Below, piece after piece: positions 1 to 64,000 of a DNA stretch of 64,000 nt. The DNA comes from Mycolicibacterium aichiense. Lineage in GTDB: Bacteria; Actinomycetota; Actinomycetes; Mycobacteriales; Mycobacteriaceae. Positions within the stretch are counted from its first letter, which is position 1. Every line of letters begins with the position of its first letter. Where the stretch lies: contig NZ_AP022561.1 of the NCBI RefSeq assembly GCF_010726245.1, positions 3,844,001 to 3,908,000 of the forward strand. The letters are read 5' to 3'. The translations under genes and the position numbers were made by a program. The notes under the pieces are model-generated. The model ran no database searches, was not told where the DNA came from, and worked only from the letters and a program-made list of their open reading frames with translations.

Positions 1-255
1 GGCACCGTCGCGATCCGCCCTGAGCGCATCGCCGTGCTCACCCCGGACGACGCCGTCCCGGCCGGAATGCGCAGTGTCACAGCCCAAGTCGCCGAGGTGG
101 TGTATGCGGGACCGATCACCCGGGTGGCCGTCGACGCATCCGGGGTCGGCCTGACCGCGACCCTGCTGTCGGCCGAGGCCTCCACCGAGCTCTCCCACGG
201 CGCAACCGTGGTCCTGGCCTGGCCAGACAGCGCCGTCCGATCCCTGTCCGCCTAA
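1..255 (+). CDS. ABC transporter ATP-binding protein, C-terminal part (polyamine type, PotA-like)
   Basis: Only the last 84 residues of this gene are in the window; it is open from base 1 and stops at 253-255. The fragment opens with the IRPERI-type segment that marks the start of the TOBE substrate-sensing domain of importer ATPases of the spermidine/putrescine and iron(III) class, and the rest fits a TOBE beta-barrel. The ATP-binding domain lies upstream, out of view. The next three genes are the matching binding lipoprotein and two permeases on the same strand, 15 bases downstream, so this is the ATPase of that importer. The substrate class rests on the neighbours rather than on this fragment. 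Confidence 0.8.
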   Translation, partial: GTVAIRPERIAVLTPDDAVPAGMRSVTAQVAEVVYAGPITRVAVDASGVGLTATLLSAEASTELSHGATVVLAWPDSAVRSLSA

Positions 256-270
256 CAAGAGGAGCTCGTC

Positions 271-1464
271 ATGAGAACCACCACCCGCCGCCTCGGCGTC
301 ACGCTCGCCGTGTGCGCCGCACTGGTCGCCGCCTGTTCGAGTTCCAACAACTCCGGCGGCGGCGGTACCACCGCACCGCCCAAGATGGAGCCGTTGTCAG
401 CCCTCGGCGATGGCGAGGGCCAGCTCAATCTGATCGCCTGGGCCGGTTACGCCGAGAACGGATCCAACGACCCGAAGGTCAACTGGGTAGGACCGTTCGA
501 ACAACAGACCGGCTGCAAGGTCAACGTCAAGATCGGTAACACCTCCGACGAGATGGTCCAGTTGATGCGCACCGGCCAGTACGACGGTGTTTCGGCATCG
601 GGCGACGCCACGCTTCGGCTGATCTACGCCGGTGACGTCGCCCCGGTCAACACCAAGCTGGTACCCAACTACGACACGATCTCGGCGTTCCTCAAGGACA
701 AGCCGTGGAACTCGGTCAACGGCCAGATGTACGGCATCCCGCACGGCTGGGGTGCCAACCTGCTGATGTACAACACGGACGTCGTCAAGGGCGCGCCGGA
801 CAGCTGGGGTGCGGTGTTCCCCGGTGCGCCCGAGTACAAGGGCAAGGTCACCGCGTATGACTCCCCCATCTACATCGCCGACGCTGCGCTGTACCTGTCC
901 AAGACGAAACCCGAACTGGGCATCAAGAATCCGTACTCGTTGACCGAGGACCAGCTCAATGCCGCGGTGGATCTGCTCAAGGCCCAGCACGCCAACATCG
1001 GCGAGTACTGGTCGGACTACACCAAGGCGGTGCAGGCCTTCGAGTCCGGCACCTCGGCGATCGGCACCACCTGGCAGGTGATCGCGAACATGATCACGTC
1101 GGACAACAAGGTCAAGATCGCCACCGTGCTGCCCAAGGAGGGTTCGACCGGATGGTCGGATACCTGGATGGTCTCGTCGAAGGCCAAGAACCCCAATTGC
1201 ATGTACAAGTGGATGGACTACATCACCTCACCCCAGGTCAACGCTCAGGTCGCCGAATACTTCGGTGAGGCCCCGGCGCAGACCAAGGCCTGCGAGTTCA
1301 CCAGCGACAAGACGTTCTGCGACACCTACCACGCCACCGATTCCGCCTACGCGGAGAAGATCAGCTACTGGACGACGCCGCAGAAGCAATGCGTGGACGG
1401 CAGCGGTGACAACTGCACGGCCTACAACGAGTGGGTCGACAAGTGGCAGCAGATCAAGGGCTGA
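271..1464 (+). CDS. Extracellular polyamine-type solute-binding lipoprotein (PotD/F-like)
   Basis: A 397-residue periplasmic-binding-type lipoprotein. It starts with a basic n-region and a hydrophobic stretch ending in a lipobox (L18-V-A-A-C22), so it should be cleaved and lipidated at Cys22; a Ser/Gly/Asn-rich linker follows. The body has the two-lobe type II binding-protein look, with NLIAWAGY near residue 52 and a PHGWGANLLMYN segment, as in PotD/PotF polyamine-binding proteins. The ATG at 271 has an AGAGGAG ribosome site seven bases upstream. Four cysteines cluster in the last 80 residues and may form disulfides outside the cell. It lies between the importer ATPase and the two permeases. 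Polyamine is the likely ligand class, but the exact ligand cannot be read from the sequence. Confidence 0.85.
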   Translation: MRTTTRRLGVTLAVCAALVAACSSSNNSGGGGTTAPPKMEPLSALGDGEGQLNLIAWAGYAENGSNDPKVNWVGPFEQQTGCKVNVKIGNTSDEMVQLMRTGQYDGVSASGDATLRLIYAGDVAPVNTKLVPNYDTISAFLKDKPWNSVNGQMYGIPHGWGANLLMYNTDVVKGAPDSWGAVFPGAPEYKGKVTAYDSPIYIADAALYLSKTKPELGIKNPYSLTEDQLNAAVDLLKAQHANIGEYWSDYTKAVQAFESGTSAIGTTWQVIANMITSDNKVKIATVLPKEGSTGWSDTWMVSSKAKNPNCMYKWMDYITSPQVNAQVAEYFGEAPAQTKACEFTSDKTFCDTYHATDSAYAEKISYWTTPQKQCVDGSGDNCTAYNEWVDKWQQIKG

Positions 1465-1472
1465 GCCACGGG

Positions 1473-2294
1473 GTGAGCCGGCGCCTTCGCCTCGCCTTCC
1501 TTCTCGTTCCGCCACTGGCCTGGCTGGTGGTGGCCTACCTGGGATCGCTTGGTGTACTGCTGCTTTCAGCCTTCTGGAGCACCGACACCTTCACCGGTGC
1601 GGTGGTGCGCTCCTATACCAGTGACAACATCGTGCGGGTCCTCACCGACGCGGTGTTCCGCACAGCCACCCTGCGCACCGTCGGAATTGCGTTGAGCGTC
1701 ACCGCGATCTGCATCGTGTTGGCCGTACCGCTCGGTCTGTACATGGCCAAGGTCGCCTCACCGCGCGTGCGGCTGGCCCTGGTGGTCGCTGTCACCACGC
1801 CGTTGTGGGCAAGCTATCTGGTCAAGGCCTACGCCTGGCGGATGTTGCTGTCCCCGGAGGGCCCGCTGCACTGGGTGGCCGGCTACACACCGGGCTACGG
1901 GCTGATCGCCACGGTGCTCACGCTGGCCTACCTCTGGTTGCCCTACATGGTGATCCCGGTGTTCGCGGCGTTCGAGCGGGTGCCCGACCCACTGATCGAC
2001 GCGAGCTCCGACCTGGGCGCATCGGATCTCACCACATTGCGAACCATCGTGGCGCCGTTGGTGTTTCCCGGCATCGCGGCCGGTTCGATCTTCACGTTCT
2101 CGCTGTCGATGGGCGACTACATCGCGGTGACGATCGTCGGCGGCAAAACCCAGATGCTGGGCAACATCATCTACGGGCAACTGGTGACCGCCAACAACCA
2201 GCCGCTGGCGGCCGCACTGTCGCTCATCCCGCTGGCCGCGATCGTGCTCTACCTGCTCGCGATGCGGCGCACCGGCGCATTGGAGAACGTCTGA
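1473..2294 (+). CDS. ABC transporter permease, PotB-like
   Basis: A 273-residue inner-membrane permease with about six hydrophobic segments and the binding-protein-dependent transport (EAA) loop, seen as DASSDLGASDLTTLRT about two thirds along. I chose the GTG at 1473, eight bases after the lipoprotein stop, over an upstream in-frame start inside the lipoprotein gene, because the hydrophobic N-terminus then begins after a short basic stretch (SRRLR). Its stop overlaps the next permease start by one base (TGATG at 2292-2296), so the two are translationally coupled. It pairs with the downstream PotC-like subunit to form the membrane channel. Confidence 0.85.
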   Translation: MSRRLRLAFLLVPPLAWLVVAYLGSLGVLLLSAFWSTDTFTGAVVRSYTSDNIVRVLTDAVFRTATLRTVGIALSVTAICIVLAVPLGLYMAKVASPRVRLALVVAVTTPLWASYLVKAYAWRMLLSPEGPLHWVAGYTPGYGLIATVLTLAYLWLPYMVIPVFAAFERVPDPLIDASSDLGASDLTTLRTIVAPLVFPGIAAGSIFTFSLSMGDYIAVTIVGGKTQMLGNIIYGQLVTANNQPLAAALSLIPLAAIVLYLLAMRRTGALENV

Positions 2295-3094
2295 TGCTGT
2301 CACCGACCGTGCGCAGGGTGGTTCGGATCTGGACGCTGTTCGTGCTTGTCTTCTTGTACGCTCCCCTGCTCCTTGTGGTCCTCAACGCGTTCAACTCGTC
2401 GAAGACGTTCGCTTTCCCACCAAGCGGTTTCACGCTGCGATGGTGGGCCGACGCGTGGGCCAGCGACGGCATGTGGCATTCCCTGGCCAACTCGGTGGTG
2501 GTGGGCCTGTGCGCGACGGCGCTCGCGCTGGTGCTGGGCAGCATGGCCGCGTTCGCCGTGCAGCGCTACGAGTTCTTCGGGCGACAGACCATCAGCTTCC
2601 TGGTCGTGCTGCCGATCACGCTGCCCGGGATCGTCACCGGTATCGCACTGAACGCGACGTTCACCTCGGCGCTGGGGATGACGCTGGGATTGGCGACGGT
2701 GATCGTCGGCCACGCAACGTTCTGCATCGTGATCGTGTTCAACAACACCCAAGCCCGGCTGCGCCGGCTCGGCACAGGTCTGGAGGACGCATCCGCCGAC
2801 CTCGGCGCCTCGGGCTGGCAGACGTTTCGCTATGTCACGTTCCCGATGATGCGCGGCGCGCTGGTCGCGGGCGCGATCCTGGCCTTCGCGCTCAGTTTCG
2901 ACGAGATCGTGGTGACCACGTTCACTGCGGGCCCCACGGTGCAGACGTTGCCGATCTGGATCTTCGGCAACCTGTTCCGGCCCAACCAGGCTCCGGTGAT
3001 CAACGTCGTCGCCGCGACGCTGACCCTGCTCGCGATCATTCCGGTGTGGCTGGCGCAACGCTTCGGCGGTGACCCCGCCTCAACCCGGGTATAG
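2294..3094 (+). CDS. ABC transporter permease, PotC-like
   Basis: A 266-residue second permease of the same importer. It has about six membrane segments and an EAA loop (DASADLGASGWQTFRY) that contacts the ATPase. The start ATG shares one base with the preceding stop. An upstream extension of this frame exists but only reads through the PotB gene in another frame and has no membrane character. The operon order ATPase, binding protein, permease B, permease C is the usual one for polyamine and polyamine-like importers. Sixty-six bases separate it from the following MFS gene. Confidence 0.85.
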   Translation: MLSPTVRRVVRIWTLFVLVFLYAPLLLVVLNAFNSSKTFAFPPSGFTLRWWADAWASDGMWHSLANSVVVGLCATALALVLGSMAAFAVQRYEFFGRQTISFLVVLPITLPGIVTGIALNATFTSALGMTLGLATVIVGHATFCIVIVFNNTQARLRRLGTGLEDASADLGASGWQTFRYVTFPMMRGALVAGAILAFALSFDEIVVTTFTAGPTVQTLPIWIFGNLFRPNQAPVINVVAATLTLLAIIPVWLAQRFGGDPASTRV

Positions 3095-3160
3095 CCCGGG
3101 AATCAATTTGCGCCGCCGGGAGATGATTGATGGGGCGGATCGGCGAAAGGGTGACGGACA

Positions 3161-4456
3161 GTGCGGGCCTGGATTGTGTGGTCGACAGGAACGTTGGCCT
3201 ACATTGTGGCCGTCCTGGACCGAACCACGATGGGAGTCTCCGGGCTGGATGCCGCCAAGCGATTCTCGGCGAGCCCAGGCGTGCTGTCGACGTTCGTCGT
3301 GCTGCAGGTGATCGTCTATGCGTCCGCACAGATACCGGCCGGCCTGCTGCTGGACCGCTTCGGGTCCAAGAAGATGATTCTGACCGGTGCGACGCTGATG
3401 GTGGCAGGCCAGCTGGTGCTGGCAATGACGGTGTCGCTGCCCACGGCGATCGCCGCCCGCGCAGTCGTGGGGCTCGGCGACGCATTCACGTTCATCTCGG
3501 TCCTGCGGCTGGTACCGCACTGGTTCACCCCGCGCCAGATCCCGCTGGTGACCCAGCTGACCGGCATCTCAGGCCAACTGGGACAGGTGCTTTCGGCGGT
3601 GCCGTTCCTGTCGCTACTCATCGGGTCGGGGTGGACCCGGGCCTATTTGGCCGTCGCGGCGTTCGGTGTGCTGTCTCTGGTTCTGACCCTGGCCCTGGTG
3701 AAGAACACACCGCCTGGCGTCACCGCCCACGACCCGGTGATCAGCGTGCGCGAGACGCTGGCCAGCGTGAAGACAATCTGGATGCGCCCGGGCACCCGGT
3801 TGGGATTTTTCACCCACATGGGCACCCAGTTCTCGGTCACCGTCTTCGCCCTGATGTGGGGCGTTCCGTATCTGACGGTGGCGCAAAATCTTTCGCGCGG
3901 TGAGGCGGGAACACTGCTGACCATCTCGGTAGTCGCGGCGATTGTCTTCGGGGTGCTCATCGGGATCATCACCGGCCGGCACCCGCACCGGCGGTCGTGG
4001 ATCGTGCTGGGCATCGTCATCAGCAATGCGCTCATCTGGACGGTCGTACTCGCCCTGCCCCACGCCGCGCCGCACTGGCTTCTGGTCGTCCTGATCGTGG
4101 TGATCTCGTTCGGCGGCCCGGGGTCCATGGTCGGCTTCGATTTCGCCCGCACCTTCAATCCGCGCTCGACGCTGGGCACCGCGCAGGGCGCCGTGAACAT
4201 GGGCGGTTTTCTGGCCTCGCTGCTGGTCATGCAGGCGATGGGGGTGATCATCGGTGCGGCAGGCGGCTACTCGTTCGAATCGTTCCGGCTGGCCTGGTGC
4301 GTCCAATACGTCGTGTGGGCCTTTGCGATCGCCGGCATCCTGATCACCCGCAGGAAAGCCAGGCGCACGATCGGCGAGATCGAGGAGAGCCGGTACCTTC
4401 TGGAGTTCTTCAGTGACTCCGAGCCGACGCCGGCCACTCCTCGTCGGGACCGCTGA
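3161..4456 (+). CDS. Major facilitator superfamily transporter
   Basis: A 431-residue carrier with about twelve hydrophobic segments and a longer polar loop in the middle (around residues 195-215). The FGSKKMI stretch near residue 67 sits where the MFS loop 2-3 signature occurs. The GTG start at 3161 follows a weak purine-rich stretch. The substrate is unknown; the layout resembles the anion/sugar-phosphate type of MFS permease. It is on the same strand as the polyamine importer but 66 bases downstream, so it may be a separate unit. Its TGA (4454-4456) abuts the stop of the convergent ChaB-like gene exactly, forming TGATCA, so there is no room for a terminator between them. Confidence 0.75.
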   Translation: MRAWIVWSTGTLAYIVAVLDRTTMGVSGLDAAKRFSASPGVLSTFVVLQVIVYASAQIPAGLLLDRFGSKKMILTGATLMVAGQLVLAMTVSLPTAIAARAVVGLGDAFTFISVLRLVPHWFTPRQIPLVTQLTGISGQLGQVLSAVPFLSLLIGSGWTRAYLAVAAFGVLSLVLTLALVKNTPPGVTAHDPVISVRETLASVKTIWMRPGTRLGFFTHMGTQFSVTVFALMWGVPYLTVAQNLSRGEAGTLLTISVVAAIVFGVLIGIITGRHPHRRSWIVLGIVISNALIWTVVLALPHAAPHWLLVVLIVVISFGGPGSMVGFDFARTFNPRSTLGTAQGAVNMGGFLASLLVMQAMGVIIGAAGGYSFESFRLAWCVQYVVWAFAIAGILITRRKARRTIGEIEESRYLLEFFSDSEPTPATPRRDR

Positions 4457-4876
4457 TCAGCGGTTGCGGCTGCTCTCGCGGCGATTGGCCTTCATGATCG
4501 CGTCGACCAATTCGGCCTTGTTCATCGATGAACGTCCGCTGATGTCGAGTCGTCTCGCGACATCGAGCAGATGCTTCTTGCTCGCGTTGGCGTCCACCCC
4601 TTCGGCGCTCGTGCCTTTGGGATTCGGACCACCGCTTTCTGCCCGGGAATCCGAGGGTCCCTTGGAGCTCTTGGCCTCCCAGTGGTCGCCGACTTTTTCG
4701 TAGCTGTGCTTGAGAGCGCTGTAGGCCACTCGGTGGGCCCGCTCGCCCTCGCCGTACTCCTCGGCAGCCGCGTCGTGCGCCTTGGCGAACGTGCGCTGCG
4801 CCTTTGCGTCGGATTTCTTCAGAGTGCTGGGCAACTCGCCCTTCTTGGCGTCGCCGCGCTTGGTTGTCTTGGGCAT
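4457..4876 (-). CDS. ChaB-like protein with Rho-N/SAP-like C-terminal helix pair
   Basis: A 139-residue highly charged protein. The first half carries the ChaB family signature: LPSTLKKSDAKAQ followed by an AHRVAYSALKHSYEK helix. ChaB was described as a cation-transport regulator, but its real role is unsettled. The last 40 residues (KHLLDVARRLDISG, then MNKAELVDAIMKA) resemble a Rho N-terminal or SAP-like helix-extended loop that may bind nucleic acid. I start it at the ATG at 4876 because a GGAGGT site lies seven bases upstream; the ATG two codons earlier (4882) is too close to that site, and the longer reading frame above is probably not translated. The middle region is rich in Ser, Gly, Lys and Pro and is likely flexible. 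Confidence 0.7.
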   Translation of the reverse strand: MPKTTKRGDAKKGELPSTLKKSDAKAQRTFAKAHDAAAEEYGEGERAHRVAYSALKHSYEKVGDHWEAKSSKGPSDSRAESGGPNPKGTSAEGVDANASKKHLLDVARRLDISGRSSMNKAELVDAIMKANRRESSRNR

Positions 4877-5086
4877 CGACATCACCTCCGTGCCCGGTCG
4901 ACTACCCCGCCAACCAGGGCAAAAAACGTCAGTAACACCGGCCGGGTGAGGGTCGATATCCCAGTCAGCCCCGAGCTGCCGTGAAACCCGACTCCGCGGC
5001 AGCCCGGGCTCCAACTTTTCCCACCCTGGCCCGACGTTTGATCATGCGGTACCGGAGGTATCACCCAAGCGTCGAAGGGACGCACG

Positions 5087-6478
5087 ATGGGTCTGGACCT
5101 CACGCCGACTACGGCGCAGCACGATCTCGCTCGCCGCGCGCACGAGTTCGCCGAGAATTGCATCCGGCCGGTGGCCGCCGACTACGACAAACGCCAGGAG
5201 TTTCCCTGGCCGGTGCTCGAGGAAGCCGCCCGGCGAGGGTTCTATAGTCCGCTCTTCTACCGCGACCTGATCGGTGATCCGACCGGCCTGTCGCTGCCGA
5301 TGTTCATGGAGGAGCTGTTCTGGGGTTGCGCGGGAATAGGTTTGGCCGTGGTCATGCCGGCGCTGGCGCTCTCGGCCATCGGGCAGGCCGCCACCCCCGA
5401 GCAGATGCTGACCTGGGCGCCGGAGTGCTTCGGCACCCCGGGGGATCTGAAGCTCGCGGCATTGGCGATCTCCGAACCCCAGGGTGGCAGCGATGTGCGC
5501 AACCTGCGGACCCGGGCCCGTCGTGACGGTGATGACTGGATCATCGACGGGCACAAGATGTGGATCGGCAACGGTGGCATCGCCAACGTGCACGTCGTCA
5601 ACGCCGTCGTCGACGAAGAATTGGGCCATCGCGGACAGGCCTTGTTCGTAGTGCCCGGTGGTACACCGGGTTTGGAGCTCGTCCGAAAACTCGACAAGCT
5701 CGGCTGCCGGGCGTCGCACACCGCGGAGCTCAAGTTCAACAGTGTGCGGGTGCCGGGGGCGAACCTGCTGGGCGGCCAGGACAAGCTCGAGCACAAACTG
5801 GCGAAGACCCGCGAAGCCATGGCCACCGGCGGGCGGCGCTCCGGTTCGGCCACGCTCGGCACATTCGAGCAGACCCGCCCGATGGTCGCGGCCCAGGCGC
5901 TCGGAATCGCCCGCGCCGCACTGGAATACGTGACCGCCTACGCGAACCGCCGCGAGGCGTTCGGCGCTCCCATCATCGACAACCAGGGCATTGCCTTCCC
6001 GCTGGCCGACCTCGCCACCGGCATCGACGCCGCCCGGCTGTTGACCTGGCGCGCGTCCTGGATGGCTGCCAACAGTGTGCCGTTCGAGCGCGGTGAAGGC
6101 TCGATGGCGAAACTGGCCGCCAGTGAGATCGCCGTCAAGACCACCGAGCGGGCCATTCAGACCATGGGCGGCTGGGGCTACATCAGCGACCATCCGGTGG
6201 AGAAGTGGTACCGGGACGCCAAGCTGTACACCATCTTCGAGGGCACCAGCGAGATCCAGCGGATCGTGATCTCCTCGGCGCTCGGCGCCGCCGATGGTGG
6301 TCCGCCGATGCACGTCGAGCTGGAACCGTCGGGCGGTCCGTTCAACCGGCTGTTCGGTCGCGGCACCCCGGCGCGCGGTCGTCTCGCCGAGACCGCACTC
6401 GCCATGAAGGACCGCGTTCCCGAGCCGGCGATGCGCATGGTCATGAAAGTTCTCGCGCCGCCGAGGCCGAAACGCTGA
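5087..6478 (+). CDS. Acyl-CoA dehydrogenase
   Basis: A 463-residue FAD-dependent acyl-CoA dehydrogenase that should introduce the alpha-beta double bond in an acyl-CoA. Visible signs are the AISEPQGGSDVRN segment of the central beta domain, the GGWGYISDHPVEKWYRD helix, and the FEGTSEIQ motif near residue 390 with the usual catalytic-region glutamate. The C-terminus is longer than in short ACADs, with an extra 70 or so residues after that motif. An AAGGGA site lies six to seven bases before the ATG. It stands alone on the plus strand, 90 bases before the DosR-controlled gene, so it is probably its own unit. The substrate chain cannot be inferred. Confidence 0.85.
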   Translation: MGLDLTPTTAQHDLARRAHEFAENCIRPVAADYDKRQEFPWPVLEEAARRGFYSPLFYRDLIGDPTGLSLPMFMEELFWGCAGIGLAVVMPALALSAIGQAATPEQMLTWAPECFGTPGDLKLAALAISEPQGGSDVRNLRTRARRDGDDWIIDGHKMWIGNGGIANVHVVNAVVDEELGHRGQALFVVPGGTPGLELVRKLDKLGCRASHTAELKFNSVRVPGANLLGGQDKLEHKLAKTREAMATGGRRSGSATLGTFEQTRPMVAAQALGIARAALEYVTAYANRREAFGAPIIDNQGIAFPLADLATGIDAARLLTWRASWMAANSVPFERGEGSMAKLAASEIAVKTTERAIQTMGGWGYISDHPVEKWYRDAKLYTIFEGTSEIQRIVISSALGAADGGPPMHVELEPSGGPFNRLFGRGTPARGRLAETALAMKDRVPEPAMRMVMKVLAPPRPKR

Positions 6479-6498
6479 GCCGCCGAACGGCCCACTCC

Positions 6499-6518
6499 GT
6501 CGGGACTTCGGCCCCTAG
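6499..6518 (+). promoter_or_regulatory. Putative DosR (DevR) binding box
   Basis: Compared with the mycobacterial DosR consensus TTSGGGACTWWAGTCCCSAA, this 20-mer matches 14 positions by hand count. That includes the full left half-site CGGGACTT and the right-half CCC. It lies 50 bases upstream of the DUF1876 (Rv1738-like) gene, a family that belongs to the DosR regulon in tuberculosis, and may also drive the stress protein-dosR-dosS genes that follow. Confidence 0.65.
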
Positions 6519-6567
6519 CGGTGGCGCCGGCCCCCGTGGTCGGATCGATGTGACTGAGGGGGACGTC

Positions 6568-6822
6568 ATGGAAGATCTCGACCAGACCAAGCATTCGGCC
6601 GTGTTGATCGCCGTCGACGAGGATGCCGACCGCACCCGGGCCACCGCTCTACTCTCCTGGCGCAGTACCGCCCTGGTGGGTACGGGGACCGCCCGGATGG
6701 ATGCCGGCACCGAACACGCGGTGGAACTGCGCGACGAGGTAGCCGTCGCGCGGGCGTTGTCCAACCTGGCCAGTCAGCTTTTCGCGACCTCGATGTCGGA
6801 GATCGAAGCCGCGGCCGGTTAG
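6568..6822 (+). CDS. DUF1876 (Rv1738-like) dormancy-associated protein
   Basis: An 84-residue soluble protein of the DUF1876 family, typified by Rv1738 of M. tuberculosis, one of the most strongly hypoxia-induced genes there. The fold resembles a ribosome-hibernation factor or dsRNA-binding-like alpha/beta unit, and a role in translational slow-down has been proposed for the family. Recognisable blocks are DRTRATALLSWRS, LVGTGTARM and ELRDEVAVARALSNL. I start it at the ATG at 6568, which has a GAGGGGGA site about six bases upstream; an in-frame GTG at 6550 would add six residues. A DosR-type box lies upstream and the dosRS genes follow. Confidence 0.8.
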   Translation: MEDLDQTKHSAVLIAVDEDADRTRATALLSWRSTALVGTGTARMDAGTEHAVELRDEVAVARALSNLASQLFATSMSEIEAAAG

Positions 6823-6895
6823 CGGCCCGGCGTTTTCACCTCGCTCTGATGTCGTCGTCGGTGACAATGGAGTCCGCCGTCCCGGGGAGCCCCTG

Positions 6896-7765
6896 ATGCC
6901 CGAACCGTTCACACCGCCGTCGATCGTGGTCGGCATCGACGGTTCTCGGGGCGCTGTACGAGCCGCCTTGTGGGCGATCGACGAAGCGGTCAGCCGCGAT
7001 ATTCCGCTGCGGCTGGTCTACGCGATCCACCCGCCCGGCCCAGATCCGGTGGACCCGCAGGAGGAGGCGCGCCTGCTGGCCGGGGCCGAATCGGCGGTCC
7101 GCTCCGCGGCGGACGCGGTCGAGGCCACCGGCCGGCAGGTCAAGCTCGAAGTCGAGATCCTTCAGGGCCGGCCGATCGCCACTTTGGTCGAGGCTTCCCG
7201 GGTGGCGGCGATGATCTGCGTCGGCGAGGTCGGGCTCAAGCACTTCGACGCCGATCGAATCGGGTCGACGGCCACCGCGCTGGTCACCGCGGCGCATTGC
7301 CCCGTCACGATCGTGCGAGGCGAGGATCGCGTCGCGGGGCCCGAGCCGGGCTGGATCGTCGTCGAACTCGACGAATCCCCCGACAGCGCTGCTGTCCTGC
7401 AATTCGGGGTCGCCGAAGCGAGGTTGCGGGGCGCTCCGCTGCGGGTTCTCGGCTCGTGGCAGTCGCGCTACACCGACGTCCACGACTCCCACGCGGTCTC
7501 CGACGGCAACCGGATGGTGCGCGCGCAACTGGACCGCCGGCTGTCGCACTGGAAGAACCAATATCCCGATCTCGACGCCCGACCGGTCGCGATCCACGGC
7601 AGCGTGCTGAACTATCTGGCCAAACACGCCGGATCCATCCAGCTCGTCGTGGTCGGCGCACGCAACGCGCGGGGAATCGAGGAATTACTGGGTCCGACCG
7701 GGTCGGCGGCCCTGCACAACACCGATTGCTCAGTTCTGGTCGTCGACCGTCAGCGATTGTTGTGA
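6896..7765 (+). CDS. Tandem-domain universal stress protein (Rv3134c position)
   Basis: A 289-residue protein with two UspA domains (about 4-145 and 150-289). The first carries an intact ATP-binding signature G-x2-G-x9-G-S (GEVG, then GS near residue 125). The second is degenerate (GARNARG, then GPTGS), so nucleotide binding may be confined to one half. It ends 33 bases before dosR, the same order as Rv3134c-devR-devS in M. tuberculosis, and is probably cotranscribed with them. The ATG at 6896 is the start; the 73-base gap before it holds no full DosR box, only a weak AGTCC half. Confidence 0.85.
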   Translation: MPEPFTPPSIVVGIDGSRGAVRAALWAIDEAVSRDIPLRLVYAIHPPGPDPVDPQEEARLLAGAESAVRSAADAVEATGRQVKLEVEILQGRPIATLVEASRVAAMICVGEVGLKHFDADRIGSTATALVTAAHCPVTIVRGEDRVAGPEPGWIVVELDESPDSAAVLQFGVAEARLRGAPLRVLGSWQSRYTDVHDSHAVSDGNRMVRAQLDRRLSHWKNQYPDLDARPVAIHGSVLNYLAKHAGSIQLVVVGARNARGIEELLGPTGSAALHNTDCSVLVVDRQRLL

Positions 7766-7798
7766 CACGGACCAGCGAACTCCCGATATCGTTGCACC

Positions 7799-10209
<2,411 letters not shown>

Positions 10210-10235
10210 GGCGTTGCGTTCTGCGGTGTTTGGGG

Positions 10236-11117
10236 CTAGCCGCTGCGTGCGACGATCACCGGCTGCCGAGATCCGTGCACCACCGCGGTGCTGACCGACC
10301 CCAGCAGCATCCCGGCGAATCCGCCACGTCCGTGGCTGCCGAGGACTGTCAGCTGAGCCGACTCCGACTGCTCGATGAGCTGTTGCGCGGGCCGGTCTGC
10401 CACCACCAGCCGGTGCACCACAACATCGGGGTAGCGCTCCTGCCAGCCGGCCAACCGCTCGGCCAGTGTCTCCTCGGCGATCGATCGCAGCGCCGACCAG
10501 TCCAGCCCGGGGAATTCGAACACCCCGGTGTCACTCCAGGCGTGCACGGCGACCAGTTCCACTCCTCGCAACGAGGCTTGCTCGAACGCGATTTCCAGCG
10601 CCTTCTCCGAGGCCGGTGAACCGTCCACGCCGACGACCACCGGGGCCTTCGACGGGCGCGCCGTCAACGTGTCTTCGTCGTGGATGATCGCCACCGGGCA
10701 GTGCGCATGGTGGACGAGGCCGGTGCTGACCGAGCCCAGCAGACTGCGGGCCAGCGCACCGCGACCCCGGCATCCGACCACGATCAGCTGGGCGTCCTTG
10801 GACAGGTCGGCCAGCGTCGGCACCGGCGAGCCACTCACGATCTCGGTGGTGACCTTCAGGTCCTTGGTGGCGGCCGCGACGGTCTCAGCCGCGCTCGCCA
10901 GGATCTCGCGAGCCGAATCCTCCTGCCACTGAAAGTAACCGCTCGGTACGGGCACCTCGGGGAAGGTCATCACCGCGGGTGAGCTCAGGACATGCACCAG
11001 GTGCACCTGTGCGCCCCGCAACGCTGCGTCGCGTGCCGCCCAGTCGACGGCGACCTTCGACTCCGGGGATCCGTCGACACCGACGATGATGTCGTATTTC
11101 GTTGCAGAAGTTGACAT
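10236..11117 (-). CDS. Tandem-domain universal stress protein
   Basis: A 293-residue protein with two UspA domains, both with complete ATP-binding signatures G-x2-G-x9-G-S (GCRGRGALARSLLGS in the first, GSHGRGGFAGMLLGS in the second). The start is the ATG at 11117, preceded by AAGGA at a spacing of eight; an in-frame GTG further up is less likely. It begins 20 bases after the acg-type gene and probably shares its transcript and DosR control, as many stress-protein paralogues do in mycobacteria. It converges with dosS with 26 bases between the stops and no obvious hairpin. Confidence 0.85.
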   Translation of the reverse strand: MSTSATKYDIIVGVDGSPESKVAVDWAARDAALRGAQVHLVHVLSSPAVMTFPEVPVPSGYFQWQEDSAREILASAAETVAAATKDLKVTTEIVSGSPVPTLADLSKDAQLIVVGCRGRGALARSLLGSVSTGLVHHAHCPVAIIHDEDTLTARPSKAPVVVGVDGSPASEKALEIAFEQASLRGVELVAVHAWSDTGVFEFPGLDWSALRSIAEETLAERLAGWQERYPDVVVHRLVVADRPAQQLIEQSESAQLTVLGSHGRGGFAGMLLGSVSTAVVHGSRQPVIVARSG

Positions 11118-11137
11118 TTCATATTCCTTCCGGGTTG

Positions 11138-12127
11138 TCACGCCACGCGACTGTCGAGCCCGCCGACCACTTCCGAGAATGGCCGGCGAGGGGTGGCAGG
11201 CAGCGGGTCGGCGTTCACCGCCGCCCAGCCGATGCGCACCAACATCTGCGGGTAACCGCTTGTGCCGAAGACGTCTTCGCGCACCGCTTCTCGTGTTTCG
11301 CCGATCTCCAGCGGCTCGGTAACCGGGCAGGTCGCCAGTCCCATGGCGGTCGCCGACAGCAGCACCAGGCTGGTCGCCTCGCCGGCGCGCAAGCGGGCCA
11401 GGTCGTCGTCGGTCTCGGTGCCCAGCGCGAGCAGGATGCCGTTGTCCTCAGCGGCAGGCGTTTCCGACGGCTGCGCCAGGATCGGGCCCGCGAACACTCG
11501 GGCGGGCAGCGTCGCGTGCTGGTCGGGTGCGGGAGTGTTGTGGGCGGGAACTCCCGCCAGCGATCCGTACCGACCGCTCCACGCGCTGAGCTCACTGAGA
11601 TAGTCGGCATCGGCGGCGTGCTGGGACACCGATCGGGCGACGATCTCGGTCAGATGCGGCAGCAGGTCCAACTTGCGCAGCATCACCCCAGCCCGTGCGG
11701 CGCGCGCACCCATCAGCGCGACATCACCACCGGGTACCGGCCATGAGCTGAACGTGCGCCGGTCTGTGCGACGCCGGGTGATCGCGGCTGCCAGCGTGAC
11801 GTCGAGTTCACCGGCCGCGAGCGGCACGACCTCGATCGACGCCAGATGAGCACTGTCGGCCGGATCGGGGAAGCGGCGAATCTTGGCCTGCCACCCCAGC
11901 GCGGCCAGCGCGACGGTGCAATGGTGCAGAGCAGCACCGCAGCTGACCAGCATGTCGCGCCGGTCGGGATCGGTGTTCGGCAGGTGCCTGCTGGGGTCGG
12001 CGTACAGATGCAGGCTGCTGGGCCCGACCCGCCAGTGCCAGGGCTGCGAATTGTGCACCGACGGTGCCCGCATCGCCAGGCTCAGGACAGTCCGAATGGT
12101 ATCGGGCTCGGGAAACTGCGCGCTCAT
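11138..12127 (-). CDS. Acg-family FMN-binding nitroreductase-like protein
   Basis: A 329-residue flavoprotein of the Acg (Rv2032) family, a degenerate nitroreductase fold thought to sequester FMN during dormancy. The signature RAPSVHNSQPWHWRV is at residues 19-33, followed by ADPSRHLPNTDPDRRDM; RRRTDRRTF sits mid-protein, and the C-terminal GYPQMLVRIGWA block is typical of the family. I start it at the ATG at 12127, because the longer frame upstream runs antisense to nothing conserved and crosses the next gene. Two DosR-like boxes lie 33-74 bases upstream, matching the DosR dependence of acg in tuberculosis. Confidence 0.88.
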   Translation of the reverse strand: MSAQFPEPDTIRTVLSLAMRAPSVHNSQPWHWRVGPSSLHLYADPSRHLPNTDPDRRDMLVSCGAALHHCTVALAALGWQAKIRRFPDPADSAHLASIEVVPLAAGELDVTLAAAITRRRTDRRTFSSWPVPGGDVALMGARAARAGVMLRKLDLLPHLTEIVARSVSQHAADADYLSELSAWSGRYGSLAGVPAHNTPAPDQHATLPARVFAGPILAQPSETPAAEDNGILLALGTETDDDLARLRAGEATSLVLLSATAMGLATCPVTEPLEIGETREAVREDVFGTSGYPQMLVRIGWAAVNADPLPATPRRPFSEVVGGLDSRVA

Positions 12128-12159
12128 ACATCCACTGTCGCCGCGCCACCCAGGATCTG

Positions 12160-12201
12160 ACAGGGGCGTAAGTCCCAAGCTGTGGGGACTTGAGTGGGCT
12201 G
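12160..12201 (-). promoter_or_regulatory. Two opposed DosR-like boxes upstream of acg
   Basis: The minus-strand 20-mer at 12179-12160 and the plus-strand 20-mer at 12182-12201 each match about 13 of 20 positions of the DosR consensus, each with one strong half (GGGACTT). Facing each other, they form a perfect 7-bp inverted repeat, AAGTCCC at 12170-12176 and GGGACTT at 12185-12191. This is the only gap upstream of acg, so the boxes should regulate acg and the stress protein behind it. Confidence 0.65.
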
Positions 12202-12210
12202 ATCCCAGCG

Positions 12211-12948
12211 TCAGGGATGTCTGCTGGTCACTCCCCCGTCGACCACCAGGTGGGCGCCGGTGATGAACGACGCTTTCGGCGACATCAGGAACGCCACCGC
12301 CGCAGCGACCTCGTCGGGGTTTCCCAGCCTGCCGATGGGTGCGGCCGCCTCGAAGCCTTCGCGCACCTCGTCGACGTCGAGGGCGATCTGCAGCATCGGG
12401 GTGCGAATGAAGCCGGGGCACACCGCGTTGACCCGGATCCCTTCCGGACCCAGCTGAGCGGCCATCGATCGGGTCAGCCCCAGCAGGCCTGCCTTGGAGG
12501 CGCAGTAGGCGGGGATGAACGGGTTGGCGGTCAGCCCCTCGATGCTCGAGATGCCGACGATCGCCGGAGCGGCGCCGGCGCGGGCGGCTTCCTGCAGGTG
12601 TGGCAGCAGCAGTTGCGACAGGATCGCCTGGGCGCGCAGGTTGACGTCGAGCACCGCGTCCCACGATTCCTCGGTGAAGGCGCCCACCGGTTCGGGAATG
12701 ACCCGCCCGGCGGCGTGCACCAGTCCGTCGATCCCGTCCATCGCGGTCGCCGCAGCGTCGACGGCAGCGCTCATCGCGTCGCCGTCGCAGACGTCGATCA
12801 CGCTGTGGGGCATGCCGAGTCCGTCGGCCACCTCCGCCACCGCCGGGGCGATGTCCCACAACGCGACTCGGCGTCCGTCGGCGATCAGCGCCTCTGCGCA
12901 CGCCCGCCCGATCCCCGACGCGGCTCCGGTAACGATGACACCACTCAT
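12211..12948 (-). CDS. Short-chain dehydrogenase/reductase
   Basis: A 245-residue classical SDR. The cofactor motif [10 protein letters not shown] is at the N-terminus, the catalytic YCASK tetrad segment near residue 143, and a C-terminal VVDGG motif closes the fold. It oxidises or reduces an alcohol/ketone with NAD(P)(H); the substrate is unknown. Its start ATG overlaps the stop of the SnoaL-like gene by four bases (ATGA), so it is the last gene of the catabolic operon running down from about 17.5 kb. The acg promoter lies just downstream. Confidence 0.8.
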
Positions 12949-13403
12949 GTCTCGGCCTCCTCGGTCAACTCCGCTCGCCTGCGCGGACTCGGCGGATTGT
13001 CGAACCAGAGGTTCTCCTCACGCAGCTGCCTGCTGCGCCATCCGCTGTCGGTGCGGACCATAACGTGGTGGTAGTAACCGCCGCACGCACTTGTCTCAGT
13101 TGCGCCCGGCAGCAGCATCGGGTTGTAGAACATCGCCCGCACCGTTGCAGTGTCACCGTCGATAGCGGCCTCGATGTTGGTGACGAGGTGCTGCGTCATC
13201 GGCATCACCGTCAGCGAGCGCTCCAGCCACGAACAGACCTCGTCGCGGCCCGCCGCCGGCCCACCGACGGAGCTGTAGTCGAGACAGGCGTCGTCGGTGA
13301 ACAGGGACCGCAGCAGATCCCAGTCACGGGTGTCGACCGCCCGGGCGTAGCGGTGCAACACCGCGGCGATCTCGAGTTCGTCGCTGATGCGCTGCACATC
13401 CAT
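12945..13403 (-). CDS. SnoaL-like / NTF2-fold protein
   Basis: A 152-residue protein of the SnoaL_4-type NTF2 fold, with the recognisable opening helix [20 protein letters not shown] and [11 protein letters not shown]. Such proteins form cone-shaped barrels that act as isomerases, hydratases or accessory subunits in steroid and aromatic catabolism. The ATG at 13403 is favoured because an AGGGG site lies five to six bases upstream. The GTG at 13409 would give a four-base GTGA overlap with the preceding bfd-like gene and adds two residues. It sits between a Bfd-like ferredoxin and an SDR. No specific substrate can be named. Confidence 0.7.
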
Positions 13404-13405
13404 CG

Positions 13406-13609
13406 TCACCCCTTGGGTAGGAAGCCGTTGTGGCGCTTGTGTTCAGCCGAATCGGCCGCATCGATGATGGCGCGAACCGTGCGCCGGCATCGGCCGCATT
13501 CGGCGCCCGCTCCGCATGCCGTCGCGACCTGTTTGGTGGTCGTAGCGCCCGCCTCGACGGCTTCGGCCACCACCTGGCTCGTGACACCGTTGCAAAGGCA
13601 GACGAACAT
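13406..13609 (-). CDS. Bacterioferritin-associated ferredoxin-like [2Fe-2S] protein
   Basis: A 67-residue protein with cysteines C4 and C6 (FVCLCNGVT) and C38 and C41 (ECGRC). That is the same ligand spacing as the [2Fe-2S] cluster of E. coli Bfd, which helps release iron from bacterioferritin. An extra Cys at 32 is not a usual ligand. No bacterioferritin gene is in view. Instead it is embedded in a run of catabolic genes, 10 bases after an unknown 212-residue protein, so it could serve an oxygenase or another redox partner. The C-terminal tail KRHNGFLPKG is extra. Confidence 0.8.
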   Translation of the reverse strand: MFVCLCNGVTSQVVAEAVEAGATTTKQVATACGAGAECGRCRRTVRAIIDAADSAEHKRHNGFLPKG

Positions 13610-13619
13610 CGATCGGCTC

Positions 13620-14258
13620 TCAGCCGTTCTCGTCCAGCCGCATGATGTGCTGCAGCCTGCCGACGAAGACCGGTGGGTAGGCCCCGACTCCGGTGTGGCC
13701 CATCCACTCCGCGGCCACGTCGGGATGATTCACCCAGTCGGAGGCGTCGGCCTCGTCGTCGAGTTCTTGCAGGATCATCACTTCGTGGTCGTCGTCGAAG
13801 GCCCTGAAGATACGGACGGCACGCACTCCGGCGGCCTCAAATCGAGGCAGTCCCTGGTGAACTCGCCCGATCATGGCGGATACGTCATCGACCGCGGCGA
13901 TCGCCCCGACGATCACCCCCGGCGGGGTCTCCTCGGACGGCTCGACCAGCGTCACCTTGTCCACCGTCTCGCCGGCGAAGATGGCCGGGATGTCGTCGAG
14001 GCCGACAGCGTCGAACCAGTTGAGGAACACCCGCGAACGCAGCACCTCGAGGATGGGTTCCTTGCTCCGCAGCGAGATGGTGACCATGACGCGACCGTGC
14101 TCGCGCGTCGAGGTGTAGACCAACACGTAGTGCGCGCCGAGATCGGCGAGCGCGGACCGGCTGCGGCGCAGCACCGGCCAGACCCGGCTGGGATCCGGAA
14201 CCCGGTAGTCCATAGCCAGCACGAGCGTGTGGGTTTCGACCTCCGCCGCGCCGTTCAC
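13620..14258 (-). CDS. Conserved hypothetical protein, possibly two ABM-like ferredoxin-fold halves
   Basis: A 212-residue soluble protein that I do not recognise. It appears to consist of two similar halves. Each has a short strand-helix-strand pattern with a histidine- or aspartate-bearing loop (YVLVYTSTREHGRVMVTISL in the first, VRIFRAFDDDHEVMILQEL in the second), then an acidic helix (VFLNWFDAVGLDDIP; WVNHPDVAAEWM). This is suggestive of a duplicated antibiotic-biosynthesis-monooxygenase or stress-responsive dimeric barrel domain, but that is inference from pattern only. The GTG at 14258 has an AGGGG site about six bases upstream. It lies between the small gene below the CoA ligase and the bfd-like gene. 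Confidence 0.6.
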   Translation of the reverse strand: MNGAAEVETHTLVLAMDYRVPDPSRVWPVLRRSRSALADLGAHYVLVYTSTREHGRVMVTISLRSKEPILEVLRSRVFLNWFDAVGLDDIPAIFAGETVDKVTLVEPSEETPPGVIVGAIAAVDDVSAMIGRVHQGLPRFEAAGVRAVRIFRAFDDDHEVMILQELDDEADASDWVNHPDVAAEWMGHTGVGAYPPVFVGRLQHIMRLDENG

Positions 14259-14266
14259 GCCGACCC

Positions 14267-14569
14267 CTAGTCGCTGGCCGGCAGCGGTTTAGCGGTCTTC
14301 TGCTCCAGCGGTGTGGTGCCCACACTGAGGCTGCCGGCGCCGGCCTTGGTGACCAGGAGTTCGGCGCCGTCGGAGTCGACGTAGCGCTTGCCCATCACAG
14401 TGCCGCCGGAGAAGTCCGGATCCAGTTGCGCGCCTTCGGTTTTCTCGCCATCCAGCGGGATCATCGGAACGCCGCCGGCCCGCAGGTCGTCCAGGCTATC
14501 CGATGAGCGCACGACGATCACCTGGGTGTCGCATACCTGGCTCTGAAGTCGGGTACCGGTCTTGATCAT
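14267..14569 (-). CDS. Small conserved protein of unknown function beside a CoA ligase
   Basis: A 100-residue protein starting at an ATG with a strong AGGAGG site (six bases of spacing). I do not recognise it with certainty. It has a cysteine in an SQVCDTQVIVVR segment near residue 11, a GGVPMIPL turn, GKRYVDSDGAELLVTKAGAGSL (a beta-rich stretch) and a C-terminal KPLPASD tail. It begins 16 bases after the stop of the upstream acyl-CoA ligase and is clearly cotranscribed with it, so it may be an accessory to acyl activation. Its codon use and ribosome site argue that it is a real gene. Confidence 0.65.
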   Translation of the reverse strand: MIKTGTRLQSQVCDTQVIVVRSSDSLDDLRAGGVPMIPLDGEKTEGAQLDPDFSGGTVMGKRYVDSDGAELLVTKAGAGSLSVGTTPLEQKTAKPLPASD

Positions 14570-14585
14570 GGCTGTCCTCCTGGGA

Positions 14586-16082
14586 TCACGGGGTGGCGGT
14601 CGGCGACTTGAGCTCGTCGGCAAGCTGGCGGCGCAGCACTTTGCCGGTCGGTGTGGTGGGCAATTCGTGGCGGAACACCACCCGGTCCGGGGTTCGTGAC
14701 CCACGCAGCTGGGTGCGAACGTGTGCGCGCAGGTCTTCAGGATCCGGGGTGATGTCGGCGACCGGCACGACGACGGCGACCATGATCTGGCCCCATTCGT
14801 CATCCTCGACGCCGACGACGGCCACATCGCGCACGTGAGGGTGTTCGACGAGGACGTCCTCCACCTCGGCAGGAGCGATGTTCTCCCCGCCGCGGATGAT
14901 GGTGTCGTCGGAGCGTCCGCCGATGAACAGGTAACCGTCGGCATCGAGGTAGGCGACGTCCTTGGTGGGGAACCAGCCTTCGGCGTCGAGCACCGAGCCG
15001 ATCTCGGCGTAGCGGCCAGACACCTGATCACCGCGGACGTACAGTTCGCCGACCTCCTCCGGCCCCAGGACAGTGCCGTCGTCGGCGCGGATCTGCACCT
15101 CGATCCCCGGCACAGGCTGGCCGACCGAGCCAAGACGCTTGCGCGCGGACTCCTCGACGGCCGCGTGCGCCGCCCGGTGGTCATCCGGGCTGAGAACGGC
15201 GATGGTGGAACTGGTTTCGGTCAACCCATAGGCGTTGACGAAGCCCACCGCGGGTAGCAGTTCGAGCGCCTTACGCACCAGGGGCAGGGCGACCTTGGAG
15301 CCGCCGTACGCCAGGGACCGAAGCGACGGCAACGGTGTGGGGTTGGCCTCCAACTCGGTGATGATGCGATCGAGCATGGTCGGCACCACGGTGGCGCTGG
15401 TGACCGCCTCGGCGGAGGCCAGCCGGATCCACTCACGCGCGTCGAACTTGCGCAGGTACACCATCTTTCGACCGGCGTAGAGATTCGACAGCGCCGCACT
15501 GACGCCCGCGATGTGGTACGGCGGCACACAGATCAGTGCGGCATCACCGGGCTCGGCGGACGAAAACTCGACAGTGCCGGTCACATAGCTGGTGAGGTTG
15601 TTGTGCGACAGCTCAACTGCTTTGGGCCGTGACGTGGTCCCGGAGGTGAACAACACCACGGCGACGTCGTCGGGGTCCGGGAACTCGGCGACCGGCTCGG
15701 CCGTCGCTGCTGCGGCCAGGAACTCCCGCGACTCGATTCGCGCGGCACCCAAACCGGCCACCACGTCGGCGTACTCGGCGTCGAAGACGATCAACGGGTC
15801 GGGTAGCCGGTCGATGAGTTCGGCCAGCGCCTCGGCCGACAGGCGATAGTTCAGCGGCGTGAACGCCCGTGCGGCACGCGCCGAGGCGAAGATGAGCAGC
15901 GGCAGCATGACTCCGCCGAGGCCGACATAGACCACGCTGCCGGCACCGCGGGAGTCGATGACGCCCGCCCCACCGTCGGCGAGCGTGTTCAGCTCGCCCA
16001 CGGTGAGTCGCTGGTCGTCGCTGACCACTCCGACGCGCTCGGCATCAGAGGCGGCCATCTCCAACAACAGTGCCACGCTCAT
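14586..16082 (-). CDS. Class I acyl-CoA ligase (adenylate-forming, FadD-like)
   Basis: A 498-residue ANL-superfamily enzyme that activates a carboxylic acid to acyl-AMP and then acyl-CoA. Motifs in order are the P-loop-like VVLFTSGTTSRPKAVELSH (about 163-181), YGLTETS, GGRSDDTIIRGGENIAPAEVED near residue 392, and the catalytic lysine segment TPTGKVLRRQL near the C-terminus. The ATG at 16082 lies 25 bases below the first Mam gene. The acid is not predictable. It is one of three CoA ligases in the window, each next to different catabolic genes. Confidence 0.85.
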   Translation of the reverse strand: MSVALLLEMAASDAERVGVVSDDQRLTVGELNTLADGGAGVIDSRGAGSVVYVGLGGVMLPLLIFASARAARAFTPLNYRLSAEALAELIDRLPDPLIVFDAEYADVVAGLGAARIESREFLAAAATAEPVAEFPDPDDVAVVLFTSGTTSRPKAVELSHNNLTSYVTGTVEFSSAEPGDAALICVPPYHIAGVSAALSNLYAGRKMVYLRKFDAREWIRLASAEAVTSATVVPTMLDRIITELEANPTPLPSLRSLAYGGSKVALPLVRKALELLPAVGFVNAYGLTETSSTIAVLSPDDHRAAHAAVEESARKRLGSVGQPVPGIEVQIRADDGTVLGPEEVGELYVRGDQVSGRYAEIGSVLDAEGWFPTKDVAYLDADGYLFIGGRSDDTIIRGGENIAPAEVEDVLVEHPHVRDVAVVGVEDDEWGQIMVAVVVPVADITPDPEDLRAHVRTQLRGSRTPDRVVFRHELPTTPTGKVLRRQLADELKSPTATP

Positions 16083-16107
16083 CGATCGGTCCTCCTGTTC
16101 AGCTGGC

Positions 16108-16800
16108 CTAGATGGGGTTGAATTCGGAAATCAACCAGTGGCCGTCGGTCTTCGTCAGCTTCACCATGACGCTGCTGGTCGCCAGGGCCGGATCGGGCCG
16201 ATCCTTGCTGGTGGTCACCTGATTGACGAAGACCAGCACCGTCGCGTCGCCGGGATGCATCTCCGAGAGCGCCGCCCGCGCGACGGTCGCCTCCGTCTTG
16301 ACGCCCTTCTGCTTGGCCGCAGGCGCGACGATCTGATCGGTGAATTGGCTGTAGTACTTGAGGAATTCGCCCGTGAGGTGCGACTTGGCGTTGGCCAGGT
16401 CCTTGTCGAGGCTGTCCGGGGAGTACGACAGCAAGGCCACCGTGCCGTCGCGGGCGGCGTTGATCGCCTGCTGCTGAGCAGCAGAATTGGTCTGCTGGTC
16501 CGGCCGGTACAGCCACCAGTAGACGCCGCCGGCGGCACCCGCCGATGCAACCAGCAACACCACCAGCAGGATTGCCGCCCAGTTGCTGGCGGCCCAACTC
16601 AATGGACCGCGCCGCCTGCTCGACGCCGGAGTATCGGACTCGGTCGCGATGTCGTCACCCTCGGCGGTGGTCTCCGCGTCGAGTTCCGTTGCGGTCGAGT
16701 CCTCGTCGACGACGGCTACATCGGTGTTGTTCTCGCCCTCGACGGGCTCGTTGGCCGTCTTGTCGCCCTCAACGGGCTCGGTGGTCTTATCACTGCTCAT
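16108..16800 (-). CDS. Mce-associated membrane protein (Mam)
   Basis: A 230-residue protein with an acidic, disordered N-terminus (about 1-65), one membrane helix (WAAILLVVLLVASAGAAGGVY, about 74-94) and an extracytoplasmic domain ending in WLISEFNPI. This matches the Mam family, encoded behind yrbE-mce operons and required for stability of Mce lipid or steroid importers. No yrbE or mce gene is in the window. Its ATG overlaps the stop of the second Mam gene by four bases (ATGA). Confidence 0.85.
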   Translation of the reverse strand: MSSDKTTEPVEGDKTANEPVEGENNTDVAVVDEDSTATELDAETTAEGDDIATESDTPASSRRRGPLSWAASNWAAILLVVLLVASAGAAGGVYWWLYRPDQQTNSAAQQQAINAARDGTVALLSYSPDSLDKDLANAKSHLTGEFLKYYSQFTDQIVAPAAKQKGVKTEATVARAALSEMHPGDATVLVFVNQVTTSKDRPDPALATSSVMVKLTKTDGHWLISEFNPI

Positions 16801-17510
16801 GGCACGAACTCCACATTCGACATCTTGTATTGGGCACCATCACGCGCGACTGTCACGCTCATCCGCCAGGCGCGCGGATCTTGATGTGCTCCATTGGCAT
16901 TGGTAACGGTCGAAGAGGCAGCCAGCAGCACCACGCCGGTGTCGCCGCTCTCCTTCTCCAACGCGGCGGATTTGACCGTGCCGACGGTCACCGCTTTGGA
17001 CTGCTCGGCGGTCTTGACGAAATCCTCTGCACCCCTGGTGAAATCGTCCTTGAACGTGCCCGTGGACAAGTCGAGGACGTGCTGGACGTCGGCCTTGGCC
17101 CGGTTGTAGTCGATGGACAGCAGGGCTATCACGCCCTCGCGCGCCGCGGCCACCAGCTCGGCTTGATGCGCCCGTTGGGCGACGACCCTCTGGTGCTCGA
17201 CGAGCATCAGGCCGGTCACCACCATTGATGCGATGGCGAGGATCGTGACCACCGCGACCGCGACCGCGACGGCACCGATGCGCGCCCACCACCCGCGGGG
17301 CTCGAGTTCGCCGTCTTCGGCGCCCTCGGCGCCCTCGGCGTCGGCGTCGGCGGGATCCTCATCCGCGGAATCGGGTTCCACTCCTCGCAAGCGCGCCGCG
17401 GTGGCCTTGGCGCGCGCCGCCTCGGCTCGGGCTTCGGCCTCGGCCGCCTCGGCCTCGGCGAGCTCGGCCAGCGCTTCGGAGACCGCCTCCTCGTTGACGT
17501 CAGCCGCCAT
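16797..17510 (-). CDS. Mce-associated membrane protein (Mam), second copy
   Basis: A 237-residue protein with the same architecture as its neighbour: an Ala/Glu-rich coiled-coil-like N-terminus (about 1-50), an acidic stretch, one transmembrane helix (about 93-120), then an extracytoplasmic SnoaL/NTF2-like domain ending in YKMSNVEFVP. I prefer the ATG at 17510; a GTG at 17519 would add three residues, and neither has a good ribosome site. The GC-rich alanine/aspartate repeat region is low-complexity. It begins a transcription unit whose upstream gap contains a GAGAAT-type palindrome. Confidence 0.8.
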   Translation of the reverse strand: MAADVNEEAVSEALAELAEAEAAEAEARAEAARAKATAARLRGVEPDSADEDPADADAEGAEGAEDGELEPRGWWARIGAVAVAVAVVTILAIASMVVTGLMLVEHQRVVAQRAHQAELVAAAREGVIALLSIDYNRAKADVQHVLDLSTGTFKDDFTRGAEDFVKTAEQSKAVTVGTVKSAALEKESGDTGVVLLAASSTVTNANGAHQDPRAWRMSVTVARDGAQYKMSNVEFVP

Positions 17511-17662
17511 GGCACCCACACATGTCTTTGCGGTCCGGCACGCGGCGCGCTACAGCAGATATGCGTCGCATGTCGGACTCCTCTCTGGACCAAACATCCC
17601 GCCAGCGTACGGGCGAGCACTGTGCCGTCCGCCACACGTACGACCGACGCGCGATAACAGGT

Positions 17663-17677
17663 GAGAATGACATTATC
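17663..17677. promoter_or_regulatory. Palindrome of the GAGAAY-N3-RTTCTC type (mam operon)
   Basis: GAGAAT, three bases, then ATTATC: eleven of twelve arm positions fit the palindrome found near 20441, 37876 and 51550. It lies about 150 bases upstream of the Mam genes in the 243-base gap after the fadD stop. On the minus strand it contains TAATGT, which could serve as a -10 hexamer. The rest of the gap (17520-17762) shows no gene. Confidence 0.5.
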
Positions 17678-17762
17678 ATCAGGCGGTAAGTTCATTCGAC
17701 GAGCCGGTGCCAGCAGCGCCAATAACTGCCACTCTTGGTGCGGAAATGACGTTTCCGCCTAT

Positions 17763-19223
17763 TCAGCGCAGCTGGTCTTTCATCACCTTGCCTGTGGCGT
17801 TCAGCGGCAGGCTGTCGACGATTACGACCGACCGGGGCACCTTGAAACCTGCCATCCGGTCTCGGCTCCAGGCCATCAGATCGTCCTCCGACAGCCGAGC
17901 ATCCCCCTTCAGTACGACGAACGCCTTGCCGACCTGACCGAGCCGCTCGTCGGGCACACCGATCACCGCCGCCTGCTCTACAGCGGGGTGTTCCATCAGG
18001 AAGCCCTCGATCTCGGCCGGGTAGGCGTTGAAACCGCCGACGATGAACATGTCCTTCTTGCGCCCGACGATCTTCAGGCGTCCCGACTCGGTGAAGCTGC
18101 CGAGGTCTCCGGTGTGCAGCCAGCCGTCGGCGTCGATGGCCTCAGCCGTGGCCGCCGGATCGTCGAAGTAACCCTGCATGACGCTGTAGCCCCGGACCAG
18201 CACTTCGCCGTCGTCGGCGATGCGCACCTCGACGCCATCGCACGGCACGCCTGCTGTGGTGGCGACGTCGTCGAACGAGTCCCCCGGCCGGGACAGCGTC
18301 GCGGTGCCGGCCTCGGTGAGCCCGTAGCCGGTGGCCAGTGTGCGGAACGGCAGTTCCTCGTGCACCCGGCGGATGAGTTCCACCGGAATGTCGGCGGCAC
18401 CGGTCACCCCGGCCCGCAGCGTGGCGAGCTTGCTCTTGTCCGGCACCGCCAGCAGCGAGTGATACAGCGTCGGCGGCCCCGGCAGCATCGTGATCTTCTC
18501 TGCCGCGATCAGCTCGACTACGCGGTCGACGTCGAAGACCGGGACCGGCAGCATCGTTGCGCCGCGGATGAAGGTGGCGATGCAGCCGGCTTTGTATCCG
18601 AAGGTGTGGAAGAACGGATTGACGATCAGGTAGCGATCGCCTCGGCGCAGGTCCGCCAGGTCGCACCACTCGGTGTACATCCGGAGGTTCTGCAGATGAT
18701 TCATCATCACACCTTTGGGCCGGCCGGTGGTCCCCGAGGTGTAGATGATGTCGGCGATGTCGGTTCCGCTGACCTCCCGCTGCAGGGGTTGGCCCTCTTC
18801 GAGGAAGCCGGACGTGAGGTCGATTGCCGGCACACCGGCCGGGACGGTGAAATCCTGTCCCAGGAAACCTTTTTCGACCAGGACCGCCTTGGCGCCGCTG
18901 CGGGTGATGATGTCGGCGGCTTCGGCCTGTTTATAGCGAGTGCTGACCGGCACGACGATGCCGCCTGCGGTCAGCACCCCGAAGGCTGCGATCATCCAGT
19001 GCGCGGAGTTGGGCGCCCAGATCGCGACCCGGTCGCCCTTCTCGACGCCCAGGTTCGCGAACGCGCCTGCCGCACACCGCACCCGGTGCGCGACCTCGGC
19101 GAAGGACAACCGCAGCGGACCGTCGACGACTGCCTCCGAGTCGCCGAATCGGTCCGCCGCGCTCAAGACCATCTCAGGGATGGTCTGCCAGTCGGGCTCG
19201 ATGGGACGGCCCGCTCGAATCAC
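17763..19223 (-). CDS. Acyl-CoA ligase (FadD3-like)
   Basis: A 486-residue adenylate-forming ligase. It has the ATP motif IIYTSGTTGRPKGVMMNH (about 160-177), YGLTEAGTATLS, GRKKDMFIVGGFNAYPAEIE (about 410-429) and the catalytic lysine in NATGKVMKDQL at the very end. The overall look recalls FadD3, which activates the steroid CD-ring acid HIP in cholesterol breakdown, but the match is from memory and the substrate could be another bulky acid. The GTG at 19223 overlaps the stop of the amidohydrolase gene by four bases, so the two form one unit from the 20.4-kb promoter. Confidence 0.8.
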   Translation of the reverse strand: MIRAGRPIEPDWQTIPEMVLSAADRFGDSEAVVDGPLRLSFAEVAHRVRCAAGAFANLGVEKGDRVAIWAPNSAHWMIAAFGVLTAGGIVVPVSTRYKQAEAADIITRSGAKAVLVEKGFLGQDFTVPAGVPAIDLTSGFLEEGQPLQREVSGTDIADIIYTSGTTGRPKGVMMNHLQNLRMYTEWCDLADLRRGDRYLIVNPFFHTFGYKAGCIATFIRGATMLPVPVFDVDRVVELIAAEKITMLPGPPTLYHSLLAVPDKSKLATLRAGVTGAADIPVELIRRVHEELPFRTLATGYGLTEAGTATLSRPGDSFDDVATTAGVPCDGVEVRIADDGEVLVRGYSVMQGYFDDPAATAEAIDADGWLHTGDLGSFTESGRLKIVGRKKDMFIVGGFNAYPAEIEGFLMEHPAVEQAAVIGVPDERLGQVGKAFVVLKGDARLSEDDLMAWSRDRMAGFKVPRSVVIVDSLPLNATGKVMKDQLR

Positions 19224-20410
19224 ACGGTGACGAGGCGGGACAGGTTGCCGCCCATGATCTTTGCCTGATCGTCGGCCTTCAGATGCTGAAGGGCCTCGAT
19301 GTAGTAGGTCGGCTCGGCCAGCCCTTCAGGGTGCGGCCAGTCCGAGCCGTAGAGCACTTGATCCACTCCGACGAGGTTGACCAGATCGTCGATGCCGTCT
19401 TCGAAGAACGGGCTGACATGGATGCGGCTCTTGACCATCTCGACCGGATCGCTCGGGAAAGCCTCCGGGGCCTTGCGGAAGACCTCGGCCAAACCGTCGA
19501 GCAGCGGGGTCATCCACTTGGAGCCGGCCTCGACGATCGCGACCTTCAGCTTCGGATGGCGGTATAGCGCACCGTGAATCACCCACGACCCCACCGAGTC
19601 CTGGATCGGGCGCCACTCGTTGAGGATGCCCATCGCATTGGTCTGGAACGGCAGCATCTCGGCGCTGGCACCGTCCCATTCGGAGGTGTACCGGGAGTAG
19701 CCACTGTCGCTGGAGTGCATGCCGACCAGCAGGTCGTACTCGACGACGCGCTCCCAGAACGGGTCGAACTCGGGCAACGCGAACGACCGTGGCCCACGGA
19801 ATCCGGGAACCGGCGCCGGGCGAACCAGGATGCAGCGGGCGCCCCGCTTGACCACCCACTCGAGCTCCTCGATCGCTTTCTCAACGATCGGCAGCGTGAT
19901 GACGGGCGTGGTGAAGATGCGGTTCTGGTAGTTGAACCCCCACACCTCGTCGAGCCACTGGTTGAGCGAGTGGACCAGGACGTGGATGGCCACTGGGTCA
20001 TCGGAGAGCCGCTCCTCCAGCAGGCTGGCCAGGGTCGGGAACATCAGGGTCTTGTCCAGACCGAGCTCGTTCATCACCTCGAGGCGCGGGCCGGGCTCGA
20101 AGAACGCGGGGATGGCGCGCATCGGCTCACCGAACAGTTCGCGCTTGGTCTTACCGTCCGGGTTGCCGTACTTGAAGTACTCCTCCCACGCGCCCGGCCG
20201 GGCGACGACCTCGAAGGTCGGGTTGGGAATGTAATTGCTGATCTGACCGCGCAGCGCAATCTTGGTGCGGCCGTTGACCTGCACGTACTGGACGTAGTCC
20301 TTGTATTCCTTCGGCAGGAACTTGGTCAGCGCCTCCGGCGGCTCGTAGAGATGGTTGTCCGCGTCGAAGATCGGAAACGGCACGTCCACCCGGTGCGACA
20401 GTTGACCCAT
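19220..20410 (-). CDS. Amidohydrolase-superfamily (amidohydrolase 2) protein
   Basis: A 396-residue TIM-barrel metal-dependent hydrolase or decarboxylase of the amidohydrolase_2 group. The N-terminal metal motif reads DADNHLYE rather than DxHxH. Other markers are HPKLKVAIVEAGSKW in the middle and YGSDWPHPEG near residue 360, whose Asp is the usual metal/base ligand. Related proteins decarboxylate or hydrolyse aromatic and ring-cleavage acids. The ATG at 20410 has an AAGGAGG site at ideal spacing. It heads the unit with the FadD3-like ligase; a perfect GAGAAT-CCT-ATTCTC palindrome covers its probable -10 region. Confidence 0.8.
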   Translation of the reverse strand: MGQLSHRVDVPFPIFDADNHLYEPPEALTKFLPKEYKDYVQYVQVNGRTKIALRGQISNYIPNPTFEVVARPGAWEEYFKYGNPDGKTKRELFGEPMRAIPAFFEPGPRLEVMNELGLDKTLMFPTLASLLEERLSDDPVAIHVLVHSLNQWLDEVWGFNYQNRIFTTPVITLPIVEKAIEELEWVVKRGARCILVRPAPVPGFRGPRSFALPEFDPFWERVVEYDLLVGMHSSDSGYSRYTSEWDGASAEMLPFQTNAMGILNEWRPIQDSVGSWVIHGALYRHPKLKVAIVEAGSKWMTPLLDGLAEVFRKAPEAFPSDPVEMVKSRIHVSPFFEDGIDDLVNLVGVDQVLYGSDWPHPEGLAEPTYYIEALQHLKADDQAKIMGGNLSRLVTV

Positions 20411-20433
20411 GAAATCCTCCTTATGCAGTTGAA

Positions 20434-20448
20434 GAGAATCCTATTCTC
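20434..20448. promoter_or_regulatory. Perfect palindrome GAGAAT-CCT-ATTCTC overlapping a -10 element
   Basis: Six-base arms with a three-base centre, 24 bases upstream of the amidohydrolase ATG. On the minus strand the palindrome contains TAGGAT, a plausible -10 hexamer, so a bound regulator would block RNA polymerase. The same palindrome class recurs in front of four other units in this window. Confidence 0.65.
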
Positions 20449-20504
20449 ATGAGTGCGGTCAAGGCAATACGTCCCCCTCCCCAGCCACCGTCGTTGCCTG
20501 ATTT

Positions 20505-20520
20505 CTTACAAACTAGTAAG
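20505..20520. promoter_or_regulatory. Small inverted repeat CTTAC-N6-GTAAG upstream of snoaL-tetR
   Basis: Five-base arms around a central AAACTA, ending eight bases before the ATG of the SnoaL-like gene whose downstream partner is a TetR regulator. The position fits an autoregulatory operator. The short arms make this a weak call. Confidence 0.35.
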
Positions 20521-20528
20521 TTGGCACC

Positions 20529-20963
20529 ATGACAGTGATCAGCCCGGCCGCGATTTCCGATCCCCCCACAGTGAAGGACTTCTGCCGAAGGTGGGCCACC
20601 GCATGGAACGATCACGACGGCGACGCCGTCGCCGCGCTGTGCGCCGAAGACCTGGTCTACGACGAACCGGCGCTGGGCCAGACGGTGTATGGGCGCGAGC
20701 CGATCAAGAACTTCGTGACCGAGATGGCACGCACCTTCCCCGACAACACCTTCGCGCTCGAGGGCTTGTTCGCCGACGTCTCCCGGCGCGCCGTGCTGGT
20801 GGCGTGGAAGTTCACCGGCACGGTCGCCCGTACCGGCGCCGTCGTCGAGTTTCACGGCGATGATCGGCTGGAATTCAACGAGGACGGCTTGATCACGACC
20901 TACCGGTGCCTCTACGACAACGAACTGGTCAAGCGCCAGATCCGGGGTACCGAACGACGATGA
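20529..20963 (+). CDS. SnoaL-like polyketide-cyclase-fold protein
   Basis: A 144-residue NTF2/SnoaL-fold protein. It shows the KDFCRRWATAWNDHDGDAVAALCAEDLVYDEPAL opening typical of the family (a helix then a D/E-rich strand) and an FHGDDRLEFNEDGLIT end. These barrels act as isomerases or hydratases on cyclic substrates, or as non-enzymatic partners. It is transcribed divergently from the amidohydrolase operon with 118 bases between them. Its stop overlaps the TetR start by four bases (ATGA), so it is cotranscribed with the regulator. Confidence 0.75.
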   Translation: MTVISPAAISDPPTVKDFCRRWATAWNDHDGDAVAALCAEDLVYDEPALGQTVYGREPIKNFVTEMARTFPDNTFALEGLFADVSRRAVLVAWKFTGTVARTGAVVEFHGDDRLEFNEDGLITTYRCLYDNELVKRQIRGTERR

Positions 20964-21547
20964 GCCAATCTCCGGCTCCTCGGGTGTACAAGCCGGCGGC
21001 GGTTCGCCGCGGCGAAATCATCGCCGCGGCCGCGATCGAGTTCGCCGAAACTGGTTTGGCTGGAACACGATTGGAGGCGATCGCGGCGCGTGCGGAGGTC
21101 TCTCATCCGCGCATCGTGCAGATGTTCGGCTCGAAGCGGGAACTCTTCTTGGAAGTCGTCACCTGGGTGTTCGATCGCGTCAGTGAAGCGTTCGTGTCGA
21201 CCGCCACGGCCCACCAGGCGAACTCCGGTCCGGCCCTCGTCGCGCTCGGCGATGCCTACCGCCGCCTGCTGCAGAGAGACCGCACCGTCGCGCTGGTGCT
21301 GCTGCATGCGTATGCCGCGGCGGGCGACCCCGTTGTGCGCGACGAGGTGGCGGCCCGCTATCTGACACTGCAGCAGACCATCACGGACCTCACCGGCGCC
21401 GACGCCATGGGCGTCCGGACCTTCGTCGCAACCGGGCTTCTGGTCACTGTGTCCAGCGCATTGGCGCTACCCGGAAAACGCACCGACGCGCAGTGGGGCG
21501 GTTGGCTGCTGGAATTGGTCACACCGGTCGTCACTGGCCGGCACTAG
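20960..21547 (+). CDS. TetR-family transcriptional regulator
   Basis: A 195-residue regulator. The N-terminal helix-turn-helix is IIAAAAIEFAETGLAGTRLEAIAARAEVSHPRIVQMFGSKRELF (about 17-60), followed by an all-helical ligand-binding domain. The recognition helix VSHPRIVQMF is unusual for the family (more often KxTLYxHF). The ATG at 20960 is coupled to the SnoaL-like gene. It may control its own unit and the divergent amidohydrolase-fadD unit, making it one candidate reader of the GAGAAY-N3-RTTCTC palindromes. It converges with the CoA-transferase gene with two bases between the stops. Confidence 0.85.
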   Translation: MSQSPAPRVYKPAAVRRGEIIAAAAIEFAETGLAGTRLEAIAARAEVSHPRIVQMFGSKRELFLEVVTWVFDRVSEAFVSTATAHQANSGPALVALGDAYRRLLQRDRTVALVLLHAYAAAGDPVVRDEVAARYLTLQQTITDLTGADAMGVRTFVATGLLVTVSSALALPGKRTDAQWGGWLLELVTPVVTGRH

Positions 21548-21549
21548 CC

Positions 21550-23949
21550 TCAGCCCGGCGGTGCCGAGCCGATCACTCCAGCTGCCATCAGTTCCTCGAT
21601 GTCACTGTCGGACAAGCCGAGTTCGACCAGCAGCTCGTGATTGTGCTGGCCGAGCAGCGGCGCGGGCGCGATGTGGATCGGCGGTGTTCGGCGGGACAGT
21701 CGGAACGGCATCGTGGTGAACCTCGCCGGCGCATTCACCGGGTGATCGAGCACCTCGAAGAACTCGCGGGCGGCAAGCTGCTCGAGTTCGGTCTGTCGAT
21801 GCGGCTGGATGACCTTGGCCACCGGGACGCCGGCCGGCCACAGCCCGGCGACGATCTCGTCCCCGGTGCGGTCCCGGCACCACGCACCGAGGTGCCGGTC
21901 GACGACGTCCTCGTGGGCGCGCCGGCCACTCTCGGTATCGAGTTCGGCGTCGGCGGCCCAGCCCGGGTCACCGAGTGCGCTGCGCAACGCCTGCCACTGC
22001 TCGTCGGTCTCGACGGCGATCGCCACCCAGGAGTCGTCCCGGCCGAACTCGTCGATCTCGTTGCTGCGGTACAGGTTCTGCGGTGATGCTGTCGGTCCCC
22101 GATTGCCGGCGCGCTGGAGCACCGCGCCGTACGCGGTGTACTCGACGATCTGTTCAGCGGCGATGTTGAGGGCCGCATCCACCATCGCGGCCTCCACCAG
22201 TGCTCCCTTGCCGGTGCGCCGGCGATGTTCGAGGGCGAGCAGCACCGCGTTCAGCGCATGCACACCGGCGTTGGGATCGCCGAGGGAATACGGTTCGTAC
22301 GGATTGCGGTCCGGGTAGCCGGTGAGCCAGCTGATACCGGCGGCGGCCTCGATCACGTACGCGAACGCCGGATTGTCCCGCCATGGACCGTCCAGCCCGA
22401 AACCCGGCATCCGGCACATCACGATATCCGGCTGTATGCGTTGTAACGCACCGTAATCCAGTCCGAGCTGATCGAGTACCCGCGGCGTGTAGTTCTCGGC
22501 GACCACGTCGGCGGTGGCGATCAGCCGGAGCAGCAGCTCTCGGCCGCGTTCAGTGCCCAGGTCGAGGGTGATGTCCTTCTTACTGGTGTTCAGCGCCGCA
22601 AAAATCGGCTGTCTCTCCCACCAGTGGGCTTCGGTGACCGGCACCCCGGCGATCATCCGGGTGCCGTCGGGGCGGCGCGCGGACTCGACGTGGATCACCT
22701 CGGCACCCAGCAGCGCCATCAGGTGGGTGGCCGACGGCCCGGCCCAGAACGTGGTGAGATCCACCACGCGAATCCCGCTGAGTGGCAATCGATCCTGAGC
22801 AGTACCAGGCTCCCGGGGGGTGCGCGGCGTCTGGCGATGCCGGTCGGTGTGCTCGCCGAGTCGCGGGGCCGGCGACGGCGGGCGCAACTCGACGCCGGTG
22901 ATCCGGTAGGGATGGCCGGGCTGGCGGAAGCCGGCCGGGTGGGTGACGAACGTCTTCCTAGCGACGAAATGCTCCAGCGACTCGACGGTGTCGGGGGTGG
23001 CGACCGGCGCGTTGGGGATCCGGAATGCCGTGGCCAGCTCGCGCACCTCGTCACCGGTGTGTACGGCCATCCAGGCGTAGAGCTCGTCGGCTTTCTCGCC
23101 GGCCTGCTCGGTGATGCTCACGGGCGCGTTCTCGTCGATCCACTCCTCGTGGCCGGTCATCGCGCACAGATCAAACCACTGCTGAGCGGTGCCACATCCG
23201 ACGTCGACCAAGCCGTCCTTGACTCGGGCGACGCCTGGGACGGTCAACTTGCGGGCATCGCGCCAGGGCCGCCCGAGCATGTCGAAGTAGGTCACCGGGT
23301 AGTACGTCAGACCCATGACGTGACTTTCCAGCATGGACAGATCGATGAGTTCACCGGCGCCGCCGGCCACCACCCGCATTCGGGACGCCAGGATCGCCGC
23401 ACTGGCATACGCCCCGGACAGGTAGTCGCCGACCCGGCCGCCGACGTAGACCGGTGCACGGTCCGGCGCGCCGCGTCCCAGCCCGACGATGCCGCCGGAC
23501 CACGCCTGCAGCGTGAATTCGGTTGCGGGCCGGTCACTCCACGGACCGTCGAGACCGAATGGTGTGATCGCGACGACGATCAGGTGCGGATGGGCGGCGT
23601 GCATGGCGGCGGGCGCCAGCGCCGGATGCTCGGCCAGCGGTGAACCCGGTGACCAGACCACGGCGTCGGCGCCGGCCAGCAGGTCGCCCACCCACCGCAG
23701 ATCCTCGTCGAGGTCCGGGTCGGCGACTGCGCTGTGCTTACCACCAGCCAGAAAGCTGAACAGCGCGCCATCCTCGTTCGGCCCGATCTGCGAACCCGAG
23801 GCCGACCATCGCCTCAGCGGATCACCTTCGGGTGCCTCGACTTTGATGACGTCGGCACCGGCGTCGGCGAGCAATTTGGTGCAGTACCCGCCGGGGATAC
23901 CGGTGGACAGGTCGACCACGACAAAGCCGGTCAGTGGCGAGTCGGTCAT
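21550..23949 (-). CDS. Fused double CaiB/BaiF (type III) CoA-transferase
   Basis: A 799-residue protein made of two full family III CoA-transferase domains (about 1-385 and 410-799). Both open with the family pattern (FVVVDLSTGIPGGYCTKLLADAGADVIKVE; IRVVDLTTFWAGPSATHLMALLGAEVIHVE). Single-domain members are about 400 residues and form interlocked dimers, so this chain may be a tethered pseudo-dimer. I begin it at the ATG at 23949, two bases after the enoyl-CoA hydratase stop, since the longer frame only extends over that gene's lysine-rich tail. It should move CoA between carboxylic acids and is the last gene of the TetR-ferredoxin-P450 operon. Confidence 0.85.
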   Translation of the reverse strand: MTDSPLTGFVVVDLSTGIPGGYCTKLLADAGADVIKVEAPEGDPLRRWSASGSQIGPNEDGALFSFLAGGKHSAVADPDLDEDLRWVGDLLAGADAVVWSPGSPLAEHPALAPAAMHAAHPHLIVVAITPFGLDGPWSDRPATEFTLQAWSGGIVGLGRGAPDRAPVYVGGRVGDYLSGAYASAAILASRMRVVAGGAGELIDLSMLESHVMGLTYYPVTYFDMLGRPWRDARKLTVPGVARVKDGLVDVGCGTAQQWFDLCAMTGHEEWIDENAPVSITEQAGEKADELYAWMAVHTGDEVRELATAFRIPNAPVATPDTVESLEHFVARKTFVTHPAGFRQPGHPYRITGVELRPPSPAPRLGEHTDRHRQTPRTPREPGTAQDRLPLSGIRVVDLTTFWAGPSATHLMALLGAEVIHVESARRPDGTRMIAGVPVTEAHWWERQPIFAALNTSKKDITLDLGTERGRELLLRLIATADVVAENYTPRVLDQLGLDYGALQRIQPDIVMCRMPGFGLDGPWRDNPAFAYVIEAAAGISWLTGYPDRNPYEPYSLGDPNAGVHALNAVLLALEHRRRTGKGALVEAAMVDAALNIAAEQIVEYTAYGAVLQRAGNRGPTASPQNLYRSNEIDEFGRDDSWVAIAVETDEQWQALRSALGDPGWAADAELDTESGRRAHEDVVDRHLGAWCRDRTGDEIVAGLWPAGVPVAKVIQPHRQTELEQLAAREFFEVLDHPVNAPARFTTMPFRLSRRTPPIHIAPAPLLGQHNHELLVELGLSDSDIEELMAAGVIGSAPPG

Positions 23950-23951
23950 CG

Positions 23952-24953
23952 CTACTTCTTCTTCTTTTTCGTCTTCTTGGTCTCGGTCTTCTCGGCCTTG
24001 GCTTTCGCGCGTCCGGACTTCGACAGCCGCCACTGCGGTGGGAACTTGCTGTCGTTGTCCTTCACCGCGCCGGCGAGTCCCGAGTCGAGTCCCGCGTGCA
24101 TGTCGAACTCGTCCTCGTCGCGCGCGGCCGCGCCACCCAGCGACTCGAAGGTGCTACCGAGCAGACTGCCCAGGTACTCGCCCTGGAACTGCTTGAACAC
24201 CTCGAAGAACATCTTCTGCTGAAAAACTGTGTCGGTGGGCCGGTTTCGCGCGCAGGCCAGTGCGTACCGACTGACCTCGTCTTCGAGTTCCTCCCGCGCC
24301 ACCACGCTATTGAGGAAGTTGCACTCGTACATCTCGGCTGCGGTGAACGGCCGGCCGGTGTAGACCATCTCCTGGAACTTGCGGATGCCCATCATCTGCG
24401 TCCACCACCACATCCGGGGGCCCCAGCCGTAATAGCGGAACGACGGATGGCCGAACAGTGCATCGTCGCTGGAGATCACCAGGTCGGCGTCGGCGGCCTG
24501 GTAGAAGTGCCAGCCGTAGCAGTACCCCTTGACCTCGAGGATCGAGATCTTCTTGAAGTCCTGCAGTGTCCGGATACCCGACTGCGGGCTGGCGTACCAC
24601 GCGCCGATCGAGGCGCCACGGCGGTACGTCCCCTGCGGCGGATACGTCACTGCACCAGGCGGAATCCGGAACTCGCCGAGCCGTGGGCCGGTGTCCTCGT
24701 CGTTCTGCAACTCCATGAACTCGGGGAGGTCGGCACCGCTGCCGAGATCCTCCCCCGCGCCCCGGATGACGACGACCTTTACCTGATCGTCGACACCGGC
24801 CTGATACAACAGGTCCGAATATCGCAGGCGCGCAGCGGCGGTCGGCGCATTGAGGTACTCGGGCCGGTTGAAGGTGATCGTGGCGATCTTGGTCTTCGGG
24901 TCCTTGTCGTAGAGGATGATCTCCTCGGCCGACGGGCGTCCGGCTTTAGCCAT
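23952..24953 (-). CDS. Enoyl-CoA hydratase/isomerase family protein with Lys-rich tail
   Basis: A 333-residue crotonase-fold protein. The oxyanion-hole regions are VVIRGAGEDLGSGADLPEF and ILEVKGYCYGWHFYQAADADLVI. These differ from classical hydratases, with Gly-Tyr-Cys-Tyr-Gly replacing the usual G-x-A-x-G-G, so the reaction may not be simple hydration. The last 30 residues are extremely basic (SKSGRAKAKAEKTETKK and then a run of lysines). Its start overlaps the stop of the degenerate M24 gene by eight bases, and it is followed at two bases by the CoA-transferase. It acts on an unknown acyl-CoA in the operon. Confidence 0.8.
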   Translation of the reverse strand: MAKAGRPSAEEIILYDKDPKTKIATITFNRPEYLNAPTAAARLRYSDLLYQAGVDDQVKVVVIRGAGEDLGSGADLPEFMELQNDEDTGPRLGEFRIPPGAVTYPPQGTYRRGASIGAWYASPQSGIRTLQDFKKISILEVKGYCYGWHFYQAADADLVISSDDALFGHPSFRYYGWGPRMWWWTQMMGIRKFQEMVYTGRPFTAAEMYECNFLNSVVAREELEDEVSRYALACARNRPTDTVFQQKMFFEVFKQFQGEYLGSLLGSTFESLGGAAARDEDEFDMHAGLDSGLAGAVKDNDSKFPPQWRLSKSGRAKAKAEKTETKKTKKKKK

Positions 24954-26094
24954 TGCTCGTACCGACGCTCGCCGCGGCGCTCCACGCCGGACTAGACGTC
25001 AGTACCTCGCACCCGTCAGTGGTGATCAACACAGCGTCTCGGGTGATGACCGAGCCGACCGACTCCTCCCAGACGTGGGCGGTGATGGCGAGCACCATTC
25101 CCGCCTCCAGCAGTTCGGCATCGGCAGTGGCCCGTAGCTGTGGCGAGACGACTGGCGGGTCGAACCCCAGGCCGAGGCCGTGCGCCACCGGCGTGACCGG
25201 CAGTTGCTCACCGGCGCGGGCGTAGGCATCCAACAGCGCGCTGGTGGCGTTGCCCGGTCGGCAAGCCGCGATCAGGCTGTCCCACAGAGAATCCCGGCGC
25301 CGGTAGAGCCCGCGCATAGCATCGGTGGGTTCGCCGACCGGGAGCGTGCGGGCCACTTCGGCGACATATCCGTCGGCCAGCACCCCGGCTGACAACACCA
25401 CCAGGTCACCCTCGCGGATCACCCCGCCGCCCTCGGCGCGGCGCCACGGACTCTCCTTTGACGTCACCCACGCGGCATCCTGGGTTGCCGGGGTACTCAC
25501 CCCACCGGCGGCTTCCGCCTCCAACACCGCAGCGGTGATGAATTTCGCGGTGGTCCCCGGACCGAGCGCCGTCACACCCGCGGCCAGACCCTCCTCGGCG
25601 ATCGCCAACGCGTGACGCAATGCCTGCACTTCCTGGGGAGTCTTGATCCGGCGGGCAGCCTGCATGGCCTGCTCGGCGTCAACCAACTCCGCGTTCGGGA
25701 ACGCCATCGGCAGGAGCTTGGCGAAAGTCGGCGTCAGGGCGTCGGTTCCCACTCGCCGTGCGGTAGCGGCGCCGTTGATGTTCTTCAGGATCTCGACCAA
25801 TGTCATGGGATTCCATGCGAACCCATACAGATTCTCGTGCGGGATTTCCTCGGGTATGCCCTCATCCCACGTGCTGTTGAGGTGGATCTCGCCGGTGGCA
25901 CGCACGAATTCACAGATCGGTCCGAACGGGCGGGTGCCCACTACCCACAACTGGGGGGCACCGGAGATGTAGCGAACATTGGCCTGACGGCCCAGCACCA
26001 GCACGTCCAGGTCGTGGGCCTCCATCTGGGCCAAGGCACGCTCGCGACGGCTGAGCCGCAGAGCCCGGGTATCGGCCTCGATCTCAATTCCCAT
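24946..26094 (-). CDS. M24-fold (creatinase/Xaa-Pro peptidase-like) protein lacking metal ligands
   Basis: A 382-residue protein with the creatinase-type N-terminal domain and the pita-bread C-terminal domain of peptidase family M24. Aligned with its neighbour, the metal ligands have changed: the first Asp is Ala (VVLSAGVLADGY), the second is Glu (VAEVART) and the next Glu is Thr (GMVLAIT), and the last Glu is also lost. The His of AHGLGLGF remains. It is therefore probably not a metallopeptidase; like creatinase it may work without metal, or it may be a structural partner. I chose the ATG at 26094, which has a GAGGTG site upstream; a start at 26106 is possible. It overlaps the preceding M24 gene by eleven bases. 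Confidence 0.75.
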   Translation of the reverse strand: MGIEIEADTRALRLSRRERALAQMEAHDLDVLVLGRQANVRYISGAPQLWVVGTRPFGPICEFVRATGEIHLNSTWDEGIPEEIPHENLYGFAWNPMTLVEILKNINGAATARRVGTDALTPTFAKLLPMAFPNAELVDAEQAMQAARRIKTPQEVQALRHALAIAEEGLAAGVTALGPGTTAKFITAAVLEAEAAGGVSTPATQDAAWVTSKESPWRRAEGGGVIREGDLVVLSAGVLADGYVAEVARTLPVGEPTDAMRGLYRRRDSLWDSLIAACRPGNATSALLDAYARAGEQLPVTPVAHGLGLGFDPPVVSPQLRATADAELLEAGMVLAITAHVWEESVGSVITRDAVLITTDGCEVLTSSPAWSAAASVGTSNG

Positions 26095-27355
26095 TGGGCA
26101 CCTCATACGGGTCGTATGGATAGGCGGTCAGCGGCATCCAGCCACCATCGGTGACGACGACAATCTCCTCGCCCCGATAGCCGCCGGTGCCGTCTTCCCA
26201 CACCACGGGCTCGAACACCAGCAACATGCCGGCCGGAAAGACGAAGTTGTCGTCCCACTCCTGACCGAGGTCCGTTCCGATCATCGGCATTTCGGCCGCA
26301 CTCGTTCCGATCCCATGACCCAAATAGAAGTGCGGCAGCCACGGTTTCTCCCCGCCCGCGGCGGCGATCGCCGCGCGCCCGAGATCACCACAGGTGGCGC
26401 CGGCCTTGGTCACCGAGAGCACCTCGTCGACAACCCGGCTCCATTTCTCGAATTGCTGCTGCTGCACCGGTGTCGGTTCCTGACCGACGATCCAGGTACG
26501 CCCATGATCAGAGCAGTAGCCGTGGTAGGCGATGGACACGTCAGTCCACAACACGTCGCCTTGCGCCAGCTCGCGCTCGGTGGTCAACAGCGGCAGGGCA
26601 AGATCGCCGGTGGTGGTCCAGGTTCCCTGGGTCGCCTTCGACGTGGGCATGACCTGCCATATCGAGTCGAACATGTTCGTAGTCGCGCCGAGTTCGAAAG
26701 TGCGACGGACGAATTCAGCAGACAGATCAATCTGACGAGCACCGGGCACCAGCGACTTCTGTATCTCGGCGACGGCCAGTTCGGTGATCTGACAGGCTCG
26801 CCGGATGCAGGCGATCTGGTCGATGGTCTTCACCAGTTTCGCCGCACCGACCGTCGGGGCGGCGTCCACCGGCGGGGTGGGGAACAGCGCCGTGCCGGCT
26901 CGTCGCATCGCCCCGGTCAACTCATCGGTCGCCACCGAAGCGCCCGGCGGGACAAGTGTGGCCAGGATATCCGCGAATTCCGCTACACCTTCGTCGAATT
27001 CGAGGTACACCGGCCCGTGCAGATGGTCATCGGGCAGGCCGGATTCCACCGCCGCGTCCTCCTGGAACGGCAGGAACAGGTGCGGGTACTCGTCGTCGGC
27101 CAGGATCACCGCCACCGGCCGCTCCACGTGCGACAACCCGGCGTCGGCCAGCGGCCAGCTGATTCCGGTGCCGTACATGACATTACTGTTGCCCAGGAGC
27201 ACCAGGGCGTCCACGCCCTGATCGGCCATCGCGGCATGCAGACGGGCGGCGACTTCGCTGCGCATCCTGGCGAAGTCGGGCTCCTGCGGAATATCCAGCC
27301 ATGTGTACCCGGTCCGGGCGATCTGGGTGACGCCGGAATGGGTGGATGTCGTCAC
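26084..27355 (-). CDS. M24-family metallohydrolase (Xaa-Pro peptidase/creatinase-like)
   Basis: A 423-residue M24-family protein with all five metal ligands in place: Asp and Asp eleven residues apart in LWTDVSIAYHGYCSDHGRTW, His in YLGHGIGT, Glu in LLVFEPVVW and Glu in YRGEEIVVV. Family relatives include prolidases, ectoine hydrolase and the DMSP lyase DddP, so it may cleave an amide or C-N/C-S bond rather than a peptide. The GTG at 27355 overlaps the amidohydrolase stop by four bases. The next gene is a ligand-depleted paralogue, suggesting a heteromeric enzyme. It is part of the P450/amidohydrolase operon. Confidence 0.8.
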   Translation of the reverse strand: MTTSTHSGVTQIARTGYTWLDIPQEPDFARMRSEVAARLHAAMADQGVDALVLLGNSNVMYGTGISWPLADAGLSHVERPVAVILADDEYPHLFLPFQEDAAVESGLPDDHLHGPVYLEFDEGVAEFADILATLVPPGASVATDELTGAMRRAGTALFPTPPVDAAPTVGAAKLVKTIDQIACIRRACQITELAVAEIQKSLVPGARQIDLSAEFVRRTFELGATTNMFDSIWQVMPTSKATQGTWTTTGDLALPLLTTERELAQGDVLWTDVSIAYHGYCSDHGRTWIVGQEPTPVQQQQFEKWSRVVDEVLSVTKAGATCGDLGRAAIAAAGGEKPWLPHFYLGHGIGTSAAEMPMIGTDLGQEWDDNFVFPAGMLLVFEPVVWEDGTGGYRGEEIVVVTDGGWMPLTAYPYDPYEVPNGN

Positions 27356-28518
27356 TGGACGCCCAGGAAATTCTTGATGTTGGAGCTACAGATCTTGGCC
27401 GCGTTCTCCGGGCCCACTGCCTCGACCACGGTCGCCAGCGACTTCTCCGAGTAACCGAAGGTCGATTCGTTGTGCGGGTAGTCCGACGACCACATCACGT
27501 TGTCCACGCCGATCTTGTCGATCAGCTCCAAGCCGAGCGGGTCCACCATGAACGAGGCGCACATGTGGTTGTCCCAGTAGTACCGAGGATCGTGGGACAA
27601 CTCGTGGTTGAACATGTGCCGGTAGGACGCGAGCATGTGCTGCGCATCCTGCAGTGCGGTGGGCACCCAGGCGATTCCGCCCTCGAACCAGCCGACCTTC
27701 AGCTTCGGGTGCCGGTCGAGGATTCCGGAGAAGACGTACTTGGCAAACTGTTCGCGGAACGAGTCGACATTGACCATCATTCCGACGACGACGCTGTTGT
27801 TCTCGCACGGCGTCTTCGGCGGCGTCTCTCCGATGTGGTGCGTGACGGGTACGCCGGAGTCTTCGATCTCGTCCCAGACCGCGTCCATCGACGCGGCGCC
27901 GTAGTCGTAGATGTTGCCGTCGTCATCCTTGCCCGGATTGAGCGGCAGCAGAAAAGTCTTGAGCCCGAGAGCTTTCAGCTCTGCGAGGTTCTGGCGGGTG
28001 CCCTTCGGGTCCCACCAGTTGATCAGGCCGACACCATAGAAATGCCCCTTGGACTGCTCTTGCAGTTCGGCCATCACCTCGTTGTAGACACGGAACACCC
28101 GCTCCCGCAACGCCTTATCCGGGTAGTGGAACAATGCGAGAACGGCGTTGGGGAATGCCAACTCCTTGTCGATACCGTCCTCAGCGAGTTCGCGGACGCG
28201 GGCAGCCATGTCGTTGGTCGACGCCCCGGCCAGATCGTCGTATTGCATGAGTACCCGGCCGAAGTCACCGCCGGTCCACGCCTTGCCCTTCATGCCGACC
28301 ATGTAGGCGCCGTCCTCATACCAGATCCGCGGGGCCTGACCTTTGAGGTCCTCGGGGAACTTCTCGTAAAAGATATCCTGGGCCACCGAGATGTGGTTGT
28401 CCGCCGAGAAAACCTCGGTGCCGGCGGGCAATCCGAAGTCACCTGTGGCGTGGCCCTGACGATTCTTGGGCGCGCCGAAACCTTCCGGCGGGTAGAGCGT
28501 GGCAGTCAACGTCGACAT
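27352..28518 (-). CDS. Amidohydrolase-superfamily protein
   Basis: A 388-residue amidohydrolase_2-type TIM barrel. Near the N-terminus it has SADNHISV in place of DxHxH, the same replacement as in the amidohydrolase at 19.2-20.4 kb. Further on are VTHHIGETPP, HPKLKVGWFEGGIAWVP and MWSSDYPHNEST, the last with the conserved Asp. It probably hydrolyses or decarboxylates a cyclic intermediate. The ATG at 28518 has a GGAG site eight bases upstream; an upstream GTG (28527) sits directly on that site and is less likely. It lies between the P450 and the M24 pair. Confidence 0.8.
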   Translation of the reverse strand: MSTLTATLYPPEGFGAPKNRQGHATGDFGLPAGTEVFSADNHISVAQDIFYEKFPEDLKGQAPRIWYEDGAYMVGMKGKAWTGGDFGRVLMQYDDLAGASTNDMAARVRELAEDGIDKELAFPNAVLALFHYPDKALRERVFRVYNEVMAELQEQSKGHFYGVGLINWWDPKGTRQNLAELKALGLKTFLLPLNPGKDDDGNIYDYGAASMDAVWDEIEDSGVPVTHHIGETPPKTPCENNSVVVGMMVNVDSFREQFAKYVFSGILDRHPKLKVGWFEGGIAWVPTALQDAQHMLASYRHMFNHELSHDPRYYWDNHMCASFMVDPLGLELIDKIGVDNVMWSSDYPHNESTFGYSEKSLATVVEAVGPENAAKICSSNIKNFLGVQ

Positions 28519-28555
28519 CGTGGACACTCCAATCGATTAGGGCTGAGGGGGCTTG

Positions 28556-29794
28556 TCACCAAGTAACGGGAAGCTCGTAAACGCCATAGGCAAGGCGGTC
28601 TTCCGCGAACGGCACCTCGTCGAACGGGATCGCCAGCTTCATCTCGGGGATCCGGCGCAACACGGTCGGAAACACGATCTGCATCTCGGCACGGGCCAGT
28701 TGCTGGCCGACGCACTGGTGCCGGCCGTAGCCGAAACCCAACTGCTGGCTGGCATCACGGGTCAGGTCGAGCGTGCCGGGATCGGGGTACATCGCGGGAT
28801 CCCAGTTCGCCGGGGCGAGATCGAGAATGACACCTTCATTGGCCTTGATGGTCTCGCCGCCGATCTCGATGTCCTCGAGGGCCACCCGGCGCTGACCGGT
28901 CTGAATGATCGACAGGAAGCGCATCAGTTCCTCTACCGCGTTCGCGACGAACTTCGGGTCGTCGGAATCACGCAGCAGCGCAGCCTGTTCCGGGTTCACC
29001 AGCAGGGCACACAGACCGAGCCCGATCATGTTGGCGGTGGTCTCGTGACCCGCGATCAGCAGGCCGGTACCCAGCTGGGCGGCCTCCTTCACACTGATCT
29101 CGCCCGCGGAGACCCGTTCGGCGAGATCGGAAATGGCGTCCTCAGCGGGCTCTTGCTGTTTTTTCTCCACCAGGTTGATCAGATACTGGTGCAGGCTCAT
29201 CGCACCCTTCTGCATGGCGTCGGCGGCGGCGTTGCGGGCCAACCCGGCGTTGGCGTGTTCCTGAAAGAACTCGTGGTCCTCGTAGGGCACGCCGAGCATG
29301 TCGCTGATCACCCGGGTCGGCACCGGCAAGGCGAGCTTCTTGATCATGTCGACGGGCTTGGGCCCGGCCAGGATGTCGTCGATGCACTCGTCGGTGACCT
29401 GCTGGATCACACTGCGCAGCGTCTCCACCCGCCGGAACGTGAACGGCTTGGACAACATCCGCCGGAAGCGCGTGTGTTCCTCGGCGTCGGAGGTGAAGAC
29501 CGAACGAGGCCGCTTGTTCACGGTAGCGAGCATGTGCGCGTTCCAGTGCGGGAAGCCATCGATCCGGTCGTCGACACTGATCCGTGGGTCCGCGAACAGC
29601 GTGCGGACCGCCTCATATCCGGTGACCAGCCACGGCGTGCTGCCGTCCCAGATCCGCACCCGCGACAGGGGTTTGGTCTCGTTCATCTTGAGCATCGGGG
29701 ATGGCGGCGCGAACGGGCATCCGGCCTCGCGCTCCATCGGGTACTCAGGGGCGGTTGCCGCGTCGGTCGCCTCAGACGTCAATGTGTCCGACAT
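28556..29794 (-). CDS. Cytochrome P450
   Basis: A 412-residue soluble bacterial P450. The I-helix oxygen-activation motif is LLIAGHETTANM, the K-helix is NAVEELMRFL, and the heme-binding loop is FGYGRHQCVGQQLARAE with the axial cysteine. The N-terminus has no membrane anchor. It is separated by three bases from the 3Fe-4S ferredoxin gene that precedes it, so its electron donor is encoded next to it, which is typical of mycobacterial catabolic P450 systems. It hydroxylates an unknown substrate, probably the first step of the operon's pathway. Confidence 0.92.
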   Translation of the reverse strand: MSDTLTSEATDAATAPEYPMEREAGCPFAPPSPMLKMNETKPLSRVRIWDGSTPWLVTGYEAVRTLFADPRISVDDRIDGFPHWNAHMLATVNKRPRSVFTSDAEEHTRFRRMLSKPFTFRRVETLRSVIQQVTDECIDDILAGPKPVDMIKKLALPVPTRVISDMLGVPYEDHEFFQEHANAGLARNAAADAMQKGAMSLHQYLINLVEKKQQEPAEDAISDLAERVSAGEISVKEAAQLGTGLLIAGHETTANMIGLGLCALLVNPEQAALLRDSDDPKFVANAVEELMRFLSIIQTGQRRVALEDIEIGGETIKANEGVILDLAPANWDPAMYPDPGTLDLTRDASQQLGFGYGRHQCVGQQLARAEMQIVFPTVLRRIPEMKLAIPFDEVPFAEDRLAYGVYELPVTW

Positions 29795-29797
29795 GCC

Positions 29798-29992
29798 TCA
29801 CTCCTCGACGTAGATGGCCTGCGCGGGACAAGCCGCGGCCGCCCGGCGCGCGTTGTCCTGCTGATCTGCAGGCGGGTTGGTTTCGAGCAGCACAACGACA
29901 CCGTCGGAGTCACGCTGATCGAAGACCTCGGCCGCGTTGAGCACGCATTGACCGGAGGAAACGCACTTGTTCTGGTCGACGGTGACGTTCAT
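29798..29992 (-). CDS. [3Fe-4S] ferredoxin, P450 partner
   Basis: A 64-residue ferredoxin with three cysteines, C10, C16 and C55 (NKCVSSGQC, then ACPAQAI). That is the pattern of 3Fe-4S ferredoxins paired with actinobacterial P450s, where the usual second cysteine position is filled by a residue such as Ser. It feeds electrons to the adjacent P450 and needs a ferredoxin reductase from elsewhere. Its ATG follows the TetR stop by seven bases. Confidence 0.9.
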   Translation of the reverse strand: MNVTVDQNKCVSSGQCVLNAAEVFDQRDSDGVVVLLETNPPADQQDNARRAAAACPAQAIYVEE

Positions 29993-29999
29993 CGTGGTA

Positions 30000-30668
30000 C
30001 TAGCCTTGTCGTGTCACAGGAGCCAGCCACAGTCCGACGATCGCATCGACGAGTCCGGAAGCGGCTGTGCGCCAATTGGTCAGAGGCAGTGGCGAATCCT
30101 CGGCAAGAGCCCGCTCGTATTCCGCGCAGGTGTGCATCAACAGGTTGCGCGCCATGATGTTGCGTTCCATCCGCACATGGCCCGGCACCTCCGGCAGGCA
30201 CCGGTTGATGCCCTCCACCACCGTGATCAGAGCGGGCAATGCCAGCGCGTCACGGGTGACGGTCTTCTGGTAGGCCGGGTCGGCCATCACCTGCGCGGCG
30301 AACCGGGCATACCAGGTGGGGTTGCCCAACTCGGTCAGGTGATCGGTCAACGGCAGCACCAGGCATTCGACCCAGTCGCGCAGGCCGATTCCGGTGCCGG
30401 GCATCGCGGCGATCCGCTCTTCACGCAGCTTCTCCACCGGAACGGCGTGCTTGTGTTCGATCGCGCGGACCAGGTCGGTCTTGGTACCGAAGTGGTAGCC
30501 GACGGCCGCATTGTTGCCCTGCCCGGCGGCCTCGCTGACCTGACGGTTGGAGACCGCGAAGACGCCGTGCTCGGCGAAGAGCCGCTCGGCGGCGGTGAGG
30601 ATCGCTTCACGGGTGAGGCTTGCCCGATCGGTGCGGGTGCCCCCCGAAGAGGTGGTGGCGGTGGTCAT
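30000..30668 (-). CDS. TetR-family transcriptional regulator of the P450 operon
   Basis: A 222-residue regulator. Its helix-turn-helix (ILTAAERLFAEHGVFAVSNRQVSEAAGQGNNAAVGYHFGTKTDLV, about 20-64) is of the group whose recognition helix contains NNAAVGYHF. The ligand-binding half is longer than average. It is the first gene of the minus-strand operon that runs through ferredoxin, P450, amidohydrolase, two M24 proteins, hydratase and CoA-transferase. A 22-bp near-perfect palindrome lies 28 bases upstream, and a second copy precedes the neighbouring SDR, so autoregulation plus control of the SDR is likely. Confidence 0.87.
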   Translation of the reverse strand: MTTATTSSGGTRTDRASLTREAILTAAERLFAEHGVFAVSNRQVSEAAGQGNNAAVGYHFGTKTDLVRAIEHKHAVPVEKLREERIAAMPGTGIGLRDWVECLVLPLTDHLTELGNPTWYARFAAQVMADPAYQKTVTRDALALPALITVVEGINRCLPEVPGHVRMERNIMARNLLMHTCAEYERALAEDSPLPLTNWRTAASGLVDAIVGLWLAPVTRQG

Positions 30669-30696
30669 CGCACGTCAGTCAACGCCGTGATCGTGA

Positions 30697-30718
30697 TTAA
30701 GTCAAGCGATTGATTTAA
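30697..30718. promoter_or_regulatory. TetR operator candidate, copy 1
   Basis: A 22-base palindrome made of TTAAnTCAA, a four-base centre nCGn, and TTGAnTTAA, with 18 of 22 positions self-complementary. It covers the stop codon of the SDR gene and lies 28 bases upstream of tetR. A second copy is at 31599-31620. Two copies flanking the SDR and next to a TetR gene make a strong operator candidate. Confidence 0.7.
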
Positions 30719-31530
30719 GAATCTGCCGGCTTTTTCTTCTTCGGCACCGGCTTGCCCGCCGCGGTTCCCCCGTCGACCGGCAAAACGGTGCCGGTGACGT
30801 ACCGCGAGCGGTCGCCTGCGAAGTACAGGATCGCTTCGGCCACGTCCTCGGCAGTTCCCTCCCGCTCCAGTGGCCGGTCGGCGCGCATGGTGGCGCGAAT
30901 GCCCGCTTCGAACTTCGCCACCTGCTCGGGATCCATGCCGTGCGCGGACTTCGACACAATGGCCGTCCGAATGTGGCCGGGCGCAAGGCAGTTCACCCGG
31001 ATCTCGTAGTTGGCCAATTCGATCGCGGCACACTTGGTGAAATGGATGACCGCGGCCTTCGACGCGCGATAGGTCATCACACCCCCGCCGGCCTGGATTC
31101 CGCCGATCGAGGTCAGGTTGATGATGGAGCCGCCACGCTCGGTCATCCGCCGGGCAGCATCCCGGGTCCCGGCCATCACGGCTTTGAGGTTGACCGCCAT
31201 CACCCGTTCGAAGTCGTCGAGGTGATCGTCGAGAAAACTCCGGTGCATCTTTCCGGAGATCCCGGCGTTGTTCACCATCACGTCGAGGCCGCCGAACTCC
31301 TCGGCCGCAGTGTCGATCAGGCGGGTGAGCTGCTCGGTGTCGGCCACATCGGTCGGCAGGAACAGCGCTTTGGCGCCGTGCGCGTCGGCCAGGGCGCGCC
31401 CCTGTTCGGCGTCGATGTCGCCGAACGCGACGGCGGCACCCTCGGCCAGAAATCGCTCGACAATGGCAGCCCCGAGGCCCGACGCACCGCCGGTGACCAC
31501 CGCGATCTTGCCTGCCAATTCGTTGCCCAT
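30715..31530 (-). CDS. Short-chain dehydrogenase/reductase with Lys-rich tail
   Basis: A 271-residue SDR with TGGASGLGAA for the nucleotide, NNAGIS, the catalytic YRASK segment and a C-terminal VDGGTAAGKP. The last eleven residues (VPKKKKPADS) form a basic tail like that of the nearby enoyl-CoA hydratase. I take the ATG at 31530. It likely oxidises the alcohol made by the P450, since both promoters carry copies of the same 22-bp palindrome. Forty-six bases separate it from tetR, which has its own operator. Confidence 0.82.
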   Translation of the reverse strand: MGNELAGKIAVVTGGASGLGAAIVERFLAEGAAVAFGDIDAEQGRALADAHGAKALFLPTDVADTEQLTRLIDTAAEEFGGLDVMVNNAGISGKMHRSFLDDHLDDFERVMAVNLKAVMAGTRDAARRMTERGGSIINLTSIGGIQAGGGVMTYRASKAAVIHFTKCAAIELANYEIRVNCLAPGHIRTAIVSKSAHGMDPEQVAKFEAGIRATMRADRPLEREGTAEDVAEAILYFAGDRSRYVTGTVLPVDGGTAAGKPVPKKKKPADS

Positions 31531-31598
31531 GACAGCCCAATCCCTCTCGTCGGCACGCCGATCCGGTGCGCGTACGCAGTCAACTCGCAGCCCGCGAG

Positions 31599-31620
31599 GT
31601 AAGTCAAGCGTGTGATTTAA
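31599..31620. promoter_or_regulatory. TetR operator candidate, copy 2
   Basis: This 22-mer matches the palindrome at 30697-30718 in 19 of 22 positions, including TCAAGCG and TGATTTAA. It lies about 70 bases upstream of the SDR start, in the 176-base gap shared with the divergent LysR gene. Confidence 0.65.
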
Positions 31621-31706
31621 ATACGTCAATCTCGCCGAGATCGACGCACACTGGAAGCTCACGATGAGTCTCGAGCCTGGAGGGCACCACGAAAGCCGAT
31701 GTCACG

Positions 31707-32612
31707 TTGCGCCAGTTGCGGTACTTCGCGGTCCTCGGCACCGAGCTGAACTATCGGCGCGCCGCCGACAAGTTGTTCATCACCCAGCCGGCGTTGTCGA
31801 CGGCGATCAAACAACTCGAGCTCCAGTTCGGTGTCGCGTTGTTCACCCGCAACACCCGCGAGGTCGCGTTGACGGATTTGGGCGCAGCGTGGCTCCCCCA
31901 GGTGCAGCAGGCGCTCAGCGGTGTTGACGCCGTCGTCGCCAACCTGGTGACGATGTCGGGGACACAGCAGGGCGTGTTGCGACTCGGCTACCTGATCGGT
32001 ACCGGAGCAGATCTGTTGTTTCGCATCGTTCGGCATTTCGAGGCGGCCCACCCGGGCGTGGTCGTCGAACCCAGCGAGTACGACTTCGCCGACCCCACCG
32101 CTGGTCTCGGTGACGGAAGCACAGAGGTCGCGCTGATCCGGCCACCGGTGGATCTGCCCGATCACCGGATGCTTCTTCTGGACGCCGAGAGCTGGGTGGC
32201 GTGCCTGCCAAGGGATCACCGGCTGGCCACCCGCACCGAGGTCGACATCACCGACCTGCTCGACGAACCGATCGTGTGCGCACCGATGACCGCCGGCGTC
32301 TGGCGTGACTACTGGCTGGCGATGGACGCACGTGGCAACCGCCCGCCGTCGATCGCCGGCATCGCCGCGACATACGAAGCCGAGACCACGATGATCGCCC
32401 GCGGCCTCGGGATCAGCTTCACGACATCGTCAGTGGCGCATTTCTACGACCGCCCCGGAATTGTTTACGTGCCGATCACCGGGCGCCCGCCCAGCTACAC
32501 CGCGCTGGCGTGGCACCCCGCGCGGCTGTCTCCGCAGGCAGCGGCGCTGGTCTCGCACGTTCAGGAGCACTGGAACTTCGGCGAAGAACCCGTTGATAAA
32601 CCACGCTTATAA
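31707..32612 (+). CDS. LysR-family transcriptional regulator
   Basis: A regulator of about 301 residues. The winged helix-turn-helix is at the N-terminus (LRYFAVLGTELNYRRAADKLFITQPALSTAIKQLE), followed by a substrate-binding domain starting near residue 90 (GVLRLGYLIGTG). The start is uncertain: the frame has no ATG or GTG, and the TTG at 31707 is the best candidate; a typical LysR N-terminus would begin two codons earlier. It points toward the permease-transaminase-racemase operon 90 bases downstream and is the likely activator of that module. Confidence 0.85.
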   Translation: MRQLRYFAVLGTELNYRRAADKLFITQPALSTAIKQLELQFGVALFTRNTREVALTDLGAAWLPQVQQALSGVDAVVANLVTMSGTQQGVLRLGYLIGTGADLLFRIVRHFEAAHPGVVVEPSEYDFADPTAGLGDGSTEVALIRPPVDLPDHRMLLLDAESWVACLPRDHRLATRTEVDITDLLDEPIVCAPMTAGVWRDYWLAMDARGNRPPSIAGIAATYEAETTMIARGLGISFTTSSVAHFYDRPGIVYVPITGRPPSYTALAWHPARLSPQAAALVSHVQEHWNFGEEPVDKPRL

Positions 32613-32701
32613 GTCCATTGAAATGTGGAACTTCCGAAACCGTTCACGGCGGGTTTTCCTGGCTTCAGTTGTTCTATGAGCCGCCCTGACCTGGAGTGAC
32701 C

Positions 32702-34222
32702 ATGACCGATGCGCTGACCCCCTCCACTCATTCACCGCTACCACCCCCAGCCCGACCGGGCGAAAGCGAAGACGCCCGGCTCGCCGAGTTCGGCTACCAG
32801 CAGCGACTTGACCGGTCGGTGGGCTCCCTTGCGTCGTTCGCCATCGGATTCGCCACCATCAGTGCCACCACCGCGGTCTTCACCGGATTCGGCGCCGGAT
32901 ACTTCACGGCCGGAGGGCCCTTCGTCTGGACTCTGCTGTTGGCCGGCATGGTGTTCGCCCTATGGGCGTTCATCGCCGCGGACCTCACCGCGAAGATCCC
33001 GCTCGCCGGTTACGCCTACCAGTGGACCAGCCGGATCAACGGGCCCAGTCTCGGCTGGTTCACCGGGTTCGTCGCTCTGCTCGGCTGGATCAGTGGCATG
33101 ACGGGCGTCGGCTTCATCCTGTCGGGCTACCTCGGCGGCCTGTTCGGCTGGAACATGACCCAGAGCGAACAGATCGTGGTGGCCATCGGCGTGGTGTTCC
33201 TCTGCGTGCTCATAAACATCTATGGCGTGCGCTTCGCCACCATGGTCAACAACATCGGTGTGAGCCTGGAGCTCATCGTCACCGTCGGCGCGACACTGTT
33301 GGTGGCGATCATCGCGTTCTCCGCCCCCGACCACCACCAACCCATCTCGGTACTGTTCACCGGCGGTGAGTCTGGCGACAAGGACTCCTACGTAGTGGCC
33401 TGGCTGGCCGCCGCACTCGGCCCGTTCTTCGGCCTGATCGGCGTGGAGTCCGGTGCCGACGTCGCCGAGGAAACCAAGAACGCCCGCCACGTGGTCCCAC
33501 GCACCATGTTCTACGCACTGGTCACCTCGATCGTGATCGAGCTGCTGATGTACGTCGTCTACGTCCTGGCGATCCGCGACGAGGCGGCCGTCGAAGCCAA
33601 CTCGGCGGCGCCGATCGAGGAGATCATCAACCAGCAGGCCGGCCCCGTTGTCACCAAAATCGTTGTGGCAGTGGCACTGACCAACATCCTGGCGTGTCTG
33701 CTGTCCAACATTCTGGTGGCCACCCGGTTGACGTACTCGATGGCACGCGACAACATGCTGCCGGCCTCCCACCTGTGGCGTCACGTCTCAGCCAAGAGCA
33801 AGACCCCCACGTACGCGGTCATCGGTCTCGGATGCCTGTCCACAGTGTTGCTGCTGTCCGCTTTGGTCAACGAGAAGGCGTTCAACTACATCCTCGGTAT
33901 CGCCTCACTGTTGTTCTTCTCGGTCTACATCCTGCAGACGATCGGCCTGCTGATTGGCGTGCGCAAGGGCACCATCCCGCAGGGCGAACCGGGCACCTTC
34001 GATCTGGGCCGTTTCCGCGTACCGGTCTACGTCACCGCGCTGATCGTGTTCCTCAGCGTCGCAGTGGCGTTGATATTCCTGCCGCAGTTCGCCGGCAATG
34101 GCTGGGTGTTCCTCGGCATCGTCGCTGTCGGTGCCCTGTGGTGGGGCACCGGACTTCGCGGCCGGCTCAGCCGCGGCGACGCCGGATCGGACTTCGCCCG
34201 CACCCACCTCGTCAACGACTAA
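32702..34222 (+). CDS. APC-superfamily amino acid/amine permease
   Basis: A 506-residue permease with about twelve membrane segments. The first is preceded by FGYQQRLDRSVGSLASFAIGFATIS, an amino acid-polyamine-organocation family opening. A long EETKNARHVVPRTM segment in the middle is the family's cytoplasmic signature. The ATG at 32702 has a GGAG site six bases upstream. It begins the module with the amine transaminase (21 bases later) and alanine racemase. The substrate is therefore likely to be an amine or amino acid, probably the one that the transaminase consumes. Confidence 0.85.
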   Translation: MTDALTPSTHSPLPPPARPGESEDARLAEFGYQQRLDRSVGSLASFAIGFATISATTAVFTGFGAGYFTAGGPFVWTLLLAGMVFALWAFIAADLTAKIPLAGYAYQWTSRINGPSLGWFTGFVALLGWISGMTGVGFILSGYLGGLFGWNMTQSEQIVVAIGVVFLCVLINIYGVRFATMVNNIGVSLELIVTVGATLLVAIIAFSAPDHHQPISVLFTGGESGDKDSYVVAWLAAALGPFFGLIGVESGADVAEETKNARHVVPRTMFYALVTSIVIELLMYVVYVLAIRDEAAVEANSAAPIEEIINQQAGPVVTKIVVAVALTNILACLLSNILVATRLTYSMARDNMLPASHLWRHVSAKSKTPTYAVIGLGCLSTVLLLSALVNEKAFNYILGIASLLFFSVYILQTIGLLIGVRKGTIPQGEPGTFDLGRFRVPVYVTALIVFLSVAVALIFLPQFAGNGWVFLGIVAVGALWWGTGLRGRLSRGDAGSDFARTHLVND

Positions 34223-34243
34223 CTCCGAAAAGGAAGCACCCAC

Positions 34244-35263
34244 ATGACGATTCACACCGATTTCGCCACCAGCAATCTGGTCAGCGTCGAGCCTGGCGCC
34301 ATCCGCGAGGACACCCCGCCCGGGTCGGTGATCCAATACAGCGACTACGAGTTGGACTACTCCACCGAATTCGCGGGCGGCGCCGCCTGGATCGAAGGTG
34401 AGTACGTGCCGGCCTCCGAGGCGCGGATCTCCATCTTCGACACCGGTTTCGGGCACTCCGACCTGACCTACACCGTCGCGCATGTCTGGCATGGCAACAT
34501 CTTCCGGCTCGGCGATCACCTGGACCGGCTGCTCGACGGCGCTCGCAAGCTGCGACTGGACGCCGGGATGACCAAGGAGGAGCTGGCCGACATCACCAAG
34601 CGCTGCGTCGCGCTGTCGGGACTTCGAGAGTCGTTCGTCAACCTGACCGTCACCCGTGGTTACGGAAAACGCAAGGGCGAGAAGGACTTGTCCAAGCTCA
34701 ACCACCAGGTCTACATCTACGCGATCCCCTACCTGTGGGCATTTCCGCCCGAGGAACAGATCTTCGGGACAACCGCCGTCGTGCCGCGGCACGTCCGGCG
34801 GGCGGGACGCAACACCGTCGACCCGACGATCAAGAACTATCAGTGGGGCGATCTCACCGCGGCCAGCTTCGAGGCCAAGGACCGCGGGGCCCGCACCGCC
34901 ATCCTGCTCGACGCCGACAACTGCGTGGCCGAAGGACCTGGCTTCAACGTCGTGATCGTGAAGGATGGGAAGCTGTTCTCCCCGTCGCGCAACGCGCTGC
35001 CCGGGATCACCCGCAAGACGGTCTTCGAGATCGCCGACGGCATGGGCATCGAAGCGACCTTGTGCGACGTGACCAGCCGCGAACTCTACGATGCCGACGA
35101 GTTGATGGCGGTGACCACGGCGGGCGGCGTGACGCCGATCGTCTCACTGGACGGCGACGCATTCGGTGACGGCCGACCAGGCCCATTGACGGTGGCGATC
35201 CGGGATCGCTTCTGGGCGTTGATGGACGAGCCGTCGCCCCTCATCGAAGCCATCGACTACTGA
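34244..35263 (+). CDS. Class IV PLP aminotransferase, likely (R)-selective amine transaminase
   Basis: A 339-residue fold type IV PLP enzyme. Blocks such as YSDYELD, GGAAWIEGEYVPASEARISIFD, YTVAHVWHGN and KNYQWGDL with Schiff-base Lys197, then PGITRKTVFEIA and TTAGGV, closely resemble the (R)-selective amine:pyruvate transaminases (Arthrobacter ATA-117 type), much more than branched-chain or D-amino-acid transaminases. This match is from memory and should be tested by alignment. Such enzymes convert (R)-amines and pyruvate to ketones and D-alanine. The gene is followed one base later by alanine racemase and preceded by an APC permease. An AAAAGGAAG site precedes the ATG. Confidence 0.82.
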   Translation: MTIHTDFATSNLVSVEPGAIREDTPPGSVIQYSDYELDYSTEFAGGAAWIEGEYVPASEARISIFDTGFGHSDLTYTVAHVWHGNIFRLGDHLDRLLDGARKLRLDAGMTKEELADITKRCVALSGLRESFVNLTVTRGYGKRKGEKDLSKLNHQVYIYAIPYLWAFPPEEQIFGTTAVVPRHVRRAGRNTVDPTIKNYQWGDLTAASFEAKDRGARTAILLDADNCVAEGPGFNVVIVKDGKLFSPSRNALPGITRKTVFEIADGMGIEATLCDVTSRELYDADELMAVTTAGGVTPIVSLDGDAFGDGRPGPLTVAIRDRFWALMDEPSPLIEAIDY

Positions 35264-35264
35264 C

Positions 35265-36407
35265 ATGGCGGCCGTCGAGGCCGTCGTCGACCTGGGCGCG
35301 ATCGCCCACAACGTGGGCGTGGTGGGTGACCGGGCGCGCTCGGGCGTGATGGCCGTTGTCAAGGCCGACGGCTACGGCCACGGCGCCACCCAGGTCGCGC
35401 GCGCCGCGCTGGCGGCCGGTGCGGCCGAGATCGGCGTCGCCACGGTCGACGAGGCCCTGGTACTGCGCCGCGACGGGGTGTCCGCTCCGATCGTTGCCTG
35501 GCTCCACACGCCCACAACCGATTTCGCTGCCGCGGTTGCCGCGGACGTGGAAGTGGTGGTGTCCTCGGTCCGTCAGTTGTCGGCTGTGGCGGCGGCAGCC
35601 GAATCCGTGGGCACCGCCGCGACGATCGGGGTGAAGGTCGACACCGGTCTCGGACGCGGCGGCGCCGGGCTACCCGAGTGGCCGCAGCTGTGCGGCGGCG
35701 TCGCCACATGTGTGGCATCCGGTTCGGTGGTGATGCGGACCGCGATGACACACCTTGCCAGAGGTGATGAACCAGATCATCCGCTGAATACTCGGCAGGC
35801 GGCACATCTGGATGACTGCGTGTCAGATCTGCGCCGGGCCGGCACACCCGCACAGGTGGTGCACGTGTCGAATTCAGCTGCGGCACTGACTCGCCCGGAT
35901 CTGTCGCGCGATCTGGTTCGCGCCGGAATCGCCATCTACGGGCGCACCCCCCTGCCACAGCTCGGCGATTTCGGTCTCGAACCGGCGATGACGCTGACGG
36001 CCGAGATCGCGCTCGTCAAGAAGATCTCGGCAGGACAGGGAGTTTCGTACAACCACATGTGGATTGCGCCGCGCGACACCACGATCGCGGTCGTCGCCTG
36101 TGGGTATGCCGATGGCATCCCTCGGGTGCTGTCGGACGGGTTCGCAGTGATGATCGGCGGGCGACGATTCCCCAGTGCGGGACGAGTCTGTATGGACCAG
36201 TTCGTCGTCGACCTCGGGCCCGGCGCAACCGGCGTGACCGAGGGTGACCGGGCGGTGCTGTTCGGTTCTGGAATCACCGGCGAGCAGACCGCCGCGGACT
36301 GGGCACGCGCCGCGGGCACGATCGACTACGAGATCCTCTCGGGGGTGCGTGGGCGCACCGTGCGGCGCTATCTGTCTCGGCCCAGCGTCAGCAGGCAGGC
36401 ATCCTGA
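35265..36407 (+). CDS. alr: Alanine racemase
   Basis: A 380-residue PLP alanine racemase. The PLP lysine is K33 in [10 protein letters not shown], the second catalytic residue Tyr lies in GVSYNHMW, and CGYADGIPR and VCMDQFVVD follow; all are standard. The ATG is one base after the transaminase stop. A dedicated copy here, apart from the housekeeping cell-wall racemase, suggests it converts D-alanine released by the transaminase to L-alanine for reuse as pyruvate. The coding region overlaps the end of the convergent xylulokinase gene by 40 bases. Confidence 0.9.
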
Positions 36408-37768
36408 TAGCGCTCCATCACCGTTGGAGTCGGCTCTGCTTCATAGACCACGGACGGGACCGACGACCACGCCGGGCAGTCGCCGCCGGTCAGCGTCCAC
36501 GCCGCCTGACGGGCGGCACCGAGTGCGACGTACTCGCCCGGTTCGGGTACCTCGACCGCCATGGACAGCACAGCCGGCGCGATCCGCCGGATCGCTTCGG
36601 AGCGCACGCCGCCGCCGACGATCATCACCCGTTCGGCGCCGACTCCCTGCTCGGCGATCTTGTCCAGACAGAACCGCGTCGAGGCGAGTAATCCTTCAAC
36701 GGCAGCGCGGGCTACGTTGGCCGGCAACAGATTACGACTGGTCACACCGTGCAGCGCACCGGAGGCGGCGGGCAGGTTCGGTGAGCGTTCGCCGTCGAAG
36801 TAGGGCACCCAGATCAGGCCCTCGGCACCGGCAGGCGCACGCAGCGCCAGGCGGGAGAATTCCTCGAGGGTCACCCCCAGCATGTCCGAGACCGCGGCCA
36901 GCACCGGGGCGCCGTTGAGTGTGCACACCAGCGGCAGATACCGCCCCGTCGCGTCGGCGAAGCCGGCAACCAGCCCCTCAGGGTCACGCGGCGCCGCTTC
37001 GCTCACGGCGCTGACGACTCCGGAGGTGCCCAACGAAACGACGCAGTCACCGACACCGGCACCGAGCCCCAATGCGGCGGCGGCGTTGTCCCCGGCGCCA
37101 GGCCCCAACACCGCGCCGGTGGCGGTCTGCCCGGCCGGCTCGTGCGGACCCAGGACCCGCGGCAAGGCAGGCCTGCGGCCGCGCATGGCGGTGGTGAGCA
37201 CATCGTCTCGGTACGCACCGGTCGCCGCCGAGTAATAGCCGGTGCCACTGGCGTCACTGCGGTCGGTGCACAACTCACCGATGTCGGTGGTACCGCGCAG
37301 TCGCCAGGTCAGCCAATCGTGCGGGAGACAGACCGCGGCGGTCGAGTCGGCGTTACCCGGTTCGTGGTCGGCCAGCCAGCGAAGCTTGGCCACCGTGATC
37401 GAAGCGACTGGCACGACACCGATCTGATCGGCCCACCACGCCGCCCCACCCGAGTCCGACAGCAAGTCGGCCGCGGCAATATCCGAGCGGGTGTCGTTCC
37501 ACAGCAGCGCGGGTCGTACGACGGCGCCACGGTCGTCGAGACAGACCATCCCGTGTTGTTGACCACCGATGGATATCGCGGCGACGTCGTCGAGGCCCCC
37601 GACCTGGGCCACGCTGTTCTGCAGAGCCTGCCACCAGTCTTCGGGGTCGATTTCGGTGCCGGGAGGATGCGCTGTGCTGGCCGATCGCACGACCGCGCCG
37701 GTGTCCGCATCGCAGATCACGACCTTGCAGGATTGGGTGGACGAGTCCACACCGGCAACGAGCGTCAT
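36368..37768 (-). CDS. xylB: Xylulokinase (FGGY carbohydrate kinase)
   Basis: A 466-residue FGGY kinase that phosphorylates D-xylulose or a related ketose. It starts with [16 protein letters not shown] (phosphate-binding), then [13 protein letters not shown], the [10 protein letters not shown] sugar-contact segment, TSGVVSAVS, and [14 protein letters not shown] near residue 373 from the ATP domain. It stands alone and converges on alanine racemase. No xylose isomerase or sugar transporter is nearby, so the pathway is completed elsewhere or the substrate differs. Confidence 0.85.
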
Positions 37769-37868
37769 ACCTGGGCTCTCATGGACGATTCGCTGCGCGA
37801 CACTCCCCTATTCAACCTGGTCACGAGCTAGCCGACCAAACGGCTGCGACCACGTAAGCGAGCGGGAT

Positions 37869-37883
37869 GAGAACGATGTTCTC
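37869..37883. promoter_or_regulatory. Perfect palindrome GAGAAC-GAT-GTTCTC upstream of P450 operon
   Basis: Six-base perfect arms with a three-base centre, one more matching base pair on each side being partly kept (TGAGAAC, GTTCTCTCA). It lies about 100 bases upstream of the P450 gene, in the 218-base divergent gap with xylulokinase. A possible -35 TTGACA is at 37923-37928. The spacer is three bases, unlike the two-base spacer of the KstR steroid box. Confidence 0.6.
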
Positions 37884-37986
37884 TCACTTGGTCAGCAAAG
37901 CTCACGCATTCCGCACATGCCATTGACACGTTTTGAACAGAACTGCAATTGTTGCTCCACCGATGGCCCATGGGAGGAACATTCCG

Positions 37987-39168
37987 GTGACAGTCAGTGC
38001 CGCTCACGATCTTCACTACGACCCCTATGACGTCGACCAGAACATCAACCCGTTTCCGATGTTTGCGCGCCTGCGCGAGGAAGCACCGCTGTACCACAAT
38101 GCGGATCTCGACTTCTATGCGCTGAGCCGGTTCGACGATGTCAACAAGGCCGTCATCGACCACGAAACGTTCATCTCCGGCCGCGGCGCATTGCTGGAGA
38201 TCATCAAGTCCGGCATGGAGATTCCGCCCGGCACTTTGATTTTCGAGGATCCGCCGATCCACAACATCCACCGCAATTTGTTGTCTCGAGTGTTCACCCC
38301 GCGCAAGGTTGCCGCGCTGGAGCCGCAGATCCGCGAATTCACCACCCGGTGCCTGGATCCCCTGATCGGTACCGGCCGGTTCGACTTCGTCAACGACCTC
38401 GGCGAGCAGATGCCGATGCGGGTGATCGGCATGCTCCTCGGCATTCCGGAGGACCGCCAGCGCGCGATCACCGATCACGGCGAGGCGACGCTGCAGAAAA
38501 AGGAAGTCGATCTGCTGGCCACCGGCGAGGTGTTCGCCGAATTCATCGACTACCGGCGCGATCACCCGTCGGACGACATCATGACCGATCTGCTCAACGC
38601 CGAATTCACCGACGAGACCGGCACAGTTCGGCGGTTGCAGCGCGAGGAATTGCTGCTGTACTTGACGGTGATTGCGACGGCCGGGTCCGAGACCACCACC
38701 CGTCTGATCGGCTGGGCGGGAAAGACCCTGGCCGAATACCCCGACCAGCGTCGTGAACTCGCCGAGAACCCGGGCTTGATCCCGCAGGCGATCGAAGAGA
38801 TCCTGCGCTGGGAACCGCCCGCTCTGCAGATCGCCCGCTACGTCACCCGCGACGTCCAGTACTACGGCCAGACCGTCCCCGCGGGGTCGGCGATGCTGAT
38901 GCTGGTTGGCGCGGCCAACCGCGACCATCGCCGGTTCGCACCCGACGGCGACGTATTCGACATTCACCGTGAACTCAAGTCGCACATGACTTTTGGGGCC
39001 GGTACCCATTTCTGCATGGGCAACGCGCTGGCCCGGATGGAGGGTCGAATCGCGCTCGAAGAGATCCTCAAGCGCTTCCCCACCTGGGAGGTCGACTGGG
39101 CGGGCGCGAAGAAGTCTCAGACCACCGCGGTCCGAGGCTGGGATGCCATGCCGACGATCGTCCCCTGA
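37987..39168 (+). CDS. Cytochrome P450
   Basis: A 393-residue P450. The I-helix is IATAGSETTTRLIG, the K-helix has AIEEILRWEPP, and the heme loop is FGAGTHFCMGNALARME with the axial cysteine. I choose the GTG at 37987 because a GGAGGA site lies about eight bases upstream; in-frame starts at 37933 or the ATG at 37963 are possible. It is followed by an SDR of the mycofactocin-linked type and a molybdopterin oxidoreductase. Its N-terminal DLHYDPYDVDQNINPFPMFARLREEAPL block resembles P450s of the CYP125/CYP142-unrelated soluble types. The substrate is unknown. Confidence 0.92.
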   Translation: MTVSAAHDLHYDPYDVDQNINPFPMFARLREEAPLYHNADLDFYALSRFDDVNKAVIDHETFISGRGALLEIIKSGMEIPPGTLIFEDPPIHNIHRNLLSRVFTPRKVAALEPQIREFTTRCLDPLIGTGRFDFVNDLGEQMPMRVIGMLLGIPEDRQRAITDHGEATLQKKEVDLLATGEVFAEFIDYRRDHPSDDIMTDLLNAEFTDETGTVRRLQREELLLYLTVIATAGSETTTRLIGWAGKTLAEYPDQRRELAENPGLIPQAIEEILRWEPPALQIARYVTRDVQYYGQTVPAGSAMLMLVGAANRDHRRFAPDGDVFDIHRELKSHMTFGAGTHFCMGNALARMEGRIALEEILKRFPTWEVDWAGAKKSQTTAVRGWDAMPTIVP

Positions 39169-39199
39169 CATCCATCACCTACGAAGGGACTGAACAATC

Positions 39200-40039
39200 A
39201 TGGCAGGACGGGTAGAGGGCAAAGTCGCGTTCGTCACCGGCGCGGCACGCGGGCAGGGTCGCGCGCACGCGGTGCGGCTTGCGTCAGAAGGCGCCGACAT
39301 CATCGCGGTGGACATCTGTAAGAAGATCGACACCGTCGACCTGATCGCGGCGTCGACGCCGGAAGATCTGGCCGAGACCGCCGACCTGGTCAAGGGCCAC
39401 AACCGGCAGATCTACACCGCCGAGGTCGACGTCCGCGACTACGACGCGCTCAAGAACGCGGTCGACGCGGGCGTGGACGCCCTGGGCCGGCTCGACATCA
39501 TCGTGGCCAACGCCGGCATCGGCAACGGCGGCCAGACGCTGGACAAGACCAGCGAGACCGACTGGACCGCGATGATCGACATCAACCTCGGCGGCGTGTG
39601 GAAGACGGTGAAAGCCGGTGTGCCGCACATCCTCGAAGGCGGCCGTGGCGGATCGATCATCCTGACCAGCTCGGTGGGCGGGCTCAAGGCTTATCCGCAC
39701 ACCGGGCACTACGTCGCCGCCAAACATGGTGTGGTCGGCCTGATGCGGACGTTCGCCGTCGAGCTGGGTGCGCAGAACATCCGGGTCAACTCGGTGCACC
39801 CGACGAACGTGAACACTCCGCTGTTCATGAACGAGGGCACGATGAAGTTGTTCCGTCCCGACCTGGAGAACCCGGGCCCCGAGGACATGAAGGTGGTCGG
39901 TCAGCTGATGCACACCCTGCCGATCGGCTGGGTGGAGCCGGAGGACATCGCCAACGCGGTGCTGTTCCTGGCGTCCGACGAGGCCCGCTACATCACCGGC
40001 GTCACCTTGCCCGTCGACGGCGGCAGTTGCTTGAAATAA
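39200..40039 (+). CDS. Mycofactocin-coupled SDR-type oxidoreductase
   Basis: A 279-residue SDR of the subfamily tied to the redox cofactor mycofactocin. It has the extra insert after the nucleotide motif (GAARGQGRAHAVRLASEGADIIAVD), VANAGIG, the catalytic Y-x3-K segment YVAAKHG, and the tell-tale VHPTNVNTP block. Family members tend to hold their NAD(H) tightly and pass electrons to mycofactocin. It follows the P450 by 31 bases and likely oxidises the alcohol the P450 makes. The next gene starts within its last codons in another frame. Confidence 0.88.
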   Translation: MAGRVEGKVAFVTGAARGQGRAHAVRLASEGADIIAVDICKKIDTVDLIAASTPEDLAETADLVKGHNRQIYTAEVDVRDYDALKNAVDAGVDALGRLDIIVANAGIGNGGQTLDKTSETDWTAMIDINLGGVWKTVKAGVPHILEGGRGGSIILTSSVGGLKAYPHTGHYVAAKHGVVGLMRTFAVELGAQNIRVNSVHPTNVNTPLFMNEGTMKLFRPDLENPGPEDMKVVGQLMHTLPIGWVEPEDIANAVLFLASDEARYITGVTLPVDGGSCLK

Positions 40040-42201
40040 CCCCCACACCGCCGCAGACCGTCCACACGTTCTGCCGGTACTGCCTTGCCTCGTGCGGTGT
40101 CGAGGTCACCGTCGAGGCGGGGCGGGTGGTGAAAATCTCTGCGGACAAACAGAATCCGCACAGTTGGGCGGACTTCTGCGCCAAGGGCCGCACCGCCGCC
40201 CAGCTGGTCGAACACCCTCGCCGCATCACCCGCCCGATGCGGCGGGTGGGCGACCGCTACGTCGAGGCGACATGGGACGAGGCCGTCGCCGACATCTCCG
40301 CGCGGATGTCGGCGATCATCTCCGCAGGCGGTCCCGACGCCGTCGCGACCTACACCGGCAATCCGTCCGGCTTCTCGTCGTCGAACCTGCTGTTCATGAC
40401 CGGCTGGCTGGACGCCATCGGCAGCCAGAACCGCTACTACGTCGGCTCGGTCGATCAGAACGCTCTGCACGTCGTGGCGCAGGCGATGTACGGCTCACAG
40501 TTGTTCGTCCCCGTCTCCGATATCGACAACTGCGACTTCTTCCTTCTGGTGGGCGCCAATCCAGCTGTCAGCGCGTGGAATTGGGTGGAGACGGTGCCGG
40601 GCGGCTGGAAACGGGCGCTGGCCCGGCAACGACAGGGCGCCAGGATCGTGGTGGTCGACCCGGTCCGCACCGAGAGTGCCGAGAAGGCGGACACCCATCT
40701 GGCCGTCCGCCCCGGCCAGGACTGGGCGCTGCTGCTCGCCATGGTGAAGGTGATCCTCGACGAGGGCCTCGAGCACCGCGACGACTGCCGCGACCTCGCC
40801 GGCGGGATGGCCGCATTACGCGCGTTGGCCGCCGAGGCCGACCTCGACGACCTGGCAGCGCGCTGCGGCATTCCCCGCACCGACATCGAGACGCTGGCAC
40901 GCGATTTCGCCGGCGCACCCGGTGCCATGGCGATCACCCGCACCGGGGTCTCGCTGCATCTGGCCGGGACCATCGGCGAGTGGCTGGGGCACGTCCTCAA
41001 CGTCATCACCGGACGGATGGACCGGCCGGGTGGGCGACGATTCGAGCGTGGCTACGTCGACGCGTTGAAGCTGGCGGCGTTCGCCAAGCCGGTGGATCAT
41101 CGCAGCCGGGTGCAGGGCCGGCCCATGGTGGCCGGCCATCACGGACTCGACGAATTGCCCGGCGAGATCACCACTCCCGGGCCGGGGCAGATCCGAGTGA
41201 TGGTGATCAACGCAGGCAACCCCGTCGTCTCCGGGCCCGATGGCGCACGTCTGGATGCCGCGCTGGGTCAGCTCGATCTATTGGTCGTGATCGACTTCCT
41301 GCAGCGCGAAAGCCACCGGCACGCGCATTGGCTGCTTCCCGCAGCGCACTGGCTGGAACGGGACGATCTGCTGGCGCTCACCAGCGGCCTGCACGACGAA
41401 CCCTACGTCCAGTACGGGCGGCGGGCGATCGACCCACCGGATGATGCTCGCGAGGAGTGGCGGTTCTTCCTCGATCTGACGCTGGCGATGAAGCGGCCCT
41501 TCCTGGGAATCCGGGGCGTCAACGGGTTCGTGAGGGCGACGCGGGCGCTGGCCAGGGTGACGCGCAAACCGTCGTGCGCGTTCGGGCCGCACTGGATCGA
41601 CCGGATGATCATCGCGTCGTGTCGCGGGATCAGCTGGCGTGCGGTCATGGCGCATCCGCACGGCTGGGTGTTCGGCAAACGCGAATTCGGACATCTCCGA
41701 AAGGCATTGCGCACCGCAGACAAGAAGATTCACGTCGCACCCGTGGAGTTTGTGGACCGGGCCCGCGAGCTGCTCGCCGAACCGCATCCCGTGGCACCGG
41801 CCGGGCGTCCGTTCCAGCTGGCGAACAGCCGGCGCCGGCACTCGATGAATTCGTGGCTCAACGACATTCCGGGCCTGCACCCGTCGGGCAAGGACAATCA
41901 TGCGGTGATCAACTCCCACGATGCGGCCGCGCTCGGGATCGCCGACGGGGATCGGGTCAGGGTGTTCTCCGACATCGGTGCGATCGAGCTCACCGCCGTG
42001 ATCAGCGACAGGCCCCGGCCCGGCGTCGTGATCGTCGACCACGGCTGGGGCTCGCGGGTGTTCGACCCACGCGGCGGTGCCGAGCCGGTGTCGTTCGGCG
42101 TCAACCGCAACCTGCTCGTCGAGGGCTCCCCCGTCGATCCGCTGTCGCAGACGCCGGCATTGAGTTCGGCGTACGTGGGGATCGAGCGAGTCGGGCTCTA
42201 G
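40027..42201 (+). CDS. Molybdopterin oxidoreductase (formate dehydrogenase/nitrate-reductase-like) with [4Fe-4S] cluster
   Basis: A protein of about 724 residues. Cysteines at C16, C19, C23 and C51 (FCRYCLASCG, then DFCAKG) bind a [4Fe-4S] cluster. A large Mo/W-bis-pterin body (about 60-560) and a C-terminal MoCo-binding domain follow, the latter with HPSGKDNHAVINSHDAAALG and a final barrel. The start is unusual: no ATG or GTG lies near the conserved N-terminus. A TTG at 40027, four codons before the SDR stop and overlapping it in another frame, is my best guess. It could carry out an oxygen-atom transfer or dehydrogenation linked to the P450-SDR pair. The partner subunits are not visible. 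Confidence 0.75.
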   Translation: MLEITPTPPQTVHTFCRYCLASCGVEVTVEAGRVVKISADKQNPHSWADFCAKGRTAAQLVEHPRRITRPMRRVGDRYVEATWDEAVADISARMSAIISAGGPDAVATYTGNPSGFSSSNLLFMTGWLDAIGSQNRYYVGSVDQNALHVVAQAMYGSQLFVPVSDIDNCDFFLLVGANPAVSAWNWVETVPGGWKRALARQRQGARIVVVDPVRTESAEKADTHLAVRPGQDWALLLAMVKVILDEGLEHRDDCRDLAGGMAALRALAAEADLDDLAARCGIPRTDIETLARDFAGAPGAMAITRTGVSLHLAGTIGEWLGHVLNVITGRMDRPGGRRFERGYVDALKLAAFAKPVDHRSRVQGRPMVAGHHGLDELPGEITTPGPGQIRVMVINAGNPVVSGPDGARLDAALGQLDLLVVIDFLQRESHRHAHWLLPAAHWLERDDLLALTSGLHDEPYVQYGRRAIDPPDDAREEWRFFLDLTLAMKRPFLGIRGVNGFVRATRALARVTRKPSCAFGPHWIDRMIIASCRGISWRAVMAHPHGWVFGKREFGHLRKALRTADKKIHVAPVEFVDRARELLAEPHPVAPAGRPFQLANSRRRHSMNSWLNDIPGLHPSGKDNHAVINSHDAAALGIADGDRVRVFSDIGAIELTAVISDRPRPGVVIVDHGWGSRVFDPRGGAEPVSFGVNRNLLVEGSPVDPLSQTPALSSAYVGIERVGL

Positions 42202-42240
42202 CTGGTCACTCTCGTCGCCCAAACCGGCGTTTCGCCGGGA

Positions 42241-42369
42241 AAGTGCGAGTAGAACGCTGCACAACGTCAATCTCGGCGACCGAGCCGCGCTGAAACGCAT
42301 CGCGCTCTGACGAGATTGAACTCACGCAGCTGGTTACTCGCACTTCTCCTGCGCCAGTTCAATCTCGTC
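42241..42369. repeat. Palindromic intergenic repeat block, possible bidirectional terminator
   Basis: Between the convergent stops at 42201 and 42424 there is a block with two inverted repeats. An 11-base pair is AAGTGCGAGTA at 42241-42251 with its complement at 42335-42345. A 14-base pair is GACGAGATTGAACT at 42309-42322 with its complement at 42356-42369. Read as a whole, 42241-42285 is an imperfect reverse complement of 42304-42345, and a shorter third copy (TTCAATCTCGTC) follows. It is non-coding in all frames and may be a REP-like or MITE-like element used as terminator. Confidence 0.55.
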
Positions 42370-42423
42370 GAGCGGAGCTGGGGGCGAGTCAGCGGTCCGC
42401 CGGGATCGACGTTGCGCAGGCTC

Positions 42424-43269
42424 CTACTCGGAGTTCTTCTGCGAACTGTCGGTTTGGGCGAAGAACCCCAGCAGCAATTCGACGAGCGCATCAGGTTGCT
42501 CGATCTGTGGACAGTGCCCCGCATCATCGATCACCGCCGATCGGCCTGCCGTGATCTGCCCGGCGATCTCGGCAGCCCATCCCGAGGGCAGCAGCTTGTC
42601 ACCGGCCCCCTCCACCACCAACACGGGCACGCGGATGCGCTCGTAGGCCCGCTTGCTGGACGGCATCGGCGGGACATCGAGGCCGGGGCGACGAAACCTC
42701 GCTGCCGCCAACGACTCCCATGCCCCTGGCGCGACACTCGACTCGTAGCGCCGCCGCACGTAGTCATCGTCGACGGGATACGACGCGTCGAAGAACAACG
42801 CCTCGACGATCGCGCGCATCGCCTCGAAGGTGGCGTCGTAGTCGTAGAGGGCGGTGGTGTGCCGATTCTTCTGAATCTCCCCGCCGCCACAGATCGTGGC
42901 CGCAGTGCGCACCGGCAGCACCGGCGATTCCGAGGTCATGTCCACCAATAAATTGATGGCGCCCATCGAGTTGCCGACGAAATGGGCCGAGTCGATGCCC
43001 AGCAGGGCACAGAACCGGGCGATGTGCCGGATACGCATGCCCCGGCCGTCGGTGAAGTCGACGACCTTCGCCGACTCGCCGAAACCCAGCATGTCCGGAG
43101 CCAATACCCGATAGTGCCGAGACAGTTCGGGAATCACTCTTTCCCAACCGATTTCGGCACTCACACCGAACTCGCCCCCATGCAGGAGTACGACCGGCTC
43201 ACCTTCGCCCGCCTCGAGGAAGTGCGTCGTCAGGCCGTCGACGACAAGGGTCCGATGCTGGAAGCTCAC
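42424..43269 (-). CDS. Alpha/beta hydrolase (meta-cleavage-hydrolase type)
   Basis: A 281-residue alpha/beta hydrolase. The oxyanion-hole turn VVLLHGGEFG is followed by the nucleophile elbow FVGNSMGAIN (Ser), EGAGDKLLP (Asp region) and AGHCPQIEQP (catalytic His). It is close in style to C-C bond hydrolases of ring-cleavage pathways and is the second such hydrolase in the operon, after the mhpC homologue. The GTG at 43269 overlaps the cyclase stop by four bases; the longer upstream frame crosses that gene and is rejected. It is the last gene of the eight-gene aromatic operon. Confidence 0.82.
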   Translation of the reverse strand: MSFQHRTLVVDGLTTHFLEAGEGEPVVLLHGGEFGVSAEIGWERVIPELSRHYRVLAPDMLGFGESAKVVDFTDGRGMRIRHIARFCALLGIDSAHFVGNSMGAINLLVDMTSESPVLPVRTAATICGGGEIQKNRHTTALYDYDATFEAMRAIVEALFFDASYPVDDDYVRRRYESSVAPGAWESLAAARFRRPGLDVPPMPSSKRAYERIRVPVLVVEGAGDKLLPSGWAAEIAGQITAGRSAVIDDAGHCPQIEQPDALVELLLGFFAQTDSSQKNSE

Positions 43270-44246
43270 TTGATCGCGATCGGGTTGACGGGTGACCCAA
43301 CCGCACCGGTGACCGACAGCGGGGGCGCGACGAGCTGGAATTCGTAACGGCCGTCGGCCGCGCAATCGGCGGCCAGCTCGGTGAGATTCCAGTACTCGCC
43401 CAACATCAAGCCCATATCCCGCAGGCACAACATGTGCATCGGCAAGATGGTGCCGTCGACACCCGACACCGGGTTCTCCACCATCAGGTTGTCGGCCGCC
43501 ACGGCGGCGACCTGATGATCGTGTAGCCACGACGCGCAGGTCCAATCCAGTCCCGCGCCGGGTTCCCGTCCGTCACGGGTCTCCAAAAACCGCGCCCACC
43601 AGCCGGTTCGGATCAGCACGATGTCGCCCGGTTCGATGGTGACACCCTGCCTGCGGGCCGCCTCGTCGAGTTCGGCCGGCGTGATCGGCTCGCCAAGTTC
43701 GCAGAACGTCGGTACCCCGCGCAGCTGCACGATGTCCAGAAGGACACCGCGAGAGGTGATGCCTTTGCCGTCGACCTTGTCGATGCCCAAGTAGTACGCG
43801 CCGAGACTGGTCACCGAGTCTGCGGGAAAACCGTTGTACAGCTTGTCTTCGTAGTACACGTGCGACAGCGCATCCCACTGCGTGGCAGCCTGCAGCGGCA
43901 TGATGATCATGTCGTCGTTGAATCGCATCGGCCCGGCCGTCGAATACCCGCTCAGCTGCACGGCCGCCGGGTTCCTCAGCCACGTGGGCCCGTACTCCAG
44001 CAGCGTGTTGGCGTCGCCGCCGTCGATCGTCATCACATGGGTGGGGTTCTGCCGATACTGGAACGCGCCCTGGGGGCCGGACGATCCGAAGTCGACACCG
44101 AGCGGAAACACCTTGCCGTTCTGGACCGTTGCGGCTGCCTGAGCGACCTTCTCGGGGGTGATGAAGTTCAGGGTGCCGAGCTCGTCGTCGTCGCCCCACC
44201 GTCCCCAGTTACGGACGTCGTCGGCAACCCGACGGAAATCGCTCAT
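43266..44246 (-). CDS. Cyclase-family (kynurenine-formamidase-like) protein
   Basis: A 326-residue protein of the cyclase/formamidase family, which cleaves or forms cyclic amides and esters with a metal. In classical members the motif is H-x-G-T-H-x-D-x3-H; here it reads LQAATQWDALSHVYY, so the first His and Gly-Thr-His are replaced by Gln, Ala and Gln, leaving Asp and the last His. This is a known-looking but divergent subgroup, and the active site must differ. The ATG at 44246 has an AGGTG site six bases upstream. It sits between an SDR and a hydrolase in the mhp-like operon. Confidence 0.78.
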   Translation of the reverse strand: MSDFRRVADDVRNWGRWGDDDELGTLNFITPEKVAQAAATVQNGKVFPLGVDFGSSGPQGAFQYRQNPTHVMTIDGGDANTLLEYGPTWLRNPAAVQLSGYSTAGPMRFNDDMIIMPLQAATQWDALSHVYYEDKLYNGFPADSVTSLGAYYLGIDKVDGKGITSRGVLLDIVQLRGVPTFCELGEPITPAELDEAARRQGVTIEPGDIVLIRTGWWARFLETRDGREPGAGLDWTCASWLHDHQVAAVAADNLMVENPVSGVDGTILPMHMLCLRDMGLMLGEYWNLTELAADCAADGRYEFQLVAPPLSVTGAVGSPVNPIAIK

Positions 44247-44259
44247 ACTGTGCACCTGG

Positions 44260-45072
44260 TCATCCCTTCTCGTAGTCGGCGGCGTGCCGCGCCGCGATGT
44301 TGCCGCCGTCGGCCCAGATGACCTGACCGGTGATGTAGCCGGCGGCCCGGCTGCCCAGAAACGCCAGCACCGCCGCCTGCTCGGTCGGGTTCGACACCCG
44401 GCCCAGGGGCTTGGGGATGTCGTCGAGTCGTCCCTGCCCGTAAGCAGACCGAAGCTGGTCGAGGATCGGGGTGTCGGTGACACCCGGTCCGCTGCAATTG
44501 ATCCGGATACCCTTGGCGCCCAGCGGCACGGCAGTGGTGACCGCGTAACCGATGATCGCCTCCTTGGACAGCCGGTAACCGCCGTCGGCCAGCGCGTCGG
44601 GGTGGTCGTGGCACCATTCGACACCCTCTGCCATCGATCCCGTCGCCAGTAAGCCGGCCGCCTGCGGCAGGTTCTCACGGTAGTTCGCGGCGGCCAACGA
44701 GGACACGCAAACGATCGACGCGCCGGGCTGCAGCTGCGGCAGCATCGCCTCGGTGAGGTGCCGGGTGCCCAGGAAGTTGATCGTCACGACCAGCACGGGG
44801 TTACCGATCCCCGAGGACACCCCGGCCACGTTGAACAGCGCGTCGACAGGACCGCCGACCGCGTTCACCGCCCGGTCGATCGAGCCGGGGTCGGCCAGAT
44901 CGATCTCGACGAACTCGTCGACCCCGCTCGACGGCCGGCGCATGTCGAGGCCGACCACTTCGGCACCCAGTGCGGTCAGCTGATCGCACAGCTGCGCGCC
45001 GATTCCCGACGCGCAGCCGGTGACGACCACCCGGCGGCCGTCGTACCGCAGCAGATCGTCGATCGTGGACAC
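44260..45072 (-). CDS. Short-chain dehydrogenase/reductase
   Basis: A 270-residue SDR with TGCASGIGAQ for the nucleotide, FNVAGVSS, the catalytic YRLSKEAIIGY helix and a long insert before it (about 120-155) that resembles 3-alpha-hydroxysteroid dehydrogenases. The GTG at 45072 follows the LLM stop by four bases. It probably interconverts a hydroxyl and a ketone on an alicyclic intermediate of the operon; the hydroxysteroid resemblance agrees with the KstD-like enzyme two genes upstream. Confidence 0.82.
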   Translation of the reverse strand: MSTIDDLLRYDGRRVVVTGCASGIGAQLCDQLTALGAEVVGLDMRRPSSGVDEFVEIDLADPGSIDRAVNAVGGPVDALFNVAGVSSGIGNPVLVVTINFLGTRHLTEAMLPQLQPGASIVCVSSLAAANYRENLPQAAGLLATGSMAEGVEWCHDHPDALADGGYRLSKEAIIGYAVTTAVPLGAKGIRINCSGPGVTDTPILDQLRSAYGQGRLDDIPKPLGRVSNPTEQAAVLAFLGSRAAGYITGQVIWADGGNIAARHAADYEKG

Positions 45073-45076
45073 GGGG

Positions 45077-46384
45077 CTACTTGGCTTCCCGCTTCTCTTT
45101 CTCCAACTGTGCGGCCTTCACGCGGCCTTCGTTGATCTCGGCCATCGCCTCGGGAATCTCACCGGCGGTGAACTTTCCACCCCGGCCGGTGGGCAGACCG
45201 CCGAAGGCGTAGGTCTCGTCGAACAACGGAGCCTCCGACGGCTGGCGGCGGGCCTCGACCTTGTCGATCACCGGCGCCAGGCGCTTGGCCTTGTCCTTGA
45301 CGGCTTTCTCGTCGCGTTCGATGAATTCCGGCAAGATCTCCTTGCCCATGATCTCGATGGATTCCATCGTGCCCTCGTGGCTGCGCGGGTTGAGCAGCAG
45401 GATGATCTCGTCGACACCGCTGGCCTCGTAACCACGCAAGAATTCGCGCACCGTATCGGGAGAACCGATCGCCCCGCGGCCCGGGCCGTATGCCAGTGTC
45501 GGATCGTCCTTGACGGCGTTCTCGTACAGCTCCCACACCCCGGTGCGACCGGGGATGTGCATGCCGTTGATGTAGTAGTGCATGATGCCGAACGAGAAGA
45601 AGCCGCCGCCGATCCCGATCCGCTTGAGGGCCTCCTCGTCGGTCTTGGCCACCATCATCGACAGGTCACCGCCGATCGCGAGCAGGTTCGGGTTGATCGC
45701 CGGGGTGACGGGCGTGCCCTGCTCCTCGAACTCCTTGTAGTAGCCGTCCACCCGCTCCTTGAGAGCCTCCGGACCGGTGTAGGCGAAACTCAGTGCGCCG
45801 ATGGCTTTCTGGGCGGCCATCTGGACCGACGACGGGCGGGTGCAAGCCACCCACACCGGCGGGTGCGGGCTCTGCAGCGGCTTCGGGACGACGTTGCGGG
45901 CCGGCATCTGGACGTGCTCGCCCTTGAAACCGGTGAACGGCGCCTCGGTCATACACCGGATCGACACCTCGAGCGCTTCTTCCCACATGGTCCGTTTGTC
46001 GGCGGGGTCGATGTCGAAGCCGCCGAGCTCGGCGACCGACGAGCCTTCGCCGGTGCCGAACTCGACCCGGCCGTTCGACAAGTGGTCCAGGGTGGCGACC
46101 CGCTCGGCGATGCGGGCGGGATGGTTGATCGGCGGCGGCAGGTGCATCACGCCGAAACCGAGCCGAATGTTCTTGGTGCGCTGGCTGGCTGCCGCCAGGA
46201 ACATCTCCGGGGCGGTGGAGTGGCAGTACTCCTCCAGGAAGTGGTGCTCGGTGAGCCACACGGTGGAGAACCCGGCTTTGTCCGCGAGCTCCACCTCGTC
46301 GAGGCCATGCTGAAACAGCTGGTGCTCGTCGTCCTCCGACCACGGCCGCGGCAGCGGAAACTCGTAGAACAGCGAGATCTTCAT
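45077..46384 (-). CDS. LLM-class flavin/F420-dependent oxidoreductase
   Basis: A 435-residue bacterial-luciferase-like monooxygenase. It has the family opening [63 protein letters not shown] and VWVACTRPSS. It uses reduced FMN or F420H2; a Baeyer-Villiger or hydroxylation role on a ring ketone is possible. The ATG overlaps the KstD-like gene's stop by four bases (ATGA). A basic C-terminal tail (KAAQLEKEKREAK) stands out. Confidence 0.85.
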   Translation of the reverse strand: MKISLFYEFPLPRPWSEDDEHQLFQHGLDEVELADKAGFSTVWLTEHHFLEEYCHSTAPEMFLAAASQRTKNIRLGFGVMHLPPPINHPARIAERVATLDHLSNGRVEFGTGEGSSVAELGGFDIDPADKRTMWEEALEVSIRCMTEAPFTGFKGEHVQMPARNVVPKPLQSPHPPVWVACTRPSSVQMAAQKAIGALSFAYTGPEALKERVDGYYKEFEEQGTPVTPAINPNLLAIGGDLSMMVAKTDEEALKRIGIGGGFFSFGIMHYYINGMHIPGRTGVWELYENAVKDDPTLAYGPGRGAIGSPDTVREFLRGYEASGVDEIILLLNPRSHEGTMESIEIMGKEILPEFIERDEKAVKDKAKRLAPVIDKVEARRQPSEAPLFDETYAFGGLPTGRGGKFTAGEIPEAMAEINEGRVKAAQLEKEKREAK

Positions 46385-48102
46385 GCGGTTACCTCTCGAT
46401 TGGAATTGTGGGAGATGTGTTCTGCTGCGACGTATCCGAACGTCATAGCGGGTCCGATGGTGGCGCCGGCGCCGGCGTAGCTGCGGCCCATCACGGCGGC
46501 CGAGGCGTTCCCGGTGGCGTAGAGACCACCGATGACGGTGCCGTCCTCGCGGAGGACCCTGGCGTGCTCGTCGGTGAGTAGGCCACCCGAGGTGCCGAGG
46601 TCGCCGAGGATGATCTGGAACGCCAGATACGGCGGCGCGCCCAGCGGGGCCAGGTTGGGGTTGGACAGCGTGGGATCGCCGTAATAGTTGTCGTAGGCGC
46701 TGTCTCCGCGATTGAAGTCGTCGTCGTGTCCGCGGCGCGCGAGCTCGTTGAACCGGTCCGCGGTGCGCTGCAATTCACCGGGCGGCACGCCGATCTTGGC
46801 CGCCAGCTCACCGAATGTATTCGCTGTCTTGACGATTCCGGAGTCCAGCCAGGCCTGCGGGATCTTACGGCCGGTGGGTACCGGCGCGAACGGCACCTTC
46901 GGAATCGGCAGGTGCCCACCGACCACGTACCGGTGGAACGACGCGATGTCGGTGATCAGCCAGCACGGGATGTGCTGGGTGCCCGCTTGCTGCCCTTCGA
47001 TCATCGCGTGTGCGAAGTCCATATATGGCGCGGCCTCGTTGATGAACCGCTTCCCGGCGCCATTGACCACGAACTGCGCGGGCATCATCCGCTCGTTGAG
47101 CATGAACTGCAGACGGCCGTCCGGCCAGCACATAGCCGGGAACCACCACGCTTCGTCGAGCAGATCGGTGGCGGCCCCGACCTTCTCCCCCGCCCGGATA
47201 CCGTCGCCGGTGGCCGCCGGATTGCCGAAGCTCCAGTCCTTTTCCAGCACCGGCAGATGCTCACGGCGCCAGGCCATATCGTGATCGAACCCGCCGGAGG
47301 CCACCACCACGCCGCGCCGAGCGGCAATGCGCACGGGCTTGCCGGCCCGCTCGATGACGGCGCCGACCACGTTGTCATCCACATCGATGATCAGTTCGGT
47401 CATCGGCGACGACAGCCACAGCGGGATGTCCTTTTCTCTGAGCGCCAGGCGCATCCGCGCCATCAGGGACTGCCCGATGGCCGCCATCCGGTCGCAGAAT
47501 ACCCGCGCCCGGAACATCCGCCAGATCAGTTTCAGCAGCACGGCCTTGCCGCGCCAGTTCTGCCGGACCTGATAGAACAGCCGCAGATCCTTGGGAGCGA
47601 ACCAGATTCCCTTCGGCGCCAGAGCGAGTGGCGCGAGAAGGTTCGCCTCCTCGTCGCCGAGCTTGCGCAGATCGATCTCGGGCACGTTGATGGTGCTGCC
47701 CCGTTCCGAACCGCCAGGCAGCTCGGGATAATAGTCGGCATATCCCGGCTTCCAGACGAATTCGAACCACTCACTGGAGTTTTCGAGGAATTCCATCATT
47801 GCCGGGGCGGTGTCGACGTAGGTGCGCAGCCGTTCGTCACTGACCAGACCCCCGGTGATGGTCTTGAGGTAGGTGAACACCCCGTCGGGATCCGGGCAGT
47901 AGCCGGCTTTGCGCTGTGACGGTGCACCAGGCACCCAGATGCCGCCGCCGGACAGTGCGGAGGATCCGCCGAACTTGGGCGACTTCTCCACGATCAAGGT
48001 GTCGAGCCCCAAGGCGTCAGCGCGTAGCGCCGCGGTCATACCGCCTGCGCCGGAGCCGATGACGAGGACGTCGACTGAATGATCGAAGTGGTTGTCGCTC
48101 AT
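46381..48102 (-). CDS. FAD-dependent 3-ketosteroid-delta1-dehydrogenase-like enzyme
   Basis: A 573-residue flavoprotein of the succinate dehydrogenase/fumarate reductase type, in the KstD branch. The FAD motif is [17 protein letters not shown], followed by [15 protein letters not shown]. At the end [21 protein letters not shown] carries the tyrosine and glycine used by KstD for the C1-C2 dehydrogenation. It may desaturate a keto-ring in the pathway of this operon. Both ends overlap neighbours by four bases. Confidence 0.85.
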
Positions 48103-49049
48103 GCGGTTACCGCCGTCCGGATCGCGAATCCCGCGATCAACTCGGGAGCAGCGCGGTAGTAGCGCTGCTGCGTCTGATAGTCACCCTGGGACGCCAACGC
48201 GGCGAATGCCGCCACCCAGGTTCGGATCTCGTGCGCGGAGTTGCCGGCTTCGCGGGCGATCCAGTCGTTGGTCCAGCCGTCCACCTCGGCCAGCCGGTTG
48301 GTGTCGATGAGGTCGAGCAGGGCAAGGTCCCAGTCCGGGTTCAGCGGCTGCAGTGCACTCTCGCCGCGGGCGAACTGGTAGGCAGCGGCGATCACGGCCT
48401 CCTGCCGTGCCGTTCGCCCATCCGGGGACATCGGCGCCCCGCCGACGATGCGCTCGAGCGCCGCGGGTGGCGCAGTCGCCAGCGTCGGCACCGGTGGGTC
48501 ATGGGACAGCCCACCGGATCCGACGACAAGCACTCGTTTGTCCAGGGTGCCAAGGAATTCACCGATCGCGCTGCCCAGCGCCCGGGTGCGCTTGAGCGGC
48601 CCCAACGGAGTGGCCACCGAGTTGATGAACACCGGGATGACGGGCGGCGCGGCGGCGGGCAGATTTTCGGAACCGAACAGCACTTCGAGCGGCTGGACCG
48701 TGCCGTGATCGACGTCCATGGCCGCCGACAAGGAGACGTCGACACCGGCGTCCCACACCGCTGCCGCCATCTCGTTGGCGAGTGCGGCCGGCACATTCAA
48801 CGGTCCGGCGTGCGTGCCGTAATCGCCGACGCCGGCGGCCGCTGTGCCGATGCAGAACGGCGGCATCAACCGGTAGAAGAACCCGTTGTAGTGGTCCGGT
48901 GAGAAGATCACCACGAGCTCGGGGTCGAATTCCGCTACGAATGACCGGGTTTCGGCCAGCCGTCCGTTGATGTCGTCAAGTAGTTCCGCCGACGGGCCGG
49001 GAAGGTTCAGCAGCGGGCTGTGTGACATACAGCAGAGCGCCAGTGGCAT
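48099..49049 (-). CDS. mhpB: LigB-type extradiol ring-cleavage dioxygenase (MhpB-like)
   Basis: A 316-residue class III extradiol dioxygenase, collinear with E. coli MhpB (2,3-dihydroxyphenylpropionate 1,2-dioxygenase) as I recall it. Shared blocks are [71 protein letters not shown] and [11 protein letters not shown]. His residues in SHSPL and PDHYN bind Fe(II). It opens a catechol ring next to its hydroxyl. The ATG at 49049 has a strong GGAGGAGG site but lies 74 bases inside the mhpA-like gene; the conserved N-terminus rules out a much later start. Confidence 0.9.
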
Positions 49050-50655
49050 CGGTGCCTCCTCCCGGGGTCAAGGTGAGTGTGTCGAGCAGGGCCGTGCTCA
49101 GTTCCGGTGTGCGTTGGGCGATGCAGGCGCCGGCGATGCAGCGGTCCGGCCGCAGGAACATCACCGACTCTTCGTGTGCGTCGAACCATGCCTTGAGTGC
49201 GCCGGTACGGTCCCCGACGACGATGACGTCGGGGTCGTCGTGTCCGGTCCAGTGCAACTGGGTGATCGGACGCAGCGCGACGAAAACCGCACCCAGCGAC
49301 TTCCACGCCGCGAAGTCCTTCTCCCCCAGCAGTTGTCGGGGGTTGTTGCTCCAGCAGACAAAGGCGAACCACGGGCCGATGACGTCGTCGAGCAGGACGT
49401 TCTGGTTGTCCCGGGTGTCCACCCGGGGCTGGATGAACAGGGTGCCCACCGCCGACGACGGTGACCGCGGCTCGGCGTGCACCACCGCACCCTGCTCGTA
49501 GCGGGGCATCGGCTTGAACCGCATCTCCAGTACATACCGCTTCAGCGTGGGCACCAGGGATGCGGCGCGAATCACCGCGTCCCGGGCGGCGGCCACGCGC
49601 GAGTTGGTCGGCGAGATGACCTTGCCCACTGTGGTCGAGAGGTCGATCATCGCGCGAGCGTGCTTACGGCGCTCGACGTCGTAGCTGTCCAGTAGCGCAT
49701 CGCGGGCCTGTCCCTTGACCACGGCTGCCAGCTTCCAGCCGAGGTTGGCGGCATCGCGGATGCCGCTGTTGTAGCCCTGGCCCTGCCACACCGGCATGAG
49801 GTGGGCGGCGTCCCCGGCAATCAGGATGCGTCCCTTGCGGAATGAGCTCGCGATTCGGGAGTGGTGGGTGTACAGGCGGCGGCGGATGATGTCGCACTTG
49901 TCCGGGTAGGGCACCAGCCGGGACAGCATCTGCGCGACGAACGCGGGGTCCTCGGCCTGTTCGTCGGTCTCGTGGCCGTGGATGAGGAACTCGAAGCGCC
50001 GGATGCCGTGGGCGATGGCGATCGAGACGTAGGGCCGGACCGGGTCGGCGCCGACCTCGCTGTTGGGATGTCCGAGTGGATCGTTGGCGATGTCGACCAC
50101 CAGCCAGCGGGTCGACGACGTCGTGCCGTCGAAGGACACCCCCATCAGACGGCGGGTGGCGCTACGGCCGCCATCGCAGCCGACGACGTAGCGGGCGCTG
50201 ACCGTTCGGGGGTGGGAATCGGCGGGCGACAGCTCGACGACGACTCCGTCGGCGGTCTCGGTGATCGAGGTCATCGGATGACCCCATGCCACCTCGACGT
50301 TGCCGAACCGGCCGAGGCCTTTGTAGAGCTCGGCATCGACCAGCGGCTGGACGAAACCGTTGCGCTTGGGCCAGCCGAACCGCGCGTCGGGCGGTGCCAT
50401 CTCGGCGAGCAATCTCCGCTTGCCGTCGTAGAACCGCAAGATCTGGTTGGGCACGGTGTGCGGCAGTACGGCGTCCGCCAGGCCGATCGCCTGAAAGGTC
50501 CGCAGGGCTTCGTCGTCGAGGCCCACCCCGCGCGGATAGTCGATGAGCGCATCTCGCTCATCGACCACCAATGTGCGAACCCCCTGCAGGCCAAGGATAT
50601 TGGCAAGGGTCAACCCAACCGGCCCGGCACCCACCACGACGACGTCGAACTCCAT
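48976..50655 (-). CDS. mhpA: FAD-dependent aromatic hydroxylase (MhpA-like)
   Basis: A 559-residue flavin monooxygenase like MhpA, which hydroxylates 3-(3-hydroxyphenyl)propionate to a catechol. It has [21 protein letters not shown] (FAD), [15 protein letters not shown], the DG motif in [12 protein letters not shown] and the [22 protein letters not shown] ribityl-phosphate motif. A thioredoxin-like C-terminal domain ends in [19 protein letters not shown], the last part of which is coded inside mhpB. I chose the ATG at 50655, just after the hydrolase stop; a GTG at 50661 would add two residues. The substrate may not be hydroxyphenylpropionate, because mhpDEF are absent. Confidence 0.87.
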
Positions 50656-50657
50656 AC

Positions 50658-51521
50658 TCACCGGCCCACCAGGAAGTCGATGTGCAGGCGGTTGAACGTC
50701 TTGGGATCCTCGTACTGCGGCCAGTGCCCGCAGCCTTGCATGACCTCGAAGCGCGCACCCGGGATCATCTCCGAGATCCGGCGGCCCTCCGTCGTGTCGG
50801 CGGTCGGGTCGTCGCTGGTCCACAGCACCAGCGTCGGCGCGGCGATTGCGCCGTAGTCGCTGGGGCTCATCAGGTTTCGCTGCCGGATCTCTGGATCCTG
50901 CAACGCCATGATGTCGCGCATCGCGTTGACGAACCCGGGTTGCCGGTACACCCGCTGGCGGCTGGCGACGATGTCGTCGTAGTCCTTGGACTTGTCTGCC
51001 ATCAGCCACTTGATCCTGGCCTGCACGGTATCCCAGCTCGGGTTCTCCGCAGCGGCCATCGACAGCGTGATGATCCGCTTCATCACCTCGGGGTCGGCCT
51101 GCGAACCGCCGGCGGTGTTCAGCACCAACCGCTCGAGCCGGTCGGGGTGGTCGACGGCGAACCGCGACGCGACCCAGCCGCCCAGCGATTCACCGGAGAT
51201 GTGTGCCGTCTGCGCCCCGATGGTGTCGAGGACGGCAGCGAGATGCTCGACGTAGTGCGGGATCTCCAGCAGGTGCCCGGGCTTGTCGGTGTAGCCGTGC
51301 CCCAGCATGTCGATCGACCAGGTCGAGAAGTGTTCGGCGTGCGCCTCGAGGTTGCGGACGTACGCCTCGGCGTGGCCACCCGAGCCATGGAGCAGCACCA
51401 GCGTCGGCTTACTCGGGTCGCCGGCGTGCAGGTAGCGGGTGCGCACTCCGCCGGCATCCAGGTAGCCCTGCGAGAACGCAACGCCCTGCAGATCACTCCA
51501 GACGCTCTCGAACTCCGGCAC
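50658..51521 (-). CDS. mhpC: Meta-cleavage C-C hydrolase (MhpC-like)
   Basis: A 287-residue alpha/beta hydrolase cleaving the ring-fission product, as MhpC does. It has [31 protein letters not shown], the nucleophile elbow [15 protein letters not shown] with Ser, [12 protein letters not shown] and the catalytic His of [11 protein letters not shown]. The GTG at 51521 has an AGGGG site about eight bases upstream. It is the first gene of the eight-gene operon and is divergent from the IclR regulator with 171 bases between them, where operator-like palindromes lie. Confidence 0.85.
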
Positions 51522-51542
51522 CCGGCTGCCCCTATCCTCGGT

Positions 51543-51557
51543 GATAATGGGATTCTC
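51543..51557. promoter_or_regulatory. Near-palindrome GATAAT-GGG-ATTCTC at the mhp-like promoter
   Basis: It matches the amidohydrolase-promoter palindrome at 20434-20448 in 13 of 15 positions (comparing the complementary strand) and lies 22 bases upstream of the mhpC-like start. It is in the AT-richer part of the 171-base divergent gap, well placed to control the mhp-like operon. Confidence 0.6.
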
Positions 51558-51587
51558 GCTTTTTGTAAGCGGTATGTGTAATTATTG

Positions 51588-51607
51588 AACTACGGTGTGC
51601 GATAGTT
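51588..51607. promoter_or_regulatory. Inverted repeat AACTA-N10-TAGTT, IclR operator candidate
   Basis: Five-base perfect arms ten bases apart, near the middle of the mhpC/iclR divergent gap in an AT-rich stretch. The position between the two start codons fits an operator for the IclR regulator controlling itself and the ring-cleavage operon. The arms are short, so this is tentative. Confidence 0.4.
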
Positions 51608-51692
51608 TAAGAGCATCACTCTCGGAGTGCCGTCTGTCAAGGCAATCCGGGGTGACTCGAGCCCGGATTCGCACCTCACGCACGGGGACGAT

Positions 51693-52394
51693 ATGACGCA
51701 GACACCCACCGAAAGCCCGATCAGCGCTGCGCCGGGGTCACAGACCCTGGCCCGTGGATTGCACGCATTGCAGCTGGTCGCGGCAGCGAAAGGCGGGTTG
51801 ACCATCCAACAGGTCGCCGACCACATCGGCGTGCATCGGACCATCGCCTACCGACTGCTGAGCACGTTGGCCTCGTACCGGATGGTGGCCAAAGCCGAGG
51901 ACGGACGGTTCCGCGCCGCGGCCGGGCTCGCCGCTCTGGGTGCCTCGTTCGACAACAACATCCGCGAACTGTCGATGCCGACGCTGCGGAACCTCGCCGA
52001 CGAGCTCGACACCACGGTGTCGTTATTGGTCGCCGAGGGTGATCAGCAGGTCGCGATCGCCGTCATCGTGCCAACCCGGGTCTCCTATCAGCTGTCCTTC
52101 CACGAGGGCAGCCGCTATCCCCTCGACCGCGGCGCGGCCGGTATCGCACTGCTGGCCAGCATGCCGGTGCGGCCGGGCGAACGTCCGTTGGTCACCCGCG
52201 CGCGCGAACAGGGCTGGATCATCACCTACGGGGAGGTCGAGCCCAACACCTACGGTCTCGCGGTTCCGGTACACCGGCCGACAGGCTCGCCGCACACGTG
52301 TATCAACCTGATCTCACACCGCGAAGATGTGGTGCTGCACGGGCGGGAGTCGGCGATCGCGGCGGCACAGCGACTTTCGGTGGTTTTGAGTTAA
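51693..52394 (+). CDS. IclR-family transcriptional regulator
   Basis: A 233-residue regulator. The winged helix-turn-helix is QTLARGLHALQLVAAAKGGLTIQQVADHIGVHRTIAYRLLSTLASYRMV (about 18-66), followed by a GAF-like effector domain (from about 85). I start it at the ATG at 51693, which has a GGGGA stretch upstream; a start at 51627 would add 22 unlikely residues. It is divergent from mhpC, as IclR proteins often are from the aromatic operons they control (MhpR is itself of this family), so it probably senses the aromatic substrate. The next gene, a KstD-like enzyme, has its own promoter. Confidence 0.88.
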   Translation: MTQTPTESPISAAPGSQTLARGLHALQLVAAAKGGLTIQQVADHIGVHRTIAYRLLSTLASYRMVAKAEDGRFRAAAGLAALGASFDNNIRELSMPTLRNLADELDTTVSLLVAEGDQQVAIAVIVPTRVSYQLSFHEGSRYPLDRGAAGIALLASMPVRPGERPLVTRAREQGWIITYGEVEPNTYGLAVPVHRPTGSPHTCINLISHREDVVLHGRESAIAAAQRLSVVLS

Positions 52395-52431
52395 GCACCC
52401 CGCTGAACTGGGGTTATGCCGGATGGAGCGC

Positions 52432-52461
52432 TTGACACTGTGCGATCGGCGTCGTTAGCGT
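52432..52461 (+). promoter_or_regulatory. Promoter candidate TTGACA-N18-TAGCGT
   Basis: A consensus -35 TTGACA at 52432-52437 and a mycobacterial-type -10 TAGCGT at 52456-52461 lie 18 bases apart, about 70 bases upstream of the KstD-like gene. An imperfect inverted repeat CGAAC-N6-GTTCG follows at 52470-52485, around the expected transcription start, and could be an operator. Confidence 0.5.
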
Positions 52462-52531
52462 GACAACAACGAACACGTGCGTTCGGTAAATGCACACACC
52501 AATAGCACTGTGCGGCAATAGGAGTGAAGCG

Positions 52532-54169
52532 ATGGCGGACACCACCTGGGACTCCGGCCAGTCTGGCCCACCTGCGTGGGACCGCGAAGTCGACGTCGTG
52601 GTGCTCGGCACCGGCGCGGCCGGCCTGACCGCTGCGCTGACCGCAGCGGCCAGTGGCGCATCGGTGGCGGTGTTCGAGAAGGCGCCGACCGTCGGGGGGA
52701 CGACCGCGGTCTCCGGCGGCATCGTCTGGATTCCAGCGCACGACCGGGCGGCCGGTGGTGAGCTGACCGTCGAGGATGCGCTGAAATACCTTGAGGCCCA
52801 ATCGCTGGGCGTCATGGACCGCGAACTGGTCGAGACGTTCGTCCGCACCGGCCCGGCAATGCTCGACTTCGTCGAGAGCAACAGCGCGCTGCAGTTCGAG
52901 GTCGCCGAGGGCTTCCCCGACTACAAGCCCGAACTCCCGGGTGGCCAGCCGGGCGGCGGACGATCGTTGAACGCCAGGCCATTTGACCTCGCCACGCTGG
53001 ACGACTGGGCGTCGCGCATCACGTCGTTCCCCATCGACTTCAGCAATGTCGGCATCGACGCCGAGACTCGGGCACGCATCCACGCCGCCGTCGACGATAT
53101 GGACGGCGACTACTGCGTTGCCGGTACCGCGTTGATCGCGGGCTTGCTCAAGGGCCTGCTGGATCTCGGCGTCACCCCGGTCACCGAGGCCCGCGCGCTG
53201 GAGCTGATCGGGTCGGCGTCGGCGATCGCCGGAGTGCGGATTGCTCTGGACGATCACGAAATTCGAGTCCGTGCCAAGAAAGCCGTCATCCTCGGCACCG
53301 GCGGATTCGAATGGGATCAACGACTGGTCGAGGCCTACCTGCGCGGGCCGTTGCGTGGACCGGTGTCACCGCCGAACAACACCGGCGACGGCTTGCGGAT
53401 GGCCATGGCGCACGGCGCCGACCTGGCGAACATGGGCGAAGCCTGGTGGGTGCCCGTCATTCAGATTCCCGGCGACACGTTGGGTGGCAGGCCGCGCAGC
53501 CGCAGCGTGCGCCTCGAACGCACCCGGCCGCGCAGCATCATCGTCAACCGGTTCGGAAAGCGTTTCCTCAACGAGGCCGGCGAATACAACTCGATGTCCG
53601 GACCGTTCCATCAGCTCGATCCGCGCCTGGGATACGTCAACGATCCGGCATGGATCGTCTTCGACGATCAGCATCTGAAGCGCTACGGCTTCCTGGGTGT
53701 CGAGCCCGGCGGTGAGGCGCCCGACTGGTTCAACAAGGCAGCGACGCTTGCCGAGCTGGAGGAGAAGGCCGGCATCGACGCCGACGGCCTGAGCGCGACC
53801 CTGTCCGTGTGGAACGACAACGTCGCCGCAGAGGTAGACCCCGAATTCGACCGTGGCGCAAGCGCGTACGACGGATACTGGGGTGACAATTCGGCGTCCA
53901 CCCCGGCGCTGCAGACCCTGGGCCCATTGGACACGCCACCGTACTACGCGGTACCGGTGGGCATCGGCGCCATGGGCACCAAGGGCGGCCCGCGCACCGA
54001 CAGCGACGGCCGGGTGCTGCACGTCAGCGGTGTACCGATCCCCGGGCTGTTCGCCGCGGGCAACGCGATGGCGGGCGTGACCGGTCGCGCCTACGGCGGG
54101 GCCGGCGGAACCCTGGGGCCGGCGATGGTGTTCGGCTACCGCGCGGGCCTGGCGGCGGCTTCTCGTTGA
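52532..54169 (+). CDS. FAD-dependent 3-ketosteroid dehydrogenase-like enzyme
   Basis: A 545-residue KstD-branch flavoprotein, distant from the one at 46.4-48.1 kb. It has VVVLGTGAAGLTAALTAAASG, GGTTAVSGGIVWIP and VILGTGGFEWD, and the C-terminal GRAYGGAGGTLGPAMVFGYRAG block with the catalytic-region Tyr. The ATG at 52532 has a GGAG site seven bases upstream. It is separated from the IclR gene by 138 bases with a promoter. Its stop lies inside the first copy of a 34-bp tandem duplication. It should desaturate a cyclic ketone. Confidence 0.85.
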   Translation: MADTTWDSGQSGPPAWDREVDVVVLGTGAAGLTAALTAAASGASVAVFEKAPTVGGTTAVSGGIVWIPAHDRAAGGELTVEDALKYLEAQSLGVMDRELVETFVRTGPAMLDFVESNSALQFEVAEGFPDYKPELPGGQPGGGRSLNARPFDLATLDDWASRITSFPIDFSNVGIDAETRARIHAAVDDMDGDYCVAGTALIAGLLKGLLDLGVTPVTEARALELIGSASAIAGVRIALDDHEIRVRAKKAVILGTGGFEWDQRLVEAYLRGPLRGPVSPPNNTGDGLRMAMAHGADLANMGEAWWVPVIQIPGDTLGGRPRSRSVRLERTRPRSIIVNRFGKRFLNEAGEYNSMSGPFHQLDPRLGYVNDPAWIVFDDQHLKRYGFLGVEPGGEAPDWFNKAATLAELEEKAGIDADGLSATLSVWNDNVAAEVDPEFDRGASAYDGYWGDNSASTPALQTLGPLDTPPYYAVPVGIGAMGTKGGPRTDSDGRVLHVSGVPIPGLFAAGNAMAGVTGRAYGGAGGTLGPAMVFGYRAGLAAASR

Positions 54170-54209
54170 GAGCGCCGCGGGCCTGGCGGCGGCTTCTCGT
54201 TGAGAGCGC
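54142..54209 (+). repeat. Perfect 34-bp tandem duplication spanning a stop codon
   Basis: Bases 54142-54175 and 54176-54209 are identical. The first copy encodes the last residues and stop of the KstD-like gene; the second repeats them in the gap beyond. The unit ends in CGTTGAGAGCGC, which is also the left arm of the hairpin that follows. It is a recent duplication event. Confidence 0.9.
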
Positions 54210-54259
54210 ATTGAGCGCGACGATTTCGCGAATTCTTCTCTCTGAGTGCGCTCTCAACG
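54198..54259. repeat. 62-bp hairpin element, copy 1
   Basis: Perfect 13-base arms (54198-54210 and 54247-54259) enclose 36 bases. It is non-coding and follows the KstD-like stop, so it could serve as a terminator. By hand, 45 of its 62 positions match the element at 55134-55195 without gaps, showing the two are related copies flanking the DUF559 gene. Confidence 0.75.
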
Positions 54260-54311
54260 CCCTGTGGATGGGTGAACACGTCCCTGTGCGCCCTTTGACA
54301 CCCTGCAACCC

Positions 54312-55139
54312 ATGGCGCAGGTGTTCATCGGCAGCGAGGCGTTGGCGGCGGGCAGGGTTACGAAGTACGAGCTGCGGGCGCATTACCAACGCGTGCTGCC
54401 TGACGTCTACACCGCGAAGTGTGCGCCTTCGCTCCGCGACAGGACCATTGCCACGTGGTTGTGGTCCGGACGCCAAGGTGTCATCTCGGGTGCGGCCGCG
54501 TCAGCACTGCATGGCGCAAAGTGGGTGGACCACAACGCCGTCATCGAAGTGAACTGGCCCGGTCGCAAATCTCCAGCGGGCGTTCAGATCTGCCGAGACA
54601 CGTTGTTCGACGCGGAAATCACGTCGCGGCACGGTGTGGCCGTCACCAGCATCGAGCGGACCGCGTTCGACCTCGCGCGACACGGGCCCACGGCCAAGGC
54701 TGTCCAGCGGCTCGACGCGCTGGCCGCGGCCACCGCCTTCCGAGTCGGTGATGTTCTCGCGGTGGCCGAGTGTCATCCCCACGTCAAAGGTCTGCGTCGC
54801 GTGCCTCAGCTGCTGGAGCTTGTCGACGCCGGCGCGCAGTCGCCGCGTGAAACCTGGTTGCGACTGCTGCTGATGGACGCCGGATTTCCGCGGCCAGAAA
54901 CTCAGATTCCAGTGCTCCGAGCCGACGGGTATTCGCACTACTTTCTCGACATGGGCTGGCCCGATGTCATGGTCGCGGTCGAATACGACGGCGAGCAACA
55001 CCGCCTCGATCGCGACATCTACGGCGGCGACGTGATCCGATCGGAATACATCACACAGGTCGGCTGGCGGCGCGTCAGAGTGCTGGCAGGTCACCGAAAG
55101 TACGACATCCTGCGACGAGTCCATGAGGCGTGGCGTTGA
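54312..55139 (+). CDS. DUF559 (VSR-like endonuclease-fold) protein with AbiEi-like N-terminus
   Basis: A 275-residue protein. The first third resembles the winged-helix part of AbiEi-type antitoxins (FIGSEALAAGRVTKYELRAHYQRVLPDVY). The C-terminal third has the DUF559/Vsr-like PD-(D/E)xK core (FLDMGWPDVMVAVEYDGEQHR, then RSEYITQVGWRRVRVLAG). Mycobacterial genomes carry many scattered paralogues of this kind, whose role is unproven; nucleic-acid processing or a defence link is inference. It stands alone on the plus strand between catabolic genes, and both sides carry related 62-bp hairpins, suggesting it arrived as a cassette. Its stop lies in the second hairpin. Confidence 0.75.
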   Translation: MAQVFIGSEALAAGRVTKYELRAHYQRVLPDVYTAKCAPSLRDRTIATWLWSGRQGVISGAAASALHGAKWVDHNAVIEVNWPGRKSPAGVQICRDTLFDAEITSRHGVAVTSIERTAFDLARHGPTAKAVQRLDALAAATAFRVGDVLAVAECHPHVKGLRRVPQLLELVDAGAQSPRETWLRLLLMDAGFPRPETQIPVLRADGYSHYFLDMGWPDVMVAVEYDGEQHRLDRDIYGGDVIRSEYITQVGWRRVRVLAGHRKYDILRRVHEAWR

Positions 55140-55195
55140 GAGCGTGCTGAGAGCGAGCCTTCGGCGAAAAGTTCGCTCCCAGTGCGATGTCAACG
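55134..55195. repeat. 62-bp hairpin element, copy 2
   Basis: The same length and register as the element at 54198-54259, identical at 45 of 62 positions. Its arms are less perfect (CGTTGA and TCAACG at the ends, GAGCGA and TCGCTC inside). It holds the stop codon of the DUF559 gene on the plus strand and of the CoA ligase on the minus strand, so it probably ends transcription both ways. Confidence 0.7.
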
Positions 55196-56725
55196 CTCGG
55201 CAATGTGCTTGCGCACCAGATACTTCTGCACCTTACCGCTGGCTGTGCGGGGGTAGTCCCCTGCCACCTCGTGTAATTCTTCGGGCCACTTCTGCCGTGC
55301 CGCACCGCAGCTGTCGAAGTGCGCGCGAACCTCCTGCAGCGTCGGCATCCGGTGGCCCTCCCGGACGCGCAGCACGGCAGCGGTGTGCTCGCCGAGACGG
55401 GCGTCCGGCGCAGAGACCACCACCGCTTCGGCGACCGCCGGCATGCTCAGCAGCAGCTCCTCGACCTCAAGCGCGCTGATGTTCTCGCCACCGCGGATGA
55501 TCACGTCCGCTTTGCGGTCGGTGATCGTCAGGTAGCCGTCCTCGTCGAGGACGCCGATGTCTCCGGTGTGATACCAGCCCTCAGCGTCAAAAGCCTTGGC
55601 AGTCACCATGTCATCGGTGTACCCGAGGCACAGATCCGGTCCGCGAGAGAGGATCTCGCCTTCGTCGGTCAGACGGACCTCCACGCCGGGCCGGGCGTCA
55701 CCGTCGGTGAACAGCCGCTTGTCCTCCGGCGCGCTCGGCCGTGACCCGGTGATCGACGGGTGCTCGGTGCTGCCGTAGGAGCGGAAGACGTGCACACCCA
55801 GATCGGCGAGCCGACGGGTCACCGCGATCGGCACCGTCGAGCCACCGAGGCCGACGTGTTTGATCCGGCTCATGTGCGCGTCGGTGAAATCGGGGTGATC
55901 GAGCAGGCTTGTGACGAAGTACGGCGGGCCGCCGCCGATCGACATGCCTTCGGACTCCATCAGTTCCAGCACCCGGCCGGGATCCCAGACGTCGGTCAGG
56001 TCGATGGGCGCGCCTTCGAGCACCGGAATCAGGAAGGCACCGACCATACCGATGAAGTGGCCGACGGGCGTCGCGGTGATCTGTCTGCCGCGGTCGGGCG
56101 CATAGTTCTCCAGCAGCTGCCGAGTCTCGAACCCCAGCGTTTGATGGCTGTGGATCACGCCCTTGGGATCGCGGGTTGTTCCGGAGGTGAACGCGATCAG
56201 CGCCGGGCCTGCCGGATCGGTGTGCAGCTCGCCGTCCATCGGTTCGTCGGCCAGCAGGTCATCGAAGTTGTCGCCCACCAGGCCCACGATCGGGATCTCG
56301 GCACACAGATCTGGCTGATACGTCATGTGTCCGAAGTGCTCGGTGGTGATGAAGACCTTGGGCCGTGCCGTGCCGATGATGTGGGTCAATTCCTTGCGAC
56401 CGTAGAAGTGCACGATCGGCACGACGACAGCCCCCAGGAACGACGTCGCCCAATACGTCACCGCGGCCTCGACCCAGTTGGGCAGCTGGAAGGCGATGAC
56501 GTCACCGGGGCCGACCCCGCGGGACCGCAACCCGGCCGCCAGCCGGCGCGCAAGGATCTCCACGTCGCGGAAGGTCCCACTGAACGGCCGTACCGCGGAG
56601 TGCACCCAGAACCCGGTGTCGGGGTTGGCCGCCAGACCCTTGGCCAGCAGCTCACCGAGAGTATCCGGCGTCCACCAGCCTTCCTCGATGTAGCGTTTGC
56701 TCAGCTCAACCGGGATATTCCTCAA
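55190..56725 (-). CDS. Acyl-CoA ligase (cyclohexanecarboxylate-CoA-ligase-like)
   Basis: A 511-residue adenylate-forming ligase with LIAFTSGTTRDPKGVIHSH, YGSTEHPS, DRKADVIIRGGENISALEVEE and the catalytic lysine in TASGKVQKYL. The YGSTEHP signature recalls ligases for alicyclic acids, but the substrate is uncertain. I choose the TTG at 56725 as start because a perfect GGAGGTG lies six bases upstream. A GTG at 56734 sits within that site and would add three residues. It is divergent from an enoyl-CoA hydratase gene, and the gap contains two overlapping GAGAAT/ATTCTC elements. Confidence 0.85.
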   Translation of the reverse strand: MRNIPVELSKRYIEEGWWTPDTLGELLAKGLAANPDTGFWVHSAVRPFSGTFRDVEILARRLAAGLRSRGVGPGDVIAFQLPNWVEAAVTYWATSFLGAVVVPIVHFYGRKELTHIIGTARPKVFITTEHFGHMTYQPDLCAEIPIVGLVGDNFDDLLADEPMDGELHTDPAGPALIAFTSGTTRDPKGVIHSHQTLGFETRQLLENYAPDRGRQITATPVGHFIGMVGAFLIPVLEGAPIDLTDVWDPGRVLELMESEGMSIGGGPPYFVTSLLDHPDFTDAHMSRIKHVGLGGSTVPIAVTRRLADLGVHVFRSYGSTEHPSITGSRPSAPEDKRLFTDGDARPGVEVRLTDEGEILSRGPDLCLGYTDDMVTAKAFDAEGWYHTGDIGVLDEDGYLTITDRKADVIIRGGENISALEVEELLLSMPAVAEAVVVSAPDARLGEHTAAVLRVREGHRMPTLQEVRAHFDSCGAARQKWPEELHEVAGDYPRTASGKVQKYLVRKHIAER

Positions 56726-56742
56726 CTGCAGCACCTCCGCTT

Positions 56743-56779
56743 GGCGATGCTATTCTCCGTCATCGAGAATGCCAATACC
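56743..56779. promoter_or_regulatory. Two degenerate GAGAAY-N3-RTTCTC elements in divergent gap
   Basis: ATTCTC at 56752-56757 and GAGAAT at 56765-56770 are arranged outward, so each is half of a separate 15-mer (56743-56757 and 56765-56779), with 11 and 10 of 15 matches to the element at 20434-20448. On the minus strand the first contains TAGCAT, a possible -10 for the CoA ligase, in the same register as TAGGAT in the 20.4-kb palindrome. Confidence 0.45.
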
Positions 56780-56798
56780 GGAATTGGAGAACGCAAAC

Positions 56799-57515
56799 AT
56801 GGTCGATCTGGAGACGAGCGACGGCCTTGCAGTCCTCACGATCGACCGTCCGCACGCCCGTAACGCGATCGCACTGTCGACCATGGGTGAACTCGAGGAG
56901 GCGCTCGACGCGGCGGCAGGCGCGCTGGCCTTGGTCATTCGCGGCGGCGGCGACCGGGCATTCGTGTCCGGCGGTGACCTCAAGGAACTGAGCGCGCTGC
57001 GCACCACCGACGAGGCCGCCGCGATGGCTGCCCGCATGCGCGCGATCTGCGACCGCATCGCCGGTTTCCCCGCCCCCGTCATCGCCGCACTCAACGGGCA
57101 TGCCCTCGGCGGCGGAGCCGAAGTCGCCGTCGCCGCCGACATCCGGATCGCCGCCGACGACATCAAGATCGGCTTCAACCAGGTTTCGTTGGCGATCATG
57201 CCGGCCTGGGGCGGCGCCGAGCGGCTGGCGGCACTCGTCGGCAACGGCAAAGCCTTGCTGCTCGCCGGGTCCGGCACGGTACTCACTGCCGCTGAGGCGC
57301 AGCGGTGGGGCCTGATCGATAGGGTGGTTCCGCGAGATTCGTTCGACGACGAATGGCGAACGCTGGCAAGGTCGTTGGCCGACCGGCCGGCCGGTCGTAT
57401 CAAGAAGGTGATCGGCGGCGTCACCCCGGCCGAAGCCATCGACGCGTTCGCCGAACTGTGGGTGTCCGACGAGCACTGGGAAGCTGCCGACCGGGTGATG
57501 AACCGCGGGAAGTAG
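56799..57515 (+). CDS. Enoyl-CoA hydratase/isomerase
   Basis: A 238-residue crotonase-fold protein. It has LAVLTIDRPHARNAI, ALVIRGGGDRAFVSGGDLKEL (oxyanion hole 1) and IAALNGHALGGGAEVAVAADIRIA (hole 2, classical G-x-A-x-G-G). It adds water to, or isomerises, an unsaturated acyl-CoA. The ATG at 56799 has GGAGA about eight bases upstream; the longer in-frame start at 56697 would run into the divergent promoter. It pairs with the divergent CoA ligase. Confidence 0.85.
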   Translation: MVDLETSDGLAVLTIDRPHARNAIALSTMGELEEALDAAAGALALVIRGGGDRAFVSGGDLKELSALRTTDEAAAMAARMRAICDRIAGFPAPVIAALNGHALGGGAEVAVAADIRIAADDIKIGFNQVSLAIMPAWGGAERLAALVGNGKALLLAGSGTVLTAAEAQRWGLIDRVVPRDSFDDEWRTLARSLADRPAGRIKKVIGGVTPAEAIDAFAELWVSDEHWEAADRVMNRGK

Positions 57516-57523
57516 CGCCGGCA

Positions 57524-58732
57524 TCAGAGCGGGAACCTGGCGCGCACTGCGGTGAACCGTTCCCACATCTGCGCGGTGCGCTCATAAGCGTTGATGCGCT
57601 TGGTCTCCGGCGGCAGCGCATCGCCGAGTTCGGTGCGGGCGACCACGCGAGTGGACAGGACGGCGGGCTCTCCCCCGAGCATGTGACGGTAGGTGAGGTT
57701 GCCGCGCTCGAACCCCTGGGTGTCGACCCAGTTCTGCACGCCGGGGTCGTCGTGGGCGAGAACCAGCCGGATCTTGCCGTCGTCGTCCACAGACGCGCGG
57801 CTCGGGGTGTAGCTGACGGGACGGTAGAGGAAGTCCATGCTGGTGAAAAATGTGCCCATATTGGTGATCATCCAGAGACCCTCGTGCGCGTCGAACTCGA
57901 CGATCAGCGCCTCGTCGGGGCCCAGTTCCCAGTACATGTTCGCAGCGACGCGGCCGCGCTTGGCGTCGGCCTCGGTGGCTTCCGTTTCCGGAAACCGATT
58001 CGGGTGCTCGTTGTCGACTCCGCCGTAGGTGAATGGAAATTCGGGCCAGCTGGTCATCAGGCCTGTGACGAAATCGCCGGCCCATCCCATCGCGTCGACC
58101 ATTGCGGTCGCAGTCGGGACCGGCCTGGGTGCGGCCATGTCGACGCGCTCAATACGCAGCACACCGGGTCGCTCATCCCAGCTGTCAAAACCCTGTCGAA
58201 TGAACAGCTTCCGGGTGGCAGGTGTGGTCGGTAACCAGTTCAGGCCACGCTCGGGCCCGCCGATGTACAGCTCGAACGTGCCGTCCGGTTCGACATGCAG
58301 TTGGTGGCCGAACACATTGGCCTCCGGCACATCGCCGAACGGCTCGTGCAGGACGTGCGGGCCGGCCGGGCGCGCGCCCTGTACGGTGACGTTGAAAAAT
58401 CGCGCGGTACCTCGTGTTCCGGTGACTCGATAGATCGACTCACCGTCAATCCACGCCTGCTGATAGGTGAAATCCGCGCAATCGCCGCCGAGTTTGCGGG
58501 TCGGACCGCAGAAGGCGTGGATGCTCGGGTACCGCGAATCCCGGGTTTCCAGCGCAAGGTCGAAGGCCTGCCCCAGGTTCTGGGTGAGGAAACGGAACGC
58601 GTCGGTCCGCTGAGCCCCTGAGGTGGCGTTGAAGTCCTTGAACGACTGCCGGCCGGCGGCCTTCAGTCGATCGCAGAACTCGCTCCACGCATCATCGAGC
58701 GCCTTGTCCTCCGGACCATCGCCAAACGCCAC
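57524..58732 (-). CDS. DUF1214-containing protein
   Basis: A 402-residue soluble protein of the DUF1214 (with partial DUF1254) type, a beta-rich family often found near oxygenases and of unknown activity. Characteristic stretches are CGPTRKLGGDCADFTYQQAW, FELYIGGPERGLNW, EALIVEFDAHEGLWMI and DTQGFERGNLTYRHML. The GTG at 58732 is preceded by an AGGGGGAG site at good spacing. It follows the TIM-barrel gene by 16 bases and is the last gene of the TauD-led operon. Confidence 0.75.
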   Translation of the reverse strand: MAFGDGPEDKALDDAWSEFCDRLKAAGRQSFKDFNATSGAQRTDAFRFLTQNLGQAFDLALETRDSRYPSIHAFCGPTRKLGGDCADFTYQQAWIDGESIYRVTGTRGTARFFNVTVQGARPAGPHVLHEPFGDVPEANVFGHQLHVEPDGTFELYIGGPERGLNWLPTTPATRKLFIRQGFDSWDERPGVLRIERVDMAAPRPVPTATAMVDAMGWAGDFVTGLMTSWPEFPFTYGGVDNEHPNRFPETEATEADAKRGRVAANMYWELGPDEALIVEFDAHEGLWMITNMGTFFTSMDFLYRPVSYTPSRASVDDDGKIRLVLAHDDPGVQNWVDTQGFERGNLTYRHMLGGEPAVLSTRVVARTELGDALPPETKRINAYERTAQMWERFTAVRARFPL

Positions 58733-58748
58733 CGGACTCCCCCTCTCC

Positions 58749-59552
58749 TCAGCCGCCGAGCCGGTCGAGCATCCCGCGGACCGCATCACACGCCCGCTGC
58801 GCCGCCGGCAGCCGTCCTTCTGCGTCGATTCTCGGCCCCAGCAGCTCGAGGTCGAAGCCGAACCGATAGCCCTCGGCCAGCGCCTGGGCCACAAACGATT
58901 CGATCGGGATCGCGCCATCACCCGGTACCGCCCGGGCAGGCAGCGCGCGGTCGCCCAGCACATAGTCACTCAGCTGGATCAACCGCGTCCGGGGAAGCGC
59001 CCTGCGCAGCAATCCCGCAAGGTCGGCCTCGGCCCAGCAGTGGAACAGATCGATACAGATGTCGAGTCCGGCCGATTCGGCAAGCGTGATGGTGTCGCGC
59101 AGACTGTGCGCCATGTGGATGTCGGCGTACACGGCGTTGGCATTCTCGATGGCCAGGCTGATGCCGGCCTGTGCGGCCTCGTGCAGGCACGGCTCGATCG
59201 CGGTGCCGAAGGCCTCGGCGGCCTCCGACCAGCTGAGCTCGCCACGGCCGCCGGTAAGCAGGTAGATGCAGCGGGCATCGACGGATGCGGCGACGTCGAT
59301 CAGCCGAGATAGTGCGCTGCGGGCGGCGCCGGCCGTCCGCCGGTCAATCGGGACTAGGCCGGAACCGAAGACGTGGCAGACCGCCTGCACCAGATAGTCA
59401 CCAGATCCGACGACTCGCTGGAAGTCGGGGTCAAGCAGCTCGGTGTCGATGACACTAAGACACCGCACACCGAGTTGCGTCCAATGGCGTTGCAGTTCAG
59501 CCGGACTCGACCCCAGGAAGGTGACGTCATGGACGGATAGCTGCTCGTGCAT
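58749..59552 (-). CDS. Sugar phosphate isomerase/epimerase-like TIM barrel
   Basis: A 267-residue xylose-isomerase-like TIM barrel. Metal and acid residues sit at ISLAIENANAVYAD, DICIDLFHCW, IQLSDYVLG and FGFDLELLGP. Members isomerise or epimerise sugars, inositol derivatives or hydroxy-acids. It lies seven bases below the sulfotransferase gene. A partly degenerate active site is possible, as the first Glu/His region is weak. Confidence 0.7.
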   Translation of the reverse strand: MHEQLSVHDVTFLGSSPAELQRHWTQLGVRCLSVIDTELLDPDFQRVVGSGDYLVQAVCHVFGSGLVPIDRRTAGAARSALSRLIDVAASVDARCIYLLTGGRGELSWSEAAEAFGTAIEPCLHEAAQAGISLAIENANAVYADIHMAHSLRDTITLAESAGLDICIDLFHCWAEADLAGLLRRALPRTRLIQLSDYVLGDRALPARAVPGDGAIPIESFVAQALAEGYRFGFDLELLGPRIDAEGRLPAAQRACDAVRGMLDRLGG

Positions 59553-59559
59553 CCCGGGC

Positions 59560-60729
59560 TCAGTCCCGCTTTTCGATCGGAACTCCGAAGCGCTCCCGGA
59601 ACGGTGCGAACTCGGCGTGTAGATCGTCCAGGTTCTCCCCGATGTCGGTCAGCAGCGATGTGGAGTAGCGGAATTTGCCATAGCGGTCGCCACGGTTCTC
59701 GGCCAGGTAGGTGCGCATGGCCGACTCAGCCCCGCCGCTGAGATCACGACCGCAGAAGGCGTAGTAGGTCCGTACGGTCGCGATCGGGTCTGCGATGAAA
59801 TCGAGGTACGGGATGTGCATGATGCGCGGATCGTCGACCAGTGGCGCGCTCATCGTGTTCCTGATGCTGGCCCGGGTCAGTTCGAGATGCATCTTTGCGG
59901 CGGCCTGGAGATCGACGGGCCCGATGATGCCCTCGAGGATGTCGGCCATCATCATGGTGCGCGATGCGGCGACCTGTACCGGATCACGGTGCAGCCAGAG
60001 CAGATTCGCGTCCGGGTAGGTGTCGAAGAATGCCTCCAGACGGAAGCCGTGGAAACCCTTCAGCACCCAGTATTTGCGTGGCCGGTGGTATTGGCACTGT
60101 TGCAACATCGCCTTGTGCAGCCGGTACTGCGCGGCCGGATCCGTCGGGAGTCCGCCGACCAGCGTCGGCATCGGCACCCGCCACCATGCGGTCGGTGTCA
60201 TCACCCGGAAGTCGTACGCCCAGGTGCGTTCGTCTTCCGGAAGTCCGTCACCGAGCATGTCGTTGTACGGATGGCTGTGCAGCCATTTGGGCATCGTGGT
60301 GTTGATCTCACGCCAGTCGGCATCGGCCTTGTCCCGGCGCGGATCGTCCGCTGCGGCGAGGCCCGGCGGCGGCGATGGGTACATCACTTCCCAGAAGCGA
60401 AGCGCACGGCCGTGCGGGTCCACCGACATCAGGGCGTGCATCAATGTGGTGCCCGAGCGTGGCTCGCCTGTGACGAACATCGGCCGGTCGATCACCTCGT
60501 CGGCGATCGGATAACGGCTCCGGTCCGCGATCAGTTCCAGTCGCGACGTCAACAGCCAGTGGCAGACACGCTCGGCCTCGGCAATTCCGTTGGCGTCCAA
60601 GCCGACACCGTTGAGGTGATCGACGGCCAGGGTGAACCGCTCCGGCAGGCTCGGATCGCCGAAGTCGTCGCAGCCGGTCTCGGCCCGCGCGCGGGTGAGC
60701 AGATCGGCGGCATCCAGTCGATCGGTCAT
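59560..60729 (-). CDS. Sulfotransferase-family protein
   Basis: A 389-residue protein of the sulfotransferase_3 type. A PAPS 5'-phosphate-binding P-loop reads FVTGEPRSGTTLMH near residue 88, and the 3'-phosphate site is marked by LLWLHRDPVQVAASR. Such mycobacterial proteins transfer sulfate to, or bind, lipid-like and hydroxylated molecules. The ATG at 60729 has a GGAGGA site and overlaps the LLM stop by four bases. Grouped with a TauD-type dioxygenase, it hints at organosulfur chemistry. Confidence 0.82.
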   Translation of the reverse strand: MTDRLDAADLLTRARAETGCDDFGDPSLPERFTLAVDHLNGVGLDANGIAEAERVCHWLLTSRLELIADRSRYPIADEVIDRPMFVTGEPRSGTTLMHALMSVDPHGRALRFWEVMYPSPPPGLAAADDPRRDKADADWREINTTMPKWLHSHPYNDMLGDGLPEDERTWAYDFRVMTPTAWWRVPMPTLVGGLPTDPAAQYRLHKAMLQQCQYHRPRKYWVLKGFHGFRLEAFFDTYPDANLLWLHRDPVQVAASRTMMMADILEGIIGPVDLQAAAKMHLELTRASIRNTMSAPLVDDPRIMHIPYLDFIADPIATVRTYYAFCGRDLSGGAESAMRTYLAENRGDRYGKFRYSTSLLTDIGENLDDLHAEFAPFRERFGVPIEKRD

Positions 60730-61853
60730 GGCCGTCCTCCACACAGGATCAGCAGCTCATCTTCGGTCCGACGTACGTTGGCCGCCGATGCCGCGCTGAA
60801 TTCCAGACCTGCCATCGTGCTGTAGTCCAGGATCTTGGGAACCCGAAGTCCGGCGTCGACATACGACTTGATGGTCCGTGCGACCTGTTTCGGGGTACCG
60901 TGCGGGACCAAAGCGAGGATTGCCTCGGGATCGACACGGGCAAGGAAATCGATGATGCGCTCCCGGGTGAGGGTGGCCGGATTGATGTCGTGAAAGCCGG
61001 CCCAGTCCTCCCCCATCGGATGGTCGAATCCGAAGCGGCGCAACACCGGTGCCGATACCTGCAGCAGAAAGCTGGCCACCAGCGGCGCCCGGACGATCCG
61101 CTCGATGGCGGCGTCGTCCTCACCGATCAGGCACACCTGCACGAAACACGGGGTGATCGCCATCGGGTCCCGGCCCGCTCGGTCGGCGGACTGGCGCACC
61201 GCGCGCAACATCTCCGCATAGTGATCAGGGGTCCATGCGCCGGCCGGCCACCAACCGTCGGCGTACCGGCCGACGATCTCGAGCATGCGCGGGCCGCTGG
61301 CACCGATCCAGATCGGCGGCACGCGTCCCGCGTAAGGCTCGGTGTCGAGGCGGGCCTGCTCCAGCCGGTAGAACTGGCCGTGGAAGTCGACCGGACCGGG
61401 GCTATCCCACAGCAGCCGAATGACTTTCAGCGCCTCCTCGAGGCGACTCACTGGCTTGGCGAAGTCGAAGCCGTACGGCACGATGTTCTCGTTCTCGCCA
61501 CTGCCGAGCCCCAAGATGAACCGACCGCGCGACAGGTGGTCGATAGTAAGGGCGCTCTGGGCAAGTAGTGCGGGATGGCGCCGGACCGTGTCGACCACGC
61601 TGGTGACCAGTGGCACAGTGGTGGTGAGCACTGCCGCGGCGGCAGCGACCGCCATGCCGTCGAGATGTCGGTGCGGCGACGGTGACACGGTGGCCAGGTC
61701 GGTGAATTCCGGTGTCCACAACGAATCCGGCCAGAAACTGACCATGTGGTCGGGTAACCAGATCGAGTGGTACCGACCACTGTCCAGGTCGGTGAGGCAG
61801 GACAGATCCAACGGAAGGGTGGTGCGCAGAAATGCGGCCGGCTGGACGTCCAT
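60726..61853 (-). CDS. LLM-class F420-dependent oxidoreductase
   Basis: A 375-residue luciferase-like protein. It has SIWLPDHMVSFWP, TTVPLVTSVVDTVRRHPALLAQSALTIDHLSRGRFILGLGSGE (the F420 pocket) and PPIWIGASGPRMLEIVGRYADGWWP. It resembles the phthiodiolone ketoreductase and methylenetetrahydromethanopterin-reductase branch. It shares one base (TGATG) with the TauD-type gene. It probably reduces a ketone in the operon. Confidence 0.85.
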   Translation of the reverse strand: MDVQPAAFLRTTLPLDLSCLTDLDSGRYHSIWLPDHMVSFWPDSLWTPEFTDLATVSPSPHRHLDGMAVAAAAAVLTTTVPLVTSVVDTVRRHPALLAQSALTIDHLSRGRFILGLGSGENENIVPYGFDFAKPVSRLEEALKVIRLLWDSPGPVDFHGQFYRLEQARLDTEPYAGRVPPIWIGASGPRMLEIVGRYADGWWPAGAWTPDHYAEMLRAVRQSADRAGRDPMAITPCFVQVCLIGEDDAAIERIVRAPLVASFLLQVSAPVLRRFGFDHPMGEDWAGFHDINPATLTRERIIDFLARVDPEAILALVPHGTPKQVARTIKSYVDAGLRVPKILDYSTMAGLEFSAASAANVRRTEDELLILCGGRP

Positions 61854-62671
61854 CAGGCGAACGGCTCCTCGCCTTCCAGCTTGGTGCGGTGCAACAACCT
61901 GCCGGACTGCGGATCGTAGGGCGTGGCGCGGTGCATGGTTCCGGTGTTGTCCCAGATGACCAGGTCGCCGACCGTCCAGTGGTGGCGGTAGACGAACTCA
62001 GGTCGGGTGGCCCAATCCCGTAACCGGACAAGCAGTTCGACGCTCTTGCGGAAGTCCATGTCCACCACGTGGCGCGCCGTGCACCCCAGCACCAGGGATT
62101 TGCGCCCAGAGCGGTGATTCCACACCAGCGGAAGTTCGCGGTCGCCGATCGCCATCATCGCCCGCAGCGTCGGGTAGCTGGGTTCGGGCTCGTAGTAGAA
62201 CAGCGTGTTCCACGCCGAGTGCATCACCCGCAGCGATTCGAGCGTGTGCTTGTCGGCTTCCTCCAGCGCGTCGTAGGCCGCGTAGGTATTGGCGAATTCG
62301 GTGTCGCCGGAGCCGTCCGGGCACACGACCTTGCTCGACAGAAGCGAGGCGCGGATCGGCACGCTGTTCATCGTCCCGTCGATGTGCCAGTACAGCGAGC
62401 CTTTCAGATAGTCGGCCAGCTCGTTGATGCTGGTGTCCAGGGTGACGGAGTAGACCTGCTCTCCAGTGCGTTCCGGCGCGAATGTGCCCAGCGTCTCGGT
62501 GAATTCGACCTGTTCGGCGTCGCTGAAACCGATCTGCGGAAACACCAGCACACCACGGCGTTCGAGGAGGTCACGAAGACTGTCGGCATGCACACCGCTG
62601 AGCAAGTCCGCCTTGGTGGCCCGGACTTCGGAGGCGATAGCCGGTGCGATATCGACAACCGACAGGCTCAT
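61853..62671 (-). CDS. TauD/TfdA-family 2-oxoglutarate dioxygenase
   Basis: A 272-residue Fe(II)/2-oxoglutarate oxygenase. The facial triad is His and Asp in LYWHIDGTM and the distal His in GTMHRATPY, and the Arg of HRTKLEG binds 2-oxoglutarate. Relatives act on taurine, alkyl sulfates or aryloxyacetates. It heads the five-gene operon. Only two bases separate its ATG from a perfect 13-bp-arm palindrome, which contains TATAGT as a likely -10, so the mRNA is probably leaderless. Confidence 0.85.
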   Translation of the reverse strand: MSLSVVDIAPAIASEVRATKADLLSGVHADSLRDLLERRGVLVFPQIGFSDAEQVEFTETLGTFAPERTGEQVYSVTLDTSINELADYLKGSLYWHIDGTMNSVPIRASLLSSKVVCPDGSGDTEFANTYAAYDALEEADKHTLESLRVMHSAWNTLFYYEPEPSYPTLRAMMAIGDRELPLVWNHRSGRKSLVLGCTARHVVDMDFRKSVELLVRLRDWATRPEFVYRHHWTVGDLVIWDNTGTMHRATPYDPQSGRLLHRTKLEGEEPFA

Positions 62672-62673
62672 GG

Positions 62674-62705
62674 CCGGTAACTATACACCGGCGTATAGTT
62701 ACCGG
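62674..62705. promoter_or_regulatory. Perfect palindrome over a leaderless promoter, TetR operator
   Basis: Arms CCGGTAACTATAC (62674-62686) and GTATAGTTACCGG (62693-62705) are perfect over 13 bases with a six-base centre. The palindrome begins two bases upstream of the TauD-type start codon and covers the stop codon of the TetR gene. On the minus strand TATAGT is eight bases before the ATG, fitting a leaderless promoter that the regulator would occlude. Confidence 0.8.
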
Positions 62706-63343
62706 GGCAGGACTCCGCGCAGGAACAGATCGACCGCGTGCAGCAGACGCCGGCGCTCTTCCTTCTGGCTGCGGTAGAGGCCGAAATCGGCCAACCGGGC
62801 GGGCAACACCTCGACCATGGCCAGGAAATGCTCTGCCGCGAGCTCGATGTCGTCGACCTCGATGGCACCGGACTCGGCATGGCGCGCAAGGAGATCCATC
62901 ACCTGCCGCTGGCGGCGCGCCCAGCCGAGAGAGTCAGCGCTGAGCGCGAATTCGGGAAAGCGGTGTGCTTCGTTGCGCGCGATTCGATGCAGCTGCACGA
63001 TGTCCGGATCGAGTGCTTGACGCAGCGCACCTTCGCCGATGGCTACCAAGGCGGCACGCAAATCCTGCTCGTCGGCGGCATCGCCAGTGTCGACCGGCAC
63101 CGCCCGGCTGAACGCCCACGGGATGACGTCGAGGAACACCGCGCGCTTGTCGGGGTAGCGAGCGTACAGCGTCGGTTTGGCGATTCCGGCGGCCTCGGCG
63201 ATCGCGACCATCGTCGTCGCGTCGTAGCCGTTCTCGAGAAACGTCCGCACCGCCGCTTCCCGGATCCGAAGGTGCAGAGCCGCGGCCTCGGCCTGCGTCG
63301 GCCGTCCGCCCCGCCGCTGCGCATCCGACGACGCCTTTGCCAT
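62699..63343 (-). CDS. TetR-family transcriptional regulator
   Basis: A 214-residue regulator. The helix-turn-helix is GYDATTMVAIAEAAGIAKPTLYARYPDKRAVFLDVI (about 40-75), preceded by a basic tail, and followed by a TetR_C-type domain. The recognition segment KPTLYARY is standard. Its stop codon lies inside the operator of the operon it precedes, so it very likely represses the TauD-led genes; ligand binding would release them. The gap upstream (63344-63431) may hold its own promoter, shared with the divergent SnoaL-like gene. Confidence 0.87.
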   Translation of the reverse strand: MAKASSDAQRRGGRPTQAEAAALHLRIREAAVRTFLENGYDATTMVAIAEAAGIAKPTLYARYPDKRAVFLDVIPWAFSRAVPVDTGDAADEQDLRAALVAIGEGALRQALDPDIVQLHRIARNEAHRFPEFALSADSLGWARRQRQVMDLLARHAESGAIEVDDIELAAEHFLAMVEVLPARLADFGLYRSQKEERRRLLHAVDLFLRGVLPR

Positions 63344-63431
63344 TCGCGAGAGTTTACGGCGCGATCTATCACATCGGGCGTTGCCGCGTGAGTTCCTCGC
63401 CGGCGCAGCCGCTGTTCGCTAGCCTGTGCCG

Positions 63432-63926
63432 GTGACCGACGCGGCAATGGATATCGAAGAGATCAAGAAGCTCAAAGCCCGATATTGCCGCCTGCTCGAC
63501 ACCAAAGACTGGGCTGGCTGGCGGGACGTCTTCACCGACGACTTCGTCAGTGACACCACCCCATCCGGCGGTGTGCTCATCACCGGCGCCGACAACATGG
63601 TCGAGTTCATCAAGAAGACTCTGGGCAAGCCCTCTCAACCCACCGTGCATCAGGTTCACGCTCCGGAGATCGAGCTGACCTCGCCGTCCACCGCCACAGG
63701 AATCTGGGCGCTGAACGACGTTGTGCGCCTTGCCCCCGGCGTCAACCTCGCGGGGTACGGCCACTATCACGAGACCTACGAGAAGTCCGGCGGACAGTGG
63801 CGGATCAAGACTTCCACCCTGACCAGGCTGCGCGAGGACGTATTCAATCCCCTATTCTCCATTCGGATTTCGCCACGCCTGCGTGATTCCGCGGCGCGGC
63901 TGGCACGAAAGCGAGGCATGGTCTGA
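63432..63926 (+). CDS. SnoaL-like / NTF2-fold protein
   Basis: A 164-residue NTF2-fold protein. It opens with IEEIKKLKARYCRLLDTKDWAGWRDVFTDDFVSD, the SnoaL_4 pattern, and has a central GYGHYHETYEKSGGQWRIKTSTLTRLR strand pair. I choose the GTG at 63432, because TAGCCT seven bases before could be a -10 for a leaderless message; a GTG at 63426 or the ATG at 63447 are alternatives. It is divergent from the TetR gene, and its stop overlaps the next start (TGATG). Confidence 0.7.
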   Translation: MTDAAMDIEEIKKLKARYCRLLDTKDWAGWRDVFTDDFVSDTTPSGGVLITGADNMVEFIKKTLGKPSQPTVHQVHAPEIELTSPSTATGIWALNDVVRLAPGVNLAGYGHYHETYEKSGGQWRIKTSTLTRLREDVFNPLFSIRISPRLRDSAARLARKRGMV

Positions 63927-64000
63927 TGTCACAACGCACAGTTCTGGTCACCGGGGCATTCGGTCAAGTCGGCTGGCGTTGCACCGAAATCCTCGTGAAC
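63926..64000 (+). CDS. NAD(P)-binding epimerase/SDR-like protein, N-terminal fragment
   Basis: Only 25 residues are in the window: an ATG then VLVTGAFGQVGWRC, a TGxxGxxG Rossmann nucleotide-binding motif of the extended-SDR/epimerase type. The gene runs off the end. It is coupled by one base to the SnoaL-like gene and is thus cotranscribed. Confidence 0.7.
   Translation, partial: MSQRTVLVTGAFGQVGWRCTEILVN

Follow-up and report, generated by a model that had tools for sequence, protein, structure and literature searches.

A GAGAAY-N3-RTTCTC palindrome in a catabolic region of Mycolicibacterium aichiense, a putative operator of a TetR-family regulator

Palindromic sites and predicted target genes

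The stretch of 64,000 nucleotides analysed here (the window) lies at positions 3,844,001 to 3,908,000 of contig NZ_AP022561.1 of Mycolicibacterium aichiense and carries the palindrome GAGAAY-N3-RTTCTC, perfect or with a single mismatch, together with a second layout of the same arms, RTTCTC-N7-GAGAAY. The putative operators and their predicted targets are as follows (window coordinates; sites without strand).

17663–17677, one-mismatch putative operator GAGAATGACATTATC, far edge 158 bp from the start of the gene at 16797–17519 (minus)
19220–20410, minus, predicted target, Amidohydro_2 protein
20434–20448, perfect putative operator GAGAATCCTATTCTC, between the amidohydrolase gene (19220–20410, minus) and the SnoaL-like gene (20529–20963, plus)
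20529–21547, plus, predicted targets, SnoaL-like protein and TetR (20960–21547)
37869–37883, perfect putative operator GAGAACGATGTTCTC, between the FGGY kinase gene (36368–37768, minus) and the P450 gene (37987–39168, plus)
37987–42201, plus, predicted target operon, P450, SDR and molybdopterin oxidoreductase
48976–51521, minus, predicted targets, FAD-binding_3 monooxygenase-like protein and HsaD-like alpha/beta hydrolase
51543–51557, one-mismatch putative operator GATAATGGGATTCTC, between the hydrolase gene (50658–51521, minus) and the IclR-type regulator gene
51693–52394, plus, predicted target, IclR-type regulator
55190–56734, minus, predicted target, acyl-CoA ligase
56752–56770, N7 element ATTCTC-N7-GAGAAT with weak outer arms, within 56743–56779, between the CoA ligase and enoyl-CoA hydratase genes
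56799–57515, plus, predicted target, enoyl-CoA hydratase

The site sequences and coordinates given in a preliminary description of this DNA proved correct, including the two perfect copies at 20434–20448 and 37869–37883 and the single arm mismatch at 17663–17677. The site at 51543–51557, said there to match the first one at 13 of 15 letters, shares only 11/15 with it and follows the arm consensus at 11/12 positions, that is, with one arm mismatch. Likewise, the positions 56743–56779 were right, while the "degenerate copies" reported there are better described as the second layout: the region consists of two 15-bp palindromes 22 bp apart (56743–56757 and 56765–56779), each with three mismatches to GAGAAY-N3-RTTCTC.

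Comparable sites were found at related loci. Amidohydrolase orthologues have a perfect site at 37–38 bp (far edge) in all four genomes compared, and site 17663, which lies 2,771 bp from the amidohydrolase site, has similarly placed one-mismatch intergenic counterparts at 2,821, 2,840 and 2,827 bp in G034, G020 and G090, respectively, the contig of the fourth genome ending before that point. Orthologous P450/SDR units are accompanied by a site in G034, G020, L121, L141 and L159 and by none in L109, and a perfect site lies between the orthologues of the hydrolase and IclR-type regulator pair in G020. Separately, DitZ/PtmU3 was considered as a pointer to terpenoids, and a plasmid search returned a single 27% match, which was uninformative.

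Abundance, placement and spacing of the palindrome

Across the whole genome we found 10 perfect GAGAAY-N3-RTTCTC sites against none for a reversed control pattern, and 47 against 2 when up to one mismatch was allowed. Eight of the 10 perfect sites fall within one 122-kb catabolic stretch reaching well past the window, and the 184 kb scanned there contained 8 where 0.03 would be expected (maximum of 1 in 100 simulations). Within the window, the four sites with at most one mismatch compare with a Markov mean of 0.37 (maximum of 2 in 30 simulations). At up to three mismatches 67 matches were counted versus 48.1 expected (top of 100 shuffles: 62), and a lone three-mismatch site therefore carries little weight.

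The preliminary description had named occurrence in coding DNA as often as in promoters as a ground for refuting its reading. For perfect sites this is not the case: according to the simple gene caller made for this analysis, all 10 are intergenic, as are 6/7 one-mismatch sites within the catabolic stretch, of which 92% is coding. The one-mismatch sites outside the stretch are mostly background (25/30 coding). In the loci of 80 relatives of the candidate regulator TetR-A described below, 222 of 223 perfect sites fall between genes. Conservation upstream of orthologues, the other point on which the earlier reading was made to depend, was also found, as orthologous promoters in the genomes compared retain their sites despite differing gene order. 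At 6 of the 10 perfect sites a start codon lies no more than 65 bp from the far edge, which fits a repressor.

The five promoters originally listed do appear linked in one regulon, but their number was too low: we count about 15 promoter regions, two of which are unlinked (304 kb and 3,696 kb). The total is made up of 10 regions with perfect sites and five in the stretch whose intergenic sites have one mismatch. When inward-facing arm pairs with spacers of 0 to 24 were counted in loci that had been chosen for containing TetR-A or sites, N3 accounted for 269 cases, N24 for 13 and any other spacing for at most one. The N7 layout also recurs in the catabolic stretch. GAGAAY-N3-RTTCTC is very probably a real control site, as judged from sequence. 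No paper on such a regulon appeared among the matches listed for open-licence PMC (title and start of abstract), and the written forms of the palindrome that were tried had no match there.

Candidate readers of the palindrome

Two genes outside the window have to be considered.

Contig 3,971,992–3,972,648, plus, TetR-A, a TetR-family protein of 218 aa, about 64 kb right of the window end
Contig 3,916,936–3,917,622, minus, TetR-B, between the site at 3916514 and a P450 gene

The preliminary description had allowed for a regulator beyond the window, and TetR-A is probably that regulator. It has an N-terminal TetR helix-turn-helix domain (Pfam TetR_N, 30.5 bits, cut-off 24), its AlphaFold2 model is an all-helical TetR fold (pLDDT 83.7), and Foldseek returned TetR-family structures as the top matches, with FadR, AibR and KstR2 among the nearest. 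Next to it here lie an acyl-CoA dehydrogenase-domain gene and a MeaB-type gene. The closest parallels in fold include the acyl-CoA-responsive TetR proteins (FadR of Bacillus and Thermus, AibR), which act in acyl-CoA catabolism, although identity in the fold alignments is only 14–20%.

The 250 bp upstream of TetR-A contain a perfect site in 80/80 relatives (best 80 of 257) and in 30/30 loci of a genus search, the species of which overlap with those relatives. Mycolicibacterium vaccae NBRC 14118 (L144) and M. sphagni ATCC 33027 (L095) are among the species with the locus. In the same 80 loci such a site also precedes 253 of 1302 other genes by no more than 250 bp. A regulon would lead one to expect this, and a promoter site alone therefore cannot single out TetR-A. 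TetR-A is present in 163 of 198 genus genomes and missing from 35, and the mean number of sites is 8.9 with it versus 0.8 without; at least four sites occur in 158/163 genomes with TetR-A versus 2/35 without, in genomes that are related and not independent. Beyond the genus, two Nocardia genomes and one Aldersonia genome encode TetR-A at 81–83%; their perfect sites number 11, 13 and 6, against 0 for the control. The DNA-reading region has hardly changed, down to an orthologue of 63% identity. The pattern has exceptions: G026, G063, G089 and G178 encode TetR-A with the same helix-turn-helix region, yet have 0–1 sites, no perfect site in the TetR-A promoter and no TetR-B match, while G156 lacks both proteins and carries 4 sites, of which 2 are coding. 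For the N7 elements the means are 2.95 per genome with TetR-A versus 0.97 without, which is a rough figure because the counts in G037, G087 and G157 take in a different repeated element (like ATTCTCTAAAATAGAGAAT). The N7 element at 56752 recurs with identical 19 letters in G004, at a like distance from TetR-A, and an N7 element at a like distance is also present in G151; the element at 56752–56770 may likewise be read by TetR-A. Taken from these sequence comparisons, TetR-A is the most likely reader, and the palindrome is probably its operator, through which it would repress about 15 promoter regions including its own.

The main alternative, that TetR-B reads the sites, with TetR-A either among its targets or acting on them as well, is unlikely but has points in its favour. 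TetR-B occurs in 159/198 genomes, 158 of them in common with TetR-A, the site counts in the five genomes that encode TetR-A alone are 0, 0, 1, 1 and 4, and TetR-B itself adjoins a site in its own genome; elsewhere N7 elements are often found a few kb or less from it, and in G056 the TetR-A site is also about 206 bp upstream of TetR-B. However, a site (at most one mismatch) or an exact N7 element was found within 600 bp in 0/20 TetR-B promoters, and none was seen in the TetR-B promoter of M. aichiense. In the single genome with TetR-B alone, G148 (9 sites), the contig breaks off about 45 bp short of the TetR-A start, so that the TetR-A promoter and its perfect site are still present. Moreover, the best TetR-B relatives in the Nocardia and Aldersonia genomes are 47, 44 and 40% identical, compared to 81–83% for TetR-A, although these could be diverged orthologues.

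It is very unlikely that the sites represent the phytosterol-induced motif X regulon assigned to the Rv0767c orthologue (PMC6593523), despite a likeness. Motif X is described there as palindromic, outside KstR and KstR2 and covering about 14 operons, with P450, SDR and TetR genes among its targets, all of which resembles the present TetR-family regulon. By contrast, the Rv0767c orthologue here is not TetR-A but a different gene (672.5–673.1 kb), as judged by its position adjacent to the best Rv0768-type aldehyde dehydrogenase. Upstream of it lie GGACACATGTCC and GGACACGTGTCC, with no GAGAAY-N3-RTTCTC match at up to two mismatches, and its GGACACRTGTCC palindrome is not matched anywhere in the 184-kb stretch; motif X itself was compared by its published description only. 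In M. tuberculosis, binding sites of Rv0767c are reported to be enriched in GAC/GTC (PMC10312376). KstR3 of M. neoaurum offers a looser parallel as a third steroid-linked TetR repressor in the genus. According to its description (PMC10398937), its deletion raised four clustered genes, an aldolase-DUF35-reductase operon and a neighbour, compared to some 15 promoter regions for TetR-A, and KstR3 sits in that operon whereas TetR-A has the neighbours named above; the two were compared by description and gene neighbourhood.

A relaxed spacer that would let KstR or KstR2 read the sites is highly improbable. AAC/GTT-like cores and a catabolic context are shared with KstR-type sites, KstR2 has one of the folds nearest to that of TetR-A, and the KstR regulon likewise joins a TetR-family protein, an autoregulatory box and many catabolic operons through a palindromic operator. 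Nevertheless, KstR binds TNNAACGTGTTNNA and KstR2 AAGCAAGNNCTTGCTT (PMC8228715), both, by our reading, with a 2-base centre as opposed to the 3-base spacer here. The genome's own KstR at 533 kb scores 335.7 bits on the curated KstR model (cut-off 280) and has a TAGAACACGTTCTA box upstream, while TetR-A scores 21.1 bits, no match. No intergenic TNNAACNNGTTNNA match and one coding match were found in the 184-kb stretch, where neither of two short CAAG-N2-CTTG matches coincides with a GAGAAY-N3-RTTCTC site, and the 40-kb kstR region holds no copy of the latter. The arms, the spacer and the separate regions occupied by KstR, its boxes and this motif led us to reject both proteins, in agreement with the earlier suggestion of one regulon apart from KstR.

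The TetR at 20960, put forward earlier as a reader, is 0.5 kb away from perfect site 20434 but is almost certainly not the general one, as relatives (E≤1e-30) occur in just 6/198 genus genomes, the remainder having no match, against at least four sites in 160/198; it is more likely a target, because site 20434 lies in its presumed promoter, with a local role possible.

Proposed mechanism and biological meaning

Binding and repression by TetR-A are predicted from the evidence above. A TetR-A dimer would contact both 6-bp arms of the palindrome, and in its ligand-free form the protein would occupy its own promoter and the others among the about 15 regions and block transcription, until a pathway intermediate, most likely a CoA thioester, frees it from the DNA; an acyl-CoA is thus the presumed inducer. 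At some promoters two operators stand 21–22 bp apart, which would correspond to two DNA turns and place them on one face. Such pairs often appear to shrink to RTTCTC-N7-GAGAAY with weak outer arms, an arrangement that two adjacent dimers would fit.

The predicted targets encode P450s, a Rieske oxygenase, Amidohydro_2 proteins, acyl-CoA dehydrogenases, CoA ligases, CoA transferases, thiolases and SDRs, suggesting that the pathway under TetR-A is an oxidative, CoA-linked breakdown. Tentatively, TetR-A might run an undescribed catabolic super-regulon with a KstR-like spread, directed at a bulky polycyclic terpenoid- or steroid-like compound, present in most of the genus and some Nocardia and Aldersonia, and built from single-operator or two-dimer (21–22 bp) promoters. 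If the TetR-A reading is true, one regulator and one operator would tie together about 15 promoter regions of unassigned catabolic genes across most of the genus, and keeping this regulon distinct from those of KstR, KstR2 and the Rv0767c-type regulator would guard against misassignment in work on steroid strains.

Number and placement of the palindromes

The five intergenic occurrences of the palindrome GAGAAY-N3-RTTCTC listed in the preliminary description proved correct in coordinates and letters when checked against the sequence, although the site at 51543, which had been put at 13 of 15 matches to the first site, agrees with it in 11 of 15 letters. (Positions below about 64,000 refer to the window, larger ones to the contig.) With up to three mismatches the window contains 67 matches against 48.1 expected, only a modest excess over chance, and the case was therefore built on strict sites, of which the window has 4 at up to one mismatch compared with a Markov mean of 0.37. 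In the whole genome (5.93 Mb in one contig, with the window at G000:C1:3844001-3908000), 10 perfect sites were found and none of the reversed control pattern, while allowing one mismatch yielded 47 sites versus 2 for the control. Eight of the 10 perfect sites fall within 3,864,434-3,986,209, and the 184-kb stretch that we read around them would be expected to hold 0.03. These whole-genome counts rule out a chance origin of the sites. As judged from the gene calls of a simple purpose-written caller, all 10 perfect sites are intergenic, and the 37 one-mismatch sites are mostly intergenic within the stretch (6 of 7) and mostly coding outside it (25 of 30).

Site geometry and paired elements

Spacing was counted over 1.9 Mb of loci from this genome and its relatives, every one of which had been chosen for holding sites or TetR-A, a 218-aa TetR encoded at 3,971,992, to the right of the window. 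Inward GAGAAY/RTTCTC pairs were separated by three bases in 269 cases and by any other spacer from 0 to 24 at most once each, except for N24 (13 cases), which is the expected product of two sites 21 bp apart. Among outward pairs N7 was the most frequent (10), followed by N1 (4), N22 (3), N11 (2) and three single cases. Within the 184-kb stretch all three outward pairs with spacers of 0-20 are N7 elements (RTTCTC-N7-GAGAAY), and all three are intergenic:

56752, window, N7 element
3,909,924, contig, N7 element
3,920,477, contig, N7 element

An N7 element amounts to a pair of palindromes, offset by 22 bp, whose outer arms are weak. When the flanks of perfect sites were scanned for another palindrome matching 9 or more of 12 letters, an offset of 22 bp was the most frequent (fraction 0.087, mean of the two flanks), followed by 21 bp (0.022), and the median across offsets was 0. 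The supposed degenerate overlapping copies at 56743-56779 were correctly placed and are such an N7 element, whose 19 letters are identical in genome G004 and which has an N7 counterpart at matching distance in G151. We infer that N7 elements are read by the same protein as the N3 sites. Several ATTCTCTAAAATAGAGAAT-like palindromes in G037, G087 and G157 fit the N7 pattern, yet resemble a different repeated element.

In a variant seen repeatedly, here and in other genomes, one arm reads GATAAY instead of GAGAAY, so that in the true consensus the third base of one arm may also be T. The variant was noted at:

51543, window
17663, window, reverse strand
3921561 and 3936644, contig
L204:5822 and L210:5841, related loci

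The candidate reader

A perfect site, with a weaker one 21 bp on, lies just ahead of the TetR-A gene, whose product is identical in Mycobacterium sp. ENV421 and 98% identical in M. rhodesiae, which makes the source genome probably a Mycobacterium of the rhodesiae group. A perfect site within 250 bp upstream was found for all 80 relatives examined (the best 80 of 257; two Nocardia, one Aldersonia and one MAG labelled Acidobacteria, the others mainly Mycobacterium and Mycolicibacterium), and likewise in 30 of 30 loci from the genus search, which overlap the 80 in species. The MAG contig (L104), with TetR-A at 82% identity and a perfect upstream site, is possibly misbinned mycobacterial DNA. TetR-A is present in 163 of 198 genus genomes, which average 8.9 sites versus 0.8 in those lacking it, and at least four sites occur in 158 of the 163 versus 2 of the other 35. 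Its DNA-reading region is nearly unchanged even in an orthologue of 63% identity. Counting against TetR-A, four genomes with the protein and the same HTH region have 0-1 sites and a TetR-A promoter without a perfect site; we read these as possible relics of a lost regulon.

The main rival reader is TetR-B (3,916,936), which 159 of those 198 genus genomes encode. Both proteins occur together in 158 genomes (mean 9.1 sites) and neither in 34 (mean 0.5); the five genomes with TetR-A only have 0, 0, 1, 1 and 4 sites, while the single genome with TetR-B only has 9, so that co-distribution on its own leans towards TetR-B. However, in that single genome the contig stops about 45 bp short of the TetR-A start, with the TetR-A promoter and its perfect site present. 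Moreover, neither a site with at most one mismatch nor an exact N7 element is present in any of 20 TetR-B promoters, although in G056, outside these 20, an intergenic site between divergent TetR-A and TetR-B genes is common to both promoters. Finally, TetR-A is 81-83% identical in the two Nocardia genomes and the Aldersonia genome, which have 11, 13 and 6 perfect sites, whereas their best TetR-B relatives reach 47, 44 and 40% and may be diverged orthologues. All three lines lean towards TetR-A. The TetR at 20960, an earlier candidate, has relatives in 6 of 198 genomes and is therefore not a general reader. KstR, which is encoded at 533 kb and has a box upstream, was likewise rejected: its boxes and the present motif share no regions, which bears out the earlier view of a separate regulon.

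Predicted target promoters and pathway, and known systems

Conservation upstream of orthologues, which the preliminary description had made a test of the motif, was followed in four genomes through the regions around listed perfect sites (G034, 10 of 11; G090, 10 of 11; G020, 9 of 9; G101, 9 of 9).

Orthologues with a site among the four genomes
Amidohydrolase, 19220-20410: 4/4
Ferredoxin//CoA ligase, 3,978,671: 4/4
TetR-A: 4/4
Amidohydrolase//CMD-Rieske, 3,965,995: 4/4 (one site labelled coding by the caller)
Acyl-CoA dehydrogenase pair//amidohydrolase, 3,946,844: 4/4, two sites each, 123-124 bp apart
POR-type oxidoreductase subunit, near unlinked site 3,696,078: 3/4
SDR of P450-SDR unit, 37869: 2/4; also in L121, L141 and L159, not L109
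SDR, 3,973,640: 2/4
Hydrolase//IclR, 51543: 1/4

At the divergent acyl-CoA dehydrogenase//amidohydrolase promoter (3946718 and 3946844) the site pair, 123-126 bp apart, is found in the own and four other genomes (loci L203, L209, L215 and L226). Also adjoining motif sites are a mutase large subunit (3980986-3982961), whose nearest solved structure is 2-hydroxyisobutyryl-CoA mutase, and a MeaB-type GTPase (3972655-3973539, L020). Window positions 21550-23949 encode a 799-aa single chain with two CoA-transferase family III domains.

The domain mix of the predicted targets would mean oxidative, CoA-linked catabolism. The substrate may be a polycyclic compound resembling a terpenoid or steroid. 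The hints are that one amidohydrolase matches PtmU3 and DitZ in sequence, that HsaD and IpdE2 models give sub-threshold matches within the stretch, and that the stretch also encodes a ChsH2-type domain. At 6 of the 10 perfect sites a gene on one or both sides has its start codon within 65 bp of the site's far edge, a position at which bound protein would obstruct RNA polymerase. This arrangement, and the site upstream of the TetR-A gene itself, fit a repressor role for TetR-A. The nearest structures to its model (pLDDT 83.7) are EthR2, YvdT, acyl-CoA-binding FadR proteins and Rv0078, while KstR2 and AibR rank further down; this set of neighbours suggests that the inducer may be an acyl-CoA.

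Among known systems, a 2019 phytosterol study ascribes a "motif X" to the orthologue of Rv0767c (PMC6593523). Here that orthologue, judged by position, is a separate gene from TetR-A with GGACACRTGTCC palindromes upstream; two of these are intergenic in the Rv0767c/Rv0768-type divergent pair (672538-674751, L195) and are likely the operator of the Rv0767c-type TetR. KstR3 of M. neoaurum is described as repressor of one small cluster (PMC10398937), and motifs were derived for 30 M. tuberculosis TetRs (Balhana et al., PMC4482099). No paper on a TetR-A-type regulon was found in open-licence PMC among the matches listed. We file the proposed TetR-A regulon as a further large TetR-controlled catabolic regulon, of a type already known.
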